The translations under genes were made by a program, and so were the position numbers. This document shows positions 1 through 61,762 of a DNA stretch of 61,762 bases, one piece after another. The stretch is taken from the IMG/VR virus record IMGVR_UViG_3300020182_000034, positions 1 through 61,762 of that record; one strand, given 5' to 3'. The notes beneath the pieces were generated by a model, which saw only the letters and a program-made list of their open reading frames with translations, had not been told where the DNA came from and did no database searches. Origin of the DNA: a virus. Each line of letters opens with the position of its first letter. Position 1 is the first letter of the stretch.

Positions 1-2482
1 TAGTAATCGTATAAATACCTTTCTCAATTTTGATCGTATCTCCCGCAGCAAAAACTGACGTTAAATCCTGATTAACATACAAAGTTGTAGTACCTTGCGT
101 AATTCTACCTTTAGCAGTCAGCAAATTAAGAACTTTAGATTTCAACAAGTCACCTTCTTGTACTTCTATATCTAACTTCGCACCAGGACTCGTAGTACCA
201 ATACCTACATTACCATTGGAGTCGATACGCATCGCTTCTGTAAAGCCACTTTTAAGGAATCGTAAAGCATTATCAGTATTGTTGTAAACAATGCCTCCAT
301 TTAATTCTTTATCAGCGTCTCCAAATGAAATACCAGCATTGCCATTCGCTCCGCTTACAATAGAAGCATAAGTGTTTGTGTTGGCTAATGTTGTATCCCT
401 TACTTGAAGCTTTTGAGAAGGACTCGTAGTACCAATACCTACATTGCCGTTTAACCCGATACGCATTCGTTCAGCGTTTACTTCGTTCGACTGCGTAACA
501 AAAGCTAAATACCCATCACTTGCAGTTGTGTGAGAGGATACGATCCTGCTCGAGACTCTGCTGACTCCATTCAGATCACCACAAGTATTAAAGTCAATAG
601 AAGCGAAAGTATTTGCGCCGGAATAAAGATTCTCAACAAGAAGTGTCGATGGCCCTTTCTGACCGACAAGAATGGATGGATCGTATACAACTTGACTGTC
701 ACCCACTAAAGATAGTCCGCTACTAGGACTCGTAGTACCAATACCTACATTGCCGTCGGAATTGATACGCATTCTTTCCTCCTCAGCAGGTCCACTTCTT
801 GTAGAGAATGTAATATGTTTCCCCGCCTCAAGGTTTGCGATATCAAAAACTGATGCCTTAGGATGAGTACTACTGTAGCGCCTGAATCCTGCAGATCCTG
901 CAGGGTATTCATCATTTCCAAGAAGCAAAAGGGTCAAAGCACCCTGTTCATCGCTTGTGTTTGCAACAGACAGTCTAACATCACCGTCCGCATTAGATCC
1001 TTGCACGTCTAATTTAGCGCCAGGACTCGCAGTACCAATACCAACATTGCCGTCAGTATTAATAAACATACCCCCATCGAGACTTTGGTCGCCACTTGTC
1101 GTTATTGCTAAATTTCTATTGTTTGTGTTGACGTGAGCGATTCCGCTTCCTTGACCAATTCCGTTCGCACCTTCCCAACTACTATCTTGAAAAATATCTA
1201 ACAAGGAGGCACTTTCATCTTCAACCCTTGATATTCTGAAAGCTCGAGTGTCCGCCGCTACATTCGCTATGTGCAATCGGGACGTGGGAACGGTTGCGCC
1301 GATACCTACATTGCCTGAGGAAGTGATACGCATCTTAGCACTACCAGAGCCGTGAGGTAGTCCATTACCCAGAACTGTCGTAACATGTTCTGTGTGGAAC
1401 TCAATACCACCATTATCGGCAGACCCAGTTCCGAAGCCTGCTTTAAGTATCAAGTTACTCCCTGTAACAGAATTTCCACCGTCAGATACACCTTGACTAG
1501 TAGGTGCTTGTATAACACCCGTTGCACCCCTAATGCCTACTGTAAGGTCACCGTCAACTGTAAGTTTAGAGCTAGGAGTCGTAGTACCAATACCTACATT
1601 GCCGCCTATAAAATAAGAATGTCCTTCAGAATTTAAGAACACCTTTAAATTACCCAACGCATTGCCCAGTTGAAGATTACCAATTTTATTTGTCCCATGC
1701 CCTATGGAGGCATGAGATATTGCAGTCGCGCCTGATAAAGTAGTAACCGCAACAGTTTGGGATGCGCCCGTGTCTGAATGAATTTGTAATTTCCTGCTAG
1801 GACTCGTAGTACCAATACCTACATTACCTCCATCTTGTATGAATATTCCGTTTTCATCATCATCAAAAAGAGATAGTCCCGCAGAATCCCTGGCGGTAAT
1901 CTTATCCGTAAATATGTATTTTCCATCAGCCACTCCAATATTTTCGCTAGAATTCCAAGAAGCTGTAGAGCTAGACCAGTCAATTGTTTTGTCTGTAGAA
2001 CCTTTTAAGGTAATTCCTCCTCCGTGTGCGGTTATGTCTGTTGGAGCGTCAACCTGCCCCAGTTCAATATTTTTATCATCAACAGACAAGGTCGTTGAGT
2101 TGATAATGGTTTGCGTGCCGTCCAAGGTTAAATCTCCGCCAACATACAAGTCTCCTTCAACAACTCCCGCCCCTCCCACATACAACTTGTTACCTACTTG
2201 ATTAATTGAAAGTTGATCGTCTTCCCCCACCGATAAAGATCCGCTAATACGAGCGCTTCCGTTGAGAGTGGTGAATCCATCAACATCCATATTCCCAGTG
2301 ATCGTAGCATTACCACTGATCGTCGAATTCCCTTGGATCGTCGAATTCCCTTGGATTAAGGAATCTTTCTTAGATATGAAGTCATTTTCTATAATAACTA
2401 ATTGACCTGTTGATTGGATATCATCTATCCAGATAGTTTTTCCGCTGATAATGTCTGAATTGAATATGTTTTTAGAGCTCAT
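1..2482 (-). CDS. Tail fibre protein with GNVGIGTTSP repeats (C-terminus beyond left edge)
   Basis: This is an open frame of 827 codons read leftwards from the ATG at 2482 with no stop before base 1, so the C-terminus is missing. The first ~110 residues hold short Gly/Asn turns (STIQGN, TISGN, TITGN) like those of the two fibre genes upstream. The part around residues 110-180 has the tail-fibre signature in which 'TLDGTQTIINSTTLSVDD' is followed by 'KNIELG'. From residue ~220 on there are seven copies of a GNVGIG(T/A)(T/A)(S/T)P motif, often preceded by MRI, each starting a ~75-100-residue block. This architecture is common in phage long tail fibres that end in an S74 chaperone, which would lie off the window. 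It is probably a trimeric beta-fibre for host attachment. The start is preceded by a GTGTAATAC motif 6 nt upstream and no Shine-Dalgarno sequence. Confidence 0.85.
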   Translation of the reverse strand, partial: MSSKNIFNSDIISGKTIWIDDIQSTGQLVIIENDFISKKDSLIQGNSTIQGNSTISGNATITGNMDVDGFTTLNGSARISGSLSVGEDDQLSINQVGNKLYVGGAGVVEGDLYVGGDLTLDGTQTIINSTTLSVDDKNIELGQVDAPTDITAHGGGITLKGSTDKTIDWSSSTASWNSSENIGVADGKYIFTDKITARDSAGLSLFDDDENGIFIQDGGNVGIGTTSPSRKLQIHSDTGASQTVAVTTLSGATAISHASIGHGTNKIGNLQLGNALGNLKVFLNSEGHSYFIGGNVGIGTTTPSSKLTVDGDLTVGIRGATGVIQAPTSQGVSDGGNSVTGSNLILKAGFGTGSADNGGIEFHTEHVTTVLGNGLPHGSGSAKMRITSSGNVGIGATVPTSRLHIANVAADTRAFRISRVEDESASLLDIFQDSSWEGANGIGQGSGIAHVNTNNRNLAITTSGDQSLDGGMFINTDGNVGIGTASPGAKLDVQGSNADGDVRLSVANTSDEQGALTLLLLGNDEYPAGSAGFRRYSSTHPKASVFDIANLEAGKHITFSTRSGPAEEERMRINSDGNVGIGTTSPSSGLSLVGDSQVVYDPSILVGQKGPSTLLVENLYSGANTFASIDFNTCGDLNGVSRVSSRIVSSHTTASDGYLAFVTQSNEVNAERMRIGLNGNVGIGTTSPSQKLQVRDTTLANTNTYASIVSGANGNAGISFGDADKELNGGIVYNNTDNALRFLKSGFTEAMRIDSNGNVGIGTTSPGAKLDIEVQEGDLLKSKVLNLLTAKGRITQGTTTLYVNQDLTSVFAAGDTIKIEKGIYTIT
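185..1829 (-). repeat. Seven dispersed ~30-bp repeats encoding GNVGIGTTSP
   Basis: On the plus strand the unit reads as variants of CGTAGTACCAATACCTACAT. Copies begin near 185, 419, 725, 1022, 1281, 1573 and 1799, giving spacings of about 226-306 bp. Copies 1-3 and 7 are almost identical at DNA level; the copy at 1281 is the most diverged. The strong nucleotide conservation between otherwise different blocks suggests duplication or gene conversion of fibre segments, and makes this stretch prone to recombination and assembly collapse. Confidence 0.85.
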
Positions 2483-2488
2483 TTTAAT

Positions 2489-2497
2489 GTATTACAC
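2489..2497 (-). promoter_or_regulatory. Candidate late promoter motif GTGTAATAC
   Basis: On the minus strand GTGTAATAC ends 6 nt before the ATG at 2482 and is preceded by an A-rich tract (CCAAAAACT). The same arrangement, with A-rich tract, GTGTAATC and ATG, precedes the gene at 6485. It is one of eight GTGTA motifs found ahead of structural transcription units. The promoter role is inferred from this recurrence only. Confidence 0.45.
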
Positions 2498-2507
2498 AGT
2501 TTTTGGT

Positions 2508-4733
2508 TTATCTGACCGCATGAGTGTGAATTTTGCAGGCAGATTTTAAGGTTGACCCGAACACTATATTGTAAGAGTTTTGAGATATACCTGAAACGAG
2601 ATGAGGTATCAGCGGCCCATTAACCTCAATTCCTGCAGAAACAACAGGCGTAGACGGAAAAGTGTTTGGAAAATTAACTTGATAGGAATCTTGTCCAGGA
2701 ATTAAATCTGTAATGAATGACTGGGTTGTTGTTTTATTAACTGACGATTGACCTGTCGCTCTTACTGATGTGTGGATTTTATAAGAATCATTTGGTAGGG
2801 ACATTCCAAAATTAACATAATACTCTGAATTATTAACACCTGATATAAAGTACGGCACTATAGCTCCACCTTCATTATTTTCTAAAGAAAGCGTTACTGC
2901 AGGTTTTTCTCCAAAAGTTTTTGGGAAATCAATTTTGTACGCGTCGCTACCCCCGACCAGATCGGTAACAAAAGATACCACCTCATCAGAACCCCCAAAA
3001 ACTCTCTCCCATTTTCCATCCTCCCCTGTAGTCAATAAGCATTCTAAATAAGCGTCTCCAGTAACAGATAATTCTCCAATAGGGGCGTCGGTATTAATTC
3101 CAAGAAAACCTTCTTTTGATAACCTTACCTGTTCAACCCCGCTTGTGTAAAAAATTATATTATCTCCGTTTCGCTCATCAAGAGATATGGAGGTTGAAGC
3201 TCCCGCAGTTAAGCTTATTTTGTTGTCAGTAAATTGAATAAAAGTGTCTGCATCTCCTAAGTGGTATAAATTCTCCCCAAGGTAAAGGTCTTCGGCAATT
3301 GTTTCGCTCCCTTCAATCAATGAATTGCCAGTCTGAGTTCTGTTTCCGCTTAAGAATGTATTTCCAACTCGATAGGAAGTTCCTACCAACGAATAATCTC
3401 CAGTCATAAAAGAATTTCCAATCAAATGAAAATCTCCAGTGTGCCAAAAATCACCCCTCATGTTTACGTTTCCTGTTTGGATTGTGTTTCCAATAATAAA
3501 CTCAGAACCCTCTCTGTAGGAATTTCCGGTTTGACTTAAATTTCCAAGCAGATTCAAGCTTCCAGTTTGATAAACATCTCCTGTGTAAAAAGAGTTTCCT
3601 GTGATGTGAATATCTCCCACAATAGAAGAATCTCCAACTCTCAAATAGTTCCCTTCGAGCCTTGAGTTTCCTGTCGCACTAACATCTCCGACAAAACAAG
3701 AATCTCCTGACACATGCAATGTACAATGAGGATCTATAGACTTAGTGAATTCATGAGTCTCCACTCCTGAAAAATTAAAGTGCGAGATTTTCCAAAAATT
3801 ACCTGTAATTATTTTTTCTGCAATTAATCTATACTTGGAATATTTTATGGGGTAATAGTTGTCTAAAGAAAATGATGTAGCTTCTCCTATGTTATTATAT
3901 TCGGTTGAGCTTAAATTCTGAACTTCGTGAATAGTCCTCCAGTCTTGCCCGTTATTCGAAGCGACAACCTTTAAGTTTTCTGCCGAATTTTCTATATCAG
4001 ATCTAAAGATTGAGAAACCTTTGTAATTGAAGGGTGTCGGAAAATCTATACCAACCCAGCAGCCGCCCATTTCTCTATGTATGTCATCTGGAGAAAAAGA
4101 ATGCCCATCCAAAGATAAATCGTTCTCAAGGTTCTGCTGCGAGCTTGGCATGTTTGAGTTATAGTATCCAGAAGGTTCATATATTGGGTAAGAAGATACA
4201 GAAGTGTTTAAGTTTGGCTGACCAATCCCGATAAAATCTAATCCGTCTGTATAAGTTGACTCGTCAATTCCTCCTCCGTAATTATATTGAGTGTATCCAT
4301 CTGAATAATTTGGGTAATCACTAAAAACATCCCTCACTACCCTTCTGTCTGTAAAATGTAAACCAACTCCCAGTCTTTCGAAAAGGCCGCTTTGACCAAC
4401 AAAAATGTTTCCACTTATATCTCCTGTTTCTGTTATATCAATAATTTCGTTCATGTATATATTATTCAAAAATGTACATGAATCTGCGAATGTTTTTTCT
4501 CCGCTAATTAATTGATTGCCTGTTAGGAATACTGAATTATCTAATATGGATTTTTTTAAATTTTTATATTGTATTTTTTCATTATATTCTCCAGAATTTG
4601 ATAGCAAGAATAGTACTTCATTGTCTTTATTGCCTTGCGTATTAATTGATGCGCTGTACGGAAAAGGTTCTAAGCCATCAGACACAAGTTTTTTTGTGTG
4701 AATTAAATTTGATATTCTGTTATCTTTATTCAT
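2508..4733 (-). CDS. Tail fibre protein with discoidin-like and duplicated C-terminal domains
   Basis: 741 aa, paralogous to the next gene upstream: both begin with (N)KRIS/DNRIS, LVSD, LEPFP and share the 'TGNQLISG' block near residue 75. Residues ~180-325 resemble an F5/8-type C (discoidin) carbohydrate-binding domain, with motifs such as 'NGQDWRTIHEV' and 'KYRLIAE'. Residues ~340-490 form a regular series of 7-9-residue turns of the xTGNxxxxGD type, expected to make a beta-solenoid or triple-helix shaft. A 'GINTDAPIGELSVTGDA' unit follows. The C-terminus has two copies of a ~70-residue domain with the pattern 'Y(K/Q)(I/V)(D/N)FP.TF...P.V', resembling H-type lectin folds. The ATG overlaps the TAA of the upstream gene by one base, suggesting coupled translation. 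Function is inferred as an alternative receptor-binding fibre. Confidence 0.75.
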   Translation of the reverse strand: MNKDNRISNLIHTKKLVSDGLEPFPYSASINTQGNKDNEVLFLLSNSGEYNEKIQYKNLKKSILDNSVFLTGNQLISGEKTFADSCTFLNNIYMNEIIDITETGDISGNIFVGQSGLFERLGVGLHFTDRRVVRDVFSDYPNYSDGYTQYNYGGGIDESTYTDGLDFIGIGQPNLNTSVSSYPIYEPSGYYNSNMPSSQQNLENDLSLDGHSFSPDDIHREMGGCWVGIDFPTPFNYKGFSIFRSDIENSAENLKVVASNNGQDWRTIHEVQNLSSTEYNNIGEATSFSLDNYYPIKYSKYRLIAEKIITGNFWKISHFNFSGVETHEFTKSIDPHCTLHVSGDSCFVGDVSATGNSRLEGNYLRVGDSSIVGDIHITGNSFYTGDVYQTGSLNLLGNLSQTGNSYREGSEFIIGNTIQTGNVNMRGDFWHTGDFHLIGNSFMTGDYSLVGTSYRVGNTFLSGNRTQTGNSLIEGSETIAEDLYLGENLYHLGDADTFIQFTDNKISLTAGASTSISLDERNGDNIIFYTSGVEQVRLSKEGFLGINTDAPIGELSVTGDAYLECLLTTGEDGKWERVFGGSDEVVSFVTDLVGGSDAYKIDFPKTFGEKPAVTLSLENNEGGAIVPYFISGVNNSEYYVNFGMSLPNDSYKIHTSVRATGQSSVNKTTTQSFITDLIPGQDSYQVNFPNTFPSTPVVSAGIEVNGPLIPHLVSGISQNSYNIVFGSTLKSACKIHTHAVR

Positions 4734-6433
4734 TATCCTAGTCTTTTTGTTCCTTGAGCGCTGGAAAAAGTGTGTATTGTATAATCTTGGTTAACATTGG
4801 TGCCGAAAATAATTTTATATGAACTATTATTTACACTAGATATTGCATAAGGAATTATGTTGTTTGGACCTTCTATGGTAACTGTCACTATAGGTTTGGA
4901 TGAATAGCCGAATGGAAAGGTTATTTCGTGTTCGTTTGAGTCTTGCTGGATCCTTGTGCTGAACCTTTGTATTCCATGCCTATTTGACGCATGATCCGAG
5001 CATGTTACTTGCGGAAAGTTAGAATAATGAATAGCATTTACTTCATCCAAGACTGACGGAGATAAAGCTGTTGTGTGCAAGTGGTAATGTTTGTCTGGAA
5101 GTGTGGAACCTAGTTTTAAAACAAAATCTCTAGTGCTTACATTCGATATGATTAAGGGAAGAATTATTCCTCCGTTTTCGTGCTGTAATTCCGCAGATAT
5201 AATAGGCTTTACTTTGAATGTTTTTGGTAGTTCAATTTTGTATTCTTCTTCACCCTCTTTCAGGTGGGTTTTGAAGGCTACAGTTTCGTCATCCCCTCCA
5301 AAGACTTTTCTAAATTTTCTGCCACAATCTCGGTCGTAGGCAAAAGCGTTTTCCAGAAACGCTTCTCCAGTTACGGATAGTTCAGCTATTGGGGTCGTCG
5401 TGTTTATGCCTATAAACCCCTCTTTTGTTTGGCGCATTTGTTCTTCGCCGCTTGTAAAAAATTTGACTGATTCTTCTCCGTTTTCTTCTAAGCTGATGCT
5501 CGTTGTTGTTCCAGCCTCTATATCTATTTTATTGTTTGTCAATCTAACAAGGGTGTCTTCATCATTTTTGTGATAAACGGTTTGACCTAAGTAAATATCA
5601 TCACTGACTGTTTGATCTCCGAATAAGAGCGAATTGCCCGTGAGCGTTAAGCTTCCGCTGTAAAAGTCTTGGCCTTGTTGGTTTAGGTCTCCAGTTTTGG
5701 TCGACGTTCCCTCTTCAAATAAATTATTAAGTAATGACGTGTTCCCGGTGATAGTTAACTCTCCAGAAGAAAATTTATTTCCGGTCTGCGAGGAGTCCCC
5801 TAGGATAAAATCGCTACCCTTCCTTAACACATCTCCACTCGCAATGGACAACCCTTGGTGGTATACATTTCCTATATTGTATGCATTTCCAGCTTGATCG
5901 ATGTCTCCAGCAATTAATAAATCACCCGATAAACTCGTATGCCCAATAATTAAAGAGCTGCCTTCGTGTTGCAAGTTTCCTGTTTGAGTTGTGTTTCCAA
6001 AAAAACAAGAGTCTCCAGATATCTCAAGAGAACAATTTATATCAGACTCTCTTTCGAAAAAACTGCTTCCAATGCCAACGTTGTTAAACAATCCGCTTTC
6101 GGAAACAAAAATATAACCGCTCATATCTCCATTGCTGGATTTAAATTCATTAACGTTTACGCGGCTCAAGAAAGTGCATGGGTCTGCAAATATTTTGGAC
6201 CCACTAATCAGTTGATTACCTGTGAGGTATATTGAGTTGTCAAGTACTGAGTTTTTTAAATTAGAGTAAGAAATTTTTTCATTTCTAATTTTTGGTCTAG
6301 CCAGTAGGAAGTCAATGCTTTTGTCTCGTTGCGTTGCCAACTCTATAGTGGCTGAAGCAGGAAACGGTTCAAGCGTTAAGTCGGAAACTAATATCTCCTT
6401 CTCTTGTAAATCTGAAATTCTTTTATTGGGCAT
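4733..6433 (-). CDS. Tail fibre protein, shorter paralogue
   Basis: 566 aa from the ATG at 6433. The frame can be opened further to a TTG at 6466, but alignment with the paralogous neighbour (its N-terminus DNRISNL against NKRISDL here) places the start at 'MPNKRISDL'. It has the same plan as the 741-aa paralogue without the discoidin-like domain: 'TGNQLISG' block, a shaft of short TGN/SGD turns (residues ~120-280), a 'GINTTTPIAELSVTGEA' unit, and two C-terminal ~70-residue lectin-like domains ('EYKIELPKTF...KPIISAEL' and 'HEITFPFGYSSKPIVTVTI'). It is the first gene of the leftward fibre operon and is divergent from the tube-like gene at 6485. Together with the downstream fibres it gives three related adhesins, probably alternative or stacked fibres. 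Confidence 0.75.
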   Translation of the reverse strand: MPNKRISDLQEKEILVSDLTLEPFPASATIELATQRDKSIDFLLARPKIRNEKISYSNLKNSVLDNSIYLTGNQLISGSKIFADPCTFLSRVNVNEFKSSNGDMSGYIFVSESGLFNNVGIGSSFFERESDINCSLEISGDSCFFGNTTQTGNLQHEGSSLIIGHTSLSGDLLIAGDIDQAGNAYNIGNVYHQGLSIASGDVLRKGSDFILGDSSQTGNKFSSGELTITGNTSLLNNLFEEGTSTKTGDLNQQGQDFYSGSLTLTGNSLLFGDQTVSDDIYLGQTVYHKNDEDTLVRLTNNKIDIEAGTTTSISLEENGEESVKFFTSGEEQMRQTKEGFIGINTTTPIAELSVTGEAFLENAFAYDRDCGRKFRKVFGGDDETVAFKTHLKEGEEEYKIELPKTFKVKPIISAELQHENGGIILPLIISNVSTRDFVLKLGSTLPDKHYHLHTTALSPSVLDEVNAIHYSNFPQVTCSDHASNRHGIQRFSTRIQQDSNEHEITFPFGYSSKPIVTVTIEGPNNIIPYAISSVNNSSYKIIFGTNVNQDYTIHTFSSAQGTKRLG

Positions 6434-6444
6434 GGCAGGTCTTT

Positions 6445-6455
6445 TAATTATACAC
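6445..6455 (-). promoter_or_regulatory. Candidate late promoter motif GTGTATAATTA
   Basis: Minus-strand GTGTATAATTA lies 11 nt upstream of the ATG at 6433. It contains a perfect TATAAT, but the region ~17 bp upstream has no good TTGACA match. It may therefore be an extended -10-only promoter of the family seen elsewhere in the window. Its predicted start of transcription would leave a leader of only a few bases. Confidence 0.45.
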
Positions 6456-6470
6456 TTAATTGCCAAAAAG

Positions 6471-6479
6471 GTGTAATCA
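6471..6479 (+). promoter_or_regulatory. Candidate late promoter motif GTGTAATCA
   Basis: GTGTAATCA sits 5 nt before the ATG at 6485, after a CCAAAAAG tract. It is nearly the same string as the motif before the fibre gene starting at 2482 on the other strand. It shares a 50-bp divergent intergenic space with the leftward motif at 6445-6455. Confidence 0.45.
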
Positions 6480-6484
6480 GTTTA

Positions 6485-7612
6485 ATGACTGAAATATCTC
6501 CTAATAGAATTACCTATGAAAGGCTCGGGATTTTGGTCTCAGATTTTCCCGCATACAAGACTCAAGGATCTACTTTTCAGAATTTAATTAGAGTTCAGGA
6601 TGTGAATTATGCGTTCTCTCATCCAGCTTTAGATATAAAATCTATAGGTTCTGACAACCTTGTCGCTCGAGACGGCGAATCTCCTATAGTCAGGCAGGCG
6701 GACGTTAATTGCGATATGTCTTATCTTTTTTCAAGTGGAGAAAACGAGGAAGCCATCGGTCTTCATCTGGGCCCAAGTTACACAATAATGAAAAACTTCT
6801 TTGACGAGCAGGATCATGATGATGTTAATTTAATGATAGTGGTTGCAAGCGATGCATGCCACGCAGATTTAAATCATATAGAGGATCAGCAAAAATTTGA
6901 AGGTTATAATGTCATAGGTGTTGGTAATTGTTTTTTAAATAATTATGCATATCAGGCGTCAGTGGGTCAACTACCTTCTGTGTCAATATCGTACGACGCA
7001 AGCAATATGAAGTTCGACACTTACGAGGACTCTAACCCACCCACTTTGCCATCAATAAAATTGGGGGTTGATAATCAATTTTCCTCAGAAGTCATAACGA
7101 TAAATAAAAATACATTCGATCCTGGAGAAGTTCCTGGAGCTAACGTTGTTATGCCTGGAGATATTCTTGTTGAGATTACAAAAAAAGCAGGAAATTACGG
7201 AGGGGTCCCACTCGAAAAAGTGAATGCAGCAATTCAAAACATATCTATCGAGGTTCCTATTGAGCGTCAAACTATTTATGGTTTTGGTAGCAATTATGTT
7301 TTTGATAGAAAATTAAAACTTCCGATTATTGGATCTAGCTCAATTGATATGATCGTTCGAGAGTTTGATGAGGGCCAAATTGATTCTTTTTTCACCCAGG
7401 GATCTATGTATGATATGGTCATCAAGCATAACAGTCGAAATTTTGAAGATGGCGAGGTTAGGCTTGCTTCTACAGTCAACACTTTTAAAATTGAAGACGC
7501 TCAGCTAAAGCAACAAAATTATAGAGCAGGTATTCAGGGAGAACTTTCCGTTTCTACCTCATTCTCTTTCGGAATAAGCTCCACAAAAGGCTTAAAGCTT
7601 TATAGGCAATAA
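6485..7612 (+). CDS. Tail-tube-like virion protein (paralogue of the major tube protein)
   Basis: 375 aa, no signal peptide or membrane segment. It aligns by eye over both halves with the 671-aa protein encoded at 7663-9678. The 'ASVGQLPSVSISYDASNM' segment here matches 'ASVGGMPTANVTVDGLNL' there, and 'IQNISIEVPIERQTIYGFG' matches 'IQSFSIDVPLSRSVLNRLG'. It lacks the ~230-residue carbohydrate-binding insertion of the larger protein, so it resembles the minimal core. Tail-tube fold is inferred from this paralogy and from its place beside the tail genes. It stands alone on the plus strand between two leftward groups and ends in a shared terminator. It could be a second tube subunit, a tube initiator or a baseplate-hub ring. 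Confidence 0.55.
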   Translation: MTEISPNRITYERLGILVSDFPAYKTQGSTFQNLIRVQDVNYAFSHPALDIKSIGSDNLVARDGESPIVRQADVNCDMSYLFSSGENEEAIGLHLGPSYTIMKNFFDEQDHDDVNLMIVVASDACHADLNHIEDQQKFEGYNVIGVGNCFLNNYAYQASVGQLPSVSISYDASNMKFDTYEDSNPPTLPSIKLGVDNQFSSEVITINKNTFDPGEVPGANVVMPGDILVEITKKAGNYGGVPLEKVNAAIQNISIEVPIERQTIYGFGSNYVFDRKLKLPIIGSSSIDMIVREFDEGQIDSFFTQGSMYDMVIKHNSRNFEDGEVRLASTVNTFKIEDAQLKQQNYRAGIQGELSVSTSFSFGISSTKGLKLYRQ

Positions 7613-7640
7613 AAAACCCGCCTGTTTAAAGGCGGGTTTT
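7613..7640. terminator. Bidirectional rho-independent terminator
   Basis: AAAACCCGCC and GGCGGGTTTT form a perfect 10-bp stem with an 8-nt loop (TGTTTAAA). The stem is flanked by A and T runs on both sides. It follows the stop of the rightward gene by 0 nt and the stop of the leftward tube gene (7663) by 22 nt, so it can end transcription from both directions. Confidence 0.92.
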
Positions 7641-7662
7641 CGTGAGAGGTTTGGGTTAAATT

Positions 7663-9678
7663 TTACGAATATTCGTTTTGAATTGTTAGGGCGTTTCTTG
7701 ATCCAAGGAGGAAGATTCCTCTCGCTTTATCTTCTGGCCCACCAATTTGAGCGGTGAATGTAAGGTCTACCGATTTGTTATCTCCAATGCTTGAGCTAAA
7801 GGACTCTCCTTCAAGAAGGGCTCCTTTGATAACATACTGCATTGCTACAGGGCCATCACCAAGAGGGCTTGGTTCGCGCAAAGTAAATACTAAATCGTGC
7901 TCTTCTGTGTTCCATATTAAGTCAGCTATATTTCCTTCTTTTAAATCTGCCAAAATAGCGTTTACGGATATTGAAACATTTACGGGGTAGTCGAGAACTC
8001 GACTGTATCCGTATGGAGTTCCCAGCCTGTTTAATACAGATCTTGAAAGAGGAACGTCGATACTAAAGCTTTGAATATGGGCTGAACCCGCAACGGAATA
8101 GTCTTCGTTGGGGTCGTCGTTAATTCCCACAACATCTCCATCATTAAAGACGCCAGACTCTTCAATATCCCAATAGTTGGTATCTGAAGCTCCAGGAGTG
8201 TTGTTTTCGTTGCCCGCAGTCAAGGATTTGTAAATTTTTGTTGTTACTTTTTGCCAGTAAGCGGAAGAAGTTAACTTTATATCCGCAGTAATGTCTGTAG
8301 CAATATCAGATAAAACAGCAACTGTCCATCCAGCAGCGCCCGAAGGAGTTCCTACTCCAGCAACTGCTCCACTTGTGCTTTTGTAATACTTGCTGTCCAC
8401 CGCGTCAAAGACTAGGTCTCCCGCGACGTAAGTGGTGGTGTCGTCATAGGCCACTGGCAGTGTATTTATTTTATAATAAGAAGTTGGGGTTGCGGCATCT
8501 TTATAGATTTCATCTTTTGTTAAGGTGAGTGTTCCATCGTTGACCAGCACGCTGTTGATAAAAGTTCCCACTTTTTCGAAGAAATTATCTCCAAGCTTGA
8601 CGTGAACAACCGCCGCATCTGTAAAGTCAATTACGCTACTGCTTGTATCCTGAAGATTAGATAAGCTTAATTTTGTTACCTCTGTTGCTGCAGCTTGCTC
8701 GCTAGTACTAGCCTGCAAAACCTTAACTCTATCTCCAAGTTTGTATTCCTTACTTGACGACCAATCATCAAGATATGGAGCTGAAAAACCTCCAACTGTA
8801 TCTCCATAACCTGCACCCCCTCGAGGGTCATTTCCTGGAAGAAGTTCAAATTCTGCAGCTCGGCCATCTGTTCCAAGAGATAATGTTATATCTCCAGGGC
8901 GCAAACAAGACCAACCTTCTGTTTCCGCATCTGTGTCTGAGGCGCTGTCGTTTAAGACTCCACTAACTGCAGGCGGAATGCTAAACTCAGAACCTTCTAT
9001 AGGTGTACCATAATTTGTATTAACAGCAGGAATCGCAAGGTCTTTTGATCCCACATAACTTCTTAAATTCAATCCATCAACAGTTACATTTGCAGTTGGC
9101 ATGCCTCCTACAGAAGCCTCTATTGAATAATTTGATACAAACCCATTTCCTAAAGCAATAACAGTTTGATTGTCTGTGTCAGAATTACCTACTGCATCAT
9201 GACCTTCGCATGTAGTAAGTATATAAAAGTTTTTTCCTGCTGAATTGATTGCAGCTCCACAAGTAACTCCGTCAACAATTTCGCTTGATAAAGCGCTTTT
9301 GTCTCCAGAAACGTTCATGCCCATTAATTTTTCGTTAATTCCGTTGGTCAAATAATATGAAAAGTCGAGAGTGACTGTGGGCGGCTCAATTGATACAGAA
9401 TCAACACGAGCAAGTTGGCCAAATTGATTAACGTCTTGTCTATTTAAAGAAAAGCTGTAATTTGCGCTTTGTACCCTTCTGAGTTGTTGAATTCCAGTTC
9501 TTACGGACCCTCCTGCCGCGATTGCTTCTGCATCTGTTTTGTGTGTTGTTTTTACAACTGGAGTTGCGTCCCAGTTAGATGATGCGCTAAAATGATCGCC
9601 TGTTGCGTCAACTGTACCAATGTACAGCGCCTCGCTTTGATAAATTACTCTTGCTCGTCCTGGTAGATTGTTTGCCAT
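7663..9678 (-). CDS. Probable major tail tube protein with carbohydrate-binding insertion
   Basis: 671 aa. It follows connector and completion genes in the order expected for a major tail tube protein. The N-terminal half (to ~265) and the last ~150 residues align with the 375-aa paralogue at 6485. Between them, residues ~290-530 form an insertion with CBM5/12-like units: 'WSSSKEYKLGDRVKVLQAS', 'DTTTYVAGDLVFDAVDSKYY' and 'IYKSLTAGNENNTPGASDTN' followed by YW. CBM5/12 modules bind chitin or cellulose-like glycans; in virions such modules usually decorate the surface. The inference is a tube whose subunits expose glycan-binding loops. Low-complexity Asp/Thr stretches in the insertion fit a solvent-exposed position. 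Being divergent in orientation from the chaperone and tape-measure genes is unusual for a lambda-like module. Confidence 0.65.
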   Translation of the reverse strand: MANNLPGRARVIYQSEALYIGTVDATGDHFSASSNWDATPVVKTTHKTDAEAIAAGGSVRTGIQQLRRVQSANYSFSLNRQDVNQFGQLARVDSVSIEPPTVTLDFSYYLTNGINEKLMGMNVSGDKSALSSEIVDGVTCGAAINSAGKNFYILTTCEGHDAVGNSDTDNQTVIALGNGFVSNYSIEASVGGMPTANVTVDGLNLRSYVGSKDLAIPAVNTNYGTPIEGSEFSIPPAVSGVLNDSASDTDAETEGWSCLRPGDITLSLGTDGRAAEFELLPGNDPRGGAGYGDTVGGFSAPYLDDWSSSKEYKLGDRVKVLQASTSEQAAATEVTKLSLSNLQDTSSSVIDFTDAAVVHVKLGDNFFEKVGTFINSVLVNDGTLTLTKDEIYKDAATPTSYYKINTLPVAYDDTTTYVAGDLVFDAVDSKYYKSTSGAVAGVGTPSGAAGWTVAVLSDIATDITADIKLTSSAYWQKVTTKIYKSLTAGNENNTPGASDTNYWDIEESGVFNDGDVVGINDDPNEDYSVAGSAHIQSFSIDVPLSRSVLNRLGTPYGYSRVLDYPVNVSISVNAILADLKEGNIADLIWNTEEHDLVFTLREPSPLGDGPVAMQYVIKGALLEGESFSSSIGDNKSVDLTFTAQIGGPEDKARGIFLLGSRNALTIQNEYS

Positions 9679-9710
9679 AATATTGTTTGATTAAAAATTG
9701 GTTTCTGTTA

Positions 9711-9719
9711 ATGTTACAT
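9711..9719 (-). promoter_or_regulatory. Weak match to the late promoter motif (ATGTAACAT)
   Basis: In the 68-bp gap before the tube gene the minus strand reads AAAAAATGTAACATTAAC. This resembles the AAAAACTGTGTAATACATTAAA context before the fibre gene at 2482, but lacks the GTGTA core. A strongly expressed tube gene would be expected to have its own promoter; the assignment is weak. Confidence 0.2.
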
Positions 9720-9746
9720 TTTTTCTATAAGAAAGGGAAGAAAATT

Positions 9747-10595
9747 TTATGATCTAGAGTATCTTAAGCTCGTAACTTCAAAATCTACGAATCCAGCAAA
9801 CAGGGACGAGTCTACATTTTTACTTACCCTGTCGCTTAATTTTGAAACTCTTGACTGCTCGACGTGAAATAATGGGCGCCTTTGTAGGGAAATGAATTGT
9901 TTGTAATTAAAGTCTATAACGTCTCCATATTCATTCAATGGATAATCTTCAAAATTTAATTTAGCGAAAACTTCGTTCTTTGCGTCTGCAAAAACAGACA
10001 GTGCTCCGTCAAGTTGATAGGTATTATCTGCAAAAATAACACATCTTATACTTGTTGTTGTTTTATCTTCTCCTCCAAACGCATAGGGTTCGTTTTCTGA
10101 AAGCTCTGGATTAACAAAGATCGCGGGTACAACTTGTTTGTATGGAGCTATTCCTGCAAGCTCTTGTTTGAATCGCCCATTGGTATCGAATTTACTTTCA
10201 ACAATTAACTGCTCTTCTGTTTGGTTTGTTATATAAAAATTAAAATCTTTTACCGCGTACGATCCTTGGAGCGTTGTTTTATTCGCCGGAAATGTTGAGT
10301 CCATAATGACCCTTCCATTATCAAAATCAAACATTAAATTGTGGTCACCGCGATTAATTGGGCTTCCGTTATCAAGGATTTGAGTGGGTATATTTGCGCC
10401 CTCTATACTTGAATCATAAACCCATTGTTTGTGTGGACTGCTGTACGATACTAGTCCTGCAGCAAGCCTGTCGTCAGATGTGTTTGGATAAAGAGTAGAG
10501 GTGTAATTAGTATAAGCTTCGGCCTTGCTTGTTATAAAGTGATCCGCCCATAACATAAAGCTTGTTGTTAGTTCGTGTTGAAATTGAGGTTTCAT
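9747..10595 (-). CDS. Tail completion or terminator-type structural protein
   Basis: 282 aa, soluble, no recognised motif. The N-terminus 'MKPQFQHELTTSFMLWADHF' is followed by beta-rich sequence. Its ATG directly abuts the stop of the neck gene upstream, and the major tube gene follows after 68 bp. In siphovirus modules the slot between neck/connector and tube genes is normally filled by a tail terminator or completion protein, and that is the basis of the call. It is longer than typical terminators (~130-200 aa). No sequence feature proves the function. Confidence 0.4.
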   Translation of the reverse strand: MKPQFQHELTTSFMLWADHFITSKAEAYTNYTSTLYPNTSDDRLAAGLVSYSSPHKQWVYDSSIEGANIPTQILDNGSPINRGDHNLMFDFDNGRVIMDSTFPANKTTLQGSYAVKDFNFYITNQTEEQLIVESKFDTNGRFKQELAGIAPYKQVVPAIFVNPELSENEPYAFGGEDKTTTSIRCVIFADNTYQLDGALSVFADAKNEVFAKLNFEDYPLNEYGDVIDFNYKQFISLQRRPLFHVEQSRVSKLSDRVSKNVDSSLFAGFVDFEVTSLRYSRS

Positions 10596-11219
10596 TTAAA
10601 AATATTTTTTAGATACTCTTGAAGCGTCTATAGAAATTAGGTCGTGCTCGAAAGAATTCAACAAGGATATCACATATGGTATTTTAACTCTACCTCCTGC
10701 GCTTAATTTTGTATTTTGTATTCCCACTTCGGATCTACTTACACTTGATTTTTTATGCATGTACTGACCTAAATTAGGAATCCCCGCTCCCTCCAACTCT
10801 CGAAGCCAGCTCGAACCTTTAGCCCAAGGCATTGGTGTCATTTTATACAAGTCCCTGGCAGAAGGAGCTGATACGGTATAACTCCACGTGAACCCCATAT
10901 TACTAAACTTTCTGTATTTCAAAAAAATATTTATTTTTTCAAGCGACCTCTCTATGTCTGCGATGGGATCTGCGCCGCTATCGAAACCTATAAAGCCAAA
11001 TAAATTTCCACGAGGAACAGAGTTTGATACGTTTGAGGCTGAGGGGCCACCCTTGAGCTCTCTAGTTACTGGGTGATTTAAAAAATCATTCATAAATTTT
11101 CTGTGCAAATCTCTAAATTGTTTTTCCAACATCATTCTTACTTCTGAATTTATGCTGTTGTTTTTTTGCAACTCTTTCTTGATTGCAATTTTTAGATTCC
11201 TACTGATTGGCGCAGACAT
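10596..11219 (-). CDS. Putative neck / head-tail connector protein
   Basis: 207 aa. The start overlaps the stop of the connector gene upstream by one base (TAATG on the minus strand). The N-terminal ~60 residues are helical and basic ('IKKELQKNNSINSEVRMMLE'), followed by a Gly/Ser-rich stretch and a beta-rich C-terminal half. Size, charge and position resemble HK97 gp10-type or neck proteins, but I see no diagnostic residues. It probably takes part in joining the tail to the head together with the two adjacent small genes. Confidence 0.4.
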   Translation of the reverse strand: MSAPISRNLKIAIKKELQKNNSINSEVRMMLEKQFRDLHRKFMNDFLNHPVTRELKGGPSASNVSNSVPRGNLFGFIGFDSGADPIADIERSLEKINIFLKYRKFSNMGFTWSYTVSAPSARDLYKMTPMPWAKGSSWLRELEGAGIPNLGQYMHKKSSVSRSEVGIQNTKLSAGGRVKIPYVISLLNSFEHDLISIDASRVSKKYF

Positions 11220-11680
11220 TATACTTCAATAGGTCTTAAAAATAAAGTATTAAATTGAACCACATCAAAAAGTCCATGAGGCCTTGGGTCCGATTCAATG
11301 TGAAACATTCTTCCATCCAGCTCAATTCTTTTTGAATCTTTTATATATTTATAGTCTTCTATCTTTAATTTGATTCTTACCATACTGTTTGGGTCTGGCC
11401 TTGTAACCTTGACTTGGGCGTCTGTTTCTCCAAAATATTCCAAACTTCTATCTGAGTCGTAACGAATTCTTGCCTTAAAGATCCTTTTTACGGGAACGTT
11501 TTCTATACTTGTTGTCTGCGATCCTCCTGAGTTGTACAAATAATTATAATTAGGGTCCGTGCTGATTATAACTTTTTGAGCTTCTTTGTATACCACGACG
11601 TCTCTTCCGAACGTGTCGTGAAGGTCGAGTAGGTTCGCCGCAATATGGGCTCTATCTGATGATGATAAGAATTTTGCCAT
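11219..11680 (-). CDS. Putative head-tail connector / closure protein
   Basis: 153 aa from the ATG at 11680. The frame can be extended to a GTG at 11788, but that extension would overlap the divergent gene and contains a Cys/Tyr-rich stretch unlike the rest. A GTGTA motif and an AT-rich spacer sit immediately before 11680, supporting this start. The protein is beta-rich in its second half ('VPVKRIFKARIRYDSD', 'RIELDGRMFHIESDPRPHG', 'VVQFNTLFLRPIEV'), the pattern of small head-tail joining proteins. It is the first gene of the leftward connector-tube group. Confidence 0.45.
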   Translation of the reverse strand: MAKFLSSSDRAHIAANLLDLHDTFGRDVVVYKEAQKVIISTDPNYNYLYNSGGSQTTSIENVPVKRIFKARIRYDSDRSLEYFGETDAQVKVTRPDPNSMVRIKLKIEDYKYIKDSKRIELDGRMFHIESDPRPHGLFDVVQFNTLFLRPIEV

Positions 11681-11685
11681 GAACA

Positions 11686-11694
11686 CTTTTACAC
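11686..11694 (-). promoter_or_regulatory. Candidate late promoter motif GTGTAAAAG
   Basis: Minus-strand TTTAGTGTAAAAGTGTTC lies directly before the ATG at 11680, with the motif ending 5 nt from the start. An A-tract precedes it. It is one of a divergent pair in the 72-bp space between 11680 and 11753. Confidence 0.4.
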
Positions 11695-11709
11695 TAAAGA
11701 TTTTTTTTT

Positions 11710-11718
11710 GTGTATATC
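11710..11718 (+). promoter_or_regulatory. Candidate late promoter motif GTGTATATC of the main tail operon
   Basis: A run of nine T residues is followed by GTGTATATC, 34 nt before the ATG at 11753. It would start the long rightward tail operon. The motif overlaps a perfect 12-bp palindrome (11713-11724). Confidence 0.45.
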
Positions 11719-11724
11719 GATATA
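11713..11724. promoter_or_regulatory. 12-bp perfect palindrome TATATCGATATA in the divergent promoter region
   Basis: TATATCGATATA is its own reverse complement and overlaps the GTGTATATC motif. It lies near the centre of the 72-bp space between the leftward connector genes and the rightward tail operon. It could be a protein-binding site controlling both directions. Short AT-rich palindromes also arise by chance, so the role is speculative. Confidence 0.25.
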
Positions 11725-11752
11725 GGTACAAGGATCTACAACAATAATATAT

Positions 11753-12040
11753 ATGGACGCAGAAGACATTTTTAAAAAATGTTGCCACAGGAATACGGTT
11801 TCCCTTTTTAAGGGTTTCCTCGTTATGCTTGAGGATTTACATAAGGAGCATCAAATCAACTTTAATAAATTAAGAAATAATTTACCAGAAGGCTGCGTGC
11901 CTCTCGTTGATCAAGCAGACTACTTTAGTTTTGATAAATTACAACATCTTAGAAAGAGAACTCTAGATATTGGCAATGAAACTATTAGAAATATCGAAAT
12001 GGATTTAGATAATTATACTATAGGCTTTACATTTAAATAA
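11753..12040 (+). CDS. Small tail-operon protein of unknown function
   Basis: 95 aa, ATG start, mostly helical and charged, with a Cys pair near the N-terminus (KKCCHRN). I do not recognise the family. It is the first gene of the rightward tail operon and is followed after 11 nt by the first tail-assembly chaperone, so a role in tail assembly or in connecting to the head is plausible. The gene is not a shadow: it is the only open frame here, and spacing to the next gene is operon-like. Confidence 0.6.
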   Translation: MDAEDIFKKCCHRNTVSLFKGFLVMLEDLHKEHQINFNKLRNNLPEGCVPLVDQADYFSFDKLQHLRKRTLDIGNETIRNIEMDLDNYTIGFTFK

Positions 12041-12051
12041 CAAGAAAAATT

Positions 12052-12861
12052 ATGTCAGACACAGCAACTCCTACAATTAACGATACCCGCAAAAAGATGC
12101 GCGAAATTTACAGCTTCACTTTTGAAAAAGAAGAGAAGTTTAAAAAAACAGAAACGAAAAAGGTAATCAACCCCGAAACTAAAGAAGAAGAAGAATTGTC
12201 TGTCACCAAAGAAGTTTCTGAAGCAGTTCCTTACAGGTTGATTATGAAGCAACCAACACGAAGACAGATCGAGGACGCGGAGTTAGAGTTTAGTGTTGAG
12301 ATGAGCAACTGCATCAAGCGGGGAATACTCACCAAGGCAATGCTTGCTAAAAAATATAGTGATACAGGAGGCCTTCTTGCCGAAGAAGATGCAAAAGCTT
12401 TAACTAAAATGTACGTCGAGTACGGACAGCTTTCTCAGGAAAGTGAAAAGCTTCAAATCAAGAACGTCAAAACAGATAAGGATACCGAACGCCTAAAGGA
12501 AATTTCTGGAGAAATAGCTCTTTTAAGAAAAGATATTATTGGCGTAGAAACATCGTACTCAAATTTATTTAATCACACTGCGGATGTGCGAGCTGAGAAT
12601 AAGGTTATTCAATGGTATATATTAAATCTCACTTTCGTTCAAAAAGGTGATGAAGAAGGGATGAATCCTTTGTTTGAGGGTCGAGACTTTGAGCAAAAGC
12701 TTCAAGTGTATTACGACCTCGAAGAGGAGGGTAATGACCTTTATGACATAGTTGGCGGCAAGGTCGCTGCGTTTTTTAGTTTCTGGTATTACAGTTCTGG
12801 CGCGGTATCGACCGAGGACTTTAAGAAGTTGGATGACGATATTGAAAGCGGTAGTATTTAA
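12052..12861 (+). CDS. Tail assembly chaperone (lambda gpG position)
   Basis: 269 aa, strongly acidic and Lys/Glu-rich, with a helical middle ('KLQIKNVKTDKDTERLKEIS') and the C-terminal acidic end 'KKLDDDIESGSI'. It lies two genes before the tape measure, the invariant position of tail assembly chaperones in long-tailed phages. It should bind the tape measure and recruit tube subunits. The next gene is in the -1 frame and starts 5 nt after this stop. No classical slippery heptamer is visible at the junction, so a G/GT-type frameshift is not supported; separate initiation looks more likely. Confidence 0.6.
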   Translation: MSDTATPTINDTRKKMREIYSFTFEKEEKFKKTETKKVINPETKEEEELSVTKEVSEAVPYRLIMKQPTRRQIEDAELEFSVEMSNCIKRGILTKAMLAKKYSDTGGLLAEEDAKALTKMYVEYGQLSQESEKLQIKNVKTDKDTERLKEISGEIALLRKDIIGVETSYSNLFNHTADVRAENKVIQWYILNLTFVQKGDEEGMNPLFEGRDFEQKLQVYYDLEEEGNDLYDIVGGKVAAFFSFWYYSSGAVSTEDFKKLDDDIESGSI

Positions 12862-12866
12862 TATAT

Positions 12867-13853
12867 GTGGAATCGACCAAGCGCAGGAAAATATTTAGGG
12901 ATGTAGTTCGAGGATACTCGACCACTACTCTAGACGAAGACTTTATTTATATAAAGCACTTGACTCCGCACGACCAAGTCGAGTTGGAGGAAATTGAAGA
13001 GAGCTATTTTAATATAGCTCTGCGCAAGGGTGTGCCCACGGAAGAAGATATGGTTATGTATCTCACAAGCGAGGGTCAATGGACCGACGCTGACGAAAAG
13101 GTTATTTCTGATACAACCATGTATCTTGAAAGTTTAAAAAAGGCCTTGGATAAGATCATACTCAAGCGAGATATGGACCGACAAAGAAGCATTATAAAAA
13201 AAGAAGAGCAAAAGCTTCAAGAAAAGCAAATACAAAAAATTAATTTAATAGGAAATACTTGTGAGAAATATGCAAAAGAAAGATTAAATGATTTTTATAT
13301 GATTAAAAGTTTTTATAAAGATAAAGATTTATTGATTCCTTTGTTTAGTCAGAATGAATTTGATGAATTAGAGCATCAAGATCTTAAACGAGTGATTAAT
13401 ATTTACAACGATATATTTCTAGGATTTAATGAAGAAAATATACAACATACTATATTAGAAGATTTTTATAATCCATATTTAAGTTTTGCTGAAGATAGTA
13501 TGCAATTTTATGGCAAGCCGTTTTGTAATTTAACATATAATCAAATAAGATTAATAGTTTATACTAGAGTGTTTAAAAATATATTTGATAATAATGAAAA
13601 TATACCAGATAACATAAGAAAAGATCCCGCGAAACTGTTGGAGTTTGGGGGTTCATCTAGGGAGGAGCGGGACAAGGTAAGTGAGAAATTATCTAACGGC
13701 AGCGCAGGAACTCTTGTTGGCGCGACGGATGAGGATTATGAAAACCTTGGAATCGAAAAACCCAAGGGGGGAATAAGTCTTCACGAAGAAGCCAAAAAGA
13801 AAGGCGGAACTTTAAATATGGAAGATTTAATGAAATTACATGGAGTAGGATAG
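12867..13853 (+). CDS. Second tail assembly chaperone (lambda gpG-T-like position)
   Basis: 328 aa from a GTG start at 12867; a nearby ATG at 12865 is in another frame and closes quickly. The frame upstream is closed by TAG at 12852. The protein is highly charged, with a long Lys/Gln/Glu helix near residues 95-125 ('KRDMDRQRSIIKKEEQKLQE') and a Gly/Lys-rich C-terminal tail. It immediately precedes the tape measure, the place of the second (T) chaperone component. Bases ~13180-13620 are noticeably more AT-rich than both flanks, with T/A-ending codons, suggesting a recombined segment in the middle of the gene. Confidence 0.5.
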   Translation: MESTKRRKIFRDVVRGYSTTTLDEDFIYIKHLTPHDQVELEEIEESYFNIALRKGVPTEEDMVMYLTSEGQWTDADEKVISDTTMYLESLKKALDKIILKRDMDRQRSIIKKEEQKLQEKQIQKINLIGNTCEKYAKERLNDFYMIKSFYKDKDLLIPLFSQNEFDELEHQDLKRVINIYNDIFLGFNEENIQHTILEDFYNPYLSFAEDSMQFYGKPFCNLTYNQIRLIVYTRVFKNIFDNNENIPDNIRKDPAKLLEFGGSSREERDKVSEKLSNGSAGTLVGATDEDYENLGIEKPKGGISLHEEAKKKGGTLNMEDLMKLHGVG

Positions 13854-13858
13854 TTTTG

Positions 13859-13867
13859 GTGTATAAA
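13859..13867 (+). promoter_or_regulatory. Candidate late promoter motif GTGTATAAA before the tape measure
   Basis: GTGTATAAATAC lies 24 nt upstream of the tape-measure ATG, directly after the stop of the chaperone gene. It contains TATAAATA, the T4 late-promoter core, as well as the GTGTA signature of this phage. Confidence 0.4.
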
Positions 13868-13889
13868 TACCTTATAACGGAATAAGGTA
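13868..13889 (+). promoter_or_regulatory. Hairpin enclosing the ribosome-binding site of the tape measure gene
   Basis: TACCTTAT (13868-13875) and ATAAGGTA (13882-13889) are perfect 8-bp complements around a 6-nt loop (AACGGA). The 3' arm contains AAGG, the only Shine-Dalgarno-like sequence before the ATG at 13892. Folding would hide the ribosome-binding site and could lower tape-measure translation relative to the chaperones, which must be in excess. No U-run follows, so it is not an intrinsic terminator. Confidence 0.45.
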
Positions 13890-13891
13890 AT

Positions 13892-16800
13892 ATGTCTATA
13901 AATCTCAATGTAACAGGTAATACGCAACCGCTTGAAGCGGCTGTTAATGCTGCGATAAATCGTATTCGCAAGACGCCGATTAAAATAACCGTAGATGACA
14001 AGGGAGCTACTCAGCCGCTTGGAAATATGAAGCGCGGAGCTGACGAGTTCAGTAAGTCGATGGAAGCGGCTAACTCTCGTATTATTGCTTTTGGTGCGAG
14101 TATGGCGATAATTAATGGAGTAGCTGACGGCTTTAAAGCTTTAGTTAAAAACGTAGTCGAGGTCGAAAAAGCTCTTGCTGATATCAATGTAGTGATGAAT
14201 TTATCTACAGCGAATTTAGAAAAATTCTCAAACGGATTGTTTAAAACCGCCAAAGAAACTGGAGCAGCTTTTAACGTTGCCGCTGAAGCAGCTACCGAGT
14301 ATGCCCGTCAAGGCTTAACGATGGAAGAGTCTTTAAAAAGAACTCGAGATGCTCTTATTTTGACTCGATTAACTGGGATGGATTCTGCAAACGCAGTAAA
14401 AGCTTTGACTGCAGCCATGAATACTTATGGAGACCAAATAAAAGATACCACCGAATTGGTAAGTAAATTTGCCGCTGTTGATGTTAAATTTGCGGTTAGC
14501 GCTGAGGATTTTGCGGATGCTATATCTCGTACTGGACAAGCAGCAAGAAGCGCTGGAGTAGATATTGATGAATTGGTTGGTCTTGTTACTGCAGCTCAAC
14601 AACAAACCGCTCGAGGCGGTAAAGTGATCGGAAATTCTTTTAAAACGATATTTACTCGGATCGGAAGGTCGGACACTCTTAATCAATTAGAAAATTTAGG
14701 TATCGCTGTAAGAGACCTAGAAGGTAACACTCTTGGAGCGAAAAGAATTTTAACAGATCTAGCCAATACTTTCGACAAACTTACAGCTTCTCAACAGAAT
14801 CAAATCGCACAAACAGTTGGTGGAGTTTTTCAAATCAACGTATTGAAAGCTGTGCTGAGTGACGCCGCAAAGCAAAACGGTATACTTGCAAACGCTACTC
14901 AAATTTCTTCAGGAGCTACTACAGAAGCAATAGATAAAAACGATCAATTAAGACAGACTATGTCTGCAATGGCCACAGAAACCGGACTAGCTTTAAAGGA
15001 ATTAAGTGCACAGATTGGAGAAATTATGCTTGCTCCAGGAATGGAAAAGGTTTTGAATGTTTTTAAGGGATTGGCTGAAGGAGCAAATGAAATGCTCGGC
15101 GGTGGAGAATCCACTGGTAGCGATTTCGCTCAAGGTTTTTTAAAGGGCTTGGGTAATATCATAACTGGTCCAGGGTTGGTCGTTATTTCCGCAGTATTTA
15201 TAAAGTTATTTGCTAAAGCTTTGGTTTATGCGAATCAAAGTCTGAAATCTTTAATTGGGGTGACAAGCGAAGCTCACAAGCAAAAGGCAATACAAACTTC
15301 TCTTGTTACTTTGTTTGGGCAAAACGCAGCGATCAGTAAGGAAATGTTGCGAACCGATATTTCCAGAACAGAAAAAGAAAGAATAATTCTTGGGCTTTTA
15401 AAGGCACAAGTTATAGAGGCTAATATGTTAAACTCTGTATCGAAAAGTGTTGCCGGCGGTTTATATACAAGAGGGTATAACGCAAACCTTGCTCCTCGAA
15501 AGGGAAGAGCCGGCGGACACGTTCCAAATTTTGCAGATCCAGAACGCGAGCAAGCTGCGCGGGGAGGATATGCGGCCGGAACAATTCGTTCGATGAATAT
15601 GCCTGGCGAAGGTTCGGTTATATACAACAGCGCAGAAAAAGTAAAGAATTTCAAAGGCATGAGCCAACCTGCAATTATGCCTCCTCATTCAAGCAAGGCT
15701 GGAAAAAACTATCAGCAAGCATTTGGGGATGTTCATGGATTCGATCCATATGCTGCGGGGGGGCATGTGCCGAACTTTGCGCGAAAAAAATCAACCAAAA
15801 CCGCTCATATCAACCAAGACTCTGCAAAATATATTGGATTGACCGCTTCAAACTCTAACGATAGAATGGGAAGCCTTTTCGCAACCGCTGGAAAGGGACA
15901 GAGCAATGTTTTTGACGCCAATAATGAACCATATAAAAAGGCCGCCCTTAAGTCTAAGGGCGCAAAAATAGACTATGAATTTTATTCTTTAGACGACTCT
16001 GAAAAAAGGAAATATTACAATTCAAAAGTAGAATCTGGACTAAAGGAAGATTTGCAGCGAGCTAGCCATGGAATAATGAATCAGCTTCTTAAAACTTTAT
16101 CTTCTAAAGATCAAAATTTTATAGCAAAAAAAGCGGATTTAAGTAAAGATTTACCCGAGAATAAAATGTCTGTTTCTGCTGGACACATTTTTGAAGCTGC
16201 AGCAAAAACTATACTTAGATCAATTGGAGCTGAGTCCGCTATTCCTGAGAGAGCCTCTGCAAGAATAGATTTTTTAAAAAACCAAGAACTTTACGAGCTT
16301 TTCGGAGTCAAAGGAGATAAGGGGTCGGGAGGCGCAGAGGCTAAACTAAATAACAATAAAAGAAATGCAAAAAGTTTTGCAAGAAAAATATACGATCTAG
16401 AGATTGGCAGTAAGGGCGCCACTTCTTTTAGTAAAACTTCTAAATTACCAAAACCCAAGGCGTCAAATTCCAGACCGTTTTTTCAGCCACAACTAATGGG
16501 TAATAATGCCGAAGGCCACATTCCCAACTTCGCCAATCCACTCTCAGATGCAATAGGTCGAGAAAAAGCTGCTGGCGTTCCAGTTTCGCAAATCCGCGTT
16601 GGCTCTCACCCAGCCCTTATGGGCAAAAGTAATCCAATTGGTTTAGGCGTAACTAATACACACGATGAACCAAACGGTCTGCGCGATGTAATTGGTGCAG
16701 CAGGCGGGTTTGTGCCGAATTATGCAGAGCCCGGCTTCCAAAGAACAGATGTAAACATTAAAGGCAGGAGAAAGCAAGATAAGCTTGTCGAAAAATTAAA

Positions 16801-19800
16801 TCGAGAGCTAGAAAAGTATACAAACGCCTTTAAAAAAGGTCAACTCTCTCAGAAAAACTTAACCCAAGGAATAAAAAACCTTAATCAAAAATACGGCTTA
16901 AGCGAACAAACACAAAAGAGAGTCTTGAAAGAGACGAACAACTCTATAACTGCAACTCAAAAACTTAATGCAGCAAGACTAAGTACTACAAAAGCTTTAA
17001 GCGGCGGCACCAAGGGAGCTATGGGGCTATGGGGAAAGACGAACTCGAAAATAGAATCGTCCGCTTTAGGTAAAGGTTTAAGCTCCACAGGCGGCCAAAT
17101 GGGCTTGATGATGGGAGCCCCTATGCTCGCCGGAATGCTTCAAGGCGAAGGAGTTGGAACAGTAAGCGACTCCAGTTATAAAGCCGGAGGAGCGCTTCAG
17201 GGGTTGGGCACTGGCGCCGCAATGGGTATGATGTTTGGACCGTTAGGTACTATTGTGGGAGGTACTATTGGCGCTTTCAAGGGTCTTGTGGACGCATCCA
17301 GCGAACTCAAGGAAGCTCAAGAAAAAGCCGCTAAAGCTCAAAGAGAGTCAAGTGTTCAAACTGGTGCTGCTCTAGCCCAATCATTAGCCCCCGCTTTAGC
17401 TAAAACAAATTTTGGAAAAAGTGGTTCGGTGGAATTTTCTTTCGGAGGAAAACAGCAAAAGGTAGATGTAGATAATTTTAATAAATTATCCGCACGAAAC
17501 GTCGAAACGGGGCGATTTGGTATGAAAATGGGAGAAAATGTTAGGAGTCAAATGTTAGGAGGCCTTGGTTTGGATATGCAAGATATACTTAGAAGAGGAG
17601 CGGGTTCTCCGTCTGCAATTTCAGGGATATTAAAAGAATCTGGAATAAATGTTTCAAGAGAGCAACTTGATGCAGCGGTTTATTCAGGAAAAATGATCAA
17701 GGGGGAAGATCAAGGAGATGTTATACAGGTTCGAGAGAGAAGGAGTTCAGGAGAACAAATTAAAAGAATTGAAGATCAAATCTTAGCTCAAATGGGATCT
17801 GCCGCTAGGCCTGAAGCAATCAAGACTGCACTCGATCAATTACCTGAGGATATGAAAATCCAAACTGCAGCGCTAAAAGAAGGCTCAACTGCAGGAGGGA
17901 GGAGCTTTAAGAAAGGCGCTCTCGAATATTTTACTCCCGAAGAATTAAAAAAACAAATCGACGAAGGAAACCCTGCAGAGGTAGCAACAGCTTATGCGGA
18001 TATTTTAAAACAAATCGAGGTTCAGAATACGTTAAACGAAAAAAATAATCAAGCCGTCATCCTTCAATTAGATCTTCAAAAGCTTCAAGTTGCAGCGCAA
18101 CAAGCTGCAGTGATGAATCAGTTAAAAATAAAAGGCAAATACTCAAAAATCGCAGACAATTTAAGTTTTGAGCAAAAAATAATGGGGAGCTTTGCGACAG
18201 ATCTTCAGAAGTCTCAAAATAAATATTTAACATCGTTGAATAAAGCCAGGGAGACAAAAGCTCTTTCCGCCGCCAAGGCTGATGACGCGTTAAGATCTGA
18301 TATTCAGGGAAAATTAAAAACTGGACAATACTCAGAAATTGAAACGAATTTAAAGAAGGAACTTTTCAAAGAAAGCGCTGGAACAGCGTCAGAGCAAGAT
18401 GTAACTGACGCATTGGCACTCAAGAACGGTAAAGAATTGTTGGAAATCTTAAACAGAATAAAAATAAATAACAAAGAAAATACAGCCATACAAAATTTGG
18501 TTAATCAACTCATTGATAGCTCTGTCACTAAACGAAATAACGAGCTAGATGTTTCCAATAAAATATTCAGAAATACGAAAAACCAGATCGGTAGGGAAAA
18601 GGTTATAAATGATATACTCGCAGGTCGATCTCAAATTATAAAAGATTTAGAAAGGAAAAATCGCATGTCTTCAGAAGGCCTTCGGTCTTCCCAGAAAATC
18701 CGAGGGTTTACCGAACAAGTTGCCGCAGCAAAAAGGTTAAATGCTGTAGGTCCAGGATACCAAACCAAAAGAGAAAGAGAAAATTTTACAATGTCCGAGA
18801 AAGGATTTGGATTAGAGTCTCAAATCAAAACCCTCGAAGAAAATAAAGCAAAATCTATAGGGGAGCAGGAGTTGGCTAAAACAAAAGTGGAAGATGTTGA
18901 TCTTAAAAGGTTGACTCAATTAACTAGAATTAAGGACGAAGGTTTTATCTCTAAAGAAGAATTTCGAGAGCGAGAAAACCTAAAAATATTAGTCGAACAA
19001 AGAGCTAAAAAACTAGAAGAAATCGAACAAAAAATAAAAAACATAAACTCCGAAACGGACAGCGAAATAGACAAAGCGAAAACACTTTTAGATAAAGAGA
19101 AAGAAAGACTCGAAATCAAAAGAAAACACGAAACTGGACCTGGGGCATTTGGTAATGGATTAGCGGGCGGCATGAAAAGCATGGCCGAACAAGTTGAAAC
19201 AATGGACTATGAGCTTGGAACAAAGCTTCCTCAGTCATTTGCTAATGGTTTATCTGGTGCGTTCATTTCGGCGATAAATGGAGCCCAGGATTTAAATGAC
19301 GCTCTAAGGGATGCGGGAACTAATTTTTTAAAACTAATCCAGGAAGCCATGATGCAAAAAATGGTGATGCAAATGATGGGAGGGTTGGGATTTTCTCAAG
19401 GAGGTAATGTTCGCAATTATTCAAAAGGCGGAAGTGTTCCTGCAAAAGTTTCAAATGGAGAGTATTTAATGAGTCGAGAGGCTGTAAATAAATACGGAGG
19501 ATCATTTATGCACGGACTAAACGCAAGAGGCGAAGCTCCCGGATTTTCTTCTGGAGGTAAAACTCCTCAACAAGGATCCGCGTTGGCCGCTAATTTTGGC
19601 GGAGCCGAAGGTTATAAATCCGGCAAGAGATACCAATCTCAAGCAATGTCTTCATTTTTCTATAGTGGACAATCTGGCAATCCTGGACTACAGGAAGATG
19701 CAGATGAAATGCGAAAAATATTATCAGAAAGAGAACAAGCTCGATTAAAAGCTGAAGCCGAAGCGAAGGCAAAAAAACAAAGAAGAAGAGAGAGATTGGG

Positions 19801-20536
19801 AATGGTCGCCGGAATTGTTGCGACTTCCTTTGCCAGTTCTATGATGGATCAAGCATTCAACGGATTAACTCCTGAAGCTAAGGGCGCCGGATATACAAAT
19901 GACACTCCTGATGGAGTACAAACGATAACAAATGAGAGTGGAGACTCAAGATCCTTGCTTCCTGGAAAACCAGTTCCTGCTGGTTGGACCGCAAAGCCCA
20001 CTCGAGAAAACAAAATTAAAAAATGGGGGAAAAAAGCCTGGGATAGTGAGTATAATTTTGCAAATTATAATAATTGGGGGTCAGGGTCAAAGCCAAAAAT
20101 CAGTAACGAATACAATGGAGGATTGATAAAAGGGTACGCAAGTGGAGGGCATATCTCTGGAAAAACCGGTATCGATCAAATTCCAGCCATGCTTAGTGAG
20201 GGCGAGTACGTAATTCGCGCAAGCTCTGCAAGACAAATTGGAAAATCTAATCTTGATAAAATCAATGCAGGAAAATTCTACAATGGAGGAGAAGTTTCTC
20301 AGACACCAAGCCAGTCCGAATCCTCAACCTCTCAAGGTAACACAAACAACATAAACATTTCCGTAAACGTAGAAAATGGCTCCACGAAAGATTCCAGCGA
20401 CGATTCAAAGAATAACGAAAATAATTCAGAGGATGCGGAAAAACAGGCCAAGATGGCCCAAAAGATAAAACAACAAGTTGTGTCGGTTATTATAGAAGAG
20501 CAACGAACCGGAGGCCTCTTGAGCAAAGGTAAATGA
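13892..20536 (+). CDS. Tape measure protein with an embedded candidate nuclease-like domain
   Basis: 2214 aa. Residues ~50-420 match the phage minor-tail/tape-measure N-terminal domain (TMP of the PF10145 type: 'ATEYARQGLTMEESLKRTRD', 'RTGQAARSAGVDIDELVGLV'). A motif GGHVPNFA occurs at 541-548 and 623-630, with variants GHIPNFA at 875-881 and GGFVPNYA at 938-945; related GG... 'VPAKVSNGEYLMSREA' and 'QIPAMLSEGEYVIRASSA' motifs lie near 1845 and 2095. Between copies two and three lies a compact region whose E768, D793 and E816-A-K818 fit the order of a PD-(D/E)XK nuclease core. Residues ~1070-1145 are Gly/Met-rich and hydrophobic, possibly membrane-active; ~1450-1750 are coiled coil. At roughly 1.5 angstrom per residue the tail would be a few hundred nanometres long. 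The stop overlaps the next ATG (ATGA). Confidence 0.9.
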   Translation: MSINLNVTGNTQPLEAAVNAAINRIRKTPIKITVDDKGATQPLGNMKRGADEFSKSMEAANSRIIAFGASMAIINGVADGFKALVKNVVEVEKALADINVVMNLSTANLEKFSNGLFKTAKETGAAFNVAAEAATEYARQGLTMEESLKRTRDALILTRLTGMDSANAVKALTAAMNTYGDQIKDTTELVSKFAAVDVKFAVSAEDFADAISRTGQAARSAGVDIDELVGLVTAAQQQTARGGKVIGNSFKTIFTRIGRSDTLNQLENLGIAVRDLEGNTLGAKRILTDLANTFDKLTASQQNQIAQTVGGVFQINVLKAVLSDAAKQNGILANATQISSGATTEAIDKNDQLRQTMSAMATETGLALKELSAQIGEIMLAPGMEKVLNVFKGLAEGANEMLGGGESTGSDFAQGFLKGLGNIITGPGLVVISAVFIKLFAKALVYANQSLKSLIGVTSEAHKQKAIQTSLVTLFGQNAAISKEMLRTDISRTEKERIILGLLKAQVIEANMLNSVSKSVAGGLYTRGYNANLAPRKGRAGGHVPNFADPEREQAARGGYAAGTIRSMNMPGEGSVIYNSAEKVKNFKGMSQPAIMPPHSSKAGKNYQQAFGDVHGFDPYAAGGHVPNFARKKSTKTAHINQDSAKYIGLTASNSNDRMGSLFATAGKGQSNVFDANNEPYKKAALKSKGAKIDYEFYSLDDSEKRKYYNSKVESGLKEDLQRASHGIMNQLLKTLSSKDQNFIAKKADLSKDLPENKMSVSAGHIFEAAAKTILRSIGAESAIPERASARIDFLKNQELYELFGVKGDKGSGGAEAKLNNNKRNAKSFARKIYDLEIGSKGATSFSKTSKLPKPKASNSRPFFQPQLMGNNAEGHIPNFANPLSDAIGREKAAGVPVSQIRVGSHPALMGKSNPIGLGVTNTHDEPNGLRDVIGAAGGFVPNYAEPGFQRTDVNIKGRRKQDKLVEKLNRELEKYTNAFKKGQLSQKNLTQGIKNLNQKYGLSEQTQKRVLKETNNSITATQKLNAARLSTTKALSGGTKGAMGLWGKTNSKIESSALGKGLSSTGGQMGLMMGAPMLAGMLQGEGVGTVSDSSYKAGGALQGLGTGAAMGMMFGPLGTIVGGTIGAFKGLVDASSELKEAQEKAAKAQRESSVQTGAALAQSLAPALAKTNFGKSGSVEFSFGGKQQKVDVDNFNKLSARNVETGRFGMKMGENVRSQMLGGLGLDMQDILRRGAGSPSAISGILKESGINVSREQLDAAVYSGKMIKGEDQGDVIQVRERRSSGEQIKRIEDQILAQMGSAARPEAIKTALDQLPEDMKIQTAALKEGSTAGGRSFKKGALEYFTPEELKKQIDEGNPAEVATAYADILKQIEVQNTLNEKNNQAVILQLDLQKLQVAAQQAAVMNQLKIKGKYSKIADNLSFEQKIMGSFATDLQKSQNKYLTSLNKARETKALSAAKADDALRSDIQGKLKTGQYSEIETNLKKELFKESAGTASEQDVTDALALKNGKELLEILNRIKINNKENTAIQNLVNQLIDSSVTKRNNELDVSNKIFRNTKNQIGREKVINDILAGRSQIIKDLERKNRMSSEGLRSSQKIRGFTEQVAAAKRLNAVGPGYQTKRERENFTMSEKGFGLESQIKTLEENKAKSIGEQELAKTKVEDVDLKRLTQLTRIKDEGFISKEEFRERENLKILVEQRAKKLEEIEQKIKNINSETDSEIDKAKTLLDKEKERLEIKRKHETGPGAFGNGLAGGMKSMAEQVETMDYELGTKLPQSFANGLSGAFISAINGAQDLNDALRDAGTNFLKLIQEAMMQKMVMQMMGGLGFSQGGNVRNYSKGGSVPAKVSNGEYLMSREAVNKYGGSFMHGLNARGEAPGFSSGGKTPQQGSALAANFGGAEGYKSGKRYQSQAMSSFFYSGQSGNPGLQEDADEMRKILSEREQARLKAEAEAKAKKQRRRERLGMVAGIVATSFASSMMDQAFNGLTPEAKGAGYTNDTPDGVQTITNESGDSRSLLPGKPVPAGWTAKPTRENKIKKWGKKAWDSEYNFANYNNWGSGSKPKISNEYNGGLIKGYASGGHISGKTGIDQIPAMLSEGEYVIRASSARQIGKSNLDKINAGKFYNGGEVSQTPSQSESSTSQGNTNNINISVNVENGSTKDSSDDSKNNENNSEDAEKQAKMAQKIKQQVVSVIIEEQRTGGLLSKGK

Positions 20537-22881
20537 GTTTTTCAAATTATGAACAAACCGTTATCATAAATGGAGTTTCCTTATCAGGAGTTCAAGACGT
20601 AAACGGTAGTTATGGAATAAGCGAAAAACCCATAAGGGTCGCCGGCGTCGGATTTGTTGATGCTTTAATAGACTCTCCTCTTGAGGGAAGCTTCACCATA
20701 ACCAGAAAAATGGTTAGCAGCGATCCACTGCTGGCGTCAAACGTTTTAGGATCTTATGATTTTGACGAGCAAGAAATAAGCGGGGCTATATTGTACGACA
20801 ATGCGCAAAAGGGATTCGGCTTTACAAGAGGCAGGGTTTCAAGATATGCTGTGTCTTGTTCTGTGGGAGAGATTCCCACAATAGAAACTGAAGTTAGAGT
20901 GTTTGGTCAATTGGGCGCCTCAGTGTTGAACAATGATTTAATCAAAATGCGTGAGGGCTCTACTTTCTTGCCATTTAACGGAGATAATGTTTATTTAACT
21001 AATGAAGATGAGTCTGTAATTGTCGATCGTTCCGAAAATTTCAAAACACAATGGAACGATCAAGCTCTCTTGATAAACCAGGACGCTTACAATCGACTAT
21101 CCCCTGAGACCAGACTTGTTAAAAGTGGCGCCGCTTTTTCTGCAGGCATAAACCTTGAAAACAACAACCCTTTGCAGGGCTCTTTGAGGTATTCTGACTG
21201 GTTTTTTATCGCTCAAAAAAATACAACCAACGAGCTTCGGTTTAATTTAAATTTTCCCCCATCAACAATGAGTAATGATGATCTTGAATCTTGGGTTTAT
21301 AATTTAGATATTGGATGGTTATACATTTCAGCATTAGGGCTGAATCACGAAACCTATCGAGAGTTGTGGTTTAGTTCTGCCATTTCAGTAGATGGCCAAT
21401 CAGAAGCAGTTTGGATGTACACAGACGAAAACATCCTTTCGTCCAGTGGAGCTGTATGGTTCTCGGGAAATGATCAAAGCATTATTTCTGAAGGGTGGTC
21501 GATTTTTTTTGCAGACCCCTTTGAAGAGTATAAGGCTATATTTTATCACTTTGAGGAATTGAAGTGGTATGGGTTATATGATTTACCAGGCACATTTTCG
21601 CTCACTCATTTAACTTCCTTAAATGGTCGAGATTTAAGCGCACTTCCTTTATCCGCGAACGATATAAAAAGCGTAGCCCCTAAAAACAGCATCAAAAGAC
21701 TGTTTGCGTTTGGAGATTCGTATTCAGATTCTGGGAATTACCCAGACAGTCTGTGGCTAGACAGGCAAAAAGTTTGGTGTCAGTACGTTGCAGGTTTAAT
21801 GTTCCTTGATTTTGAACCTTCAAGTGAGGGCGGCAGGAATTACGCATTTGGCGGTGCAAGACTGATAGAAAATGTGGACCAGGGGAATGGAGTGGTCGTC
21901 CCTTCAATACTCTCCCAAATTAATTCTGTTGCAGAACCATTTCTTGAAAATGATCTTATTTGTTTTTTTGGCGGTGGAAATGATTATATTGGTCATAGTG
22001 AGTCTGCGAGCTATATATCTCAAAATTACCTGCAATGTATACAAGCTCTGTACGACAATGGAGCTAGGAATTTAGTTTTATTGAATATGCTTGATTTGTA
22101 TTCAATGCCGTCAGTTGTGGATCCCTCCGCAACTCAAGTATCTATAGACGTTAATGAATCTATATCTAGTATCCCAAGCTTGTTTGCTGATGCGAATATA
22201 TATATTTATGATTTTTACTCAAAACTGAATGATATACTTGCTGACCCGGTCAGTTATGGAATTAGTGATTCGCCGTTCTACGATGACACCCACTTGAATC
22301 AGCAGGTTCATTCTGAAATCGCCAACCAAATATATACAACCTTCATAGCTCAAGTACAGCCTGACATTCTAGCCTTGGGAAAAGACTCTTTTGATTTGTA
22401 CGATAAAGCAATCAATCCTCATCCTCCTATACAATTTCCCGACCAATCAAGCATAAAGGTTAAGGTTAGTGATTTTGAAATAGATGCAATCAGTGATTTC
22501 AGTTTCAGCAGAACTTTAAACTTGTCCCCGATTTACGCAATACATCAGGGCGATTCCCAAGACTGGGAAAACGGTAAGTCATCTCTTCCGAATTTAGAAC
22601 CTGTGCAAATAGATACTCAGTATCCAATAGAAACAGACATAAATTTCACAATGATCGCTCAAAGCTACCAAATCAGAGAAATCAAGGATAGAATTCAGTC
22701 CGCACCAAAAAGCGATGTGTCAATAGAAATAAGGGATTCAAAGACCAATGAAATGATCAGCCACCTTGTCGGAGAAAACGTTAGATTAATAAGCGAATCC
22801 ATAACTTCATCTGTTGCTGAGGAAATGTCTATATCTTTAACTTACAAAGGTTACGAAGCTTCTCACAACCCAGTTTCATGA
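20533..22881 (+). CDS. Tail-tube-like protein carrying a GDSL/SGNH esterase domain
   Basis: 782 aa in three parts. Residues 1-145 and ~640-782 resemble halves of the tube-like proteins ('SCSVGEIPTIETEVRVFG' parallels 'ASVGQLPSVSISYD'). Residues ~250-350 are Trp-rich repeats ('WVYNLDIGWLYIS'). Residues ~385-625 form a complete SGNH hydrolase: block I 'FAFGDSYSDSGNY' with Ser396, block II Gly in 'NYAFGGAR' (~440), block III 'GGGNDYIG' with Asn483, and block V 'DDTHLN' with Asp584 and His587. All four conserved blocks are intact, so activity is expected on acyl or acetyl esters, for example of cell-surface polysaccharide or lipid. It lies between the tape measure and the gpM-like tip gene and overlaps both neighbours (ATGA), so it is probably part of the distal tail. 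Confidence 0.85.
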   Translation: MSFSNYEQTVIINGVSLSGVQDVNGSYGISEKPIRVAGVGFVDALIDSPLEGSFTITRKMVSSDPLLASNVLGSYDFDEQEISGAILYDNAQKGFGFTRGRVSRYAVSCSVGEIPTIETEVRVFGQLGASVLNNDLIKMREGSTFLPFNGDNVYLTNEDESVIVDRSENFKTQWNDQALLINQDAYNRLSPETRLVKSGAAFSAGINLENNNPLQGSLRYSDWFFIAQKNTTNELRFNLNFPPSTMSNDDLESWVYNLDIGWLYISALGLNHETYRELWFSSAISVDGQSEAVWMYTDENILSSSGAVWFSGNDQSIISEGWSIFFADPFEEYKAIFYHFEELKWYGLYDLPGTFSLTHLTSLNGRDLSALPLSANDIKSVAPKNSIKRLFAFGDSYSDSGNYPDSLWLDRQKVWCQYVAGLMFLDFEPSSEGGRNYAFGGARLIENVDQGNGVVVPSILSQINSVAEPFLENDLICFFGGGNDYIGHSESASYISQNYLQCIQALYDNGARNLVLLNMLDLYSMPSVVDPSATQVSIDVNESISSIPSLFADANIYIYDFYSKLNDILADPVSYGISDSPFYDDTHLNQQVHSEIANQIYTTFIAQVQPDILALGKDSFDLYDKAINPHPPIQFPDQSSIKVKVSDFEIDAISDFSFSRTLNLSPIYAIHQGDSQDWENGKSSLPNLEPVQIDTQYPIETDINFTMIAQSYQIREIKDRIQSAPKSDVSIEIRDSKTNEMISHLVGENVRLISESITSSVAEEMSISLTYKGYEASHNPVS

Positions 22882-23795
22882 GCTCTCCATTCTTAAGGTT
22901 TGAGGAGGGCAAGATTTCTCTTGGTGGTAAAGATTTGCTCGTTAATTCAGCCAACCTTTCAATATCCCCATCTTTGGAAATTGAAAGAGTATATGGAGAT
23001 TTTGATCCAGAAATTGTGGGAGCCAAAACAGAGTTCGCTAAATTTGCTCCGACCACAGGACTGAATGGTAAGTTGGATATATCTTTTTATATATCCGCCG
23101 ACACTTTTGCTGAAGGAGGAATTACTAATTCTATTAATAAATTATTTGAAATAAAAAACGGCATGTCTGAAGGGCCTATACATTTAAATACTGTCGGTCG
23201 ATATTCTTTTGATAGTATGTACTTAACTTCTTTTTCTTTTGAGCTTACTCCATTTCAAGTCATTAAGGCTAGTGCTTCTTATTTAATATATGGATCTATT
23301 CAAAAAACTAATGGAAAGAGATTTGTTAGATTGGATGCGAATTATGCACATGGACTAAAATCGTTTGGAGAAATGAAAGCTGGAGGTGCAATATCTAATG
23401 TATCTATTGGCAGTCAATTTGAAATTAGTCTTTTGAGGTATAATATAATTGTGAATAGAAAATTACATACTCATATTCGCGGCTCAGAACATACCAGAAT
23501 TAATACTTCTTCGAGAGGGGTCGTTCCGCACAGAGTTAGTGTCGAAAGTATAGAGTCTGAGATGAGTGTTGATTGTAATGATATCCCCGACAACTTAAAT
23601 GCATACGGAGACCAACAAATAGGTAACTCGCCCGAAGGGTTGTACGACTCTACGATTAGCGCTTTTTTGTACTCCTTGAAGGGGCAAAAAATTGCCAAGT
23701 TTTCGTCCACCGGCAAGATACAATCCGAATCCATGTCTATTTCTGAAGGGTCGAACGCTTCTTGCAATATAACAATCAAGGAGATCATTAAGTAA
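22878..23795 (+). CDS. Distal tail / tube-like protein
   Basis: 305 aa. Its beta-rich layout resembles the two halves of the tube-like family: an N-terminal half with 'FDSMYLTSFSFELTPFQVIK' and a C-terminal half beginning 'SIGSQFEISLLRYNIIVNRK'. It ends in 'SISEGSNASCNITIKEI'. It overlaps the esterase-bearing gene by 4 nt and the next gene by 1 nt. Position between tape measure and gpM-like gene suggests a distal-tail ring that links the tube to the tip. The family call rests on eye-level similarity and context. No enzyme motif is visible. Confidence 0.5.
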   Translation: MSSPFLRFEEGKISLGGKDLLVNSANLSISPSLEIERVYGDFDPEIVGAKTEFAKFAPTTGLNGKLDISFYISADTFAEGGITNSINKLFEIKNGMSEGPIHLNTVGRYSFDSMYLTSFSFELTPFQVIKASASYLIYGSIQKTNGKRFVRLDANYAHGLKSFGEMKAGGAISNVSIGSQFEISLLRYNIIVNRKLHTHIRGSEHTRINTSSRGVVPHRVSVESIESEMSVDCNDIPDNLNAYGDQQIGNSPEGLYDSTISAFLYSLKGQKIAKFSSTGKIQSESMSISEGSNASCNITIKEIIK

Positions 23796-26700
23796 TGAGC
23801 GATCAATTGAACCCTTACGGCCCGGCAAGTACCAATATATCTAATTACAGTGGAGTTTTTGAGACCGGAGCGAGCTATAGCAAATTTGATTTTGTTTATA
23901 ACCCGCAGGACGGCCTGTATTATTATGCAACAAAGGATTTAACTATCGGCGGGGAATTGGAGATATCTGGAAAAAATAGATTTTTATTTGTTCCCGATGG
24001 ACCTGTGATAGAAAATCAAGTTTGTCATTATGTATACGATGAGTGGAATGAGTTGGGATTGCTTAATCAGGGGTTGCAAGTTGGGCAGACTATCAATATT
24101 CAGGGTTCACTACTCAACTCTAATGGTGATTATGAAGTGCTTGAGGTTGAGGAAAATGTTGATTCTTACTATAACCCAGTCGCGGAAAAAACATTAATAT
24201 CGACACTAGGCTTAACTGCTGTTGAAGGTGCGGATTTTTGGCACAAATCCTCTTGGTTTTTTTCGCCCAATAAAGGGGAAGCTGATGAAATTAGCGGGGG
24301 AGATTTAAATTATACATCCGATTCTTTGGGTAACTGGGTTTATAATACCGTTATCGGGTGGTTCTTTGTCTCTTTAAGTGATAGCTCTGAAAAAAGCTTT
24401 TGGTTTTTTCTTCCTCACTCGGGCGAAAGGTTGATTGATAATGGAGTTTGGTTGTGGGCTTCTATAGACACTTTGGGCTCAAATGTATCCAGTAGTAATT
24501 CATTTTTGTATTTAGGCCCAGAAAATAAAGCTAATGATTACGAATCCTATATCAGTAATGATGGTGGCTTGTTGGATTATTTCATGAGTGGGGCGGACTG
24601 GAACTATGGAGATGGAACTGTCGCAGTCAACACGAAGACTATTGCAGAGTTTGGAAAATCTCACTGGGAAGCGTTTGGACTTAAAGAAGAAAGGGTTATG
24701 CCTCAGGTTGAAATGCTGGGGCCAGAGGGTTGGCTGCACTGCACCAAGTCTTTTCTAGATAAGTACTCTGTATGTTTTTATAATTTTAACAATAACAAGT
24801 GGTACGCTAGATTATCCGGTGGCGCCGATTCATTCACCTCTATTCCCTCTGACGAAATTGCCGCAACTTTAAATAGCTCAAAACCCCCCTCCTCCTTTGT
24901 CCCTAATAGGTTAACCGACGGAATATCTGCGAGAATTGCAGTTCGAGGTGTCGACGATTCGATATCGATATCTCAGCTAGAAGAACCTTCTGATCAAACA
25001 ATTATTATTTCAAGCGTTGATTCTGAAATAAATTCAAACCAAGACGCGTGGACCTCTGATAGGTTCTTTTTTGACGCCGACTACGGATCAACTGTAAATT
25101 TTAAAACAAATAATGATAAGTACGAATTTGGTAATGGTTATTATTCAATAAAGCCAAAAGGTATTAATTCTCTTTCTTTCTCTGCTGATCTAACATTTAA
25201 AAATAGGACCAATAGGGAAGCTAACGCTATTATTCATTTCGTGGAAAGCCATCAGGGGCAATTGGAGAAGGACTCTTCATCTTCTAATTTGGAGTATAGC
25301 CAGGGAATATCTGGCTTTAGATGGGGTGGATCCTCCACGTTTCACCCATATGATACATTAGATAATCAATCAAAGACTTTTTACTGCGATAATTTTTCGC
25401 ACAGTTTAGATTTCGAAAATAGCAATAATATACAATTAACCCTTAAAAATTTTAATACTTCATTGCTTTATAAGTCTGAATCTTTATTTACTAAAAAGGC
25501 TGAAGATTTTGATGAAAGTTCTTACTATTCAAGGAATGATGTTGTTTTTTATACAGGTAATCATCAGTACTACTATTTTCATAGCGGAGATTATTCTGAT
25601 GAAAATATAGTTGGACCTCCAGCTTTAATGCATGACGAGTGGACTCGAGAAAGCGGTTACTGCTCTGAGATCAATAAAGACGCTTGGACTAGGGAGTTTT
25701 ATTGGAAACCGTCTCTTGGGTTGACCGTGTCTCAATCTCCGCAGCTTTTGGATATGAATATGAACGGGTCTTACTCTCAAATTCATAAAGATGGTATAAA
25801 TAATAATTTATTAAACCTGGAGTTGAATTTTAATAATAGAGATGATGCTGAAGTTTATGCTATACTTCACTTTTTAGAACAGCATTACGGAGCAGTACCT
25901 TTCTTGTTTTCCCCTCCCGCACCTTACGAAAAAAAGAAAGCCTTTATTTGCCAGGAATGGTCTCACGCTTATAATTTTAAGAACAATCATAGTGTTTCTG
26001 CGAGGTTTGAACAGTTTCCTATAGCATTAACTAGCGAAGACATAATTAATGAAATACCTCCGGCGATAACCACTAAGGGGGAATTGATATTTGAACCTTC
26101 TATTGAAATTTCATCGCAAGATGAACAGTTTACCTGGGATTCTGTCAGAAAAAAGAGGGTATATATTGAAAATATTGGAGGCACAGATGTTGAAATTGAT
26201 TATATAAGATTGAACTCCGAGGATTCAGCTATTAATGTATTGGGTAGGCCGCGCCTTGGAAGAAATTACATGACTCCTGGCATCCCTGAGCTTGAAGGTT
26301 CGGTGGTACACGCCAAAGCAATTTTCTTGGCCATTATGGGATTTGAAATGTCAGACAGCCTTTTCGACGATTACTCCGAATCTCTTGCGTTCTGGACTGC
26401 TCGAGATTTTGTGTTTGAGTTGATAAATTCAGAAACTTTCTTAGCGTCTTCTCCTTCTGAATCTAAGATACAAGTTTTATACAGAGATCTATTAAATCGA
26501 ATTGCCGATCAGGTTGGTATGGATTATTTTTTAAACGTCGCATCAATGTCGATTGTTGTTAATGGTCTGCTTGGGTCTGCCGAGTACAACTTTGCAAAAG
26601 TAATGCCCCTCAATTCCGAGAGAAGGGGCCTACTCGTTACTATTCCTCCTGATAAATTATTCGAGCTAAATCTTCACGGAAAACCCGTAAAGCTTACGTC

Positions 26701-28948
26701 TTTTGATGGTGGGATCCAAGGTTTTGAAACTGTTCTCGATGAAGAAGTTAGGCGTTTTTTACAATACCCAAATGGAGCGATAAAAGATATTAATCTTAAC
26801 GAGTATCACGAATATACCTACTTCGTAGGCACCTCTGCGTTTGTAGCTTATGGATCCAATTTGGTTCCCGCATATTCTAGAGTTTATATAGATTTACTGT
26901 ACGACAACCCATTGGGGGATGTTCCCGCATTTTTTCTTGAGGATCTCTATGGAGAAATTGTGAACTGGACCGATGATGAAGGAAATGTCGGTGGGAATTT
27001 AAAAATTGAATCCACTAATAAGTGGGTAATTGGAAATTTGGAAGTGCAGGTTGATGAATCAATCGTCAAGGGAGAGGTTAAAGCTTGGGTGACGTCTAAT
27101 GACGACCAGTTAGCATCAATAATAGAAGAAGAGAATGAAGGCTGGAGGAGTACAAAAAAGATTAGTGGCCCTGCTATTTTAAGCTTTCTTGATGTAGATT
27201 ATAGTGGCTGGTTTTACCAATTTGGTAATCTTTCTGGTTACTCAAAAAAGAATCCTGCGGGCATTGTCTTGCCTCGCTCTCAAGATTCTGACCCTGCCAA
27301 TTTCATGTTTAAGGATGCAATTAATTGCGCGGCAAAATTCAAGGTCGGAGAAAGTTTTGAAGTTAATGATTATTTGGGACTCTGGGTAACTTACGAATTT
27401 AAAACATTCTCAGAGCAAGGGGGCGGCCTTTTATCTCCAAGGTCGTTTGATCCTCAAGTCATGCTTTCAAGTCAAGACTCGTTGGCTATTGATGGCTCTG
27501 TTTCTTTGGGTGTTTGTAATTCTGCAAATCATACTTTATTAAGCATAGAGCAGATGACTGTTGAGTCTACACCCAATGGGTATGCGTACGGGTGGGTACA
27601 AAAAGGAATTATGAAGATTCATTCTTCTTTTTTAACGGAGGCAGAGACATTTAGCGACGAATCTAATCAAAACCTAGATACGGTTTTGCTGGGTGCGGAG
27701 CAATGGCTTTGTCAAGCTAACGCCTCATGCTTTATTGTTGACAATGAAGGCCTGGGTAATATAGAATTTAAGGTGGGGGATATTGCGTATGAATACGGTA
27801 TAGTTTATGACTCTGAATTGGATAATTACAGCGTTGTTAACAAAAATAATGATTACGATGCAAAAGGCGTTTCTTTGGATACCGCTTACGACGTCCTGCT
27901 AAAAACAAAAACAAAAAGAAAGGCTTTTCGAAAGTTCGTCATGGAAGGAGACGTTCCTTGCTTTCAGATTTGGAGGCACTTGGTCAGAACTTCTACTCAA
28001 GAAAGTCAAGTCGAAGATTTTTACGCGTCACAGTATCTTCCCGACGGTAATACTTTAGGGTTTCCATTTGGTCAGTATAAGGCGGAAAGGTCCGCGCTAC
28101 CTTACCTTCCGAGTAGTCCAGGAATTGAGCTTAAGCTTAATTTTGGAACTCTCGATATCAACCCAAGATTGAAAGCGATTATTTTAAAGGCTGCCGAAAC
28201 ATGGAAATCTTGCGTGTTGGACGCGCTAACTATTCGAGTTGATATCGTAGAGGATACTTCTGGCGATTCTACTTTAGCGGCTGTATATACCCATACGGAT
28301 CTCGATTTTACTGAATACGGAATGAAGCCTGTTGGGAAAAATCATCTTTTCCGCAGCTCCGCACTACTTGTCTATAATCCAAATTTTCTTTTTACTGATA
28401 AATGGTTGAAAGAAGATGAAGATGGAGACTCTTCGGCCGGCTCAGTTGCTTATCATGAATTTGGACACATATTTGGAATAACTTCAATGCAAAACAAAGA
28501 CCGTTTGAACCTCTACAGTGCCGACACTAAAGATTTATACGACCATTTTGAAATGACAGAAAAGTTTGGCGCCCAATACATTGGGGCTAAGGGTGTCGAG
28601 AAATGGAAAGAGTTGATAATTCATAAGGGTTTTGATGACCCAGTCCAATATTTTTACGAAAGCATACCTCTTAATGAGGCGAGGTATTTTGAGAACGCAG
28701 ATGGCTCGATCGGATCTAAGGAAAAAACAGATTATCACATATCTGAATATCCAAAGTTTGAAAAAGATGGGATACGGGTTCAACCCACTTTTTCTGAAGC
28801 TTTAATGACTACATTTTTAGGGAAGGGTGCAACGCCGACACCCTCAATAATAACCCTTGGACTTTTAGAAGATTTGGGGTACGAGGTGGATTATGGTGCC
28901 GCATGCTCTAATGATGACCCTTCTTTAGAAATAGATATAGAGATATAA
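23795..28948 (+). CDS. gpM-like tail tip protein with DUF4214 and leishmanolysin-like protease domains
   Basis: 1717 aa mosaic. The N-terminus has CBM-like 'SYSKFDFVYNPQDGLYYYA' and Trp repeats ('WVYNTVIGWFFVS'). Two copies of the lambda gpM/minor-tail domain lie near 455-560 and 650-745; the second has the hallmark 'NFNNRDDAEVYAILHFLEQH', 'FSPPAPYEKKKAF' and 'WSHAYNF'. Residues ~830-935 contain a DUF4214 unit ('IQVLYRDLLNRIADQVGMDY', 'LLGSAEYNF'). The C-terminal ~330 residues are a zincin of leishmanolysin (M8) type: 'AYHEFGHIFGI' with His1554, Glu1555 and His1558, and 'GLLEDLGYEVDYGAA' near 1690. The active-site motif is intact; the third zinc ligand is expected further downstream. The protease could digest surface glycoprotein or act in virion maturation. 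It overlaps the previous stop by one base. Confidence 0.8.
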   Translation: MSDQLNPYGPASTNISNYSGVFETGASYSKFDFVYNPQDGLYYYATKDLTIGGELEISGKNRFLFVPDGPVIENQVCHYVYDEWNELGLLNQGLQVGQTINIQGSLLNSNGDYEVLEVEENVDSYYNPVAEKTLISTLGLTAVEGADFWHKSSWFFSPNKGEADEISGGDLNYTSDSLGNWVYNTVIGWFFVSLSDSSEKSFWFFLPHSGERLIDNGVWLWASIDTLGSNVSSSNSFLYLGPENKANDYESYISNDGGLLDYFMSGADWNYGDGTVAVNTKTIAEFGKSHWEAFGLKEERVMPQVEMLGPEGWLHCTKSFLDKYSVCFYNFNNNKWYARLSGGADSFTSIPSDEIAATLNSSKPPSSFVPNRLTDGISARIAVRGVDDSISISQLEEPSDQTIIISSVDSEINSNQDAWTSDRFFFDADYGSTVNFKTNNDKYEFGNGYYSIKPKGINSLSFSADLTFKNRTNREANAIIHFVESHQGQLEKDSSSSNLEYSQGISGFRWGGSSTFHPYDTLDNQSKTFYCDNFSHSLDFENSNNIQLTLKNFNTSLLYKSESLFTKKAEDFDESSYYSRNDVVFYTGNHQYYYFHSGDYSDENIVGPPALMHDEWTRESGYCSEINKDAWTREFYWKPSLGLTVSQSPQLLDMNMNGSYSQIHKDGINNNLLNLELNFNNRDDAEVYAILHFLEQHYGAVPFLFSPPAPYEKKKAFICQEWSHAYNFKNNHSVSARFEQFPIALTSEDIINEIPPAITTKGELIFEPSIEISSQDEQFTWDSVRKKRVYIENIGGTDVEIDYIRLNSEDSAINVLGRPRLGRNYMTPGIPELEGSVVHAKAIFLAIMGFEMSDSLFDDYSESLAFWTARDFVFELINSETFLASSPSESKIQVLYRDLLNRIADQVGMDYFLNVASMSIVVNGLLGSAEYNFAKVMPLNSERRGLLVTIPPDKLFELNLHGKPVKLTSFDGGIQGFETVLDEEVRRFLQYPNGAIKDINLNEYHEYTYFVGTSAFVAYGSNLVPAYSRVYIDLLYDNPLGDVPAFFLEDLYGEIVNWTDDEGNVGGNLKIESTNKWVIGNLEVQVDESIVKGEVKAWVTSNDDQLASIIEEENEGWRSTKKISGPAILSFLDVDYSGWFYQFGNLSGYSKKNPAGIVLPRSQDSDPANFMFKDAINCAAKFKVGESFEVNDYLGLWVTYEFKTFSEQGGGLLSPRSFDPQVMLSSQDSLAIDGSVSLGVCNSANHTLLSIEQMTVESTPNGYAYGWVQKGIMKIHSSFLTEAETFSDESNQNLDTVLLGAEQWLCQANASCFIVDNEGLGNIEFKVGDIAYEYGIVYDSELDNYSVVNKNNDYDAKGVSLDTAYDVLLKTKTKRKAFRKFVMEGDVPCFQIWRHLVRTSTQESQVEDFYASQYLPDGNTLGFPFGQYKAERSALPYLPSSPGIELKLNFGTLDINPRLKAIILKAAETWKSCVLDALTIRVDIVEDTSGDSTLAAVYTHTDLDFTEYGMKPVGKNHLFRSSALLVYNPNFLFTDKWLKEDEDGDSSAGSVAYHEFGHIFGITSMQNKDRLNLYSADTKDLYDHFEMTEKFGAQYIGAKGVEKWKELIIHKGFDDPVQYFYESIPLNEARYFENADGSIGSKEKTDYHISEYPKFEKDGIRVQPTFSEALMTTFLGKGATPTPSIITLGLLEDLGYEVDYGAACSNDDPSLEIDIEI

Positions 28949-28949
28949 A

Positions 28950-30119
28950 ATGACAAATGAATCCCACTCAAACTTAAATAAACAGTTAAGTTCATTAACT
29001 CCCGACACCCTTTTGGAATTTTTTGAAATAGATTTTAGCTCCCTGCAGGCAAATTTCGATCAGTTCAAGCAGGATTACGGCGTAAACTTTGGGGCAGAAC
29101 CTATCTACCGATTTTGCCCCATGATAAATGGCACGAATCCGATAATTTGGCTTGGAGAATCCTACCAGCCTTTACCCATAAAGATTGAAGGTTTCGAGAG
29201 TAAGGGCGAGGGAGGGTTGGCCAGGCCAACTTTGAGCATTGCAAATCCAGAAGGTATATTTTCAAGAATAGTGTATTCAAATAATGATTTTAACAACTGC
29301 AAGGTTACGAGAAAAAGAACTTTTGCGAGGTTTTTAGATTTTAACAATTTCCAGAATAGAAATTTAAACGAAAAAGACCAAAACCCGTTTGGAAAAAGCG
29401 ATCCTGACGCCCATTTAGGAAAAGATGTATACTATATTAATAGAAAAGTTTCTGAGGATAAAAATGCCATAGTTTTTGAGCTAGTATCCCCTTTGGAGAT
29501 GGAAGGAGCTAAGATTCCCGCCAGAACGATCTTATCCAACCATTGCCCGTGGAACTATAGATGCTCTGTAGGTTGTCAATACATAGGTTTGCCTATAGAG
29601 ACTGTCGAAGGTAAAGATCTTACCGAAAATTTCGCAAATAATGAATCAGAAATTGATAACTTCGGAAACAATACAGCTTTAGTTAATAATAATTTGGGAA
29701 AAGTGGACCCTGAAAGATATCCCGGCATGATAAAGTCAATACCCGAATGGAGCCCTTTTGGGCATAGCTATGTTGCAGCAATAGGTTTTGAGGAAGGCTC
29801 CTCTGATGACATTAAGAAATACCAAATGGGAGACTTAGTTAAAATTGAAAATAACACTTCCTTGAACCCATACATGAACACGCCCCAAGTTTTCGTGTGC
29901 ACATCTACCCATTCAAACCCAAGATTGTTTCACCCATACTTTAGCAAGGATCATTGGCTAAAGGATGAATGTTCAAAAGAGCTAGACTCTTGCAAGAAGA
30001 GGTTTCCGCCTCGAGGGGAAAATGAAAAATATCAAGCATACACTCGTGTAAAAGGGCACATCCCCCAGCCATTAAGATTTGGAGGTTTTCCGGGCACGGA
30101 AGAGTATCCTTTTGAATAG
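28950..30119 (+). CDS. Minor tail protein L homologue (probable Fe-S tail tip protein)
   Basis: 389 aa. It follows the gpM-like gene and precedes the gpK-like gene, as in lambda. Four C-terminal-half cysteines are arranged as in the gpL family: 'CPWNYRC' with 'VGCQY', then 'ECSKELDSCKKRF', followed by the usual 'RFGGFPG' near the end. In lambda gpL equivalent cysteines hold an iron-sulphur cluster. The N-terminal half carries a typical gpL beta region ('PLPIKIEGFESKGEGGLARP'). It should form part of the conical tail tip with the gpJ-like protein. It is longer than lambda gpL (232 aa), mainly through N-terminal and central extensions. Confidence 0.85.
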   Translation: MTNESHSNLNKQLSSLTPDTLLEFFEIDFSSLQANFDQFKQDYGVNFGAEPIYRFCPMINGTNPIIWLGESYQPLPIKIEGFESKGEGGLARPTLSIANPEGIFSRIVYSNNDFNNCKVTRKRTFARFLDFNNFQNRNLNEKDQNPFGKSDPDAHLGKDVYYINRKVSEDKNAIVFELVSPLEMEGAKIPARTILSNHCPWNYRCSVGCQYIGLPIETVEGKDLTENFANNESEIDNFGNNTALVNNNLGKVDPERYPGMIKSIPEWSPFGHSYVAAIGFEEGSSDDIKKYQMGDLVKIENNTSLNPYMNTPQVFVCTSTHSNPRLFHPYFSKDHWLKDECSKELDSCKKRFPPRGENEKYQAYTRVKGHIPQPLRFGGFPGTEEYPFE

Positions 30120-30441
30120 TCGACTCTCAAAAGAAATACTTGATGAGATAGCAGATTACGCTAAAAGGTTTAGGCTTGAGGAGTCTTGCGGTCTTGTGGT
30201 TGAAGAGGGAGATTGTTTAAGGTTTGTTGCATGTAAAAACCTCAGCAGGCGCAGGGATATGCATTTTTTAATCAATCCAGAGATTTTAATTGAAAACAAT
30301 GTTTTTTGTATTTATCATTCTCATGTGAACCATTCTCCTTCTCCTTCCAAACTTGATATTAAAAGCTCAAATGATTTATGTATTCCTTATTTGATATATA
30401 GTTTGAGAGATGATGACTTTTATTTTTATAATTGTGTATAA
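30112..30441 (+). CDS. gpK-like tail assembly protein, JAB/MPN (Mov34) peptidase domain only
   Basis: 109 aa from a TTG at 30112 whose codon overlaps the end of the L gene (TTGAATAG); GGAAGAG lies a few bases upstream. A longer TTG start at 30079 is possible but adds a basic, non-conserved stretch. The JAMM metal-site motif is complete: 'YHSHVNHSPSPSKLD' fits HxH-x7-S-x2-D, with the upstream Glu in 'LEESCGLVV'. Lambda gpK has this domain plus an NlpC/P60 peptidoglycan hydrolase domain; the second half is absent here. It probably processes or chaperones tail tip assembly. Confidence 0.8.
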   Translation: MNSRLSKEILDEIADYAKRFRLEESCGLVVEEGDCLRFVACKNLSRRRDMHFLINPEILIENNVFCIYHSHVNHSPSPSKLDIKSSNDLCIPYLIYSLRDDDFYFYNCV

Positions 30442-30442
30442 A
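30434..30442 (+). promoter_or_regulatory. Candidate late promoter motif GTGTATAAA before the gpI-J gene
   Basis: GTGTATAAA lies 15 nt before the GTG start of the gpJ-like gene, and AAGGA follows 6 nt before that start. The motif overlaps the last codons and stop of the gpK-like gene, so coding constraint could explain part of it. This is the weakest of the rightward matches. Confidence 0.3.
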
Positions 30443-30457
30443 GTATAAGGAAATAAG

Positions 30458-33400
30458 GTGAAAAAAGTATATTTACATGGCAGTTTAGGTATGAAGTTTG
30501 GCAAGTCTTGGTGTCTTGATGTCAAGAGCATTCCCGAGGCTTTAAGGGCCATCGATTGCAACAAAGAAGGGTTTCTTGATTACTTTCTGGCGGATATTGT
30601 TGATACTCAATACGTTATATTAAAAAAAGATGCAAAGGATATAAAAAACAAGAAGGACTTTTCCGACAACTTAGTCAAGGAAAAGTCTGAAGCTATCGGA
30701 ATTTTAACCTTTGAGGAAATACATTTAGTGCCAATTGTTCAAGGTGGGGCTCCGGTAGGAGCCGCGATCTCTGCATGGGCTGTGGAGTTTTTCACCGTTC
30801 AAACTTTGATTAATATTGTAATTATGACTGCAATAAGTTACGGAATAGCAATGTTGACCAAGCCTCCAGATCCAGAAACCAAGGATATTAAAACTATAAC
30901 CTCCAAATCATATGTACTTAATGGAGCTAAAAACAGGGCAGCCCAGGGCATTGCTGTACCAATAGGTTACGGAAGATTAATGGTTGGCTCTTCAAATATA
31001 GGCATGAAGATTGATGTTAAAAGGTATCTTAAAAACAGATCTAATGACTCAAGAGTATTAGAGTCCTATTCTTCTACCAAGTTTCTTGATATATTATGCG
31101 AAGGGCCCATAGAGGGTTTTGTTAGTCAGAGGGGCGAAAAGCTCAGAAAGGAGGATTGGGAGAAATCCATCTTTTTAAACAAAGTTCCTATTAGGGGTGA
31201 AGATGGTCGATTCAACTACATACTTTCTGAGAGCACGTCTCAAGGAGAAGAGGGCGGACTTAGCGAAGAAAAACTAACAGATATTCCTAGACCCATCGGC
31301 CTTGCTCTTGGCGAGGAGTTTTCAGCTTCTTCATCTGTAGTGTCTAGGGGTATAAATTATATCAAAGAGCACAACTTACAACTTTATGGACCAATGCCCT
31401 ACCCTCTGGCCGGGAGCCCCTTTAATGAGACGGTGACTGATGCAGGTGGCTTGATTAGTTATTCAATATCGAAGGAGGCGGGAGCTAAGGTTTGTTCTCA
31501 TTTAGTCAAAAATGTGAACGTTAATAAAGTAACATTTACTTTTCAATGCAGGTTGTCATACCACAATATAGAAGGTACCACTTTTCCTGAGACGTGCAGC
31601 TTTGTAATATTAGTTGAGCGATATAATGGCGAGTTTAATATTTTAGACCCCGAAAATTCCGGGTGTCTCGTAACTGTCCCAGAGTTCGCAGATAATATTA
31701 CCACCCAGAATTCTATTGCCGCATCCAAGAAGTGGGAGTTTGGTCTCGATTACTTCAAAAACCTTGGTCCGTTATCAGCGGAGAGGTATCCGGATATGGT
31801 GGGTGCATATGCAATGCTTCTTCTTGCTAGTGAGGGATCAGCAGCGGGTCAGACCAGTAAGAAATTCCAAAAAACCTGGGAACAATTTGTTGACCTAAAC
31901 CAAGAAGTTTCTAAGGCTTACAAAGAAACAGTGATAAATGAAAAGTATTTTTCAGTTTCAGGTATTGCAACTGATCCTTTTGAGTTTCAAATTGAATGCG
32001 ATTTCGCTTTCAATTTAGACACTGTCGAGATTAACGAGGGTATCACCTTTAAAATTATAAAGCTTAGTCCTGAACTTGACCCAAGCGTGGACGCCTCGGA
32101 TAATATAATTGCCGGAATGCGCAAGGTTAGATTCTTAAGTTTATCGCATATTCAAGAAGGTGTTGTTTGCGACATGATGTATCCGCATACCGCGATATGC
32201 TCTGTGGAGTTTGATAGCAAAAATTTCGAATCAACTCCAGAAAGAGCTTACCACGTGAAGCTTAAGAAAGTTTTAATTCCTTCTAATTATGACCCAGTCC
32301 TAAGAAAATATATTAATCAGTCTGGAGAAAAAACTCCCTGGAACGGACTATTTAAGGGGCAGGAAAATAGCTCTCAGTCTCTGTATTCAGTTGAGGATTC
32401 AAATAAATATTGGACAGATAATCCCGCGTGGATATTATTCGATTTGATTGACAATCCTAGGTTCGGGGTTTCTAGGTATGGGCTTGAGCCTGGCAGTATT
32501 GATAAGTGGCAATTGTTTAAAATATCAAAATATTGTGATGAGTTTGTTGACACTGGCTACAATGTGGAAACGAAAACAAAAATCCCAAGAGCTTTTTATA
32601 CAGATAACATAGTTAAGTATGATGATGAATATAATATAGTTGATAATGATTACGGATATATTGAGGTCGACATAAGTCCCGAACAATGGTTTTTTAATGA
32701 AGAAAATGTCGCCATACTTGAATCAAAGGGTTTCGGAAGAAGAGATTATAAGCCCGCAGGATTAAATCGCTATACACTCTGCAATACCGAGTCTATTGTT
32801 AACTCCGTCTTTCAGGATATAGTTCGAAGGGATGCAACAAGCGAAGAGCTTGATGACTTTTTACAAAATTCTTTTAGCGTTGGAACGGTTGCTGATTTAT
32901 TGGTAAACGAGCTCTCGGAAGACAGCCAATCTCCAGCGTTCTCTCCGAACTCTGTTTTTTCAAATGGGGATTTTATTAAAGAATTTGGAGACGGACGACA
33001 GTTTGCAGGAAAGAAAATAGCTTTTTATTCAGCCTCGCATAGTTTTGAGACTTATTCCGAACAAATCAAGCGCAAAATTCACAAGGACTCCTGCCTCGGC
33101 TCCGAGAACAAAATAATAGAGGAAAGGATTTTGTTAAGTTCAGATCCAATAACTAGAAAAATCATTGTTTCTGGGCCCAACTTTGAGGAGGATTTTAAAT
33201 GCTTGACTCACCAAGGCTCAAACGTATCTCTTGGAGGTTGTGCGTGCCAAATTAATCACCCGTTGATTGAGCCTCGATTTTCTTGTAATTTGTATATCAC
33301 TGACCAGTTGGAGGCTTTAGAAGCTCTCAACCATTTAACCTCGGTCTTTAGAGGTATGATAAGCTACTATGATGGAAAAATAAGTGCGAATATAGACCGC

Positions 33401-35854
33401 CCAAAAAAGCCCCAAGCTTTATTTACCAACTCGAACATTAGCAAAGAAGGATTTTCTTATGCAGGTACCCACAAAAATCAAAAATACACAAGCTCGCTTG
33501 TGAGGTTTAACAATAAGGAGAAACAATTTTCTTCCGACGTAATATTTGAGGAAGATTCTCGAGCAACCCAAGTCTTAGGCTTCTCTCAGAAAGAAAGTAT
33601 AGGGTTTGGGATAACTTCAGAATCTCAGGCCAGAAGGTTTGCTAGATGGGTGCTTTCTACCTCGAATTTAGAGCTTGACGCAATATCATTCAAGACATCT
33701 TTGCAGGCAAACTTATTATCCCCAGGCTCTATCTTTGAAGTTTCCGACGAAATGAGAGTTGGAAAGCATAAAAGTGGTAGAATAGTTGATGTCGGTACGG
33801 AGCAAATAATGTCGTTTCTCGACCATGATTATGAAGAGTATGTTAATCAAGACGTCGGCTTACTTAGTTATTGGAACGAGTCTGTTGAGCCTAATCCTGA
33901 TAATGAGCTATCAAAGCTTCAGTGGGGGCGACAACATTGGACCCTAGTTGGTCAATATGAATTTATTACCACCACTATAGATCTTGAAGATAGCTCAGAA
34001 ATATCGCTTGAAGACGGAACGTCAGAGCTTATTGAGGAAGTGAGGATCCCCATCAGAACGATGTTTTTTAAAACTGTTGAAAGGTTAGGCCTTAGTCCGT
34101 TTTTAATTTTAGATAAATCTTTAGATAGTTTTCCAAACCTATCAAGAGTGGAGCTTTCTGTTTCAGTCGGACTTTCCCAACATTCTTATGAAACCATTAA
34201 TGATAGAGCTAATACAGAAAAAAGCTCTTTCGATCAAGACGCAGAAATTGAAAACATCAGCTCTCCACAGCTGCTTAAATTTGACGCAAGGGTCACGAGC
34301 TTGAGAGAGACGGGGGAAACGTCCCATTTGGTCGATTCCACAGGGGTGATAGATAGCCTTTCTTTAAAGTTAAGCTTTAAGCCTTTAGTTAAAGATAATA
34401 GATTTGAGGTTGTTCGTCACAAGTTTGAGGATGGATCTAGGGTTAGGTTTGTATCTGGAGGTATTCTACCCGCAGGTTTGGATGGAGATAGGGTTCTTGA
34501 TCGGTCTTATTTTGTCATAAATATCACCGACCACTCTTTTCAAATCTCAGAAGTTGCTAATGGATTGCCTGTCATAATTCATGACCAAGGGAAGGATTCG
34601 TTCTTAAACAATGGAGGGGACCATTTCGTATGCCCAGAGAGCATGACTGGAGAAATTGACGACATAACCCTCGAGTCTTTCAATCAAATACAAAAAGGAT
34701 CAACTTTTTCTATTAGTGGGCACACGGATCTAGAAAGCAATTCAGCTCTCGGCGCCAGGCTTCTTGATTCTGCGAATTTATTAGCTATTGGTGTTGAGGG
34801 TCTTGATTTCGTGGAGTATAAATCTTGGCAGAATTCAACTATTTTTGGGAATGTTTATATTTCTAGTAGAGACTGGGTTTATGCAGAAGATCTTGGTTGG
34901 GTATACATTAAAAGCATGATTGAGGCAGCCTGGAATAAGCGATGGGGCTTTATTAATGAAATAGGTTGGGTTTTCTTTAACAGCTCACTTAGGGGCTGGA
35001 TTTATTTTCAATGCTTCGAGGGTCACTTAACCATTAACCCTTGGGTTTATAAAAAAAATGAGCAGTTGTTTATAACAGACTCAGACTTATTGGATAAAAA
35101 AGTTTTAGATTACGCGTTCTTGGGTGGGTACGCCAATAATCCATCAGGAAAGAGGTTTGTTATTAGATCTATAAATGGTGAAGGATACTGGCTTGTTTTG
35201 GATAGAGAGTTAAAAGAGGGAGTACAGACTTTAGAGACTGCTCCTTCGGTAGTGGGAGCTATTCCTTCGAACATTGATGAAACCACCGCTTCGTCCAACC
35301 CGGGTTTAAGGGAGTCTGCCATATCAAACATATCATATACCTTATTGGATTACTCAAAACAAAGCGTAGATTCTGCGAGCATTACTTTCCCTCAAGGTCA
35401 TGGTCTCGAAATTCAATATAATTTAAAAATGCATATCAGCGGCGTTGATAGTGGGGATCCGGCTTTTGATGCATTAATAAATAAAGAATGGAGCACTATA
35501 TATGTTGACGACAATAATGTTGAGCTAGTTGGTTCTGAGGGGATCGTTGAACTTTTGAAGGAGAACTCTTTTCAATTTGTTGATCTTGGTAGCGCTACTT
35601 ATATAGCAAGGTTGGAAAGTGTTTTTTCAAACTTATTGCCTTCAAAGCTGTATAGAACTTTGTCTGTCAAGGAAGTTTCCAGTTCGGAGTTTGAGGTTAG
35701 CGGAATGGAGTACAATCTCGCAAAGTTTAAATCAATAGATGAAAATACACCGGTAAGGATTCCGTATTTTCCTATTCCTCCTCAGGCCGATATGAGTGTA
35801 CCTGAGTCACCAACCCTTTTAGAATTAGAAGATAATACCTATAGGGGCAACTAG
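30458..35854 (+). CDS. Fused gpI-gpJ tail tip attachment / host specificity protein
   Basis: 1798 aa from GTG with AAGGA six bases upstream. Residues 1-~190 match lambda tail assembly protein I: 'LHGSLGMKFGKSWCLDV', a hydrophobic double segment (residues ~90-140, 'GGAPVGAAISAWAVEFFTVQ') and 'AQGIAVPIGYGRLMVGS'. The rest matches the central tail-tip protein J: 'FLDILCEGPIEGFV' near 210, and hub domains with 'NPAWILFDLIDNPRFGVSRY' near 655. In lambda I and J are separate genes; here they are one frame. Residues ~1450-1540 contain Trp-rich repeats ('DWVYAEDLGWVYIK', 'IGWVFF', 'RGWIYF') shared with other tail proteins. It forms the trimeric hub that carries the central fibre and opens the tail. 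Confidence 0.85.
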   Translation: MKKVYLHGSLGMKFGKSWCLDVKSIPEALRAIDCNKEGFLDYFLADIVDTQYVILKKDAKDIKNKKDFSDNLVKEKSEAIGILTFEEIHLVPIVQGGAPVGAAISAWAVEFFTVQTLINIVIMTAISYGIAMLTKPPDPETKDIKTITSKSYVLNGAKNRAAQGIAVPIGYGRLMVGSSNIGMKIDVKRYLKNRSNDSRVLESYSSTKFLDILCEGPIEGFVSQRGEKLRKEDWEKSIFLNKVPIRGEDGRFNYILSESTSQGEEGGLSEEKLTDIPRPIGLALGEEFSASSSVVSRGINYIKEHNLQLYGPMPYPLAGSPFNETVTDAGGLISYSISKEAGAKVCSHLVKNVNVNKVTFTFQCRLSYHNIEGTTFPETCSFVILVERYNGEFNILDPENSGCLVTVPEFADNITTQNSIAASKKWEFGLDYFKNLGPLSAERYPDMVGAYAMLLLASEGSAAGQTSKKFQKTWEQFVDLNQEVSKAYKETVINEKYFSVSGIATDPFEFQIECDFAFNLDTVEINEGITFKIIKLSPELDPSVDASDNIIAGMRKVRFLSLSHIQEGVVCDMMYPHTAICSVEFDSKNFESTPERAYHVKLKKVLIPSNYDPVLRKYINQSGEKTPWNGLFKGQENSSQSLYSVEDSNKYWTDNPAWILFDLIDNPRFGVSRYGLEPGSIDKWQLFKISKYCDEFVDTGYNVETKTKIPRAFYTDNIVKYDDEYNIVDNDYGYIEVDISPEQWFFNEENVAILESKGFGRRDYKPAGLNRYTLCNTESIVNSVFQDIVRRDATSEELDDFLQNSFSVGTVADLLVNELSEDSQSPAFSPNSVFSNGDFIKEFGDGRQFAGKKIAFYSASHSFETYSEQIKRKIHKDSCLGSENKIIEERILLSSDPITRKIIVSGPNFEEDFKCLTHQGSNVSLGGCACQINHPLIEPRFSCNLYITDQLEALEALNHLTSVFRGMISYYDGKISANIDRPKKPQALFTNSNISKEGFSYAGTHKNQKYTSSLVRFNNKEKQFSSDVIFEEDSRATQVLGFSQKESIGFGITSESQARRFARWVLSTSNLELDAISFKTSLQANLLSPGSIFEVSDEMRVGKHKSGRIVDVGTEQIMSFLDHDYEEYVNQDVGLLSYWNESVEPNPDNELSKLQWGRQHWTLVGQYEFITTTIDLEDSSEISLEDGTSELIEEVRIPIRTMFFKTVERLGLSPFLILDKSLDSFPNLSRVELSVSVGLSQHSYETINDRANTEKSSFDQDAEIENISSPQLLKFDARVTSLRETGETSHLVDSTGVIDSLSLKLSFKPLVKDNRFEVVRHKFEDGSRVRFVSGGILPAGLDGDRVLDRSYFVINITDHSFQISEVANGLPVIIHDQGKDSFLNNGGDHFVCPESMTGEIDDITLESFNQIQKGSTFSISGHTDLESNSALGARLLDSANLLAIGVEGLDFVEYKSWQNSTIFGNVYISSRDWVYAEDLGWVYIKSMIEAAWNKRWGFINEIGWVFFNSSLRGWIYFQCFEGHLTINPWVYKKNEQLFITDSDLLDKKVLDYAFLGGYANNPSGKRFVIRSINGEGYWLVLDRELKEGVQTLETAPSVVGAIPSNIDETTASSNPGLRESAISNISYTLLDYSKQSVDSASITFPQGHGLEIQYNLKMHISGVDSGDPAFDALINKEWSTIYVDDNNVELVGSEGIVELLKENSFQFVDLGSATYIARLESVFSNLLPSKLYRTLSVKEVSSSEFEVSGMEYNLAKFKSIDENTPVRIPYFPIPPQADMSVPESPTLLELEDNTYRGN

Positions 35855-35862
35855 ACATAAAT

Positions 35863-38800
35863 ATGGCAACTACTATACTTGGGGTAAAATTTAAAATTAA
35901 CGACTTAAGCGCTAATTATGAATTAATTGGAACTTCTGACAATTACTCATTCTCTTATAACCTAGGTAAGGGTGCAGACCTTGTGGAGGAAGGCGGAAGC
36001 AATGAATATAGCAAGTCTGTAGATCTTTATGGTAATTATGGATTGTTTAATGTTAGAGTGTTTGCCGTCAACTCTGTCGGTATTAGGTCTCAATTTATAC
36101 AGGAAAACATATCTATCTCCGCTCCAGAGTTTGACGGAACTTTTTCATTTTCAAATATATCTATAAGCAATAATACCGAAATAGAAGGTTTAGTTTTAAA
36201 TTCCCCAACAAGGGAAGATAATTCATTAATTGTTAGCTCAGAGTATCGAGGTAGGTCTTTTTTATTGAATTGGGAAATATCTCCTCCACCCGGCCACCCC
36301 AAAGAAGGGGAATCTGTATCTTCAGAAATGATATCTGACCCTTTCTTTGGGCACTTCGAAATCAAGATTCAAAACGGAGACCCCTCCGCGGAAGTCTTGA
36401 CACTAAATAACTCCGAACCTTTTAAGATTTATTTAAAAACTGATGACGTTGATTTTGAACTCGCTAACTACTCTCAGTTTTCTCTTGGTATTAATGAGGA
36501 TATTTTTAATGATATAAGTTTTGATAGAAATTTTGATATAGAGGTTAAGTGTTTTGACTCTTTAGGAGGGTCCTCCACTGGATTGATGGTTGCATTTAAC
36601 CCAAAACCGGTATTAAGCAACTTCCTTCACTCTTTCTCATCTTCGCTATCATCTTTTAGTTGGACTTCTGAAAGTTTAGACCTTAAGGACGTCTTGGTTA
36701 AATGCATCGCTGTTGATAGCTCTCACGAGTTAAGTGACAAATCGGACTTGGTCGCAAGTTACGAACATATAGAAAGCTTGAACTCCGCCCCTTTGTATAC
36801 ATCTATAAATGGACAACTATATAATGCGGGTGATAAGGTTTTATATTCTGATGAAAATGTATATGAGGCGTTGCAATCTCATACCACAACCCAATTAACT
36901 TCGCCAAACAATACAATCTACTGGTTAAATATAGGGCCAAGGGTTGCCGTGGACTTCAGTGAACAGTTCACTTCTAGCAAAAACTCTTTCAAGAAATATC
37001 AGCTTTGGGGGTTTTCGTATTATTTCTCCTTTCAACCTTTCGACGCTTACGGAGAGGGCGATATTTTTAATTTGACAAAAAACGGACTACAGCTTCAGGA
37101 TTCTGGGGAAGAGTTAATGCCTACAACTTCAGAGGTTGAGATTCAAGACTTGCAGTTCAGGGAAAGAGGTTCAGACTTAGTATTTGGCTGGAGAATTGTT
37201 GATCAAGATGGGCAAGATGTTGACCTTGATCAATATAAATACGCATTATCATCAACAGAAGTTCCTCAATCATTAGGCATTTCTTTGAGCCTTTTTGACG
37301 AAGATTCCCAGCAGCCTTTATACACGTTTCCGGCGGGACAAAATTCTAAAACTAAATATCTTGATAGCTCCAACAGTATAGCCGAATTAAATAATCTTTC
37401 TAGTGCCTCTGTTTTCAACACCTTTGAGTATACGAGGGAGATTAATAACAGCATATATTTGGATGGGGGTTTTCCCGCAAACGCGGCAGAGTTTGATTCT
37501 GAGCTTGTATATAGCCCTGACCAGTTATCGAGTTTAGTTTTCATTCAGGGTGGAACTGATAATTATTTATATAAGTCCATCACGCAGAACTCTGCAACAA
37601 ACCCTTATGCCAGACCTTTATACACTAGCTGGTCTAGTAATGAAGATTTTTACTCTTCTAAACCTGGAGTCTCTGCTGATATTGTAGAGTTTAACGGTAG
37701 TCTATATACAATACTGCAAGATGTAGGTCCAAGCTCCCCTTTCTCTCTCGGAATTTTCAACGAAAACAATTCGTACTCTGTTGGGGATTTGGTTGTTCAC
37801 CCAAGTCAATATCTTGAAGTTTTTGACCCTTCTTTACCTTACAGAAGGGGGGAACTCGTCATGTCTCAAGGGTCAGCTTTTGAATGTTTAATTACTCAAA
37901 CAGAGGGCAACGCTGTGAACCCATACTCGTCCGAGACTTTTTGGGAGAAAAAATTATTTGTCGTCGATGTTCATTGCGCGGTTTTTGAGATGGTTCACGA
38001 CGCATCTGCAGACCAATTCGGCGAAACTCCCGGGTCTTCGAATTCTGCTTGGCAAGCAATTGATCCCGAAAACTCACCCCAACATTTTCACCTGTTCGCT
38101 GCGAAGTACTCGCTTGATATATCTGAGTGGTCTAGTTTTACCTATTTTGCTTACGGACAACTTGTTGTTTTTAAAAATGATATTTGGGTCTGCATTCAAG
38201 CCCATAACCAAAACCAACTTCCAGTGGACAGTAAGGTTCCTGATGAAAGCGAAAGTTTTTGGTCTCAGAACGACTTGTCTACCTCTTTGGATATATTTAC
38301 AGAAAATCAAGTCGGAGATTTAGCTTTTTATAATAATTCATTGTATAAGTGCATATCCGATAATCCAACAGGAGCTCCAATTAGGGCCGAACAGTCAACA
38401 GATAGAGAGTCGCTGTCTAATTATCAAGACTGTCAATGGTTACCTTTTTGGGAGCAAAATGACGATTATGGCCCTGTGTTTGGGCACATAGGTATTCCAG
38501 AAAAAGGAAAAAGGGACGTTGTTGCATCCGTTAGCCTTTTGAATAATTTTGGAGAAATTTTAAATTCAAAAAGTGTTGTTGCCACCAACCCTCCGCCAAA
38601 AATATTACCACAGGGGTTTAGTGTTGATAGCACAAGTATGGCGTCAAGGATTAAGTTTAATTTTAATTACGATCAAGGGTTCCAAGAAAAGACTACGAAG
38701 GTTAATCTGTATAGGTCTAGCGTTCAGGATTTTGATATAACTGGATCTGACAAGTTTCCTCTTGAGCATATTGGTGAAGATTCTACATTCGTAAAGTCTG

Positions 38801-41800
38801 TGTTGGGCGCTGGGGACGCAACATTTGGAGATAATGTTACTGAAATTTTTGACGAGCCTCCTTTGCATATAAACTTGGAAGGTATAGAGGAGGCTACTGG
38901 TTATTATTATAAAATTTTACCTTTTGATGATTTTGGGTCTGGAGAATTGTTTAGGGTGAACCCTAGTAATAACGGGGGGCTTGATAAAATTATAGTTTAT
39001 CCAAAAAACTTTCACAGTCAAAACCCGACAGCCCCAATTGGCGAAATCCCCAAGGCAAAACAGCCCAACCTGGGTCCAGATGGAGGTATAATTTTATACG
39101 AATCTATTCCTGGTCCGGTACAGAATTTAACTGGAGATACCGCATTCGTAAATTATTTTTTAAATTGGGATATTCCTGGCTCAGAGAAGGACGAAAACAA
39201 TAACTTTATCAAAAAAATTCCTAATGACGTTGATTATTATGAAGTTTGGGAGTCTACGGGTAGATATATAAGTTATAGCTTGGACGGAGGGTCAACTTCG
39301 CTCCTTTTAGAAGAAGCAAATAATCTGAATGGCTACAGAAGAATCCTTGGGGACCTTGAAAGCTATGGAAGTGTGCCTGTCGAAGAAATTGATATTGCAG
39401 AAAGTATAGTTGATGCAAGAAATATATTTGATGTTGATGCTCGATCTTTATCTTTGGAAGCTACTCACAAGGGAGAGGTCAATGACCGAAGATTCTTTTG
39501 GGTTAGGCCTGTAGATTTTGCGGGCAACAAGGGACCTTTCGTTGGGTCTTCTTCCGGTGGGGATTATGTTGAAGGTTTGGAGCTAACATTAGGACAAGCA
39601 AAAACTACAGATATTGCAGACTTTGAGCAAAATATAACAAAAACATTTCCTAATACAGTAGCTTTAGTTCCGAATGATCCTTTTAAGAATCAATCTCCCG
39701 ACAGCTCATCTATATCTTGGGAGGGTCATTATTTGTATAATAACGGAACTGGTTATTATATTTCTGCAGGCAGCACAGACGACAAGTTTGTTTATTTTAC
39801 AGGAAGCTCTTTAGAGCTAACCACAAACCAAAAGGAGCAAGAATTAAAGCTGGGTCAAGCTGGGGGAGGGGCTCTTGACGACTCCAAAAATAATCCCCTT
39901 AGGAATGTAGTTTTTACTGGAGATTACAATTCTGTAAATTATCATCCCGCTGGACAGGGAGAGGGTACTGACAATGAACTTCCGGCAGTAGTAGATGATA
40001 GCGATTTTATAATAGCAAGAAATGCAAACGGCGTGGCCTCTCCAATGTGGCATGCGTTCGCCAACGCATTGATTGGTAGTGCTCACATAGAGAACGCAGC
40101 TATTACAAATGCAAAAATTCATAATTTAACTGCAGATAAAATTAGAAGCGCAGAAATAAAAGGTCAAGATATTCAGATAGGCCTTAGTGGAAGCACTCCT
40201 GATGGTCAAATTAGGAGCGCTGGATTTGAAGGTCTTGCCGATACAGGTAAGGGTTTTGTGGTTAGTGGCGATGGAAGTTTCGTTTTCGCCGCTGATGATG
40301 GAAGGTTATATTTTGACGACGGAGAGCTAGTGTTGGAGGGAAAATTAAGACAAGTTGATGGAAAAGAATACACGTTCATAGATCTCAACGCTTCCCCATC
40401 CTCTTTCTTTTATAATGAAATGTCTGACGGAACCTATGATCCCGATCACTCTGAGGATGATTGTATTATTTCTGCCAATTTTCAAAACAGCTCGATAGAC
40501 GCGACCGAGGTTAGGTTTAAAGTGTCTGCCCCAGGCGGTTATGAATTTATTAAGTATTCCGATCACACAGCAGGAAAATACGATATAAGCGGGTTTACTT
40601 ATGACCCAGGCTATAATTTTACCAATGGAGAACCAAAGGTTGCAAAAGCAAAGTTCGAGGTTACCGGATTTGACAAGATGATCAAAGCGTTCGATGATCA
40701 GTTAACTACAATTATCGTTTCAGCATCTGGGGAAAAAACTTCTTACGAAAAATCTATACCAATAAACTTTATTGCAGATGGAGCTGCAGCTATATATGCA
40801 GAATTGAGTGTTGATCAACAGGTATATAAGTATAACTATGATGGTATTTTTGCTGATGATAATAAAAATTTAAATTTAAGTAGTTCTGTTTTTAATGTTT
40901 CAGATGTTGGTGTTATAAGTTATACATATTCTACTGGTAAAAGTTTATCTAGTTTGGAGGAAGTTGTTTCTAATGGTGATAACTGTGAGATAATTGATTT
41001 TCATAATGATGGTTTGGGCTCGTATGAGAATACTCCATTTGTTGCTCAGTTGGAAGTTGAAGATGCTGATGGTATTTTGCTTGCTTCTGATTTTGTTTCT
41101 GTGTATGGTAATATGCCAGGCAAGGATTCGTATACTGTATACCTAACAAACGAAAATCATACATATCCTGCTACCGAAGATGGAGCAGTAACCACAACCG
41201 AACTCGCGAATGTCGGCACCGAGATAAAATTCTCTAGAGGTATCGAAGAGTATTCTTTCTCGGAAAATGGTGCCGATTTAACTTTTAGTACTGGAGTGAT
41301 TTCCTCATCCGATGGAGGTGTTGAAGTTTCTATTGATAGAACAAATCCTGGCAGCCCAATTATTCGGATATCTGAATACCCAGTAGGTAGCAATGAGGGT
41401 TATCTTACTATTCCTATATATGATAATGGATACCCTAATCAAAGCGTTAGTTTTGAGAAAGTATATACATACTCAAAGGCAACGGAAGGTGTTGATGCTA
41501 GAAAGGTGGATTTAACCGCAGATCAACAAGTGGTAACTTATAACTCTGAGGGGACATCTCTTACATCTCCAATTACTTTTATAACATTAACTGCTGCAAG
41601 CAAAAATACAAAGGGCTCAAGCGTAGAATATAAATTTACTAAGGGAGTTGGTTTTTTAGGATCGTTGAAAGATGTATCGGGCGGTGATTATGATGGAGAT
41701 TGGATCGCGAGCAATGAGGTTCATTATTATCCTCCAACTAGTAGGGCAGGTAGTTTTAACTCAGACACGATTAAGGTCGAAATTCGCGAAGTTGAGGGGA

Positions 41801-44682
41801 TCACATTGGCAGAAGATATACTGAGTGTTTACGCAGTACAAGATGGCTCTGATGTTATTACAGCGATATTAAGTAATGAAGCGCATGCTTTAACAAGAGA
41901 TAGTAATGGGGTTGTTAATTATTCCGGAAGTGGAACTAAGATACAAGTATTTCAGGGTGCGGTAGCACTAGCTTACGAAGGTAATCCTGGCAACAGCAAG
42001 TTCGAAGTTTCCGTATCGGCGACTGATATTTCCGCAAATCAAGACGCAAGCGACAAAAGCCTGTTTAATGCTGCGTCAGCACTAACCACTGACAGCAAGA
42101 GCGCAAAAATAGAGTTCACAATAACCGGAAAAAATTCAGAAGGAGTAAGCTTTTCAATAGTTAAAGATCAGACATTTTCAGTTTCCGATCAGGGGGCCAG
42201 TGGCTCTAGTGGGTCCACCCCAGTTTACCGAGGTGTTTGGAAGAGCGATGAACAATATTACGGCCCAACAGCCAATTCTAAAAGAGCGGATATAGTATAT
42301 AGAGATCAGGAGAGTAAGTACTTTATAGCTCTTAAGGATCACCTTTCCAGTCCAGACTTTATTTACGACAAAGGCGCTGGTAATTGGACAACATTTGGCA
42401 CAGAGTTCGAAAGTGTTGCGACTAAATTGTTACTAGCTGAGGACGCAATTATAACTCAAAGTTTAACGATGGGATCTGCAGACCCATCAAACCCTAACGC
42501 AGGAACTGGGGGAGTTATAAAAACGGTAGGAAAAGAATTTGGAAATGGGGTCACGGGATTCTTCTTTGGGAACGAAGGATCAAGCCCACAGTTTGACGTA
42601 GGGGGAAGCAGTTCTTATATTAGATTTAATTCTGAGGAGGATAGAGTTGAGATTAAAGGATCGTTGACTGTTAATAGTGTTGATTACGGGGCAGGATTAA
42701 GCCGCGAATCTACAACTGGCCCTGACGCTTCATTTATTGGTGGTGGGTACGAAAATAAAATAACAGGGTCACAGGTGGGCTCAGCTGGACTCGCCTCTTC
42801 AATAATTGGCGGAGCAAAAAACGAAATCAGCGGAAGATTTTCTGTTGTTTGTGGAGGTTTTGAGAATATGGTCGGGGACAATTTTTCTGCAATCGTTGCT
42901 GGATATAATAATGAAATGCCAAATCTTGAGGTTGACAATCAAGGAGCTAACTTTATCGGAGCAGGAGTGGGCAATACAGTTGACGGAGGAACCTCTCAAT
43001 CCATAATAAATGGAAGCAATAATGTTATTTCTCAAACTGGACTATGGAATAAAAGCACGCCACTGTCAGACCCTCAGCAGGGTTGGCTGTCTCCAGGTTT
43101 TTTAGGAGAGTTTAGTGGTTACGGATTGCTCAGTAGACATAATGTTAGCGCTAATTTTATACAAGAAAGGCCAGGTTGGGTCGAAAATTCTTGGTGGCCA
43201 TCATATCAGCAAGAAGATTGGGGCGATTCTTCGCTTGGGGAAGAAATTTTCTTTGGCACGTTCCGAGGCATAAACAAATCTTCGTGGGTTTACTCCGTGG
43301 ATTTCGGTTGGAGTTATTTTGCAGATAGGGATCAAGAGGTATACGACGATTCACATTATCAAGTCTATAATAATTTGTATGGTTATGCATACCCCAGCAT
43401 AGATGGCATGTGGGTTCACATGCAAGGTTTCAATACCGCTCATATAGGTTGGTATTTTTGGTTCAAGAGCGAAGATGTCGCCCTCAAGTCTTACCCAGGG
43501 CAAGACAAGGTCATACGATTGTCTCGCCTAATGGCAGATGGTACTTACTTGGATTATTTTTTAAGAAAAAATGCAACTTCTGGGCGCATCGAGTTGACCG
43601 CAGGCGGCCCCAACCCCTGGGTTGATGCGATCGACTATTCGACTGGCGCCACTTTTACCGGAACAGACACTGACGGCGACGGTATAGATGACGGCGTTGA
43701 TACAGACAACACAGACGGACCACTTGCAGATTCAGATGGAGATGGAGTAATTAATCAGAACGATAATTTTCCAAACAATCCAAACCGCGCAAGCGGAACG
43801 GACACTGACGGCGACGGTATAGATGACGAATTTGATACAGACAACACAGACGGACCACTTGCAGATTCAGATGGAGACGGAGTGATTAATCAAAACGATA
43901 ATTTTCCAAACAATCCAAACCGCGCAAGCGGAACGGACACTGACGGCGACGGTATAGATGACGAATTTGAGATTTTTACCCCAGCAAGTAGAACGGAGCT
44001 TGAAGGCGCGGTGAACGAGTGGGTTGCAGATGAAGCATCTGCGACAATAACGTATGGAGATATTAATACGTGGAACGTAAGTAATATTACAAGTATGTGG
44101 GCGCTTTTTATGAGCAAGGTTGATTTCAATTCAGACATAAGTAATTGGGATGTAAGTAATGTAACAACAATGAGTTACATGTTCTCAAACGCAAGAGCGT
44201 TTAATCAAAACATAAGCTCTTGGAACACATCTTCGGTCATAAGTATGTACTCTATGTTTCAGGATGCATATGCATTTAATCAAAATATTGGCGGCTGGAA
44301 CATTAGCAATGTTGAGAATATAGGCGGCATGTTTCATCAAGCAACCTCTTTTGATCAAGACATAAGCTCTTGGAACACATCTAAGGTTACAGATATGAGC
44401 TGGACATTTAAGGGTGCCGAATCTTTTGATCAAAACATTGGTAATTGGAACATTAGTAGTGGCCCAAGTATGAATGAAATGTTTGCACAGGTAACCCTAA
44501 GCGTAGCAAATTACGATGCGATATTAAATGGATTTAAAACTTCAGTTTCCCAGGGAGCAGGTAGTTCTTATGTATTCTTTGCCGGGGGCTCGTCGCAATA
44601 TTCAAGCGCGGGTCAGGCAGCAAGGACCGCTCTTCGAGTCACTTATAATTGGAATATAACGGACGGTGGGCTACAGGCCTAG
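35863..44682 (+). CDS. Giant central tail fibre / adhesin with CBM, TSP3 and DUF285 modules
   Basis: 2939 aa. It begins with FN3/Ig-like beta domains. Residues ~310-860 hold several CBM5/12-like units ('YNAGDKVLYSDENVYEALQS', 'YAYGQ'-type 'YFAYGQLVVFKNDIWVCIQA', 'VGDLAFYNNSLYKCISDNP'). Near 1406-1427 is the tail-fibre motif 'HIENAAITNAKIHNLTADKI'. Residues ~1640-2130 are tandem Ig-like repeats ('LSVDQQVYKYN', 'LTADQQVVTYN'). Residues ~2290-2390 carry YadA-head-like 'SIIGGAKNEISG' repeats, then Trp repeats (~2434-2580), calcium-binding thrombospondin type 3 repeats ('TDTDGDGIDD', 2600-2705) and ~25-residue DUF285/BspA-like repeats ('WDVSNVTTMSYMF') to the end. It should be the main receptor-binding fibre. 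Bases 40850-41115 have strongly T-ending codons unlike the flanks, a sign of recombination. Confidence 0.8.
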   Translation: MATTILGVKFKINDLSANYELIGTSDNYSFSYNLGKGADLVEEGGSNEYSKSVDLYGNYGLFNVRVFAVNSVGIRSQFIQENISISAPEFDGTFSFSNISISNNTEIEGLVLNSPTREDNSLIVSSEYRGRSFLLNWEISPPPGHPKEGESVSSEMISDPFFGHFEIKIQNGDPSAEVLTLNNSEPFKIYLKTDDVDFELANYSQFSLGINEDIFNDISFDRNFDIEVKCFDSLGGSSTGLMVAFNPKPVLSNFLHSFSSSLSSFSWTSESLDLKDVLVKCIAVDSSHELSDKSDLVASYEHIESLNSAPLYTSINGQLYNAGDKVLYSDENVYEALQSHTTTQLTSPNNTIYWLNIGPRVAVDFSEQFTSSKNSFKKYQLWGFSYYFSFQPFDAYGEGDIFNLTKNGLQLQDSGEELMPTTSEVEIQDLQFRERGSDLVFGWRIVDQDGQDVDLDQYKYALSSTEVPQSLGISLSLFDEDSQQPLYTFPAGQNSKTKYLDSSNSIAELNNLSSASVFNTFEYTREINNSIYLDGGFPANAAEFDSELVYSPDQLSSLVFIQGGTDNYLYKSITQNSATNPYARPLYTSWSSNEDFYSSKPGVSADIVEFNGSLYTILQDVGPSSPFSLGIFNENNSYSVGDLVVHPSQYLEVFDPSLPYRRGELVMSQGSAFECLITQTEGNAVNPYSSETFWEKKLFVVDVHCAVFEMVHDASADQFGETPGSSNSAWQAIDPENSPQHFHLFAAKYSLDISEWSSFTYFAYGQLVVFKNDIWVCIQAHNQNQLPVDSKVPDESESFWSQNDLSTSLDIFTENQVGDLAFYNNSLYKCISDNPTGAPIRAEQSTDRESLSNYQDCQWLPFWEQNDDYGPVFGHIGIPEKGKRDVVASVSLLNNFGEILNSKSVVATNPPPKILPQGFSVDSTSMASRIKFNFNYDQGFQEKTTKVNLYRSSVQDFDITGSDKFPLEHIGEDSTFVKSVLGAGDATFGDNVTEIFDEPPLHINLEGIEEATGYYYKILPFDDFGSGELFRVNPSNNGGLDKIIVYPKNFHSQNPTAPIGEIPKAKQPNLGPDGGIILYESIPGPVQNLTGDTAFVNYFLNWDIPGSEKDENNNFIKKIPNDVDYYEVWESTGRYISYSLDGGSTSLLLEEANNLNGYRRILGDLESYGSVPVEEIDIAESIVDARNIFDVDARSLSLEATHKGEVNDRRFFWVRPVDFAGNKGPFVGSSSGGDYVEGLELTLGQAKTTDIADFEQNITKTFPNTVALVPNDPFKNQSPDSSSISWEGHYLYNNGTGYYISAGSTDDKFVYFTGSSLELTTNQKEQELKLGQAGGGALDDSKNNPLRNVVFTGDYNSVNYHPAGQGEGTDNELPAVVDDSDFIIARNANGVASPMWHAFANALIGSAHIENAAITNAKIHNLTADKIRSAEIKGQDIQIGLSGSTPDGQIRSAGFEGLADTGKGFVVSGDGSFVFAADDGRLYFDDGELVLEGKLRQVDGKEYTFIDLNASPSSFFYNEMSDGTYDPDHSEDDCIISANFQNSSIDATEVRFKVSAPGGYEFIKYSDHTAGKYDISGFTYDPGYNFTNGEPKVAKAKFEVTGFDKMIKAFDDQLTTIIVSASGEKTSYEKSIPINFIADGAAAIYAELSVDQQVYKYNYDGIFADDNKNLNLSSSVFNVSDVGVISYTYSTGKSLSSLEEVVSNGDNCEIIDFHNDGLGSYENTPFVAQLEVEDADGILLASDFVSVYGNMPGKDSYTVYLTNENHTYPATEDGAVTTTELANVGTEIKFSRGIEEYSFSENGADLTFSTGVISSSDGGVEVSIDRTNPGSPIIRISEYPVGSNEGYLTIPIYDNGYPNQSVSFEKVYTYSKATEGVDARKVDLTADQQVVTYNSEGTSLTSPITFITLTAASKNTKGSSVEYKFTKGVGFLGSLKDVSGGDYDGDWIASNEVHYYPPTSRAGSFNSDTIKVEIREVEGITLAEDILSVYAVQDGSDVITAILSNEAHALTRDSNGVVNYSGSGTKIQVFQGAVALAYEGNPGNSKFEVSVSATDISANQDASDKSLFNAASALTTDSKSAKIEFTITGKNSEGVSFSIVKDQTFSVSDQGASGSSGSTPVYRGVWKSDEQYYGPTANSKRADIVYRDQESKYFIALKDHLSSPDFIYDKGAGNWTTFGTEFESVATKLLLAEDAIITQSLTMGSADPSNPNAGTGGVIKTVGKEFGNGVTGFFFGNEGSSPQFDVGGSSSYIRFNSEEDRVEIKGSLTVNSVDYGAGLSRESTTGPDASFIGGGYENKITGSQVGSAGLASSIIGGAKNEISGRFSVVCGGFENMVGDNFSAIVAGYNNEMPNLEVDNQGANFIGAGVGNTVDGGTSQSIINGSNNVISQTGLWNKSTPLSDPQQGWLSPGFLGEFSGYGLLSRHNVSANFIQERPGWVENSWWPSYQQEDWGDSSLGEEIFFGTFRGINKSSWVYSVDFGWSYFADRDQEVYDDSHYQVYNNLYGYAYPSIDGMWVHMQGFNTAHIGWYFWFKSEDVALKSYPGQDKVIRLSRLMADGTYLDYFLRKNATSGRIELTAGGPNPWVDAIDYSTGATFTGTDTDGDGIDDGVDTDNTDGPLADSDGDGVINQNDNFPNNPNRASGTDTDGDGIDDEFDTDNTDGPLADSDGDGVINQNDNFPNNPNRASGTDTDGDGIDDEFEIFTPASRTELEGAVNEWVADEASATITYGDINTWNVSNITSMWALFMSKVDFNSDISNWDVSNVTTMSYMFSNARAFNQNISSWNTSSVISMYSMFQDAYAFNQNIGGWNISNVENIGGMFHQATSFDQDISSWNTSKVTDMSWTFKGAESFDQNIGNWNISSGPSMNEMFAQVTLSVANYDAILNGFKTSVSQGAGSSYVFFAGGSSQYSSAGQAARTALRVTYNWNITDGGLQA
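43666..43970 (+). repeat. 135-bp tandem repeat (2.3 copies) encoding TSP3 calcium-binding units
   Basis: Units begin with GACACTGACGGCGACGGTAT at 43666, 43801 and 43936; the third copy diverges after 35 bp. Copies differ by only a few bases. Each 45-residue unit encodes DxDxDG-type calcium loops ('DTDGDGIDD', 'DSDGDGVINQ'). Near-identity at DNA level points to recent duplication, so copy number may vary between relatives. Confidence 0.9.
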
Positions 44683-44701
44683 TAATAAAAATAATTAAAA
44701 A

Positions 44702-45679
44702 ATGATTAACCAACCCTCATCAACACAAGGTTTCAGTGATTATCATGATGATAATAATTTTATTGGCGCTGGCGTCGACAACCAAATAATAAACAGCCAA
44801 AGATGCTCGATCTTGCAGGGCTCTTCAAACTTTATTAGCGGCAAATATAATTGCCACGCAATAGGTGACTACATGGGCACCGACTTTATAACGTTTCAGG
44901 CTGGGGAGTATATTGAATTACAAGACAATTCTTTTAATATTGGTTGCTATAATGGAACTTATTCCTGGGGGCCGATGTTTGCAAAAAGAGGTTTGTCTGT
45001 CACTCACGACGCAGTTTTTGATCGAGAGGTTAGAATTGGTAGCACTAGAAATAGAAATCTCCAGCCGACAGGTTTTTACCCTAACGATTCTTGGATTACC
45101 GGCGCAGCAGGACAAAACGGTGAGCATCACTTCGGAAATGAAGTTGGCTACTTGGACTTTGATGCACAGCTAGACTCAAGCACAATGACTGCAGAATGGG
45201 GGGCAAGAATTCACAATGGATTTATTGTTCACGATAAACCTCTAGGAGAGCCCGACGCAATCGTCTTGAGAGATCAAACCTCTGACATTTTCATAACTTC
45301 AGACCCAAATAAAACAGACAAAATCTCAAACCTCAACGTAGAAGGGGATGTGGTAGCGTTCGGATCATCAGATGAAAGACTTAAGGATAATATATCCTTA
45401 ATAAAGGACCCTCTTGGTAAGGTTTTACTTCTTGACGCTATAGAGTTTGACTGGAATTCTAAACAGCAAGCTTATCGCGGTCACGACTTAGGGTTAATAG
45501 CTCAGCAAGTAGAAGCTGTAGCTCCAGAACTAGTAATCACTAGGTGCGACGGGTACAAAGCAATCAAGTACGAGAAAATAAATTCTTTAGTTGTTGGGGC
45601 TATCAAGCAACAACAAGAGATGATTGATTCCATGAAAGAAGAACTCAAAGAATTAAAAGATAAAATCAATCATTCATAA
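44702..45679 (+). CDS. Fibre segment with S74 intramolecular chaperone domain
   Basis: 325 aa. Residues 10-60 repeat the head-like 'NNFIGAGVDNQI' and 'SILQGSSNFISG' units seen in the giant fibre just upstream (there 'ANFIGAGVGNTV'). The C-terminal ~110 residues are a peptidase S74 chaperone (endosialidase type) beginning 'SSDERLKDNIS', with the Ser-Asp self-cleavage site and 'GLIAQQVEAVAPELV', 'KYEKINSLVVGAI' and a final coiled coil. S74 domains trimerise fibres and are then released. It starts 19 nt after the giant fibre stop. It looks like the displaced end of the original fibre after the Trp-TSP3-DUF285 module was added, or a separate short fibre. The 3' end overlaps the convergent gene by 14 bp. 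Confidence 0.85.
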   Translation: MINQPSSTQGFSDYHDDNNFIGAGVDNQIINSQRCSILQGSSNFISGKYNCHAIGDYMGTDFITFQAGEYIELQDNSFNIGCYNGTYSWGPMFAKRGLSVTHDAVFDREVRIGSTRNRNLQPTGFYPNDSWITGAAGQNGEHHFGNEVGYLDFDAQLDSSTMTAEWGARIHNGFIVHDKPLGEPDAIVLRDQTSDIFITSDPNKTDKISNLNVEGDVVAFGSSDERLKDNISLIKDPLGKVLLLDAIEFDWNSKQQAYRGHDLGLIAQQVEAVAPELVITRCDGYKAIKYEKINSLVVGAIKQQQEMIDSMKEELKELKDKINHS

Positions 45680-46448
45680 CCTTCATTAGAACTCTTGCTT
45701 GAGTCGCCGGTATATCAGAGAAGTCATTCCAGTCTTTTACTGAATCGTTTTTATATTTTCCATCCTTCCACCAATCCCTAAGTATAACTTTAAACTCTTC
45801 AAAGCTAGAACAATTCAATTTGTCTTTAGCTAGGTTCTCTATCATTGAGTGTGGAGTAAGTGTTGGTTGGGAGTTTGATTGACCTCCGAACGATTTAGTG
45901 TTTGACTTGTCTATTTCGTCGTCTCCAACAATATGCACATTAAGAAAGTTTCTTACGCAACGAACAAAAGCTCTATTGCAGGCTATTGTTTCTAGAAATT
46001 TAGTAGCAAAACTGCTTGTATTATCTAATGTTGCGTTTGCTATATCCTGAAAAACCACTTCTCCATTTCCTGTTTCATAATTAGGCAGAAACTTAACCCT
46101 ACAGGTAACAGCTACATGATCAAACCCACACTTAACAACGTCGTATGATACATCTGAAAATCCTCGCAGTTTTGCAAGCTCTTTGATTCCGCTTAATTTT
46201 ATTAATAATTGATGGTCACCTAGCCCAACTATACTTCTTGGTAAATCTTTCTTTCTTAGGTCGAACCACGATCTATTTGGGAATAGGTGCTCGTCCTTTA
46301 TCATAGACCTCCAGTTGACAGATCCATCTTCATCGAATATATAATCTACGTTGTCTAGCAGTCCAAATTCATTTCTTCTAAAAAGTCCAGGACCTTCTTT
46401 ATAGTTTTTGATGTACTCTGTTTCAGTTTGTTTTGTCTTTGTTACCAT
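45666..46448 (-). CDS. Possible single-strand annealing (Rad52-like) protein
   Basis: 260 aa, last gene of the leftward operon. The central ~100 residues run 'IKELAKLRGFSDVSYDVVK', then 'VAVTCRVKFLP', then a helix 'ATKFLETIACNRAFVRCVRN' with FL. This order (helix, beta-hairpins, then a helix with Arg-rich end before a short linker) resembles the Rad52/Sak core, where a 'KRALRNFG'-type helix closes the fold. The C-terminal ~60 residues are a separate helical piece ending near 'IPATQARVLMKVMND'. The assignment is tentative. Two ssDNA-binding proteins elsewhere in the window make a recombination role plausible. It overlaps the upstream gene by 26 bp and the convergent S74 gene by 14 bp. Confidence 0.35.
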   Translation of the reverse strand: MVTKTKQTETEYIKNYKEGPGLFRRNEFGLLDNVDYIFDEDGSVNWRSMIKDEHLFPNRSWFDLRKKDLPRSIVGLGDHQLLIKLSGIKELAKLRGFSDVSYDVVKCGFDHVAVTCRVKFLPNYETGNGEVVFQDIANATLDNTSSFATKFLETIACNRAFVRCVRNFLNVHIVGDDEIDKSNTKSFGGQSNSQPTLTPHSMIENLAKDKLNCSSFEEFKVILRDWWKDGKYKNDSVKDWNDFSDIPATQARVLMKVMND

Positions 46449-47607
46449 GATTGTTTTCGTTGTAAATTCTTAATATGTTTAAGTCTTCCCAGAACTCCGG
46501 GCAGTCAATGATTTTATTGTGATTTCCTTGTTTGTCATATTTCCAGGCAGCTTTACTGTTGTAAATTTGACCTCCAGCTATTATCTTCATTGAGCATTTA
46601 TAACGAGAATTATCGCACACTTTGTTCGAGTTGTCAAGATCTTTTTTTGTTTTTGTTTTTATAAACATGATTGGCCAGTCAAAAAATTTAATTCTTAATT
46701 CATTTATGTTTTCTTCATTTTTGCACAAAAGATTTAATTTAATTCCTAATTTTTCTATTGCTGTAAAATATTTAGGATTGTCTTTTTCTGATACATAGTA
46801 GTTTATTAAATTGATATTATCTTTTATTACTCGCAAATACTTTAATTCCATAGGTTGATCTAGGAATATATTACATTTTCTATCGTACGCCCACTTTGCG
46901 ATATTGGGTTGATCGAAGCATTCGTGCCCCCAAATGTTAACAGGTTGCCCTTTGGCGAACGTCTTTGGCATGATATGGTTTGGTACAACTGATATGGATG
47001 GAGTTTTGTATTCAACCCCCATGTGAAGTGTTTCGACGCTATCTATGTTATGTTTGATATTTAACAAATTAAGTACCGACCTTGCAATAGTCTCAGGTTT
47101 AATAAAATTAATTGTCTTCGGGGACTCCTTGCTTGAAAATGAAGGCTTTAGCCCTCCCCTGTCCGACTCTATTAAAATTTGATTGTTTTTATCTCCCCAG
47201 TATGGACCACAACATTCTTTGTAGAGAACACTGTATAGGCAGACTAGTTTTTTGTTAAATCCTGATGCCACGTGCGTAGTGAATGAGTCGTTGCCAAAAT
47301 GAAGTAGTGATTTTTCAATGACGTAAGCAGTTTGCCTTATGGAGGTGTTGCCATTATAGTGATTACATTCTTTGACGGCTTTATCTTCTTTAGCTCCAAC
47401 CTGTACAACTTCTATCCCTTCCTCTTTTAAGTAGGGGCTAATCAACGTCATTACATCTGGAAAATAATCATAATTCTTTGCCTCCATTCCGCTGCTCGCA
47501 TGCAGGGTTATGTATTTTTTAAAAGGTATCGGAAAGAATGAAGTTTCTATATGGGGCTTGCCTATTTTAACCCCACAAGATAGCGCGTATTGTTCTATTA
47601 AGTGCAT
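46423..47607 (-). CDS. C-terminal half of a split GT9-type glycosyltransferase, plus an unknown domain
   Basis: 394 aa. Residues ~30-150 match the C-terminal Rossmann domain of heptosyltransferase-like GT9 enzymes: 'KYITLHASSGMEAKNYDYF', 'GIEVVQVGAKED' and 'LLHFGNDSFTTHVASGFNKK' (nucleotide-sugar binding end). The N-terminal acceptor half is at the end of the upstream 634-aa protein, and 'MHLIEQYALSCGVKIG' continues it directly. The ATG lies within the last codons of the upstream gene (10-bp overlap, -1 frame). Residues ~170-394 are not recognised; they contain Cys residues ('NKVCDNSRYKCSMKIIAGG'). The two products may assemble into one enzyme. Confidence 0.6.
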   Translation of the reverse strand: MHLIEQYALSCGVKIGKPHIETSFFPIPFKKYITLHASSGMEAKNYDYFPDVMTLISPYLKEEGIEVVQVGAKEDKAVKECNHYNGNTSIRQTAYVIEKSLLHFGNDSFTTHVASGFNKKLVCLYSVLYKECCGPYWGDKNNQILIESDRGGLKPSFSSKESPKTINFIKPETIARSVLNLLNIKHNIDSVETLHMGVEYKTPSISVVPNHIMPKTFAKGQPVNIWGHECFDQPNIAKWAYDRKCNIFLDQPMELKYLRVIKDNINLINYYVSEKDNPKYFTAIEKLGIKLNLLCKNEENINELRIKFFDWPIMFIKTKTKKDLDNSNKVCDNSRYKCSMKIIAGGQIYNSKAAWKYDKQGNHNKIIDCPEFWEDLNILRIYNENNHGNKDKTN

Positions 47608-49502
47608 ATTTCGAATTGTATTTTATCTTTTCCATTATGCATATAGTTAAGTATTCTTTGCGTTCCAATAAAAGGCAAGAACGCGACTTCAAAGAATCCA
47701 TCGTGATCTCTCTGCCCCTCCATCACCGTTAAGTTGTCCAAGCTTTTTGTGTAAGGTATAACTTTATGAATAAAAGGGTTGCCGTCGAGAATGTCGAAGT
47801 ATTCCGGCTTGGTGGCGAAATATATATTGTAATCTGGGTATGTTAACTTTATGTTCTCCAGTAGGGATGTGCATAAATATATATCTCCAATGCTCTGGGG
47901 CATTGATATTAACAACCTCTTTCCTTCGTCGTCTTTATCTAATATCTCCGAGAAATCTACTTTGTTATTTTTTTTATTATTTTCCGTTGCCACTTGCTTG
48001 AAGTACTTCAATACATCTTTTCTTGGCGAGCTTTCAGATAGTTTTTTCATCCAATGCTTATAGCCGTCGTCCGACTCGTCCAGCTCTACGTCCAATATGT
48101 TTTTGTATATATCCTTGATCCAGTTTGAGTCACTTTTAATTTCTGGAGGTTCATAGTCAGGGTTCTTTGGCTTAACCTTAAAGTCAAAATCCCAGTCAAC
48201 AACCTCTGCCGAGTCAATAATGCCTTCAAGCTTTGAGCCTATAGCTTCTATTCCGTAATTATTAACAACAAATTCTCTAGCCTTCTTCCCTAGGCTTTCT
48301 TTTTTATTAGAGCTCATCCTCAAGACTTTTCTTAATTGGTTAGCTATGCTTTCTGGGTCGGTGCTTGCTTTTATAAATTGCGTTCCAGGCTCTCTATACT
48401 CTGTCCAACTAAGCGGCAATCCTCCAGACTCTTCCGAGCAGGAATCCTCCCCACAGCTATAGTTGGTTGCAAGGGTCACCAGCTCTGTTAGTTTGGCTTC
48501 TTGTATGGGTATCTCTTGTCCACCACTAGTAAAGGGGTGGCAGTATACGTCCATTAAGTTATAGATTTGATTTAATTGAGTTTCGCTTGCTCCGGTTTTA
48601 GTGTCTGGGGTTTTTTGTGATTTCTCGGACCCACAAAAAGGACAGTCCTGGTCTCCCTCTCTAAAGCTCTTTACCTCAAAACTTTTGCATTCCTTGCATA
48701 CATAAGTTGTTAAAACTCGAGATGGGTCAATGCTTTTTTCCTTTATTAATCGAGGTATATCCCAACCTTCCCCCCAGTTTGTGTGGAGTAGCAATTTCGC
48801 GGAAACTTCTGGATTTTTGTCGCAAAAAATTTTAAACCCTTCCAGCAAGTTTGGTACGCTTTTCCTTAATTGGTTTCTAAATACAAAGCCTATAACAAAG
48901 TCATCTTCCAGTTTGAAGTATTGCCTCATCTTGGTCCGCTCATCAACAGGAAGTTTGAAAAAGTTTTTTGAGTCTATTGCTCCATGTAGGGTTTGGACAT
49001 GCTCGTGCCCAATTTCGTTTAAGGATTTTTGGGCGAAAGTGGCCCAGGTGAAGTAGTTCTTAATTTTTGAGGCGTTCTTTATGGCTTCTGGCAGTATAGG
49101 TAAACTGTCAAGCGTTGTCCACACCATGCAGTTAATCTTGTTCCACCATTTTTTTTCAGTAAATCCAGAGAAAGCCCATATATCCTCTATGCCTATATAC
49201 ACATCAGGCTTTTCCCTTTCTATTATTTTGTCTATAGTGTGGGATCCGTAAGAGGCTGCTCTAGACAGTCCTGGATCTTGGCTAATTTTTTGTAAAAACG
49301 CAGCATCGTTAGGTAGTGAACCCTCACATTTCCACGGCAAAGTTTCTAGAGATGGGTCTCCCCATTTTTTGCCATTTGCGAATTCAACTAAATCGTACTT
49401 GCCTGTTTTCTGCAAGTAAAGAAGTATGTTCTTCGCGTTTTTGCCAAAGCCCGTTAAGGCCTTGCAGTGGTTGCTATGTATTAATACTTTTTTTTTGCTC
49501 AT
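47598..49502 (-). CDS. GT4 glycosyltransferase with zinc-ribbon and DUF4214-like parts, fused to GT9 N-terminal half
   Basis: 634 aa. Residues 1-~440 are a GT-B (family 4) glycosyltransferase: N-terminal 'TGFGKNAKNILLYLQK', donor-domain 'VIGFVFRNQLRKSVPNLLEG', 'LMDVYCHPFTSGGQEIPIQE'. Between ~265 and 305 an inserted zinc ribbon has 'CKECKS' and 'CPFCGS'. Residues ~455-515 resemble DUF4214 ('WIKDIYKNILDVELDESDDG'). The last ~110 residues are the N-terminal half of a GT9 enzyme ('LLISMPQSIGDIYLCTSLLE', 'NIYFATKPEYFDIL'), completed by the next gene. The start ATG overlaps the upstream stop by one base. The whole appears to be a multi-step glycan assembly polypeptide. Confidence 0.7.
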   Translation of the reverse strand: MSKKKVLIHSNHCKALTGFGKNAKNILLYLQKTGKYDLVEFANGKKWGDPSLETLPWKCEGSLPNDAAFLQKISQDPGLSRAASYGSHTIDKIIEREKPDVYIGIEDIWAFSGFTEKKWWNKINCMVWTTLDSLPILPEAIKNASKIKNYFTWATFAQKSLNEIGHEHVQTLHGAIDSKNFFKLPVDERTKMRQYFKLEDDFVIGFVFRNQLRKSVPNLLEGFKIFCDKNPEVSAKLLLHTNWGEGWDIPRLIKEKSIDPSRVLTTYVCKECKSFEVKSFREGDQDCPFCGSEKSQKTPDTKTGASETQLNQIYNLMDVYCHPFTSGGQEIPIQEAKLTELVTLATNYSCGEDSCSEESGGLPLSWTEYREPGTQFIKASTDPESIANQLRKVLRMSSNKKESLGKKAREFVVNNYGIEAIGSKLEGIIDSAEVVDWDFDFKVKPKNPDYEPPEIKSDSNWIKDIYKNILDVELDESDDGYKHWMKKLSESSPRKDVLKYFKQVATENNKKNNKVDFSEILDKDDEGKRLLISMPQSIGDIYLCTSLLENIKLTYPDYNIYFATKPEYFDILDGNPFIHKVIPYTKSLDNLTVMEGQRDHDGFFEVAFLPFIGTQRILNYMHNGKDKIQFEICT

Positions 49503-50068
49503 TAAAATGGAGCGGAATCGCTGTCAGAGCTTTCGGGTCGAACCTCTTCTTTTTGCTCGTTTTTGTATTTTTGTATATTTTTAATCTCCTCTTTCCTTCT
49601 GTGCTCGTACAGTTTGGACAAGTAAAATCTAAAGAATTCATCAAGATTTTCAACCTCTCCGGGTTCAAGGGGCACTCTAAATGTTTGGCTACCATTCCTC
49701 GTAAATGTTATCCCGAAAGCTGGCAATATGGTACTTTCTCCCTTTTGGTTTTTTACAGATTTATCCCACGGTACGAATTTAATTGAAGTCTTGTTCTCTT
49801 CAAAACTGTGAAAGGCTGAGTACTCATACCTCTTTCGTAGGGCGCTTAATATCCCACCAATCTCAAATTCGTTGAATTTTAAATTTATATTTTTTTCGGG
49901 GTTTTCTTTATTGCCAGAGAAGCTTCCAGATCTTTTTTTATCATCCCAGTTGTATTGCTGGATTGCGCTTGCATAAACGACAGGCTCTTTGTTTCTGTTG
50001 ACACCTATCTTGAAATTAAATGCGCACCCTGCGTTTTTGCTGTTTGGTTTATATAATGTAATACTCAT
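49502..50068 (-). CDS. PC4/Whirly-like ssDNA-binding protein with SSB-type acidic tail
   Basis: 188 aa from the ATG at 50068 ('MSITLYKPNSKN'); a TTG at 50101 would add an 11-residue hydrophobic leader and is less likely. Residues ~10-115 have the strand pattern of PC4/p24-like ssDNA-binding proteins: 'CAFNFKIGVNRNKEPVVYAS', 'NINLKFNEFEIGGILSALRK' and 'NKTSIKFVPWDKSV'. A charged helix (~145-170) follows, then an acidic C-terminus 'ESSDSDSAPF' ending in Phe. This mimics the SSB C-terminal tip that binds replication proteins. It is therefore a candidate second ssDNA-binding protein, expressed in the opposite operon to the OB-fold SSB at 59362. Fold assignment is by eye and moderate. Confidence 0.45.
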   Translation of the reverse strand: MSITLYKPNSKNAGCAFNFKIGVNRNKEPVVYASAIQQYNWDDKKRSGSFSGNKENPEKNINLKFNEFEIGGILSALRKRYEYSAFHSFEENKTSIKFVPWDKSVKNQKGESTILPAFGITFTRNGSQTFRVPLEPGEVENLDEFFRFYLSKLYEHRRKEEIKNIQKYKNEQKEEVRPESSDSDSAPF

Positions 50069-50097
50069 AACAGATAATATGAGTAAAGATAAATTTA

Positions 50098-50949
50098 TCA
50101 ACTATTAATTAAGTCTATATGGTTGCACCAATCTTCTTCGTTGTACAGTGCGTCGTACCTCCTGTAGCTAGATGTCCATATATGCCTCGGCAGGTTGCGT
50201 ATTCTTATTATGTCAAAATGTTTTTTCATCAAGCTTGACGATGGCTCTTGGGATGAGCTGTCGAATTTTTTTCTTTGTTTATCAAAATAGGTTTCAATGA
50301 TGGCGTTACACAGCAGTTGCTCTGGAAAACCAAACTGGGTTTTTCCCTCGCATAATGAATAAGCTCTCTCAAAGGCGTCCTTCATTCTAATTCTTGATCC
50401 AGCAACAATGTGGTCAGACGGGTGGAATTTATGCTGCTTGTCGAATCTAAAATATATATTGGAGGTTATTATCTTGAACCAGTCTTTTTTTGAGTTTCTT
50501 ATTAGTAGGTTTACCAAAGGATCCAGCACTGGAAAGCTCTCATCGGATCTTAATTTAATGCAAAAACTCCCAGAAGCCTCATTGATTCCTGATAGAGTTG
50601 TGGCGTGTTGGTATATCCACGGAGCCTGCTTCCCAGACCTCTTTCTAAACTTTGGGAGGTCTGAATATTTATTTACCACCAACTTGATTTTGCCTTTGTA
50701 CAGATCAAGTTTGCCGGTGTCGTCGTCGTCCCAACAGCTCACTATAACCTCGCCGTACTTCAGATAATCTGGTATTGTCTTTATTGACCTTTCGTTTAGG
50801 GGGCCTTGTATTATTATAGACACGCTTTTTTCGTAGTCACCTATTGACCCTAATAGGTTGCTGTACAGATTGAACGCGAACCTGTCCCATGGGCTAACAT
50901 GGGATTCGTGATTTAAGTAATTGTTAAATAATTCTTTATCATTGTTCAT
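50098..50949 (-). CDS. WavE-family glycosyltransferase-like protein
   Basis: 283 aa. It shows the WavE/LPS-synthesis pattern: 'VSIIIQGPLNERSIKTIPDY' near residue 43, 'YGEVIVSCWDDDD', an Arg-rich 'RKRSGKQAPWIYQHATTLSG' segment, and 'SGSFCIKLRSDESF', which carries the expected acidic nucleotide-sugar/metal site. WavE proteins are linked to lipopolysaccharide core or O-chain synthesis in Vibrio and relatives. The ATG overlaps the GDPD-like gene by 4 nt. With its neighbours it suggests phage-directed remodelling of a surface glycan or glycosylation of virion proteins. Confidence 0.7.
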   Translation of the reverse strand: MNNDKELFNNYLNHESHVSPWDRFAFNLYSNLLGSIGDYEKSVSIIIQGPLNERSIKTIPDYLKYGEVIVSCWDDDDTGKLDLYKGKIKLVVNKYSDLPKFRKRSGKQAPWIYQHATTLSGINEASGSFCIKLRSDESFPVLDPLVNLLIRNSKKDWFKIITSNIYFRFDKQHKFHPSDHIVAGSRIRMKDAFERAYSLCEGKTQFGFPEQLLCNAIIETYFDKQRKKFDSSSQEPSSSLMKKHFDIIRIRNLPRHIWTSSYRRYDALYNEEDWCNHIDLINS

Positions 50950-51368
50950 TTTAAATAGTCAGAGCATAGGCCAAAGCATATAGGCCCCGAGTATTCCCTG
51001 GCGTCCTCTACCACTAATACGCTTTTGTTGCAAACCCTTTTTCCTGGATATGTCCATATGAAATTTTTAGAGGTTAACGTATAATCATCGTTTTCGTGCC
51101 AGAAATAATTTAAGACTTTAAACTCTGATAGCAAGTCGATCGCTTCAAGATTTTTGCAATGAATCCACAACTTTCTGAAATTATTAAGCAAAAAGCTTAG
51201 GTCTATTTTATATTGGGGCTCGTCGTGACCTAGCCATATCTTCTTGTCGGCCCAAATATCTATCTCAACGTCAAAGCCTAGGTTTAGAGCTTGAGCTATC
51301 TGGTCGGGACTATTTTCTCTATCTTTGTCTGGGCCAAATACATTACCCCTATGAGCTACAAATATCAT
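50946..51368 (-). CDS. Short glycerophosphodiester phosphodiesterase-like protein
   Basis: 140 aa. The N-terminal active-site signature of GDPD is intact: 'VAHRGN' (general acid/base His), 'RENSPDQI' (Glu), 'GFDVEIDIW' (Glu/Asp metal ligands) and 'WLGHDEPQYKI' (second His). Classical GDPDs are ~250 aa TIM barrels; this one is about half length, as are some enzymes found in capsule gene clusters. It could release a glycerol-phosphate or cut a phosphodiester in a surface polymer. It overlaps the HAD/nucleotidyltransferase gene upstream by 20 bp and the WavE-like gene downstream by 4 nt. Confidence 0.75.
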   Translation of the reverse strand: MIFVAHRGNVFGPDKDRENSPDQIAQALNLGFDVEIDIWADKKIWLGHDEPQYKIDLSFLLNNFRKLWIHCKNLEAIDLLSEFKVLNYFWHENDDYTLTSKNFIWTYPGKRVCNKSVLVVEDAREYSGPICFGLCSDYLK

Positions 51369-52725
51369 GTTTTAAAAAGGTGTCTAGGTCTTCCGGGGTT
51401 CCGATGCCCCACATTTTTTCTATATGAAAGGTCTTAACTCTCGCTCCGTCAAGAAGGGCTTCGTTGTATACCGGACAAACGTAAAATTCATTATTAACTC
51501 TTATGTTTTTGTTGATCATTCTTTCCGCATACCTAACATAATCTTCTCCCTTTTTCCAAAAATAAATTCCCACCGTAGCGTGGTTGCTAATAGGCTTCTT
51601 TTCTGCAACTTCCACAACAAAACCTTCTTCGTTTAGTTTTGCGTAACTCCACTTCGGATGAGTGGAATTGAAGGTTAAAATCGAGGCATCTATATCGTCC
51701 GCAGATGATGCATACATATATTGATTGCTGTCCCACTCTACATACTGATCTGAGTTTGCTAAAACAAGAGGTTCGTTATTGTTAATGAGCTCTTTGGCTA
51801 GTAGAGTTGTACATGCCGCCCCCTCAGTTATGCCTTCCACTTGCACTATTTTGCAGTTTGGAGCTATTAAATTCAGAGTGTGCTTTAGGGAGTATTTTTC
51901 GTAGTGTTCTTTTTGCACTATGAATATATGCTGAGCATCTATATTTAAATTCTCCACGACCCTCTGGATCATTGGTTTTCCATTAACATCTATCAAAGGT
52001 TTTGGGAAAGTGTAACCAGCTTGCTCGAATCTAGACCCAGCTCCAGCCATAGGTATTAATACGTTCATTTTGCCTCCTTGCCATTTTGGTGAAATTTCAG
52101 ACTCTTTCTCTGCATTTATTATAGTACTACAAATCTTATCATATGTCAAGTCAGCGCAATCTTTTATCGCACAAAGAAAGCCGCCACTCCTCAACGCGCC
52201 CTTTCTGCCTATGTGGGAGTCCTCGATAATAACCGTTTCGTCAGGATTGGCGCCAGCCTTTATCATGCACTTCATATACACCTCCGCGTTAGGCTTTGGT
52301 TTGCTAACGTCCTCATTGGAATACAAAAAGTCTATATACTCAAAGAAGCCTTTTCTTATTAGCATTAATTTCGACGTCTCTCTTATGGAGTTTGTTGCGC
52401 ATGCAATCTTGTAACCCTTGTTTCTTAACTTTATTAATATAGATTGTATTCTTTTATCTTTTTTATAGGCATTTATCTCTCCCAGTGTTTTCTCCTGCTT
52501 GAGTTGCCAAACTTGATTGTGGCAGTCTTGCGGCAAATTCTTTTCCTTGGTGAGTTTTTTTAGTTTTTGAGTTGTTGTTAATGCATCATATTTGCAAAGA
52601 TGTTCTTCTTTACTTATTGTATATTGATCTCCTATTTCAGAAAGAGCTTTATTGAGTGCAATATAATGTAATTCGCGCGACTCAACTAATACTCCATCTA
52701 AATCAAATATAATTAATTTAATCAT
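51349..52725 (-). CDS. HAD phosphatase / sugar nucleotidyltransferase fusion
   Basis: 458 aa from the ATG at 52725 ('MIKLIIFDLDGVLVES'); the TTG at 52743 adds residues before the first beta strand and is rejected. Residues 1-~205 are a HAD hydrolase of the beta-phosphoglucomutase group: motif I 'FDLDGVLVES', motif II 'ATNSIRETS', Lys in 'SKPKPNAEVYM', and 'VIIEDSHIGRKGALRSG'. Residues ~220-458 are an NTP_transferase: 'MNVLIPMAGAGSRFEQAG', 'FPKPLIDVNGKPM', 'VLANSDQYVEW' (metal-binding Asp) and 'WGIGTPEDLDTFLK'. Such fusions make activated sugars or polyols for capsule synthesis. The start overlaps the upstream stop (ATGA). Confidence 0.85.
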   Translation of the reverse strand: MIKLIIFDLDGVLVESRELHYIALNKALSEIGDQYTISKEEHLCKYDALTTTQKLKKLTKEKNLPQDCHNQVWQLKQEKTLGEINAYKKDKRIQSILIKLRNKGYKIACATNSIRETSKLMLIRKGFFEYIDFLYSNEDVSKPKPNAEVYMKCMIKAGANPDETVIIEDSHIGRKGALRSGGFLCAIKDCADLTYDKICSTIINAEKESEISPKWQGGKMNVLIPMAGAGSRFEQAGYTFPKPLIDVNGKPMIQRVVENLNIDAQHIFIVQKEHYEKYSLKHTLNLIAPNCKIVQVEGITEGAACTTLLAKELINNNEPLVLANSDQYVEWDSNQYMYASSADDIDASILTFNSTHPKWSYAKLNEEGFVVEVAEKKPISNHATVGIYFWKKGEDYVRYAERMINKNIRVNNEFYVCPVYNEALLDGARVKTFHIEKMWGIGTPEDLDTFLKHDICSS

Positions 52726-53414
52726 ATGTGATATTGCCTCCAATGTTTAATTCCATGAGTGTTGGATATGTTTAAATATTGTTCAGTTTTCTTTTTTAAA
52801 TTGTAACAGCTTAAATATTTAAATGACAGGGAATTTTTTGATTGATATATTTTATTGTCCGAAGGAAAGAGTCCGTCTGTAGCTGCAACGTTAAATTCTC
52901 TTGATATATAGTTTTGGAATGCGTGTGGGCCTACTATTTGTAATCCCGGGTATATGTTTTTTCCTTTGATTAAGCGAGATACAGAAAGTATTCTTTTTGA
53001 TATAAAATTAATAGCATTAAGGAAAAGTTTACTTTCTTTTTTGCCAGAAATAAGCATGTAGCTTATATTCTTATGTCCAAGGTCAAAGAAAATATTTTCA
53101 TTGCAATCTAATTCTTTTAAGTTTATTTTTTTTGATAAATTAAAAGGTTCCATGTCAAAATCAAACCATATTCCTCCGTTTTTATAAATGTATGAAATTC
53201 TAAAAAAATCAGCTATAGCTGTTCCATTGGTTAAGCAATCATAACTTACCTTTGCTGTGGGGAAGTTTTTGAAAAAGTTGTATACATCTTTATCTGAAAA
53301 GTATTTTACTTCAAAACCATTATTTAATCTTTTCCATTTATCGATAGTTTCTTCGCAGTTTTTGCAGGTTTTTATATCTGGCTTAAACGATGTAAATAAA
53401 ACTTTTGGTATCAT
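52722..53414 (-). CDS. GT32-type glycosyltransferase (DXD sugar-binding)
   Basis: 230 aa. It has the Gly_transf_sug (GT32/OCH1-like) layout: 'IPKVLFTSFKPDIKTC' at the N-terminus, 'ETIDKWKRLN', then 'TAIADFFRISYIYKNGGIWF' followed by the DFD metal-binding motif. A terminal His-rich 'THGIKHWRQYHI' is typical of this family's end. It transfers a sugar from a nucleotide donor. The gene sits in an AT-rich stretch (52740-53440) compared with the genes nearer the operon start, which suggests a separate origin. It overlaps both neighbours by 4 nt. Confidence 0.8.
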   Translation of the reverse strand: MIPKVLFTSFKPDIKTCKNCEETIDKWKRLNNGFEVKYFSDKDVYNFFKNFPTAKVSYDCLTNGTAIADFFRISYIYKNGGIWFDFDMEPFNLSKKINLKELDCNENIFFDLGHKNISYMLISGKKESKLFLNAINFISKRILSVSRLIKGKNIYPGLQIVGPHAFQNYISREFNVAATDGLFPSDNKIYQSKNSLSFKYLSCYNLKKKTEQYLNISNTHGIKHWRQYHI

Positions 53415-54226
53415 AAATTTTGTGGTTGAGATTGTATAAATTCGTTAAATTTTAAACTTTCACTACAAAATTTGTGGTCTTGTAAATATTTAGGGAGCTT
53501 ATTTTTTTCATGACGCTTAAGTGATTTTATCCACTTATTTAAGTTTTGGTTTCCTCTGATAATTAAATTATCTTTTATGTAGTGTGGGAATTTTTTTTTG
53601 TTGTCTATGGTTCTATGTTCTATTTTAAATTTTTGACGAGAAATATTTTTGCTGTAAGATGGGTGGTATATATAAATATCTTTTGGTGTTAGTGGGTTTC
53701 TGAAAATATTACCAGGGTAATCTATATGATTGCAGTGGATTCTAGATGTTTTTACTTTACTTAAATTGAGATTTGATAATTTAAAGAATCTGCCCATAGG
53801 CTTCCATTCTTCGTAAAATTCTAAACCGTTCCAAAATAATTTGTGGGTTGGGTTTACTGAGGTAACTCCTGATTTTAGGATATTAATTAAATCGTCTATT
53901 TCTTTTTCATGAAAAATTTCATCTCCATCTCCGTTGATGTACCAGTCTGGGTTGTATTGTTTTGCTTTTTCTAGGGTAAAATGCCTGTGGTCTACTTGCG
54001 CTTTTCCGTTAAAATGATAAAGTTTGATTTTATTAAGAGGATCTGGTATAGATTTTATATAATCGATGGTATTATCCGAGCTTCTTGCGCTTTTACCGGT
54101 CTTGATGCCGCTTTCCCAACAACCTTCTGTTATGATAATTTTTGAGCAAAAAGAATAAAGACTTAATACGGATTCTCTTATAAAGTCTTCTTCGTTATAG
54201 CATTGTATTCCAGCTACAATTTTCAT
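53411..54226 (-). CDS. GT2-like glycosyltransferase
   Basis: 271 aa. The GT-A start 'MKIVAGIQCYNEEDFIRESV' (N-E-E of the GT2 pattern), 'KIIITEGCWESG' and the metal-site 'DWYINGDGDEIF' (DGD) are visible within the first 130 residues. The C-terminal half is basic and aromatic, perhaps for acceptor binding. It overlaps the GT32 gene and the methyltransferase-like gene by 4 nt each. Its likely role is addition of one sugar in the glycan built by this operon. Confidence 0.75.
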   Translation of the reverse strand: MKIVAGIQCYNEEDFIRESVLSLYSFCSKIIITEGCWESGIKTGKSARSSDNTIDYIKSIPDPLNKIKLYHFNGKAQVDHRHFTLEKAKQYNPDWYINGDGDEIFHEKEIDDLINILKSGVTSVNPTHKLFWNGLEFYEEWKPMGRFFKLSNLNLSKVKTSRIHCNHIDYPGNIFRNPLTPKDIYIYHPSYSKNISRQKFKIEHRTIDNKKKFPHYIKDNLIIRGNQNLNKWIKSLKRHEKNKLPKYLQDHKFCSESLKFNEFIQSQPQNL

Positions 54227-54759
54227 TTTTTCACTAAAGCTGCGATCATTTGACCTCCTTGCGTTTCTTTAATGACTTTGTATTTCTCAAGAATGGATCT
54301 ATAATGTTTTCTGCCTGGGTGCCAGTCATGCATAAAGATAATGCAGTCATTATTTATAAAATCGTACATATATCTAGCGCACTGAGGCCTAGCTCTTCCG
54401 TCTATTAATATTTTTGTGAATTTTTTATTAATTTTCGAACCTGTTTCTATGTATTCTTTGTAGGCTTTGTATATTTTAGTTGTATAGAGTTGGTTCCATT
54501 TTGTTGCGTGTTTTTGATCTGGATCTTCTGGTCTTACGACTGGAACTGTATGCATTGTGACATTTTTTGGCGCAATTTCTTTAACTGAATTAGCCCACTT
54601 AAGGTCTGATTCGATACTATAGTATTCTTTTACATATTTAGGGAAAAACATAGTGCTACCTCCGCAGCCGTATTCCAGCATTACGTCATCTTTATTTAAA
54701 AAACTTAATAAAAGATTAATTTCCCCTCGAGACATCCATGGTTGATTTGGTACATTCAT
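54223..54759 (-). CDS. SAM-dependent methyltransferase-like protein
   Basis: 178 aa. 'DDVMLEYGCGGSTMFFPKYV' resembles the SAM-binding motif I (E-x-G-x-G), and 'YYSIESDLKWANSV' gives the acidic end of the second strand. 'FTKILIDGRARPQCARYMYD' and 'CIIFMHDWHPGRKHYRS' follow as the expected later strands. Such short proteins accompany glycosyltransferases in surface-glycan clusters, either methylating sugars or as inactive scaffold. It overlaps both neighbours by 4 nt. Confidence 0.7.
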   Translation of the reverse strand: MNVPNQPWMSRGEINLLLSFLNKDDVMLEYGCGGSTMFFPKYVKEYYSIESDLKWANSVKEIAPKNVTMHTVPVVRPEDPDQKHATKWNQLYTTKIYKAYKEYIETGSKINKKFTKILIDGRARPQCARYMYDFINNDCIIFMHDWHPGRKHYRSILEKYKVIKETQGGQMIAALVKK

Positions 54760-55658
54760 TTTAAGTATTTGTTTATTGCGTGGGTTCTGATTTCATTAAA
54801 GGTTTCATCGTTCCATATAAAGTCATCTTGATAAGAGGTGTATACATCTTGGTCGCACCAACCTGCTTCCCTGAAATTATTAGGTCTACTGTGTTCTCCA
54901 ACTTCCCCTATGTATTCAAAATTATTTGTGAATGTCGAAACTTTAATCATACCTCTTGAAATTAAAGCTGATGATGTACATGAATCTTGACTTGATACTA
55001 TTTTATTTGGATCAATGCCAAATTGTGACATATATTCAAGTATTTTTAAATGCGGTCGAGCTCTATATTCTTGAGGCAATAAAGCCCAAAAACCTTCCAT
55101 GATGTCTAGGATTTTTTGGTAGGAACTTCTTCTCATTGCATAAGCCCACATGTGATCCATTAAAATTAATTTATCTTTATTTTTTTTTTGGTCTTTTAAT
55201 GTAGTTTTTGAATCTAGGTTGTCTATGTAATTGATATATGAATATCTGTGGCTTTTTTTTGATCTATGGTGTTCGCCGAAACAATTGATCATTGCAACTC
55301 TTTCATCATCTTTAAATAATTCAATAAGTCTGTCTATTTGCTGTATGTAGTGAGGCTGTAATACGGAATCATCTTCAATTAATATCAAGAATTCATTCTT
55401 CTTGAAAACCATTTCCCTTGAGAGTTTCATGATTCCTGCTACCCCAAGATTCACTTTTGGTATAAAGTTTTTAGAATGAGGTATTATTTCCTTTGATAGA
55501 TTAATACATTTTTGCACGGCAGGAATTTCTTGTTGGAATCTTGGCGCATCAATAAAACAATAAACTTCCCTGTCCCAGCATTGTGGAGATAGAGACTCTA
55601 AAACTTTTTTGAAATAATCAGGTCTATTATAAGCCGTTAATACTATCGGGGTTTTCAT
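54756..55658 (-). CDS. GT-A glycosyltransferase (GT2/GNT-I-like)
   Basis: 300 aa. The N-terminus 'PIVLTAYNRPDYFKKVLESL' and 'NLGVAGIMKLSREMVF', followed by 'FLILIEDDSVLQPHYIQ' (EDD metal site), fit GT-A enzymes related to GNT-I and family 2. 'LMDHMWAYAMRRSSYQKILD' after residue 165 matches the acceptor-side region of that group. The start lies inside the upstream gene (32-bp overlap). The region 54200-55300 is AT-rich relative to 56400-57400. Confidence 0.75.
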   Translation of the reverse strand: MKTPIVLTAYNRPDYFKKVLESLSPQCWDREVYCFIDAPRFQQEIPAVQKCINLSKEIIPHSKNFIPKVNLGVAGIMKLSREMVFKKNEFLILIEDDSVLQPHYIQQIDRLIELFKDDERVAMINCFGEHHRSKKSHRYSYINYIDNLDSKTTLKDQKKNKDKLILMDHMWAYAMRRSSYQKILDIMEGFWALLPQEYRARPHLKILEYMSQFGIDPNKIVSSQDSCTSSALISRGMIKVSTFTNNFEYIGEVGEHSRPNNFREAGWCDQDVYTSYQDDFIWNDETFNEIRTHAINKYLK

Positions 55659-56442
55659 TGTAGATTGTAGAGTTGTGCCCTTGGTTTTTCCATTTTTTCC
55701 CGCCCTTGCATAATATGGTTTTTATATTTCCAAAAGAATTTGTTCCTGTCAATTGTTTGTACTTGCAGTTTTTTCTGTTCAAATGAACGGTGAGTACAGA
55801 TTCTGGTACTTGAGACATATACTCTGGATAACCTTCGTTTTGCATGAAAGTTAAAGCTTCGCTTACTCCGTTAATACTTAGCATATATTTCTCCATTTCT
55901 CTTGAGTGGCCGATTGCGAATTGGTCGTTTATTTGATTCGGTAGGGAAGCCTTGTCGTAAATAAAGCTGAACGAGAATATCTTTCGCATCTCTTGTTCGT
56001 GGTTGTATATATTTGAGCTCTCAAAAAAAGGCAGTCTAATACATCTTGATCGAATGCAATCTTGTATTTCGTGCTTCTTTATTCTTTCTAAAACTTGAAT
56101 GTCCGGTCTTAGCCTGATGATTATGTCGTACTTAAGTTTTTTTAGGGATTCGTACTGTGTCATTACCTGGTGAGCTGATCTCATGTTTGCTAACATAGGG
56201 ATTAGTCCAGGACTAGGTTTTACCTGAATAGATGGATCTATGTCCAGCAAACCTGGGGTACACGGATCTAGAGAAGTCCAAGATTTGGGTTTGTAATAGG
56301 AGTAGAAGGATTGATAATCCTCGTCGCTCCATGTTGAGAAAAATATATCTGGATTTAGGTCCCTAATTAAGTTGTTGACTATAGAATCCCTGGATGACTC
56401 CCAGTCTCCAAGTTTACCGCTAAAGCATAGTGCTACTTTCAT
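55627..56442 (-). CDS. Putative glycosyltransferase-like protein
   Basis: 271 aa. It opens with 'MKVALCFSGKLGDWESSRDS', continues with 'NPDIFFSTWSDEDY' and has 'LKKLKYDIIIRLRPDIQVLE' in the middle. This combination occurs in uncharacterised proteins from polysaccharide clusters that resemble GT-A transferases. Near residue 185, 'QINDQFAIGHSREMEKYM' is the expected second conserved block. No certain DXD motif is visible, so catalytic function is inferred from family and context. It overlaps neighbouring genes by 4 and 32 nt. Confidence 0.6.
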   Translation of the reverse strand: MKVALCFSGKLGDWESSRDSIVNNLIRDLNPDIFFSTWSDEDYQSFYSYYKPKSWTSLDPCTPGLLDIDPSIQVKPSPGLIPMLANMRSAHQVMTQYESLKKLKYDIIIRLRPDIQVLERIKKHEIQDCIRSRCIRLPFFESSNIYNHEQEMRKIFSFSFIYDKASLPNQINDQFAIGHSREMEKYMLSINGVSEALTFMQNEGYPEYMSQVPESVLTVHLNRKNCKYKQLTGTNSFGNIKTILCKGGKKWKNQGHNSTIYNENPDSINGL

Positions 56443-57389
56443 TCTTTTATATATTCCGTGATGTCCCTCTGTGCTACAAGTTTCTCTATATTGTCTAATA
56501 AGTGAGGGTATAATCTGTAGGCGGGGTTTTTTATGCAGTTCTTTAACATGGTCCCCGCCATACTCGCGTCGTAATGAAGTGGAAGCGTGAACCTATCATT
56601 GATCAACCACCTGGCTAGGTACGAGTATTGTACTACTCCGTACTGCGTGCAGTATTTAGAAAAAGTGAAAACCGGCTTTCCGTGGTGATAAGGTATATAC
56701 CTGATTCCGGAGTCTATAGCCAGCATAGCAGAGCATCTTGATGATATGTCAAATATGCCCTCAAGCGTGTCGCTGATAAAATGCAGTCTAGGGTTATCGC
56801 TAAGCATTAGAGATTCGTATTTACCTTTAGACTCTTCATTGTACAATACGACAACATCAAGTTCCTGCGTTATGTTCTCCAATAGTCGCGATATGTACCA
56901 ACCCTCCATATTGGAGTCCGCCCCTTCTCTCGCGTAAAGGTGAGCAAGTATGAACTTACTGGGTAATTCATGCTTTAGCGAGCCAACAATCTCTGGCTTG
57001 GGGAATACATTAAAATGCTTGAACCAGTCGTAGTCGTGATTCATCCATTCCAGGGAGTCAACATGTAGGTCATAAAATCTATCGTAAGAGTCTGTCATTC
57101 GCTCGCGGTCCACATTCGGAACGTTCTCAATGGACCCCCTGTAATCCTCCTCTGGAAAATTAGAGGATTTTATTCTCAAGCTTTTATACTTCTTGCTTTT
57201 TAGAACAAACACCTTGTTGAAGTGTGAGGGCCATACTTTCGAGAGTAGTCCTGATTGAGTTTCACTTCCCTCTGTGTCAGACCACAAGTCTATCTCGCAA
57301 TCTCCGTGAAGCTCTCTTATCGCAGGGATAAACCTGTTTGCCAACAAGTGGTCCCCTAACCCTCCCTCCATTCGCACGGAAATTCTCAC
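56439..57389 (-). CDS. GT9-like (heptosyltransferase-type) glycosyltransferase
   Basis: 316 aa, GTG start at 57389. The GTG is kept because the first strand and 'MEGGLGDHLLANRFIPAIRE', the GT9 acceptor-domain start, need these residues; it overlaps the regulator's stop as GTGA. The C-terminal donor domain is visible as 'KFILAHLYAREGADS', 'LDVVVLYNEES' and 'SSRCSAMLAIDSGIRYIPYH' with GKPVF, the usual 'D(S/T)G..H.A...GKP' region. Together with the split GT9 at 46423-49502 it gives two GT9-type enzymes in one operon. Confidence 0.75.
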   Translation of the reverse strand: MRISVRMEGGLGDHLLANRFIPAIRELHGDCEIDLWSDTEGSETQSGLLSKVWPSHFNKVFVLKSKKYKSLRIKSSNFPEEDYRGSIENVPNVDRERMTDSYDRFYDLHVDSLEWMNHDYDWFKHFNVFPKPEIVGSLKHELPSKFILAHLYAREGADSNMEGWYISRLLENITQELDVVVLYNEESKGKYESLMLSDNPRLHFISDTLEGIFDISSRCSAMLAIDSGIRYIPYHHGKPVFTFSKYCTQYGVVQYSYLARWLINDRFTLPLHYDASMAGTMLKNCIKNPAYRLYPHLLDNIEKLVAQRDITEYIKE

Positions 57390-57700
57390 TGGCGCTGCCC
57401 CCTTATTAAGCTATTCTTATCACCAAGGATAACGGTAGTTAGTTGGGTTAATGTTTTATTGCATGTCTTCTTTCTTCTTATGTGTTTGGCTCTAGACAGC
57501 CTACCCAGGCTTGCAGAGATCTTACCGTACGACATCCCTCCCAGGTCGCTACCTATTCTCTCGTTCGAAAAAAATATAGGTTTACCGTGGGAAGCCTTGC
57601 ATACGAGATAGTTATAAACAACTAGATCATTTCCGATCAATTTGCCAGACACAACATCTTCTTGTATTACTAATGGAATTTGCATAAATGTTTTCATCAT
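57386..57700 (-). CDS. Winged-helix DNA-binding protein, first gene of the leftward operon
   Basis: 104 aa, beginning with two consecutive ATG codons. Residues ~20-85 look like a winged helix of the replication-initiator/regulator type: 'LIGNDLVVYNYLVCKASHGK', then 'FFSNERIGSDLGGMSYGKIS' as helix-turn-helix, then 'LGRLSRAKHIRRKKT' leading to the wing. It is transcribed from a consensus promoter that starts at or beside the ATG. Two identical dyads lie just behind that promoter's -35 box, so autoregulation is likely. It is the best candidate ligand of those dyads, though this is not shown by sequence alone. Confidence 0.65.
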   Translation of the reverse strand: MMKTFMQIPLVIQEDVVSGKLIGNDLVVYNYLVCKASHGKPIFFSNERIGSDLGGMSYGKISASLGRLSRAKHIRRKKTCNKTLTQLTTVILGDKNSLIRGQRQ

Positions 57701-57705
57701 GTTCG

Positions 57706-57734
57706 ATAATACATTAAGATTGCTTTTTTGTCAA
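57706..57734 (-). promoter_or_regulatory. Leftward sigma-70 promoter, leaderless
   Basis: Minus strand: TTGACA (57734-57729), a 17-bp spacer, TATTAT (57711-57706). Five bases separate the -10 box from the first ATG (57700-57698). The expected transcription start therefore falls at or within a base or two of the start codon, leaving no room for a Shine-Dalgarno sequence. Confidence 0.85.
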
Positions 57735-57739
57735 GCTGA

Positions 57740-57780
57740 ATTCAAATAATTGAACAAGCCACATTCAAATAATTGAACAA
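57740..57780. promoter_or_regulatory. Tandem operator: two 18-bp repeats with TTCAA-N4-TTGAA dyads
   Basis: ATTCAAATAATTGAACAA occurs exactly at 57740-57757 and 57763-57780, centre spacing 23 bp, about two helical turns. Each contains the inverted repeat TTCAA-ATAA-TTGAA (57741-57754 and 57764-57777). The pair begins 6 bp behind the -35 box of the leftward promoter and ~60 bp before the rightward one. This is typical of cooperative dimer binding by a regulator. Confidence 0.75.
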
Positions 57781-57840
57781 CGTTAATAGTATAGATAAAC
57801 AATAATATAGATTTTATTTTATATATATAAATATAAGATA

Positions 57841-57869
57841 TTGACAACTGATGAAAAATATGTTATATT
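57841..57869 (+). promoter_or_regulatory. Rightward sigma-70 promoter, leaderless
   Basis: TTGACA (57841-57846), 17-bp spacer, TATATT (57864-57869). The ATG at 57876 is 7 bases past the -10 box, exactly where transcription should start. It drives the early operon (unknown gene, dNMP kinase, sigma factor, SSB). The 57781-57840 stretch between it and the dyads is extremely AT-rich and may act as an UP-like element. Confidence 0.85.
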
Positions 57870-57875
57870 GTGAGA

Positions 57876-58217
57876 ATGAAATTTTTAGATCTAAGTGATG
57901 GTAAGTATTTTTTAGTAAAATGCTCTGACTGGTCTGCTGTTATTCAGGCAGACAACGAAACAGATGCGTGCACTAATTCTTTAAGAAATATGATTGACAA
58001 ACACGGGGGAGAATTAAAACTATCTTCTGTAATAATTTCTCAAGAACTAAACCCCGACATCTTCGAGCAGCTTAATCGGGCAAGGGAGAATGAGGATTTA
58101 GATTACGACGAGGATCCGTATGATGAATATGTATCTTACCATTCGGTAGCTATGATGCTTGCAAACGCAGGAATGCACGACCTATCTTCCAACGTAAAGA
58201 CAATATTCGGAGCATAA
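57876..58217 (+). CDS. Early protein of unknown function
   Basis: 113 aa from the ATG at 57876. A GTG at 57870 is in frame but would lie upstream of the predicted transcription start. The protein is acidic, with a beta-rich N-terminal half ('GKYFLVKCSDWSAVIQADNE', 'HGGELKLSSVIISQ') and an Asp/Glu/Tyr-rich stretch 'NEDLDYDEDPYDEYV'. The C-terminus 'SVAMMLANAGMHDLSSNVKT' is helical. I do not recognise it. As the first gene behind a strong early promoter it may be a host-takeover factor or a DNA-mimic-like acidic protein. The next gene begins one base after its stop. Confidence 0.8.
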   Translation: MKFLDLSDGKYFLVKCSDWSAVIQADNETDACTNSLRNMIDKHGGELKLSSVIISQELNPDIFEQLNRARENEDLDYDEDPYDEYVSYHSVAMMLANAGMHDLSSNVKTIFGA

Positions 58218-58218
58218 T

Positions 58219-58767
58219 ATGAGTCTCATAGGTATTTCAGGATTAGCGAGGTCAGGGAAGGATTCTTTTTACGAAAGAAGCGTTCCTTTCTTGAAGGAGA
58301 AAAACTTAAAGTGCAAGAGGTTAGCTTTTGCGGACGAACTCAAGAGAGAGTGCAATTTATTACTAAGGAGGTACACAAACGTGTCTGCATTCACGACAGA
58401 CAACGAAGAAAAGAAGATGGTTAGGCCCCTACTAATATCTTACGGAACCCATATTCGAAGGAGAATAAACCCCAACTGCTGGATAGAGTCCATAGAGCCG
58501 GAAGTTATAAATAAACTTGAGCAAGGTTACGCAGTATTCATAACTGATGTTAGGTATCAAAACGAAATAGAGTGGCTGCATAAACTAAAAGGAAAAACAG
58601 TGCACATCGAGAGGGTCGGAGTGAAACCCCCAAACAGGGAGGAAGAACTTAACGACCCAATCTTAAAGAAGAAATCCACAGTAAGATTACAGTGGGACGA
58701 CTTCCTGGAAAATGAAGATGAAGAAATATCGAAAAAAGTAAAAGAAACCTTAGAATCTATTTTATGA
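58219..58767 (+). CDS. Deoxynucleoside monophosphate kinase-like protein
   Basis: 182 aa. The P-loop 'GISGLARSGKDSF' is at residues 4-16. 'CKRLAFADELKREC', 'RPLLISYGTHIRRRINPNCW' and 'AVFITDVRYQNEIEWLHKL' match phage dNMP kinases of the T4 gp1/AAA dNMP kinase group (substrate-binding DEL/K and the DVR-x2-NE block). It phosphorylates dNMPs to dNDPs for phage DNA synthesis and can accept modified bases. The overlap with the sigma gene is 4 nt (ATGA). Confidence 0.85.
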   Translation: MSLIGISGLARSGKDSFYERSVPFLKEKNLKCKRLAFADELKRECNLLLRRYTNVSAFTTDNEEKKMVRPLLISYGTHIRRRINPNCWIESIEPEVINKLEQGYAVFITDVRYQNEIEWLHKLKGKTVHIERVGVKPPNREEELNDPILKKKSTVRLQWDDFLENEDEEISKKVKETLESIL

Positions 58768-59369
58768 ACGAAGAAAAAACCGACCAGCAAATAATCCAAG
58801 AACTACAAGAAGATATTAACGTAGAGGAAAACTTAAACCATTTAGTAGACAGGCACAGTGGGATATATTTAGACATGGTAAACGCTTTTGCTAGCCCCAA
58901 CAATCAATTCATTGACCACAAGGAACTGGTTAACGACAAGTACTACAAGATATACAATACGGCCATAAAGTTTGATGAAACCAAAGGAGCCAAGTTCAGC
59001 ACTTACCTCGGAAACGAAACAAAATGGATGTGCTTAAACATATACAACAAAAACAAAAGAAAACCTTTATTTTCTAGCGAATTTATAGAAAATATGGCAG
59101 GAGAGGAAGATACTTCGTGCGACACCATATCGGAGAGCATAAAAGAGGATATGTTTAATAAAGTTTTATCAATAATAAAAAAGCACCCAGACAAGAGGGT
59201 CGAAAAGATATTCACAATGAGATACATAACAGGAAACAAAAACAAAGTAATGCCATGGAGGAGTATAGGAAGCAAGGTAAACTTGAGTATTCAAGGTTGC
59301 ATAAACGTCCACAACTCGGCAGTAAAACACATACAGGAGAAATTGGTGGGAGAATTAAATTTTGAATAA
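58764..59369 (+). CDS. Small sigma-70-family factor
   Basis: 201 aa. Residues ~55-95 match sigma region 2: 'KYYKIYNTAIKFDETKGAKF' followed by STYLG and 'TKWMCLNIYNKNKRKP', which covers the core-binding and -10-recognition helices. Residues ~145-195 form a region-4-like helix-turn-helix ('MPWRSIGSKVNLSIQGCINV'). The length is close to small phage late sigma factors such as T4 gp55. It sits in the early operon, so it could redirect host RNA polymerase to late promoters; the GTGTA motifs before structural genes are the likely targets. It overlaps the kinase gene by 4 nt and SSB by 8 nt. Confidence 0.8.
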   Translation: MNEEKTDQQIIQELQEDINVEENLNHLVDRHSGIYLDMVNAFASPNNQFIDHKELVNDKYYKIYNTAIKFDETKGAKFSTYLGNETKWMCLNIYNKNKRKPLFSSEFIENMAGEEDTSCDTISESIKEDMFNKVLSIIKKHPDKRVEKIFTMRYITGNKNKVMPWRSIGSKVNLSIQGCINVHNSAVKHIQEKLVGELNFE

Positions 59370-59748
59370 ATATATAGCACTGGGAAACCTAACAAGAGAC
59401 CCTGAATTAAAAAACGTTAAAAACGACAATAAGGTCTGCAGTTTTAGTATCGCGATAAATAACAAGCTCAACGACACAACCTTCTACGTAGATGTAGAAA
59501 CCTGGAACAAGACAGCAGAGAACTGCTCTAGATTCCTATCGAAGGGAAGGAAGGTTCTTATTGAGGGAAGGTTACAACTGAACACTTGGCAATCAAAGAC
59601 CGGAGAAAACAGGAGCAAGGTGTATTGCGTGGCGGACATGGTGACGTTCTTAGACAAGTCCACAGAACCCAAAAAAGATAGTATTGCAGAACAAGTGGCC
59701 TCCAAAATCATGGAAGAAGAGGACGATTTCGCAGATATACCGTTTTAA
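59362..59748 (+). CDS. ssb: Single-stranded DNA-binding protein
   Basis: 128 aa from a TTG start at 59362 that overlaps the sigma-factor stop. The start is fixed by the canonical SSB N-terminus 'NKYIALGNLTRDPELKNVKN'. The OB-fold continues with 'VCSFSIAINNK', 'FYVDVETWNKTAENCSRFLS', 'KGRKVLIEGRLQLNTWQSK' and 'KVYCVADMVTFL'. A short linker leads to the acidic tip 'EEEDDFADIPF', which binds replication and repair partners. It protects ssDNA during phage replication. Confidence 0.97.
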   Translation: MNKYIALGNLTRDPELKNVKNDNKVCSFSIAINNKLNDTTFYVDVETWNKTAENCSRFLSKGRKVLIEGRLQLNTWQSKTGENRSKVYCVADMVTFLDKSTEPKKDSIAEQVASKIMEEEDDFADIPF

Positions 59749-59753
59749 TAATT

Positions 59754-60809
59754 ATGAAAAATATAATATACAAAGGGCCGCTAAACTCATTATCTTTTGG
59801 CAACGTGTCCTACAACTTACTAAAAGCTATGTACAAAGAGGGTATGGATGTATCTATATTTCCAAGTGGTAATATAGATGTTAGTGCGTTTGGGAAAGTA
59901 GAGGAAGGTTTTAAGTCTTGGATGGAGCAAGGAATAAACGATAGATTTTCCTCGATGAAGTCTTCGGATACTACATTGCAGATGTGGCACTTAAACGGTT
60001 CGGAGAATAGGGTGTCATCAAAACAGATTCTGTATACATTTTACGAACTTGACAATCCGACAGAGTCGGAAAGGAACCTCGCAAGTTTCCAAGATAAAGT
60101 GGTATTCAGCTCTTCTCAAGCTCAGTCGTTATTTTCAGGGTCAGGCTTTGCCCCGTTAGGGTTTGATGATTCTTTTTGTAAGACTAATAAAACGTACCTA
60201 CAGGACAAGGTTCACTTTGGGCTGATGGGTAAGTTTGAAAAGAGAAAGCATACTGAGAAAATAATAAGATCATGGATAAAGAAATACGGAAATAATTTTA
60301 AATACCAATTAACTTGCTGCGTAACGAACCCGTTCTTTAAGAAAGAACAAATGGAATCCTTACTAAGTAACATTTTAGAAGGAAAGAGGTATGGAAACAT
60401 AAACTTCCTGCCATTCCTGCCTAAGAATTCACAAGTTAACGATTACCTAAATTCAATAGATATAGACTTGGGGGGAATGAGTGGCGCAGAAGGCTGGAAC
60501 CTTCCTTCTTTTAACGCTACCTGTTTAGGCAAGTGGAGTATAGTATTAAACTCTAGCTCGCACAAGGATTGGGCGAATAAAGATAACTCTATTCTCGTGA
60601 ATCCAAACGGAAAAGAGCCATGTTACGACAATGTGTTTTTCAAGGAAGGTGCTGAGTTCAACCAGGGCAATATATATACATTTGATCAAGATGAATTTAT
60701 ATCAGCAATGGAAAAAGCTGAAACAAAATGTAATATAAACAACATTGAAGGTGAAAAATTAAAAGAAAAATTCACTTATAGCAACACCTTAAAGAAAATA
60801 TTAGAATAA
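59754..60809 (+). CDS. GT4-like glycosyltransferase in the early operon
   Basis: 351 aa, GT-B fold. 'NSLSFGNVSYNLLKAMYKEG' opens the acceptor domain; 'VHFGLMGKFEKRKHTEKIIR' begins the donor domain; 'IDLGGMSGAEGWNLPSFNAT' with CLGK is the usual E/G-rich nucleotide-sugar site near residue 245. It starts 5 nt after SSB. Being read rightwards with replication genes sets it apart from the leftward glycosyltransferase operon. Possible targets include phage DNA bases, host surface or virion proteins; the sequence does not decide. Confidence 0.75.
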   Translation: MKNIIYKGPLNSLSFGNVSYNLLKAMYKEGMDVSIFPSGNIDVSAFGKVEEGFKSWMEQGINDRFSSMKSSDTTLQMWHLNGSENRVSSKQILYTFYELDNPTESERNLASFQDKVVFSSSQAQSLFSGSGFAPLGFDDSFCKTNKTYLQDKVHFGLMGKFEKRKHTEKIIRSWIKKYGNNFKYQLTCCVTNPFFKKEQMESLLSNILEGKRYGNINFLPFLPKNSQVNDYLNSIDIDLGGMSGAEGWNLPSFNATCLGKWSIVLNSSSHKDWANKDNSILVNPNGKEPCYDNVFFKEGAEFNQGNIYTFDQDEFISAMEKAETKCNINNIEGEKLKEKFTYSNTLKKILE

Positions 60810-61153
60810 TGCCACTATATACATACGAGCATCCCGAAACAGAAGAGACTGTAGATATTATACAGTCAATGAAAGAGGATCATATATATATTGACGACAA
60901 AGGGTTGCAGTGGAGAAGGGTGTTTTATGCCCCGAGAGCTTCAATAGACTCAAGCATAGACCCTTTTGACAAAGAAGCTTTTAAGTCTAAAACTTTTAAC
61001 AAAAAAGGTTCGTACAACGACGTTCTTGAAAAAAGCAAGGAACTAGGCCAAATGAGGAAGGATAAGCTAGGTTACGATCCAGTTCAAAAAAAATACTTCG
61101 AGGATTATAGCAGCAAGAGAAGGGGTATCAAACACCCACAGGATAATAGTTAA
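60809..61153 (+). CDS. FmdB-like protein that has lost its zinc ribbon cysteines
   Basis: 114 aa. The N-terminus 'MPLYTYEHPETEETVDIIQS' copies the start of FmdB-family putative regulators (usually 'MPIYEY.C..CG..FE'), but contains no cysteine, so it cannot bind zinc the usual way. The remainder is charged and helical, ending 'SKRRGIKHPQDNS'. FmdB-like proteins are common in phage genomes near replication genes; function is unknown. It overlaps the upstream stop by one base (TAATG) and is the last gene before the fibre transcription unit. Confidence 0.65.
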   Translation: MPLYTYEHPETEETVDIIQSMKEDHIYIDDKGLQWRRVFYAPRASIDSSIDPFDKEAFKSKTFNKKGSYNDVLEKSKELGQMRKDKLGYDPVQKKYFEDYSSKRRGIKHPQDNS

Positions 61154-61160
61154 GAAATAA

Positions 61161-61169
61161 GTGTAATAA
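61161..61169 (+). promoter_or_regulatory. Candidate late promoter motif GTGTAATAA
   Basis: AAGTGTAATAACTCCCGATATG: the motif ends 8 nt before the fibre ATG at 61178 and lies just after the last early-operon stop. It allows a structural gene directly downstream of the early operon to be controlled separately. Confidence 0.45.
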
Positions 61170-61177
61170 CTCCCGAT

Positions 61178-61762
61178 ATGCCTACGGGAGAATTTAAAAA
61201 CAATCCGTTATACACGGATATAACGAAGCTGGATCACCTTTCGCCTTCGCCGAACTTCACATACAACTGGAATAAAGCTTCTGGTCGTTGGGAGCCGGCG
61301 GGAGGAATGAAGATCGAGAATCTTAATGTTGAGGAATTAAACATTGATTTAACCTCAACGAATAGCATACTTCAAGGTATTGCTAGAAATGTTTCAGACA
61401 TAGAGGGCCTAATACCTTCTATATCCGGGGAGCTTTCTGTTTCAAATTCTCAAGGAATTGAAGCTCATCGCTTACTTTCTGGCATATCAGGAGAACTCTC
61501 AAGCTTAGAAACAGAAGACGTAGAGACACATCGCTTACTCTCTGGCATATCTGGAGAACTTTCAAATATACACGTTGATGTCGAACTTGACAACGATACC
61601 GAAGCTCATCGCTTACTTTCTGGCATATCAGGAGAACTCTCAAGCCTAGAAACAGAAGACGTAGAGACACATCGCTTACTCTCTGGCATATCTGGAGAAC
61701 TTTCAAATATACACGTTGATGTCGAACTTGACAACGATACCGAAGCTCATCGCTTACTCTCT
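61178..61762 (+). CDS. Fibre protein with HRLLSGISGELS repeats (C-terminus beyond right edge)
   Basis: 195 codons, open to the window end. The N-terminal ~45 residues ('NPLYTDITKLDHLSPSPNFT' and 'YNWNKASGRWEPAGG') may be a virion-attachment head. They are followed by heptad-like helical sequence and repeated 'HRLLSGISGELS' units alternating with acidic 'ETEDVET' and 'HVDVELDNDTEA' spacers. Regular Leu/Ile spacing suggests a trimeric coiled-coil shaft. The 'ISGELS' words resemble the ISG/TGN turns of the leftward fibres. It is preceded by a GTGTA motif, like other structural genes. The true product cannot be named without the missing part. Confidence 0.7.
   Translation, partial: MPTGEFKNNPLYTDITKLDHLSPSPNFTYNWNKASGRWEPAGGMKIENLNVEELNIDLTSTNSILQGIARNVSDIEGLIPSISGELSVSNSQGIEAHRLLSGISGELSSLETEDVETHRLLSGISGELSNIHVDVELDNDTEAHRLLSGISGELSSLETEDVETHRLLSGISGELSNIHVDVELDNDTEAHRLLS
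61460..61762 (+). repeat. 141-bp tandem repeat (more than 2 copies, continues past the edge)
   Basis: Units begin with GAAGCTCATCGC at 61460, 61601 and 61742, period 141 bp (47 residues), nearly identical. Inside each unit a shorter half-repeat (CATCGCTTACT(C/T)TCTGGCATATC) occurs twice. The repeat reaches the window end, where it may have stopped assembly. Confidence 0.92.

Follow-up and report, generated by a model that had tools for sequence, protein, structure and literature searches.

Which promoters direct expression of the tail and fibre genes in an uncultivated phage, and which sigma factor reads them? The question is raised by a 61.8 kb phage record from IMG/VR (61,762 nt), analyzed over its full length and referred to here as the window, where a first-pass annotation had noted a recurring GTGTA(A/T)A motif ahead of structural transcription units and proposed it as a phage-specific late promoter. 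The window carries a lambda-like tail module with a tape-measure gene (13892-20536, plus strand), a gpL-like gene (28950-30119), a gpK-like gene with a JAB domain (30079-30441) and a gpJ-like gene (30458-35854, plus strand). Further along are a minus-strand block of roughly twelve closely packed genes (45666-57700, i.e. 45.7-57.7 kb) and a plus-strand operon (57.9-61.2 kb) that encodes a dNMP kinase, a sigma factor, SSB, a glycosyltransferase-like protein and a small regulator. No named phage relative of the window was found in INPHARED at either the DNA or the protein level, and dozens of IMG/VR contigs match it. Eleven related contigs of 71-200 kb were fetched and their genes were called with a dicodon model; the start codons used throughout are those of our own gene caller.

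All eight proposed motif copies are present in the window. With distances given for the first G of GTGTA relative to the start codon, the minus-strand sites at 2489..2497, 6447..6455 and 11686..11694 lie at -15 from start 2482 of a fibre-like gene, at -22 from start 6433 and at -14 from start 11680, respectively; the latter two starts replace the longest-ORF starts at 6466 and 11788. The second and third of these sites have divergent plus-strand partners at 6471..6479 (-14 from start 6485) and 11710..11718 (-43 from start 11753, with a leader). The remaining plus-strand sites precede the tape-measure gene (13859..13867, -33 from start 13892, with an AAGG SD in the leader), the gpJ-like gene (30434..30442, -24 from start 30458) and a fibre-like gene directly 3' of the early operon (61161..61169, -17 from start 61178). 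The sites at 6471 and 11686 are predicted to give leaderless transcripts. The A/T tract reported upstream of the motif exists but is modest, with A+T at ~82-91% in positions -6 to -2 relative to the motif. The reported lack of a -35 box was borne out, as a TTGACA box with one mismatch or none at -40 to -31 accompanies 6 of 106 genes with a near GTGTA site, compared to 242 of 1471 other genes.

The whole-window count is not significant, which makes frequency alone a poor test of the motif. GTGTAWWA occurs 14 times against 9.2 ± 3.1 in shuffled sequences (a count of 14 is reached in 8 of 100 shuffles), and GTGTAW occurs 40 times against 43; a genome-wide excess, suggested earlier as a check, was thus not obtained. 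These raw counts would suit a reading of GTGTA as a chance A/T-rich short word, which is contradicted by its position. In the 50 bp 5' of window starts, GTGTAW is found eight times in the sense orientation where 0.63 are expected (12-fold, Poisson P 3.6e-7), and four times in the antisense orientation.

Conservation was assessed by collecting orthologues for each window gene using tblastn with its N-terminus and reading the upstream DNA. GTGTAW is kept in 4 of 4 orthologues of the gene starting at 2482, 19 of 22 for 6485 (mostly at -14), 29 of 31 for 11680 (25 of them at -14), 24 of 25 for the tape-measure gene and 7 of 8 for the gpJ-like gene. The fibre gene at 61178, singled out earlier as carrying the motif despite its place behind the early operon, retains it in 21 of 21 orthologues. 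Retention is partial before 6433 (9 of 17, absent in the other 8) and before 11753, where 19 of 34 relatives keep the plus-strand site and several others read GTGTAC. All remaining window genes have GTGTAW in 0 to 3 orthologues, mostly 0, so that the flagged heads alone keep the motif. Occurrence before early genes had been named as evidence against a late promoter; the genes of the early operon and their orthologues carry the motif in 0 cases.

Within aligned tape-measure upstream regions from relatives of the same orientation, GTGTA is invariant and the following bases vary. The leader of this gene (window 13868-13891) and of its orthologues also holds a short conserved stem, CCTTAT/ATAAGG; the SD is part of its 3' arm, and the stem would sit at the extreme 5' end of the predicted mRNA. 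Since the stem is conserved without compensatory changes, we do not claim an SD-pairing stem-loop.

Unbiased motif discovery extended these observations to the clade. A 6-mer ranking upstream of starts in 12 contigs recovered both GTGTA and TTGACA: GTGTAA, GTGTAT or AGTGTA stood near the top in nearly all contigs, together with TTGACA or CTTGAC and A/T-rich words. In the position-specific ranking, first place among 5-mers at -14/-15 goes to GTGTA (75 occurrences, 5.7 expected) and among 6-mers at -35 to TTGACA (65 occurrences, 2.4 expected). Of the one-base variants of GTGTA, GTATA is clearly enriched (24 vs 8.4), GAGTA slightly (9 vs 4.4) and the others are not. The proposed consensus is therefore best shortened: the GTGTA pentamer is essentially invariant, and the WWA tail is merely an A/T preference. 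Among operon heads with neither motif, a search for a third promoter class showed only GTGTAC as conspicuous besides A/T-rich words. No earlier report of a GTGTA late promoter was found in the open-access literature.

The positional signal was reproduced in five held-out contigs, which are relatives of the first set and hence not statistically independent of it. They contain 30 GTGTA sites at -14 to -17, one at -13 to -6 and none in antisense; their TTGACW peak is smaller, with 11 sites at -37 to -34 and none in antisense. Neither a GTGTA nor a TTGACA peak was found near the starts of E. coli or of a Halobacteriovorax MAG. The GTGTA edge is missing from T4 as well. Given the positional P of 4e-7 for the window by itself, the conservation among orthologues, replication in the 12 contigs and the held-out set and the negative controls, we regard chance occurrence as practically negligible; footprinting and the held-out test rule it out.

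The early genes at 57700 and 57876 were confirmed to have promoters of the TTGACA/TATAAT type. The minus-strand element (57697..57732, TTGACA/TATTAT) abuts the start codon that opens the minus-strand block and is predicted to be leaderless. The plus-strand element (57841..57876) heads the sigma operon; its TTGACA lies at -35 and its -10 hexamer at -12 relative to start 57876. TTGAC is kept in 21 of 23 and 20 of 20 orthologues at 57700 and 57876, respectively. The block at 45666-57700 has no internal GTGTA or conserved TTGACA, and its only conserved early promoter is the one at its head. Across the contigs, TTGACW lies at exactly -35 in 87 genes, mostly with a -10 hexamer at -12/-13.

The two promoter classes avoid each other in the best-sampled contigs. 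Co-occurrence of GTGTA and TTGACA/TATAAT was 0 against 7.3 expected in the 184 kb relative G001, 0 against 3.7 in G002, 0 against 2.7 in G003 and 2 against 6.9 in G012. This exclusion is absent in more distant or shorter contigs, for example G017 (5 against 5.0). With respect to function, GTGTA sites precede genes for the tape measure, gpJ, fibres, a protease, a tail-sheath-like protein and a Clp-like ATP-dependent protease, while the TTGACA class includes rIIA, rIIB, NrdA, NrdB and many small ORFs. In G001, GTGTA also heads operons with UvsX, a DnaB-like helicase, primase and an exonuclease, and some replication genes carry a TTGACA match too (e.g. the helicase gene at 162252-163766). The earlier view that the motif marks structural units is too narrow, and because replication operons are headed as well, we describe GTGTA as a middle/late rather than a structural-only signal.

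The distance between GTGTA and the start codon is strikingly constrained. The first G lies at -14 in 44 cases, -15 in 25, -16 in 13 and -17 in 12, with a hard edge: 94 sites occupy -14 to -17 and 3 occupy -13 to -7. These near sites, 14-17 nt 5' of the start codon, make up half of all GTGTA cases, and an SD stands between motif and start in 1 of 96 of them, compared to 30 of 84 far sites (18-45 nt away, about one third with a separate SD). If the mRNA begins ~13-15 nt after the first G, as we infer by analogy with known -10 elements, the motif could not move closer without the start point entering the reading frame; the edge at -14 fits leaderless transcription. Similar geometry holds for the early class, with TTGACA at -35 and TATAAT at -12/-13, so that both classes have elements at fixed distances from the start codon (edges at -14 and -35); together with the near-absence of SD at near GTGTA sites, this is the sequence signature of leaderless mRNA. 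On these grounds both GTGTA and early promoters probably give leaderless transcripts. SD use is low, 14-28% of genes in G000-G019 against 69% in T4 with the identical caller. The fixed -14 spacing, the leaderless prediction and the shared geometry of the early promoters had been overlooked by the first-pass annotation.

The same fixed distance and missing SD, in half of the cases, could be taken to mean that GTGTA is a translation-initiation element replacing the SD and not a promoter. Tightly packed operon-internal genes equally need translation signals, but GTGTA is rare before packed same-strand genes (9 of 781) relative to those with a gap of at least 20 (73 of 691). Furthermore, the other half of the sites stand 18-45 nt off, and one in three of these has its own SD; facing site pairs are conserved in divergent intergenic regions, and the motif excludes TTGACA/TATAAT in the best-sampled contigs. 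A purely translational role is accordingly very improbable in our estimation, and we retain the promoter reading.

The candidate reader is the sigma factor at 58764..59369 on the plus strand (sigA). Its family has 29 members, of which 19 match Sigma70_r2, and sigA itself matches the RpoD profile (E 2e-4). The predicted model (pLDDT 82.6) consists of two domains joined via a low-confidence linker, and its fold matches in the PDB are mostly sigma factors of the cellular two-domain kind; judged by these matches and the model, sigA is a genuine two-domain sigma factor with region 2 and region 4 folds. In the window and in G001, G002, G013 and G014 its operon is headed by a TTGACA/TATAAT promoter at -35/-12, and in G012 the two elements lie at -47/-23; the operons of G003, G015, G017 and G018 showed no recognisable early promoter.

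Relatives of the window encode a second sigma-like protein (sigB; G001 130215-130958) of ~230-247 aa with a Cys cluster and a Sigma70_r2 match (E 5e-7), which is present in G001, G012 and G015-G019 and absent from the window fragment. GTGTA sites occur within -45 of sigB operons in 5 of these 7 contigs. The earlier proposal that sigA reads the motif is upheld insofar as sigA is a true sigma factor in an early-type operon, but the second sigma-like gene inside GTGTA-headed operons of the relatives leaves it a plausible assignment, with the window sigA as the best candidate. Further small Sigma70_r2-matching proteins, distinct from both, were seen in two distant relatives at G018 146961-147539 and G012 19499-19996.

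Three other readers were weighed. First, sigB, alone or with sigA, could read the same promoter while sigA does something else. Its Sigma70_r2 match, its occurrence in seven relatives and the combination of GTGTA sites and sigB without sigA in the covered sequence of G016 and G019 speak for this; on the other hand, both contigs represent fragments, a single phage-specific motif class was detected, and sigB would have to activate its own GTGTA-headed operon, while sigA sits behind early promoters. We consider it unlikely, though the strongest of the alternatives. Second, a polymerase of the phage itself might use GTGTA, as some large phages carry their own polymerases. The beta' domain of multisubunit RNA polymerase (PF04997) was absent from five large, possibly incomplete contigs in which positive controls were detected; the single-subunit profile (PF00940) gave no match, and its positive control likewise went undetected. 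This reading seems to us still less probable than a translational role. Third, a host alternative sigma factor, or a phage activator acting on the host holoenzyme, might read GTGTA with no phage sigma involved, since in some bacteria the host polymerase commonly uses leaderless promoters of the -10 type (PMC12340547). A phage sigma family conserved across the clade behind an early promoter, and the missing GTGTA peak in the single candidate host-like MAG, render a host reader improbable, more so than sigB. As a host, that Halobacteriovorax MAG is a weak candidate: it holds a sigA relative but has neither promoter peak, and 57% of its genes use SD.

Given the conserved, position-bound motif without a -35 box, the sigma fold of sigA and the early promoter of its operon, we consider it likely that these uncultivated tailed phages use GTGTA(A/T) as the -10-type core of a middle/late promoter of their own, most likely read by sigA and leaderless in about half of cases; its promoter role, timing, exact start point and reading sigma are predicted. 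The early set, comprising small takeover-type genes, rIIA/rIIB, NrdAB and the sigma operon, would be read from TTGACA/TATAAT promoters by the host polymerase carrying its housekeeping sigma. The early product sigA would then most likely redirect the host polymerase to GTGTA promoters, which would need no -35 box and would express replication and virion operons, sigB included. The simplest cascade would thus run from host sigma to sigA to the GTGTA genes with sigB. In about half of GTGTA cases the predicted start falls at the start codon or up to ~3 nt before it; the rest would have a short leader, about one third with an SD. The core of the original proposal, a phage-specific -10-only class separate from the early TTGACA/TATAAT promoters, is hence retained, and its claims on scope and reader are amended.

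The system resembles the known scheme of a phage sigma with a -10-only late promoter, and what is new is the leaderless format. The T4 late promoters (TATAAATA) have gp55 as their reader, together with gp33 and the gp45 clamp. Shared with them are a -10-only element without a -35 box, control of virion genes and a small phage sigma of ~200 aa, and the window site at 13859 contains TATAAATA. In contrast, the core here is GTGTA followed only by A/T-rich sequence, TATAAATA has no positional peak in these phages, and the GTGTA class includes replication operons. With the same caller, TATAAATA in T4 lies at -36 to -21 with SD leaders and never at -18 to -12, and sigA has no significant BLASTP similarity to gp55 (E 0.08). 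No beta-type clamp was found in five contigs with PF00712, a search that does not cover the T4 gp45 family. Because core, spacing and sigma differ, we do not class the GTGTA system as T4 late type.

Leaderless phage mRNA is shared with Thermus phage phiYS40, whose middle and late transcripts are mostly leaderless (PMC3594737). No relation is implied, and nothing points to a Thermus-like host; unlike in phiYS40, the present early class is apparently leaderless too and the motif is GTGTA. In Deinococcus-Thermus, -10 elements abutting ORFs commonly give leaderless mRNA (PMC12340547), but there the motif is that of the host housekeeping system, whereas here a phage-type GTGTA core and a TTGACA/TATAAT class occur in phages. 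The large phages phiKZ and AR9 also have distinct late promoter motifs (TATG; AACA-N6-TA/G); these are read by a phage multisubunit RNA polymerase, none of which was found here, and AR9 leaders measure 26-491 nt (PMC5312081).

With somewhat less confidence than in the promoter itself, we favour the view that this clade runs most promoters of both classes leaderless, outside Deinococcus-Thermus, the promoter position doubling as the translation start signal. Within such a format only operon-internal genes would need another mode of initiation. Such widespread leaderless use, spanning both classes, would be rare for phages, and one may ask by what means the host ribosome or the phage favours these mRNAs. 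The sequence alone would predict the timing of expression in this uncultivated group, with early and middle/late operons told apart and the first base of each mRNA specified. GTGTA at -14 is also useful in practice as a marker, both to correct start codons and to recognise members of the clade in metagenomes.

Two observations concern the structural genes. In G001, a gene for a tail-sheath-like protein (179973-182588, phrog_15433) coexists with gpJ and tape-measure genes of the lambda kind, an unusual combination of contractile and lambda-type tail components. In the window, the fibre-like gene contains in-frame repeats at 61400-61762, with units such as CATCGCTTACTCTCTGGCATATCTGGAGAACT.
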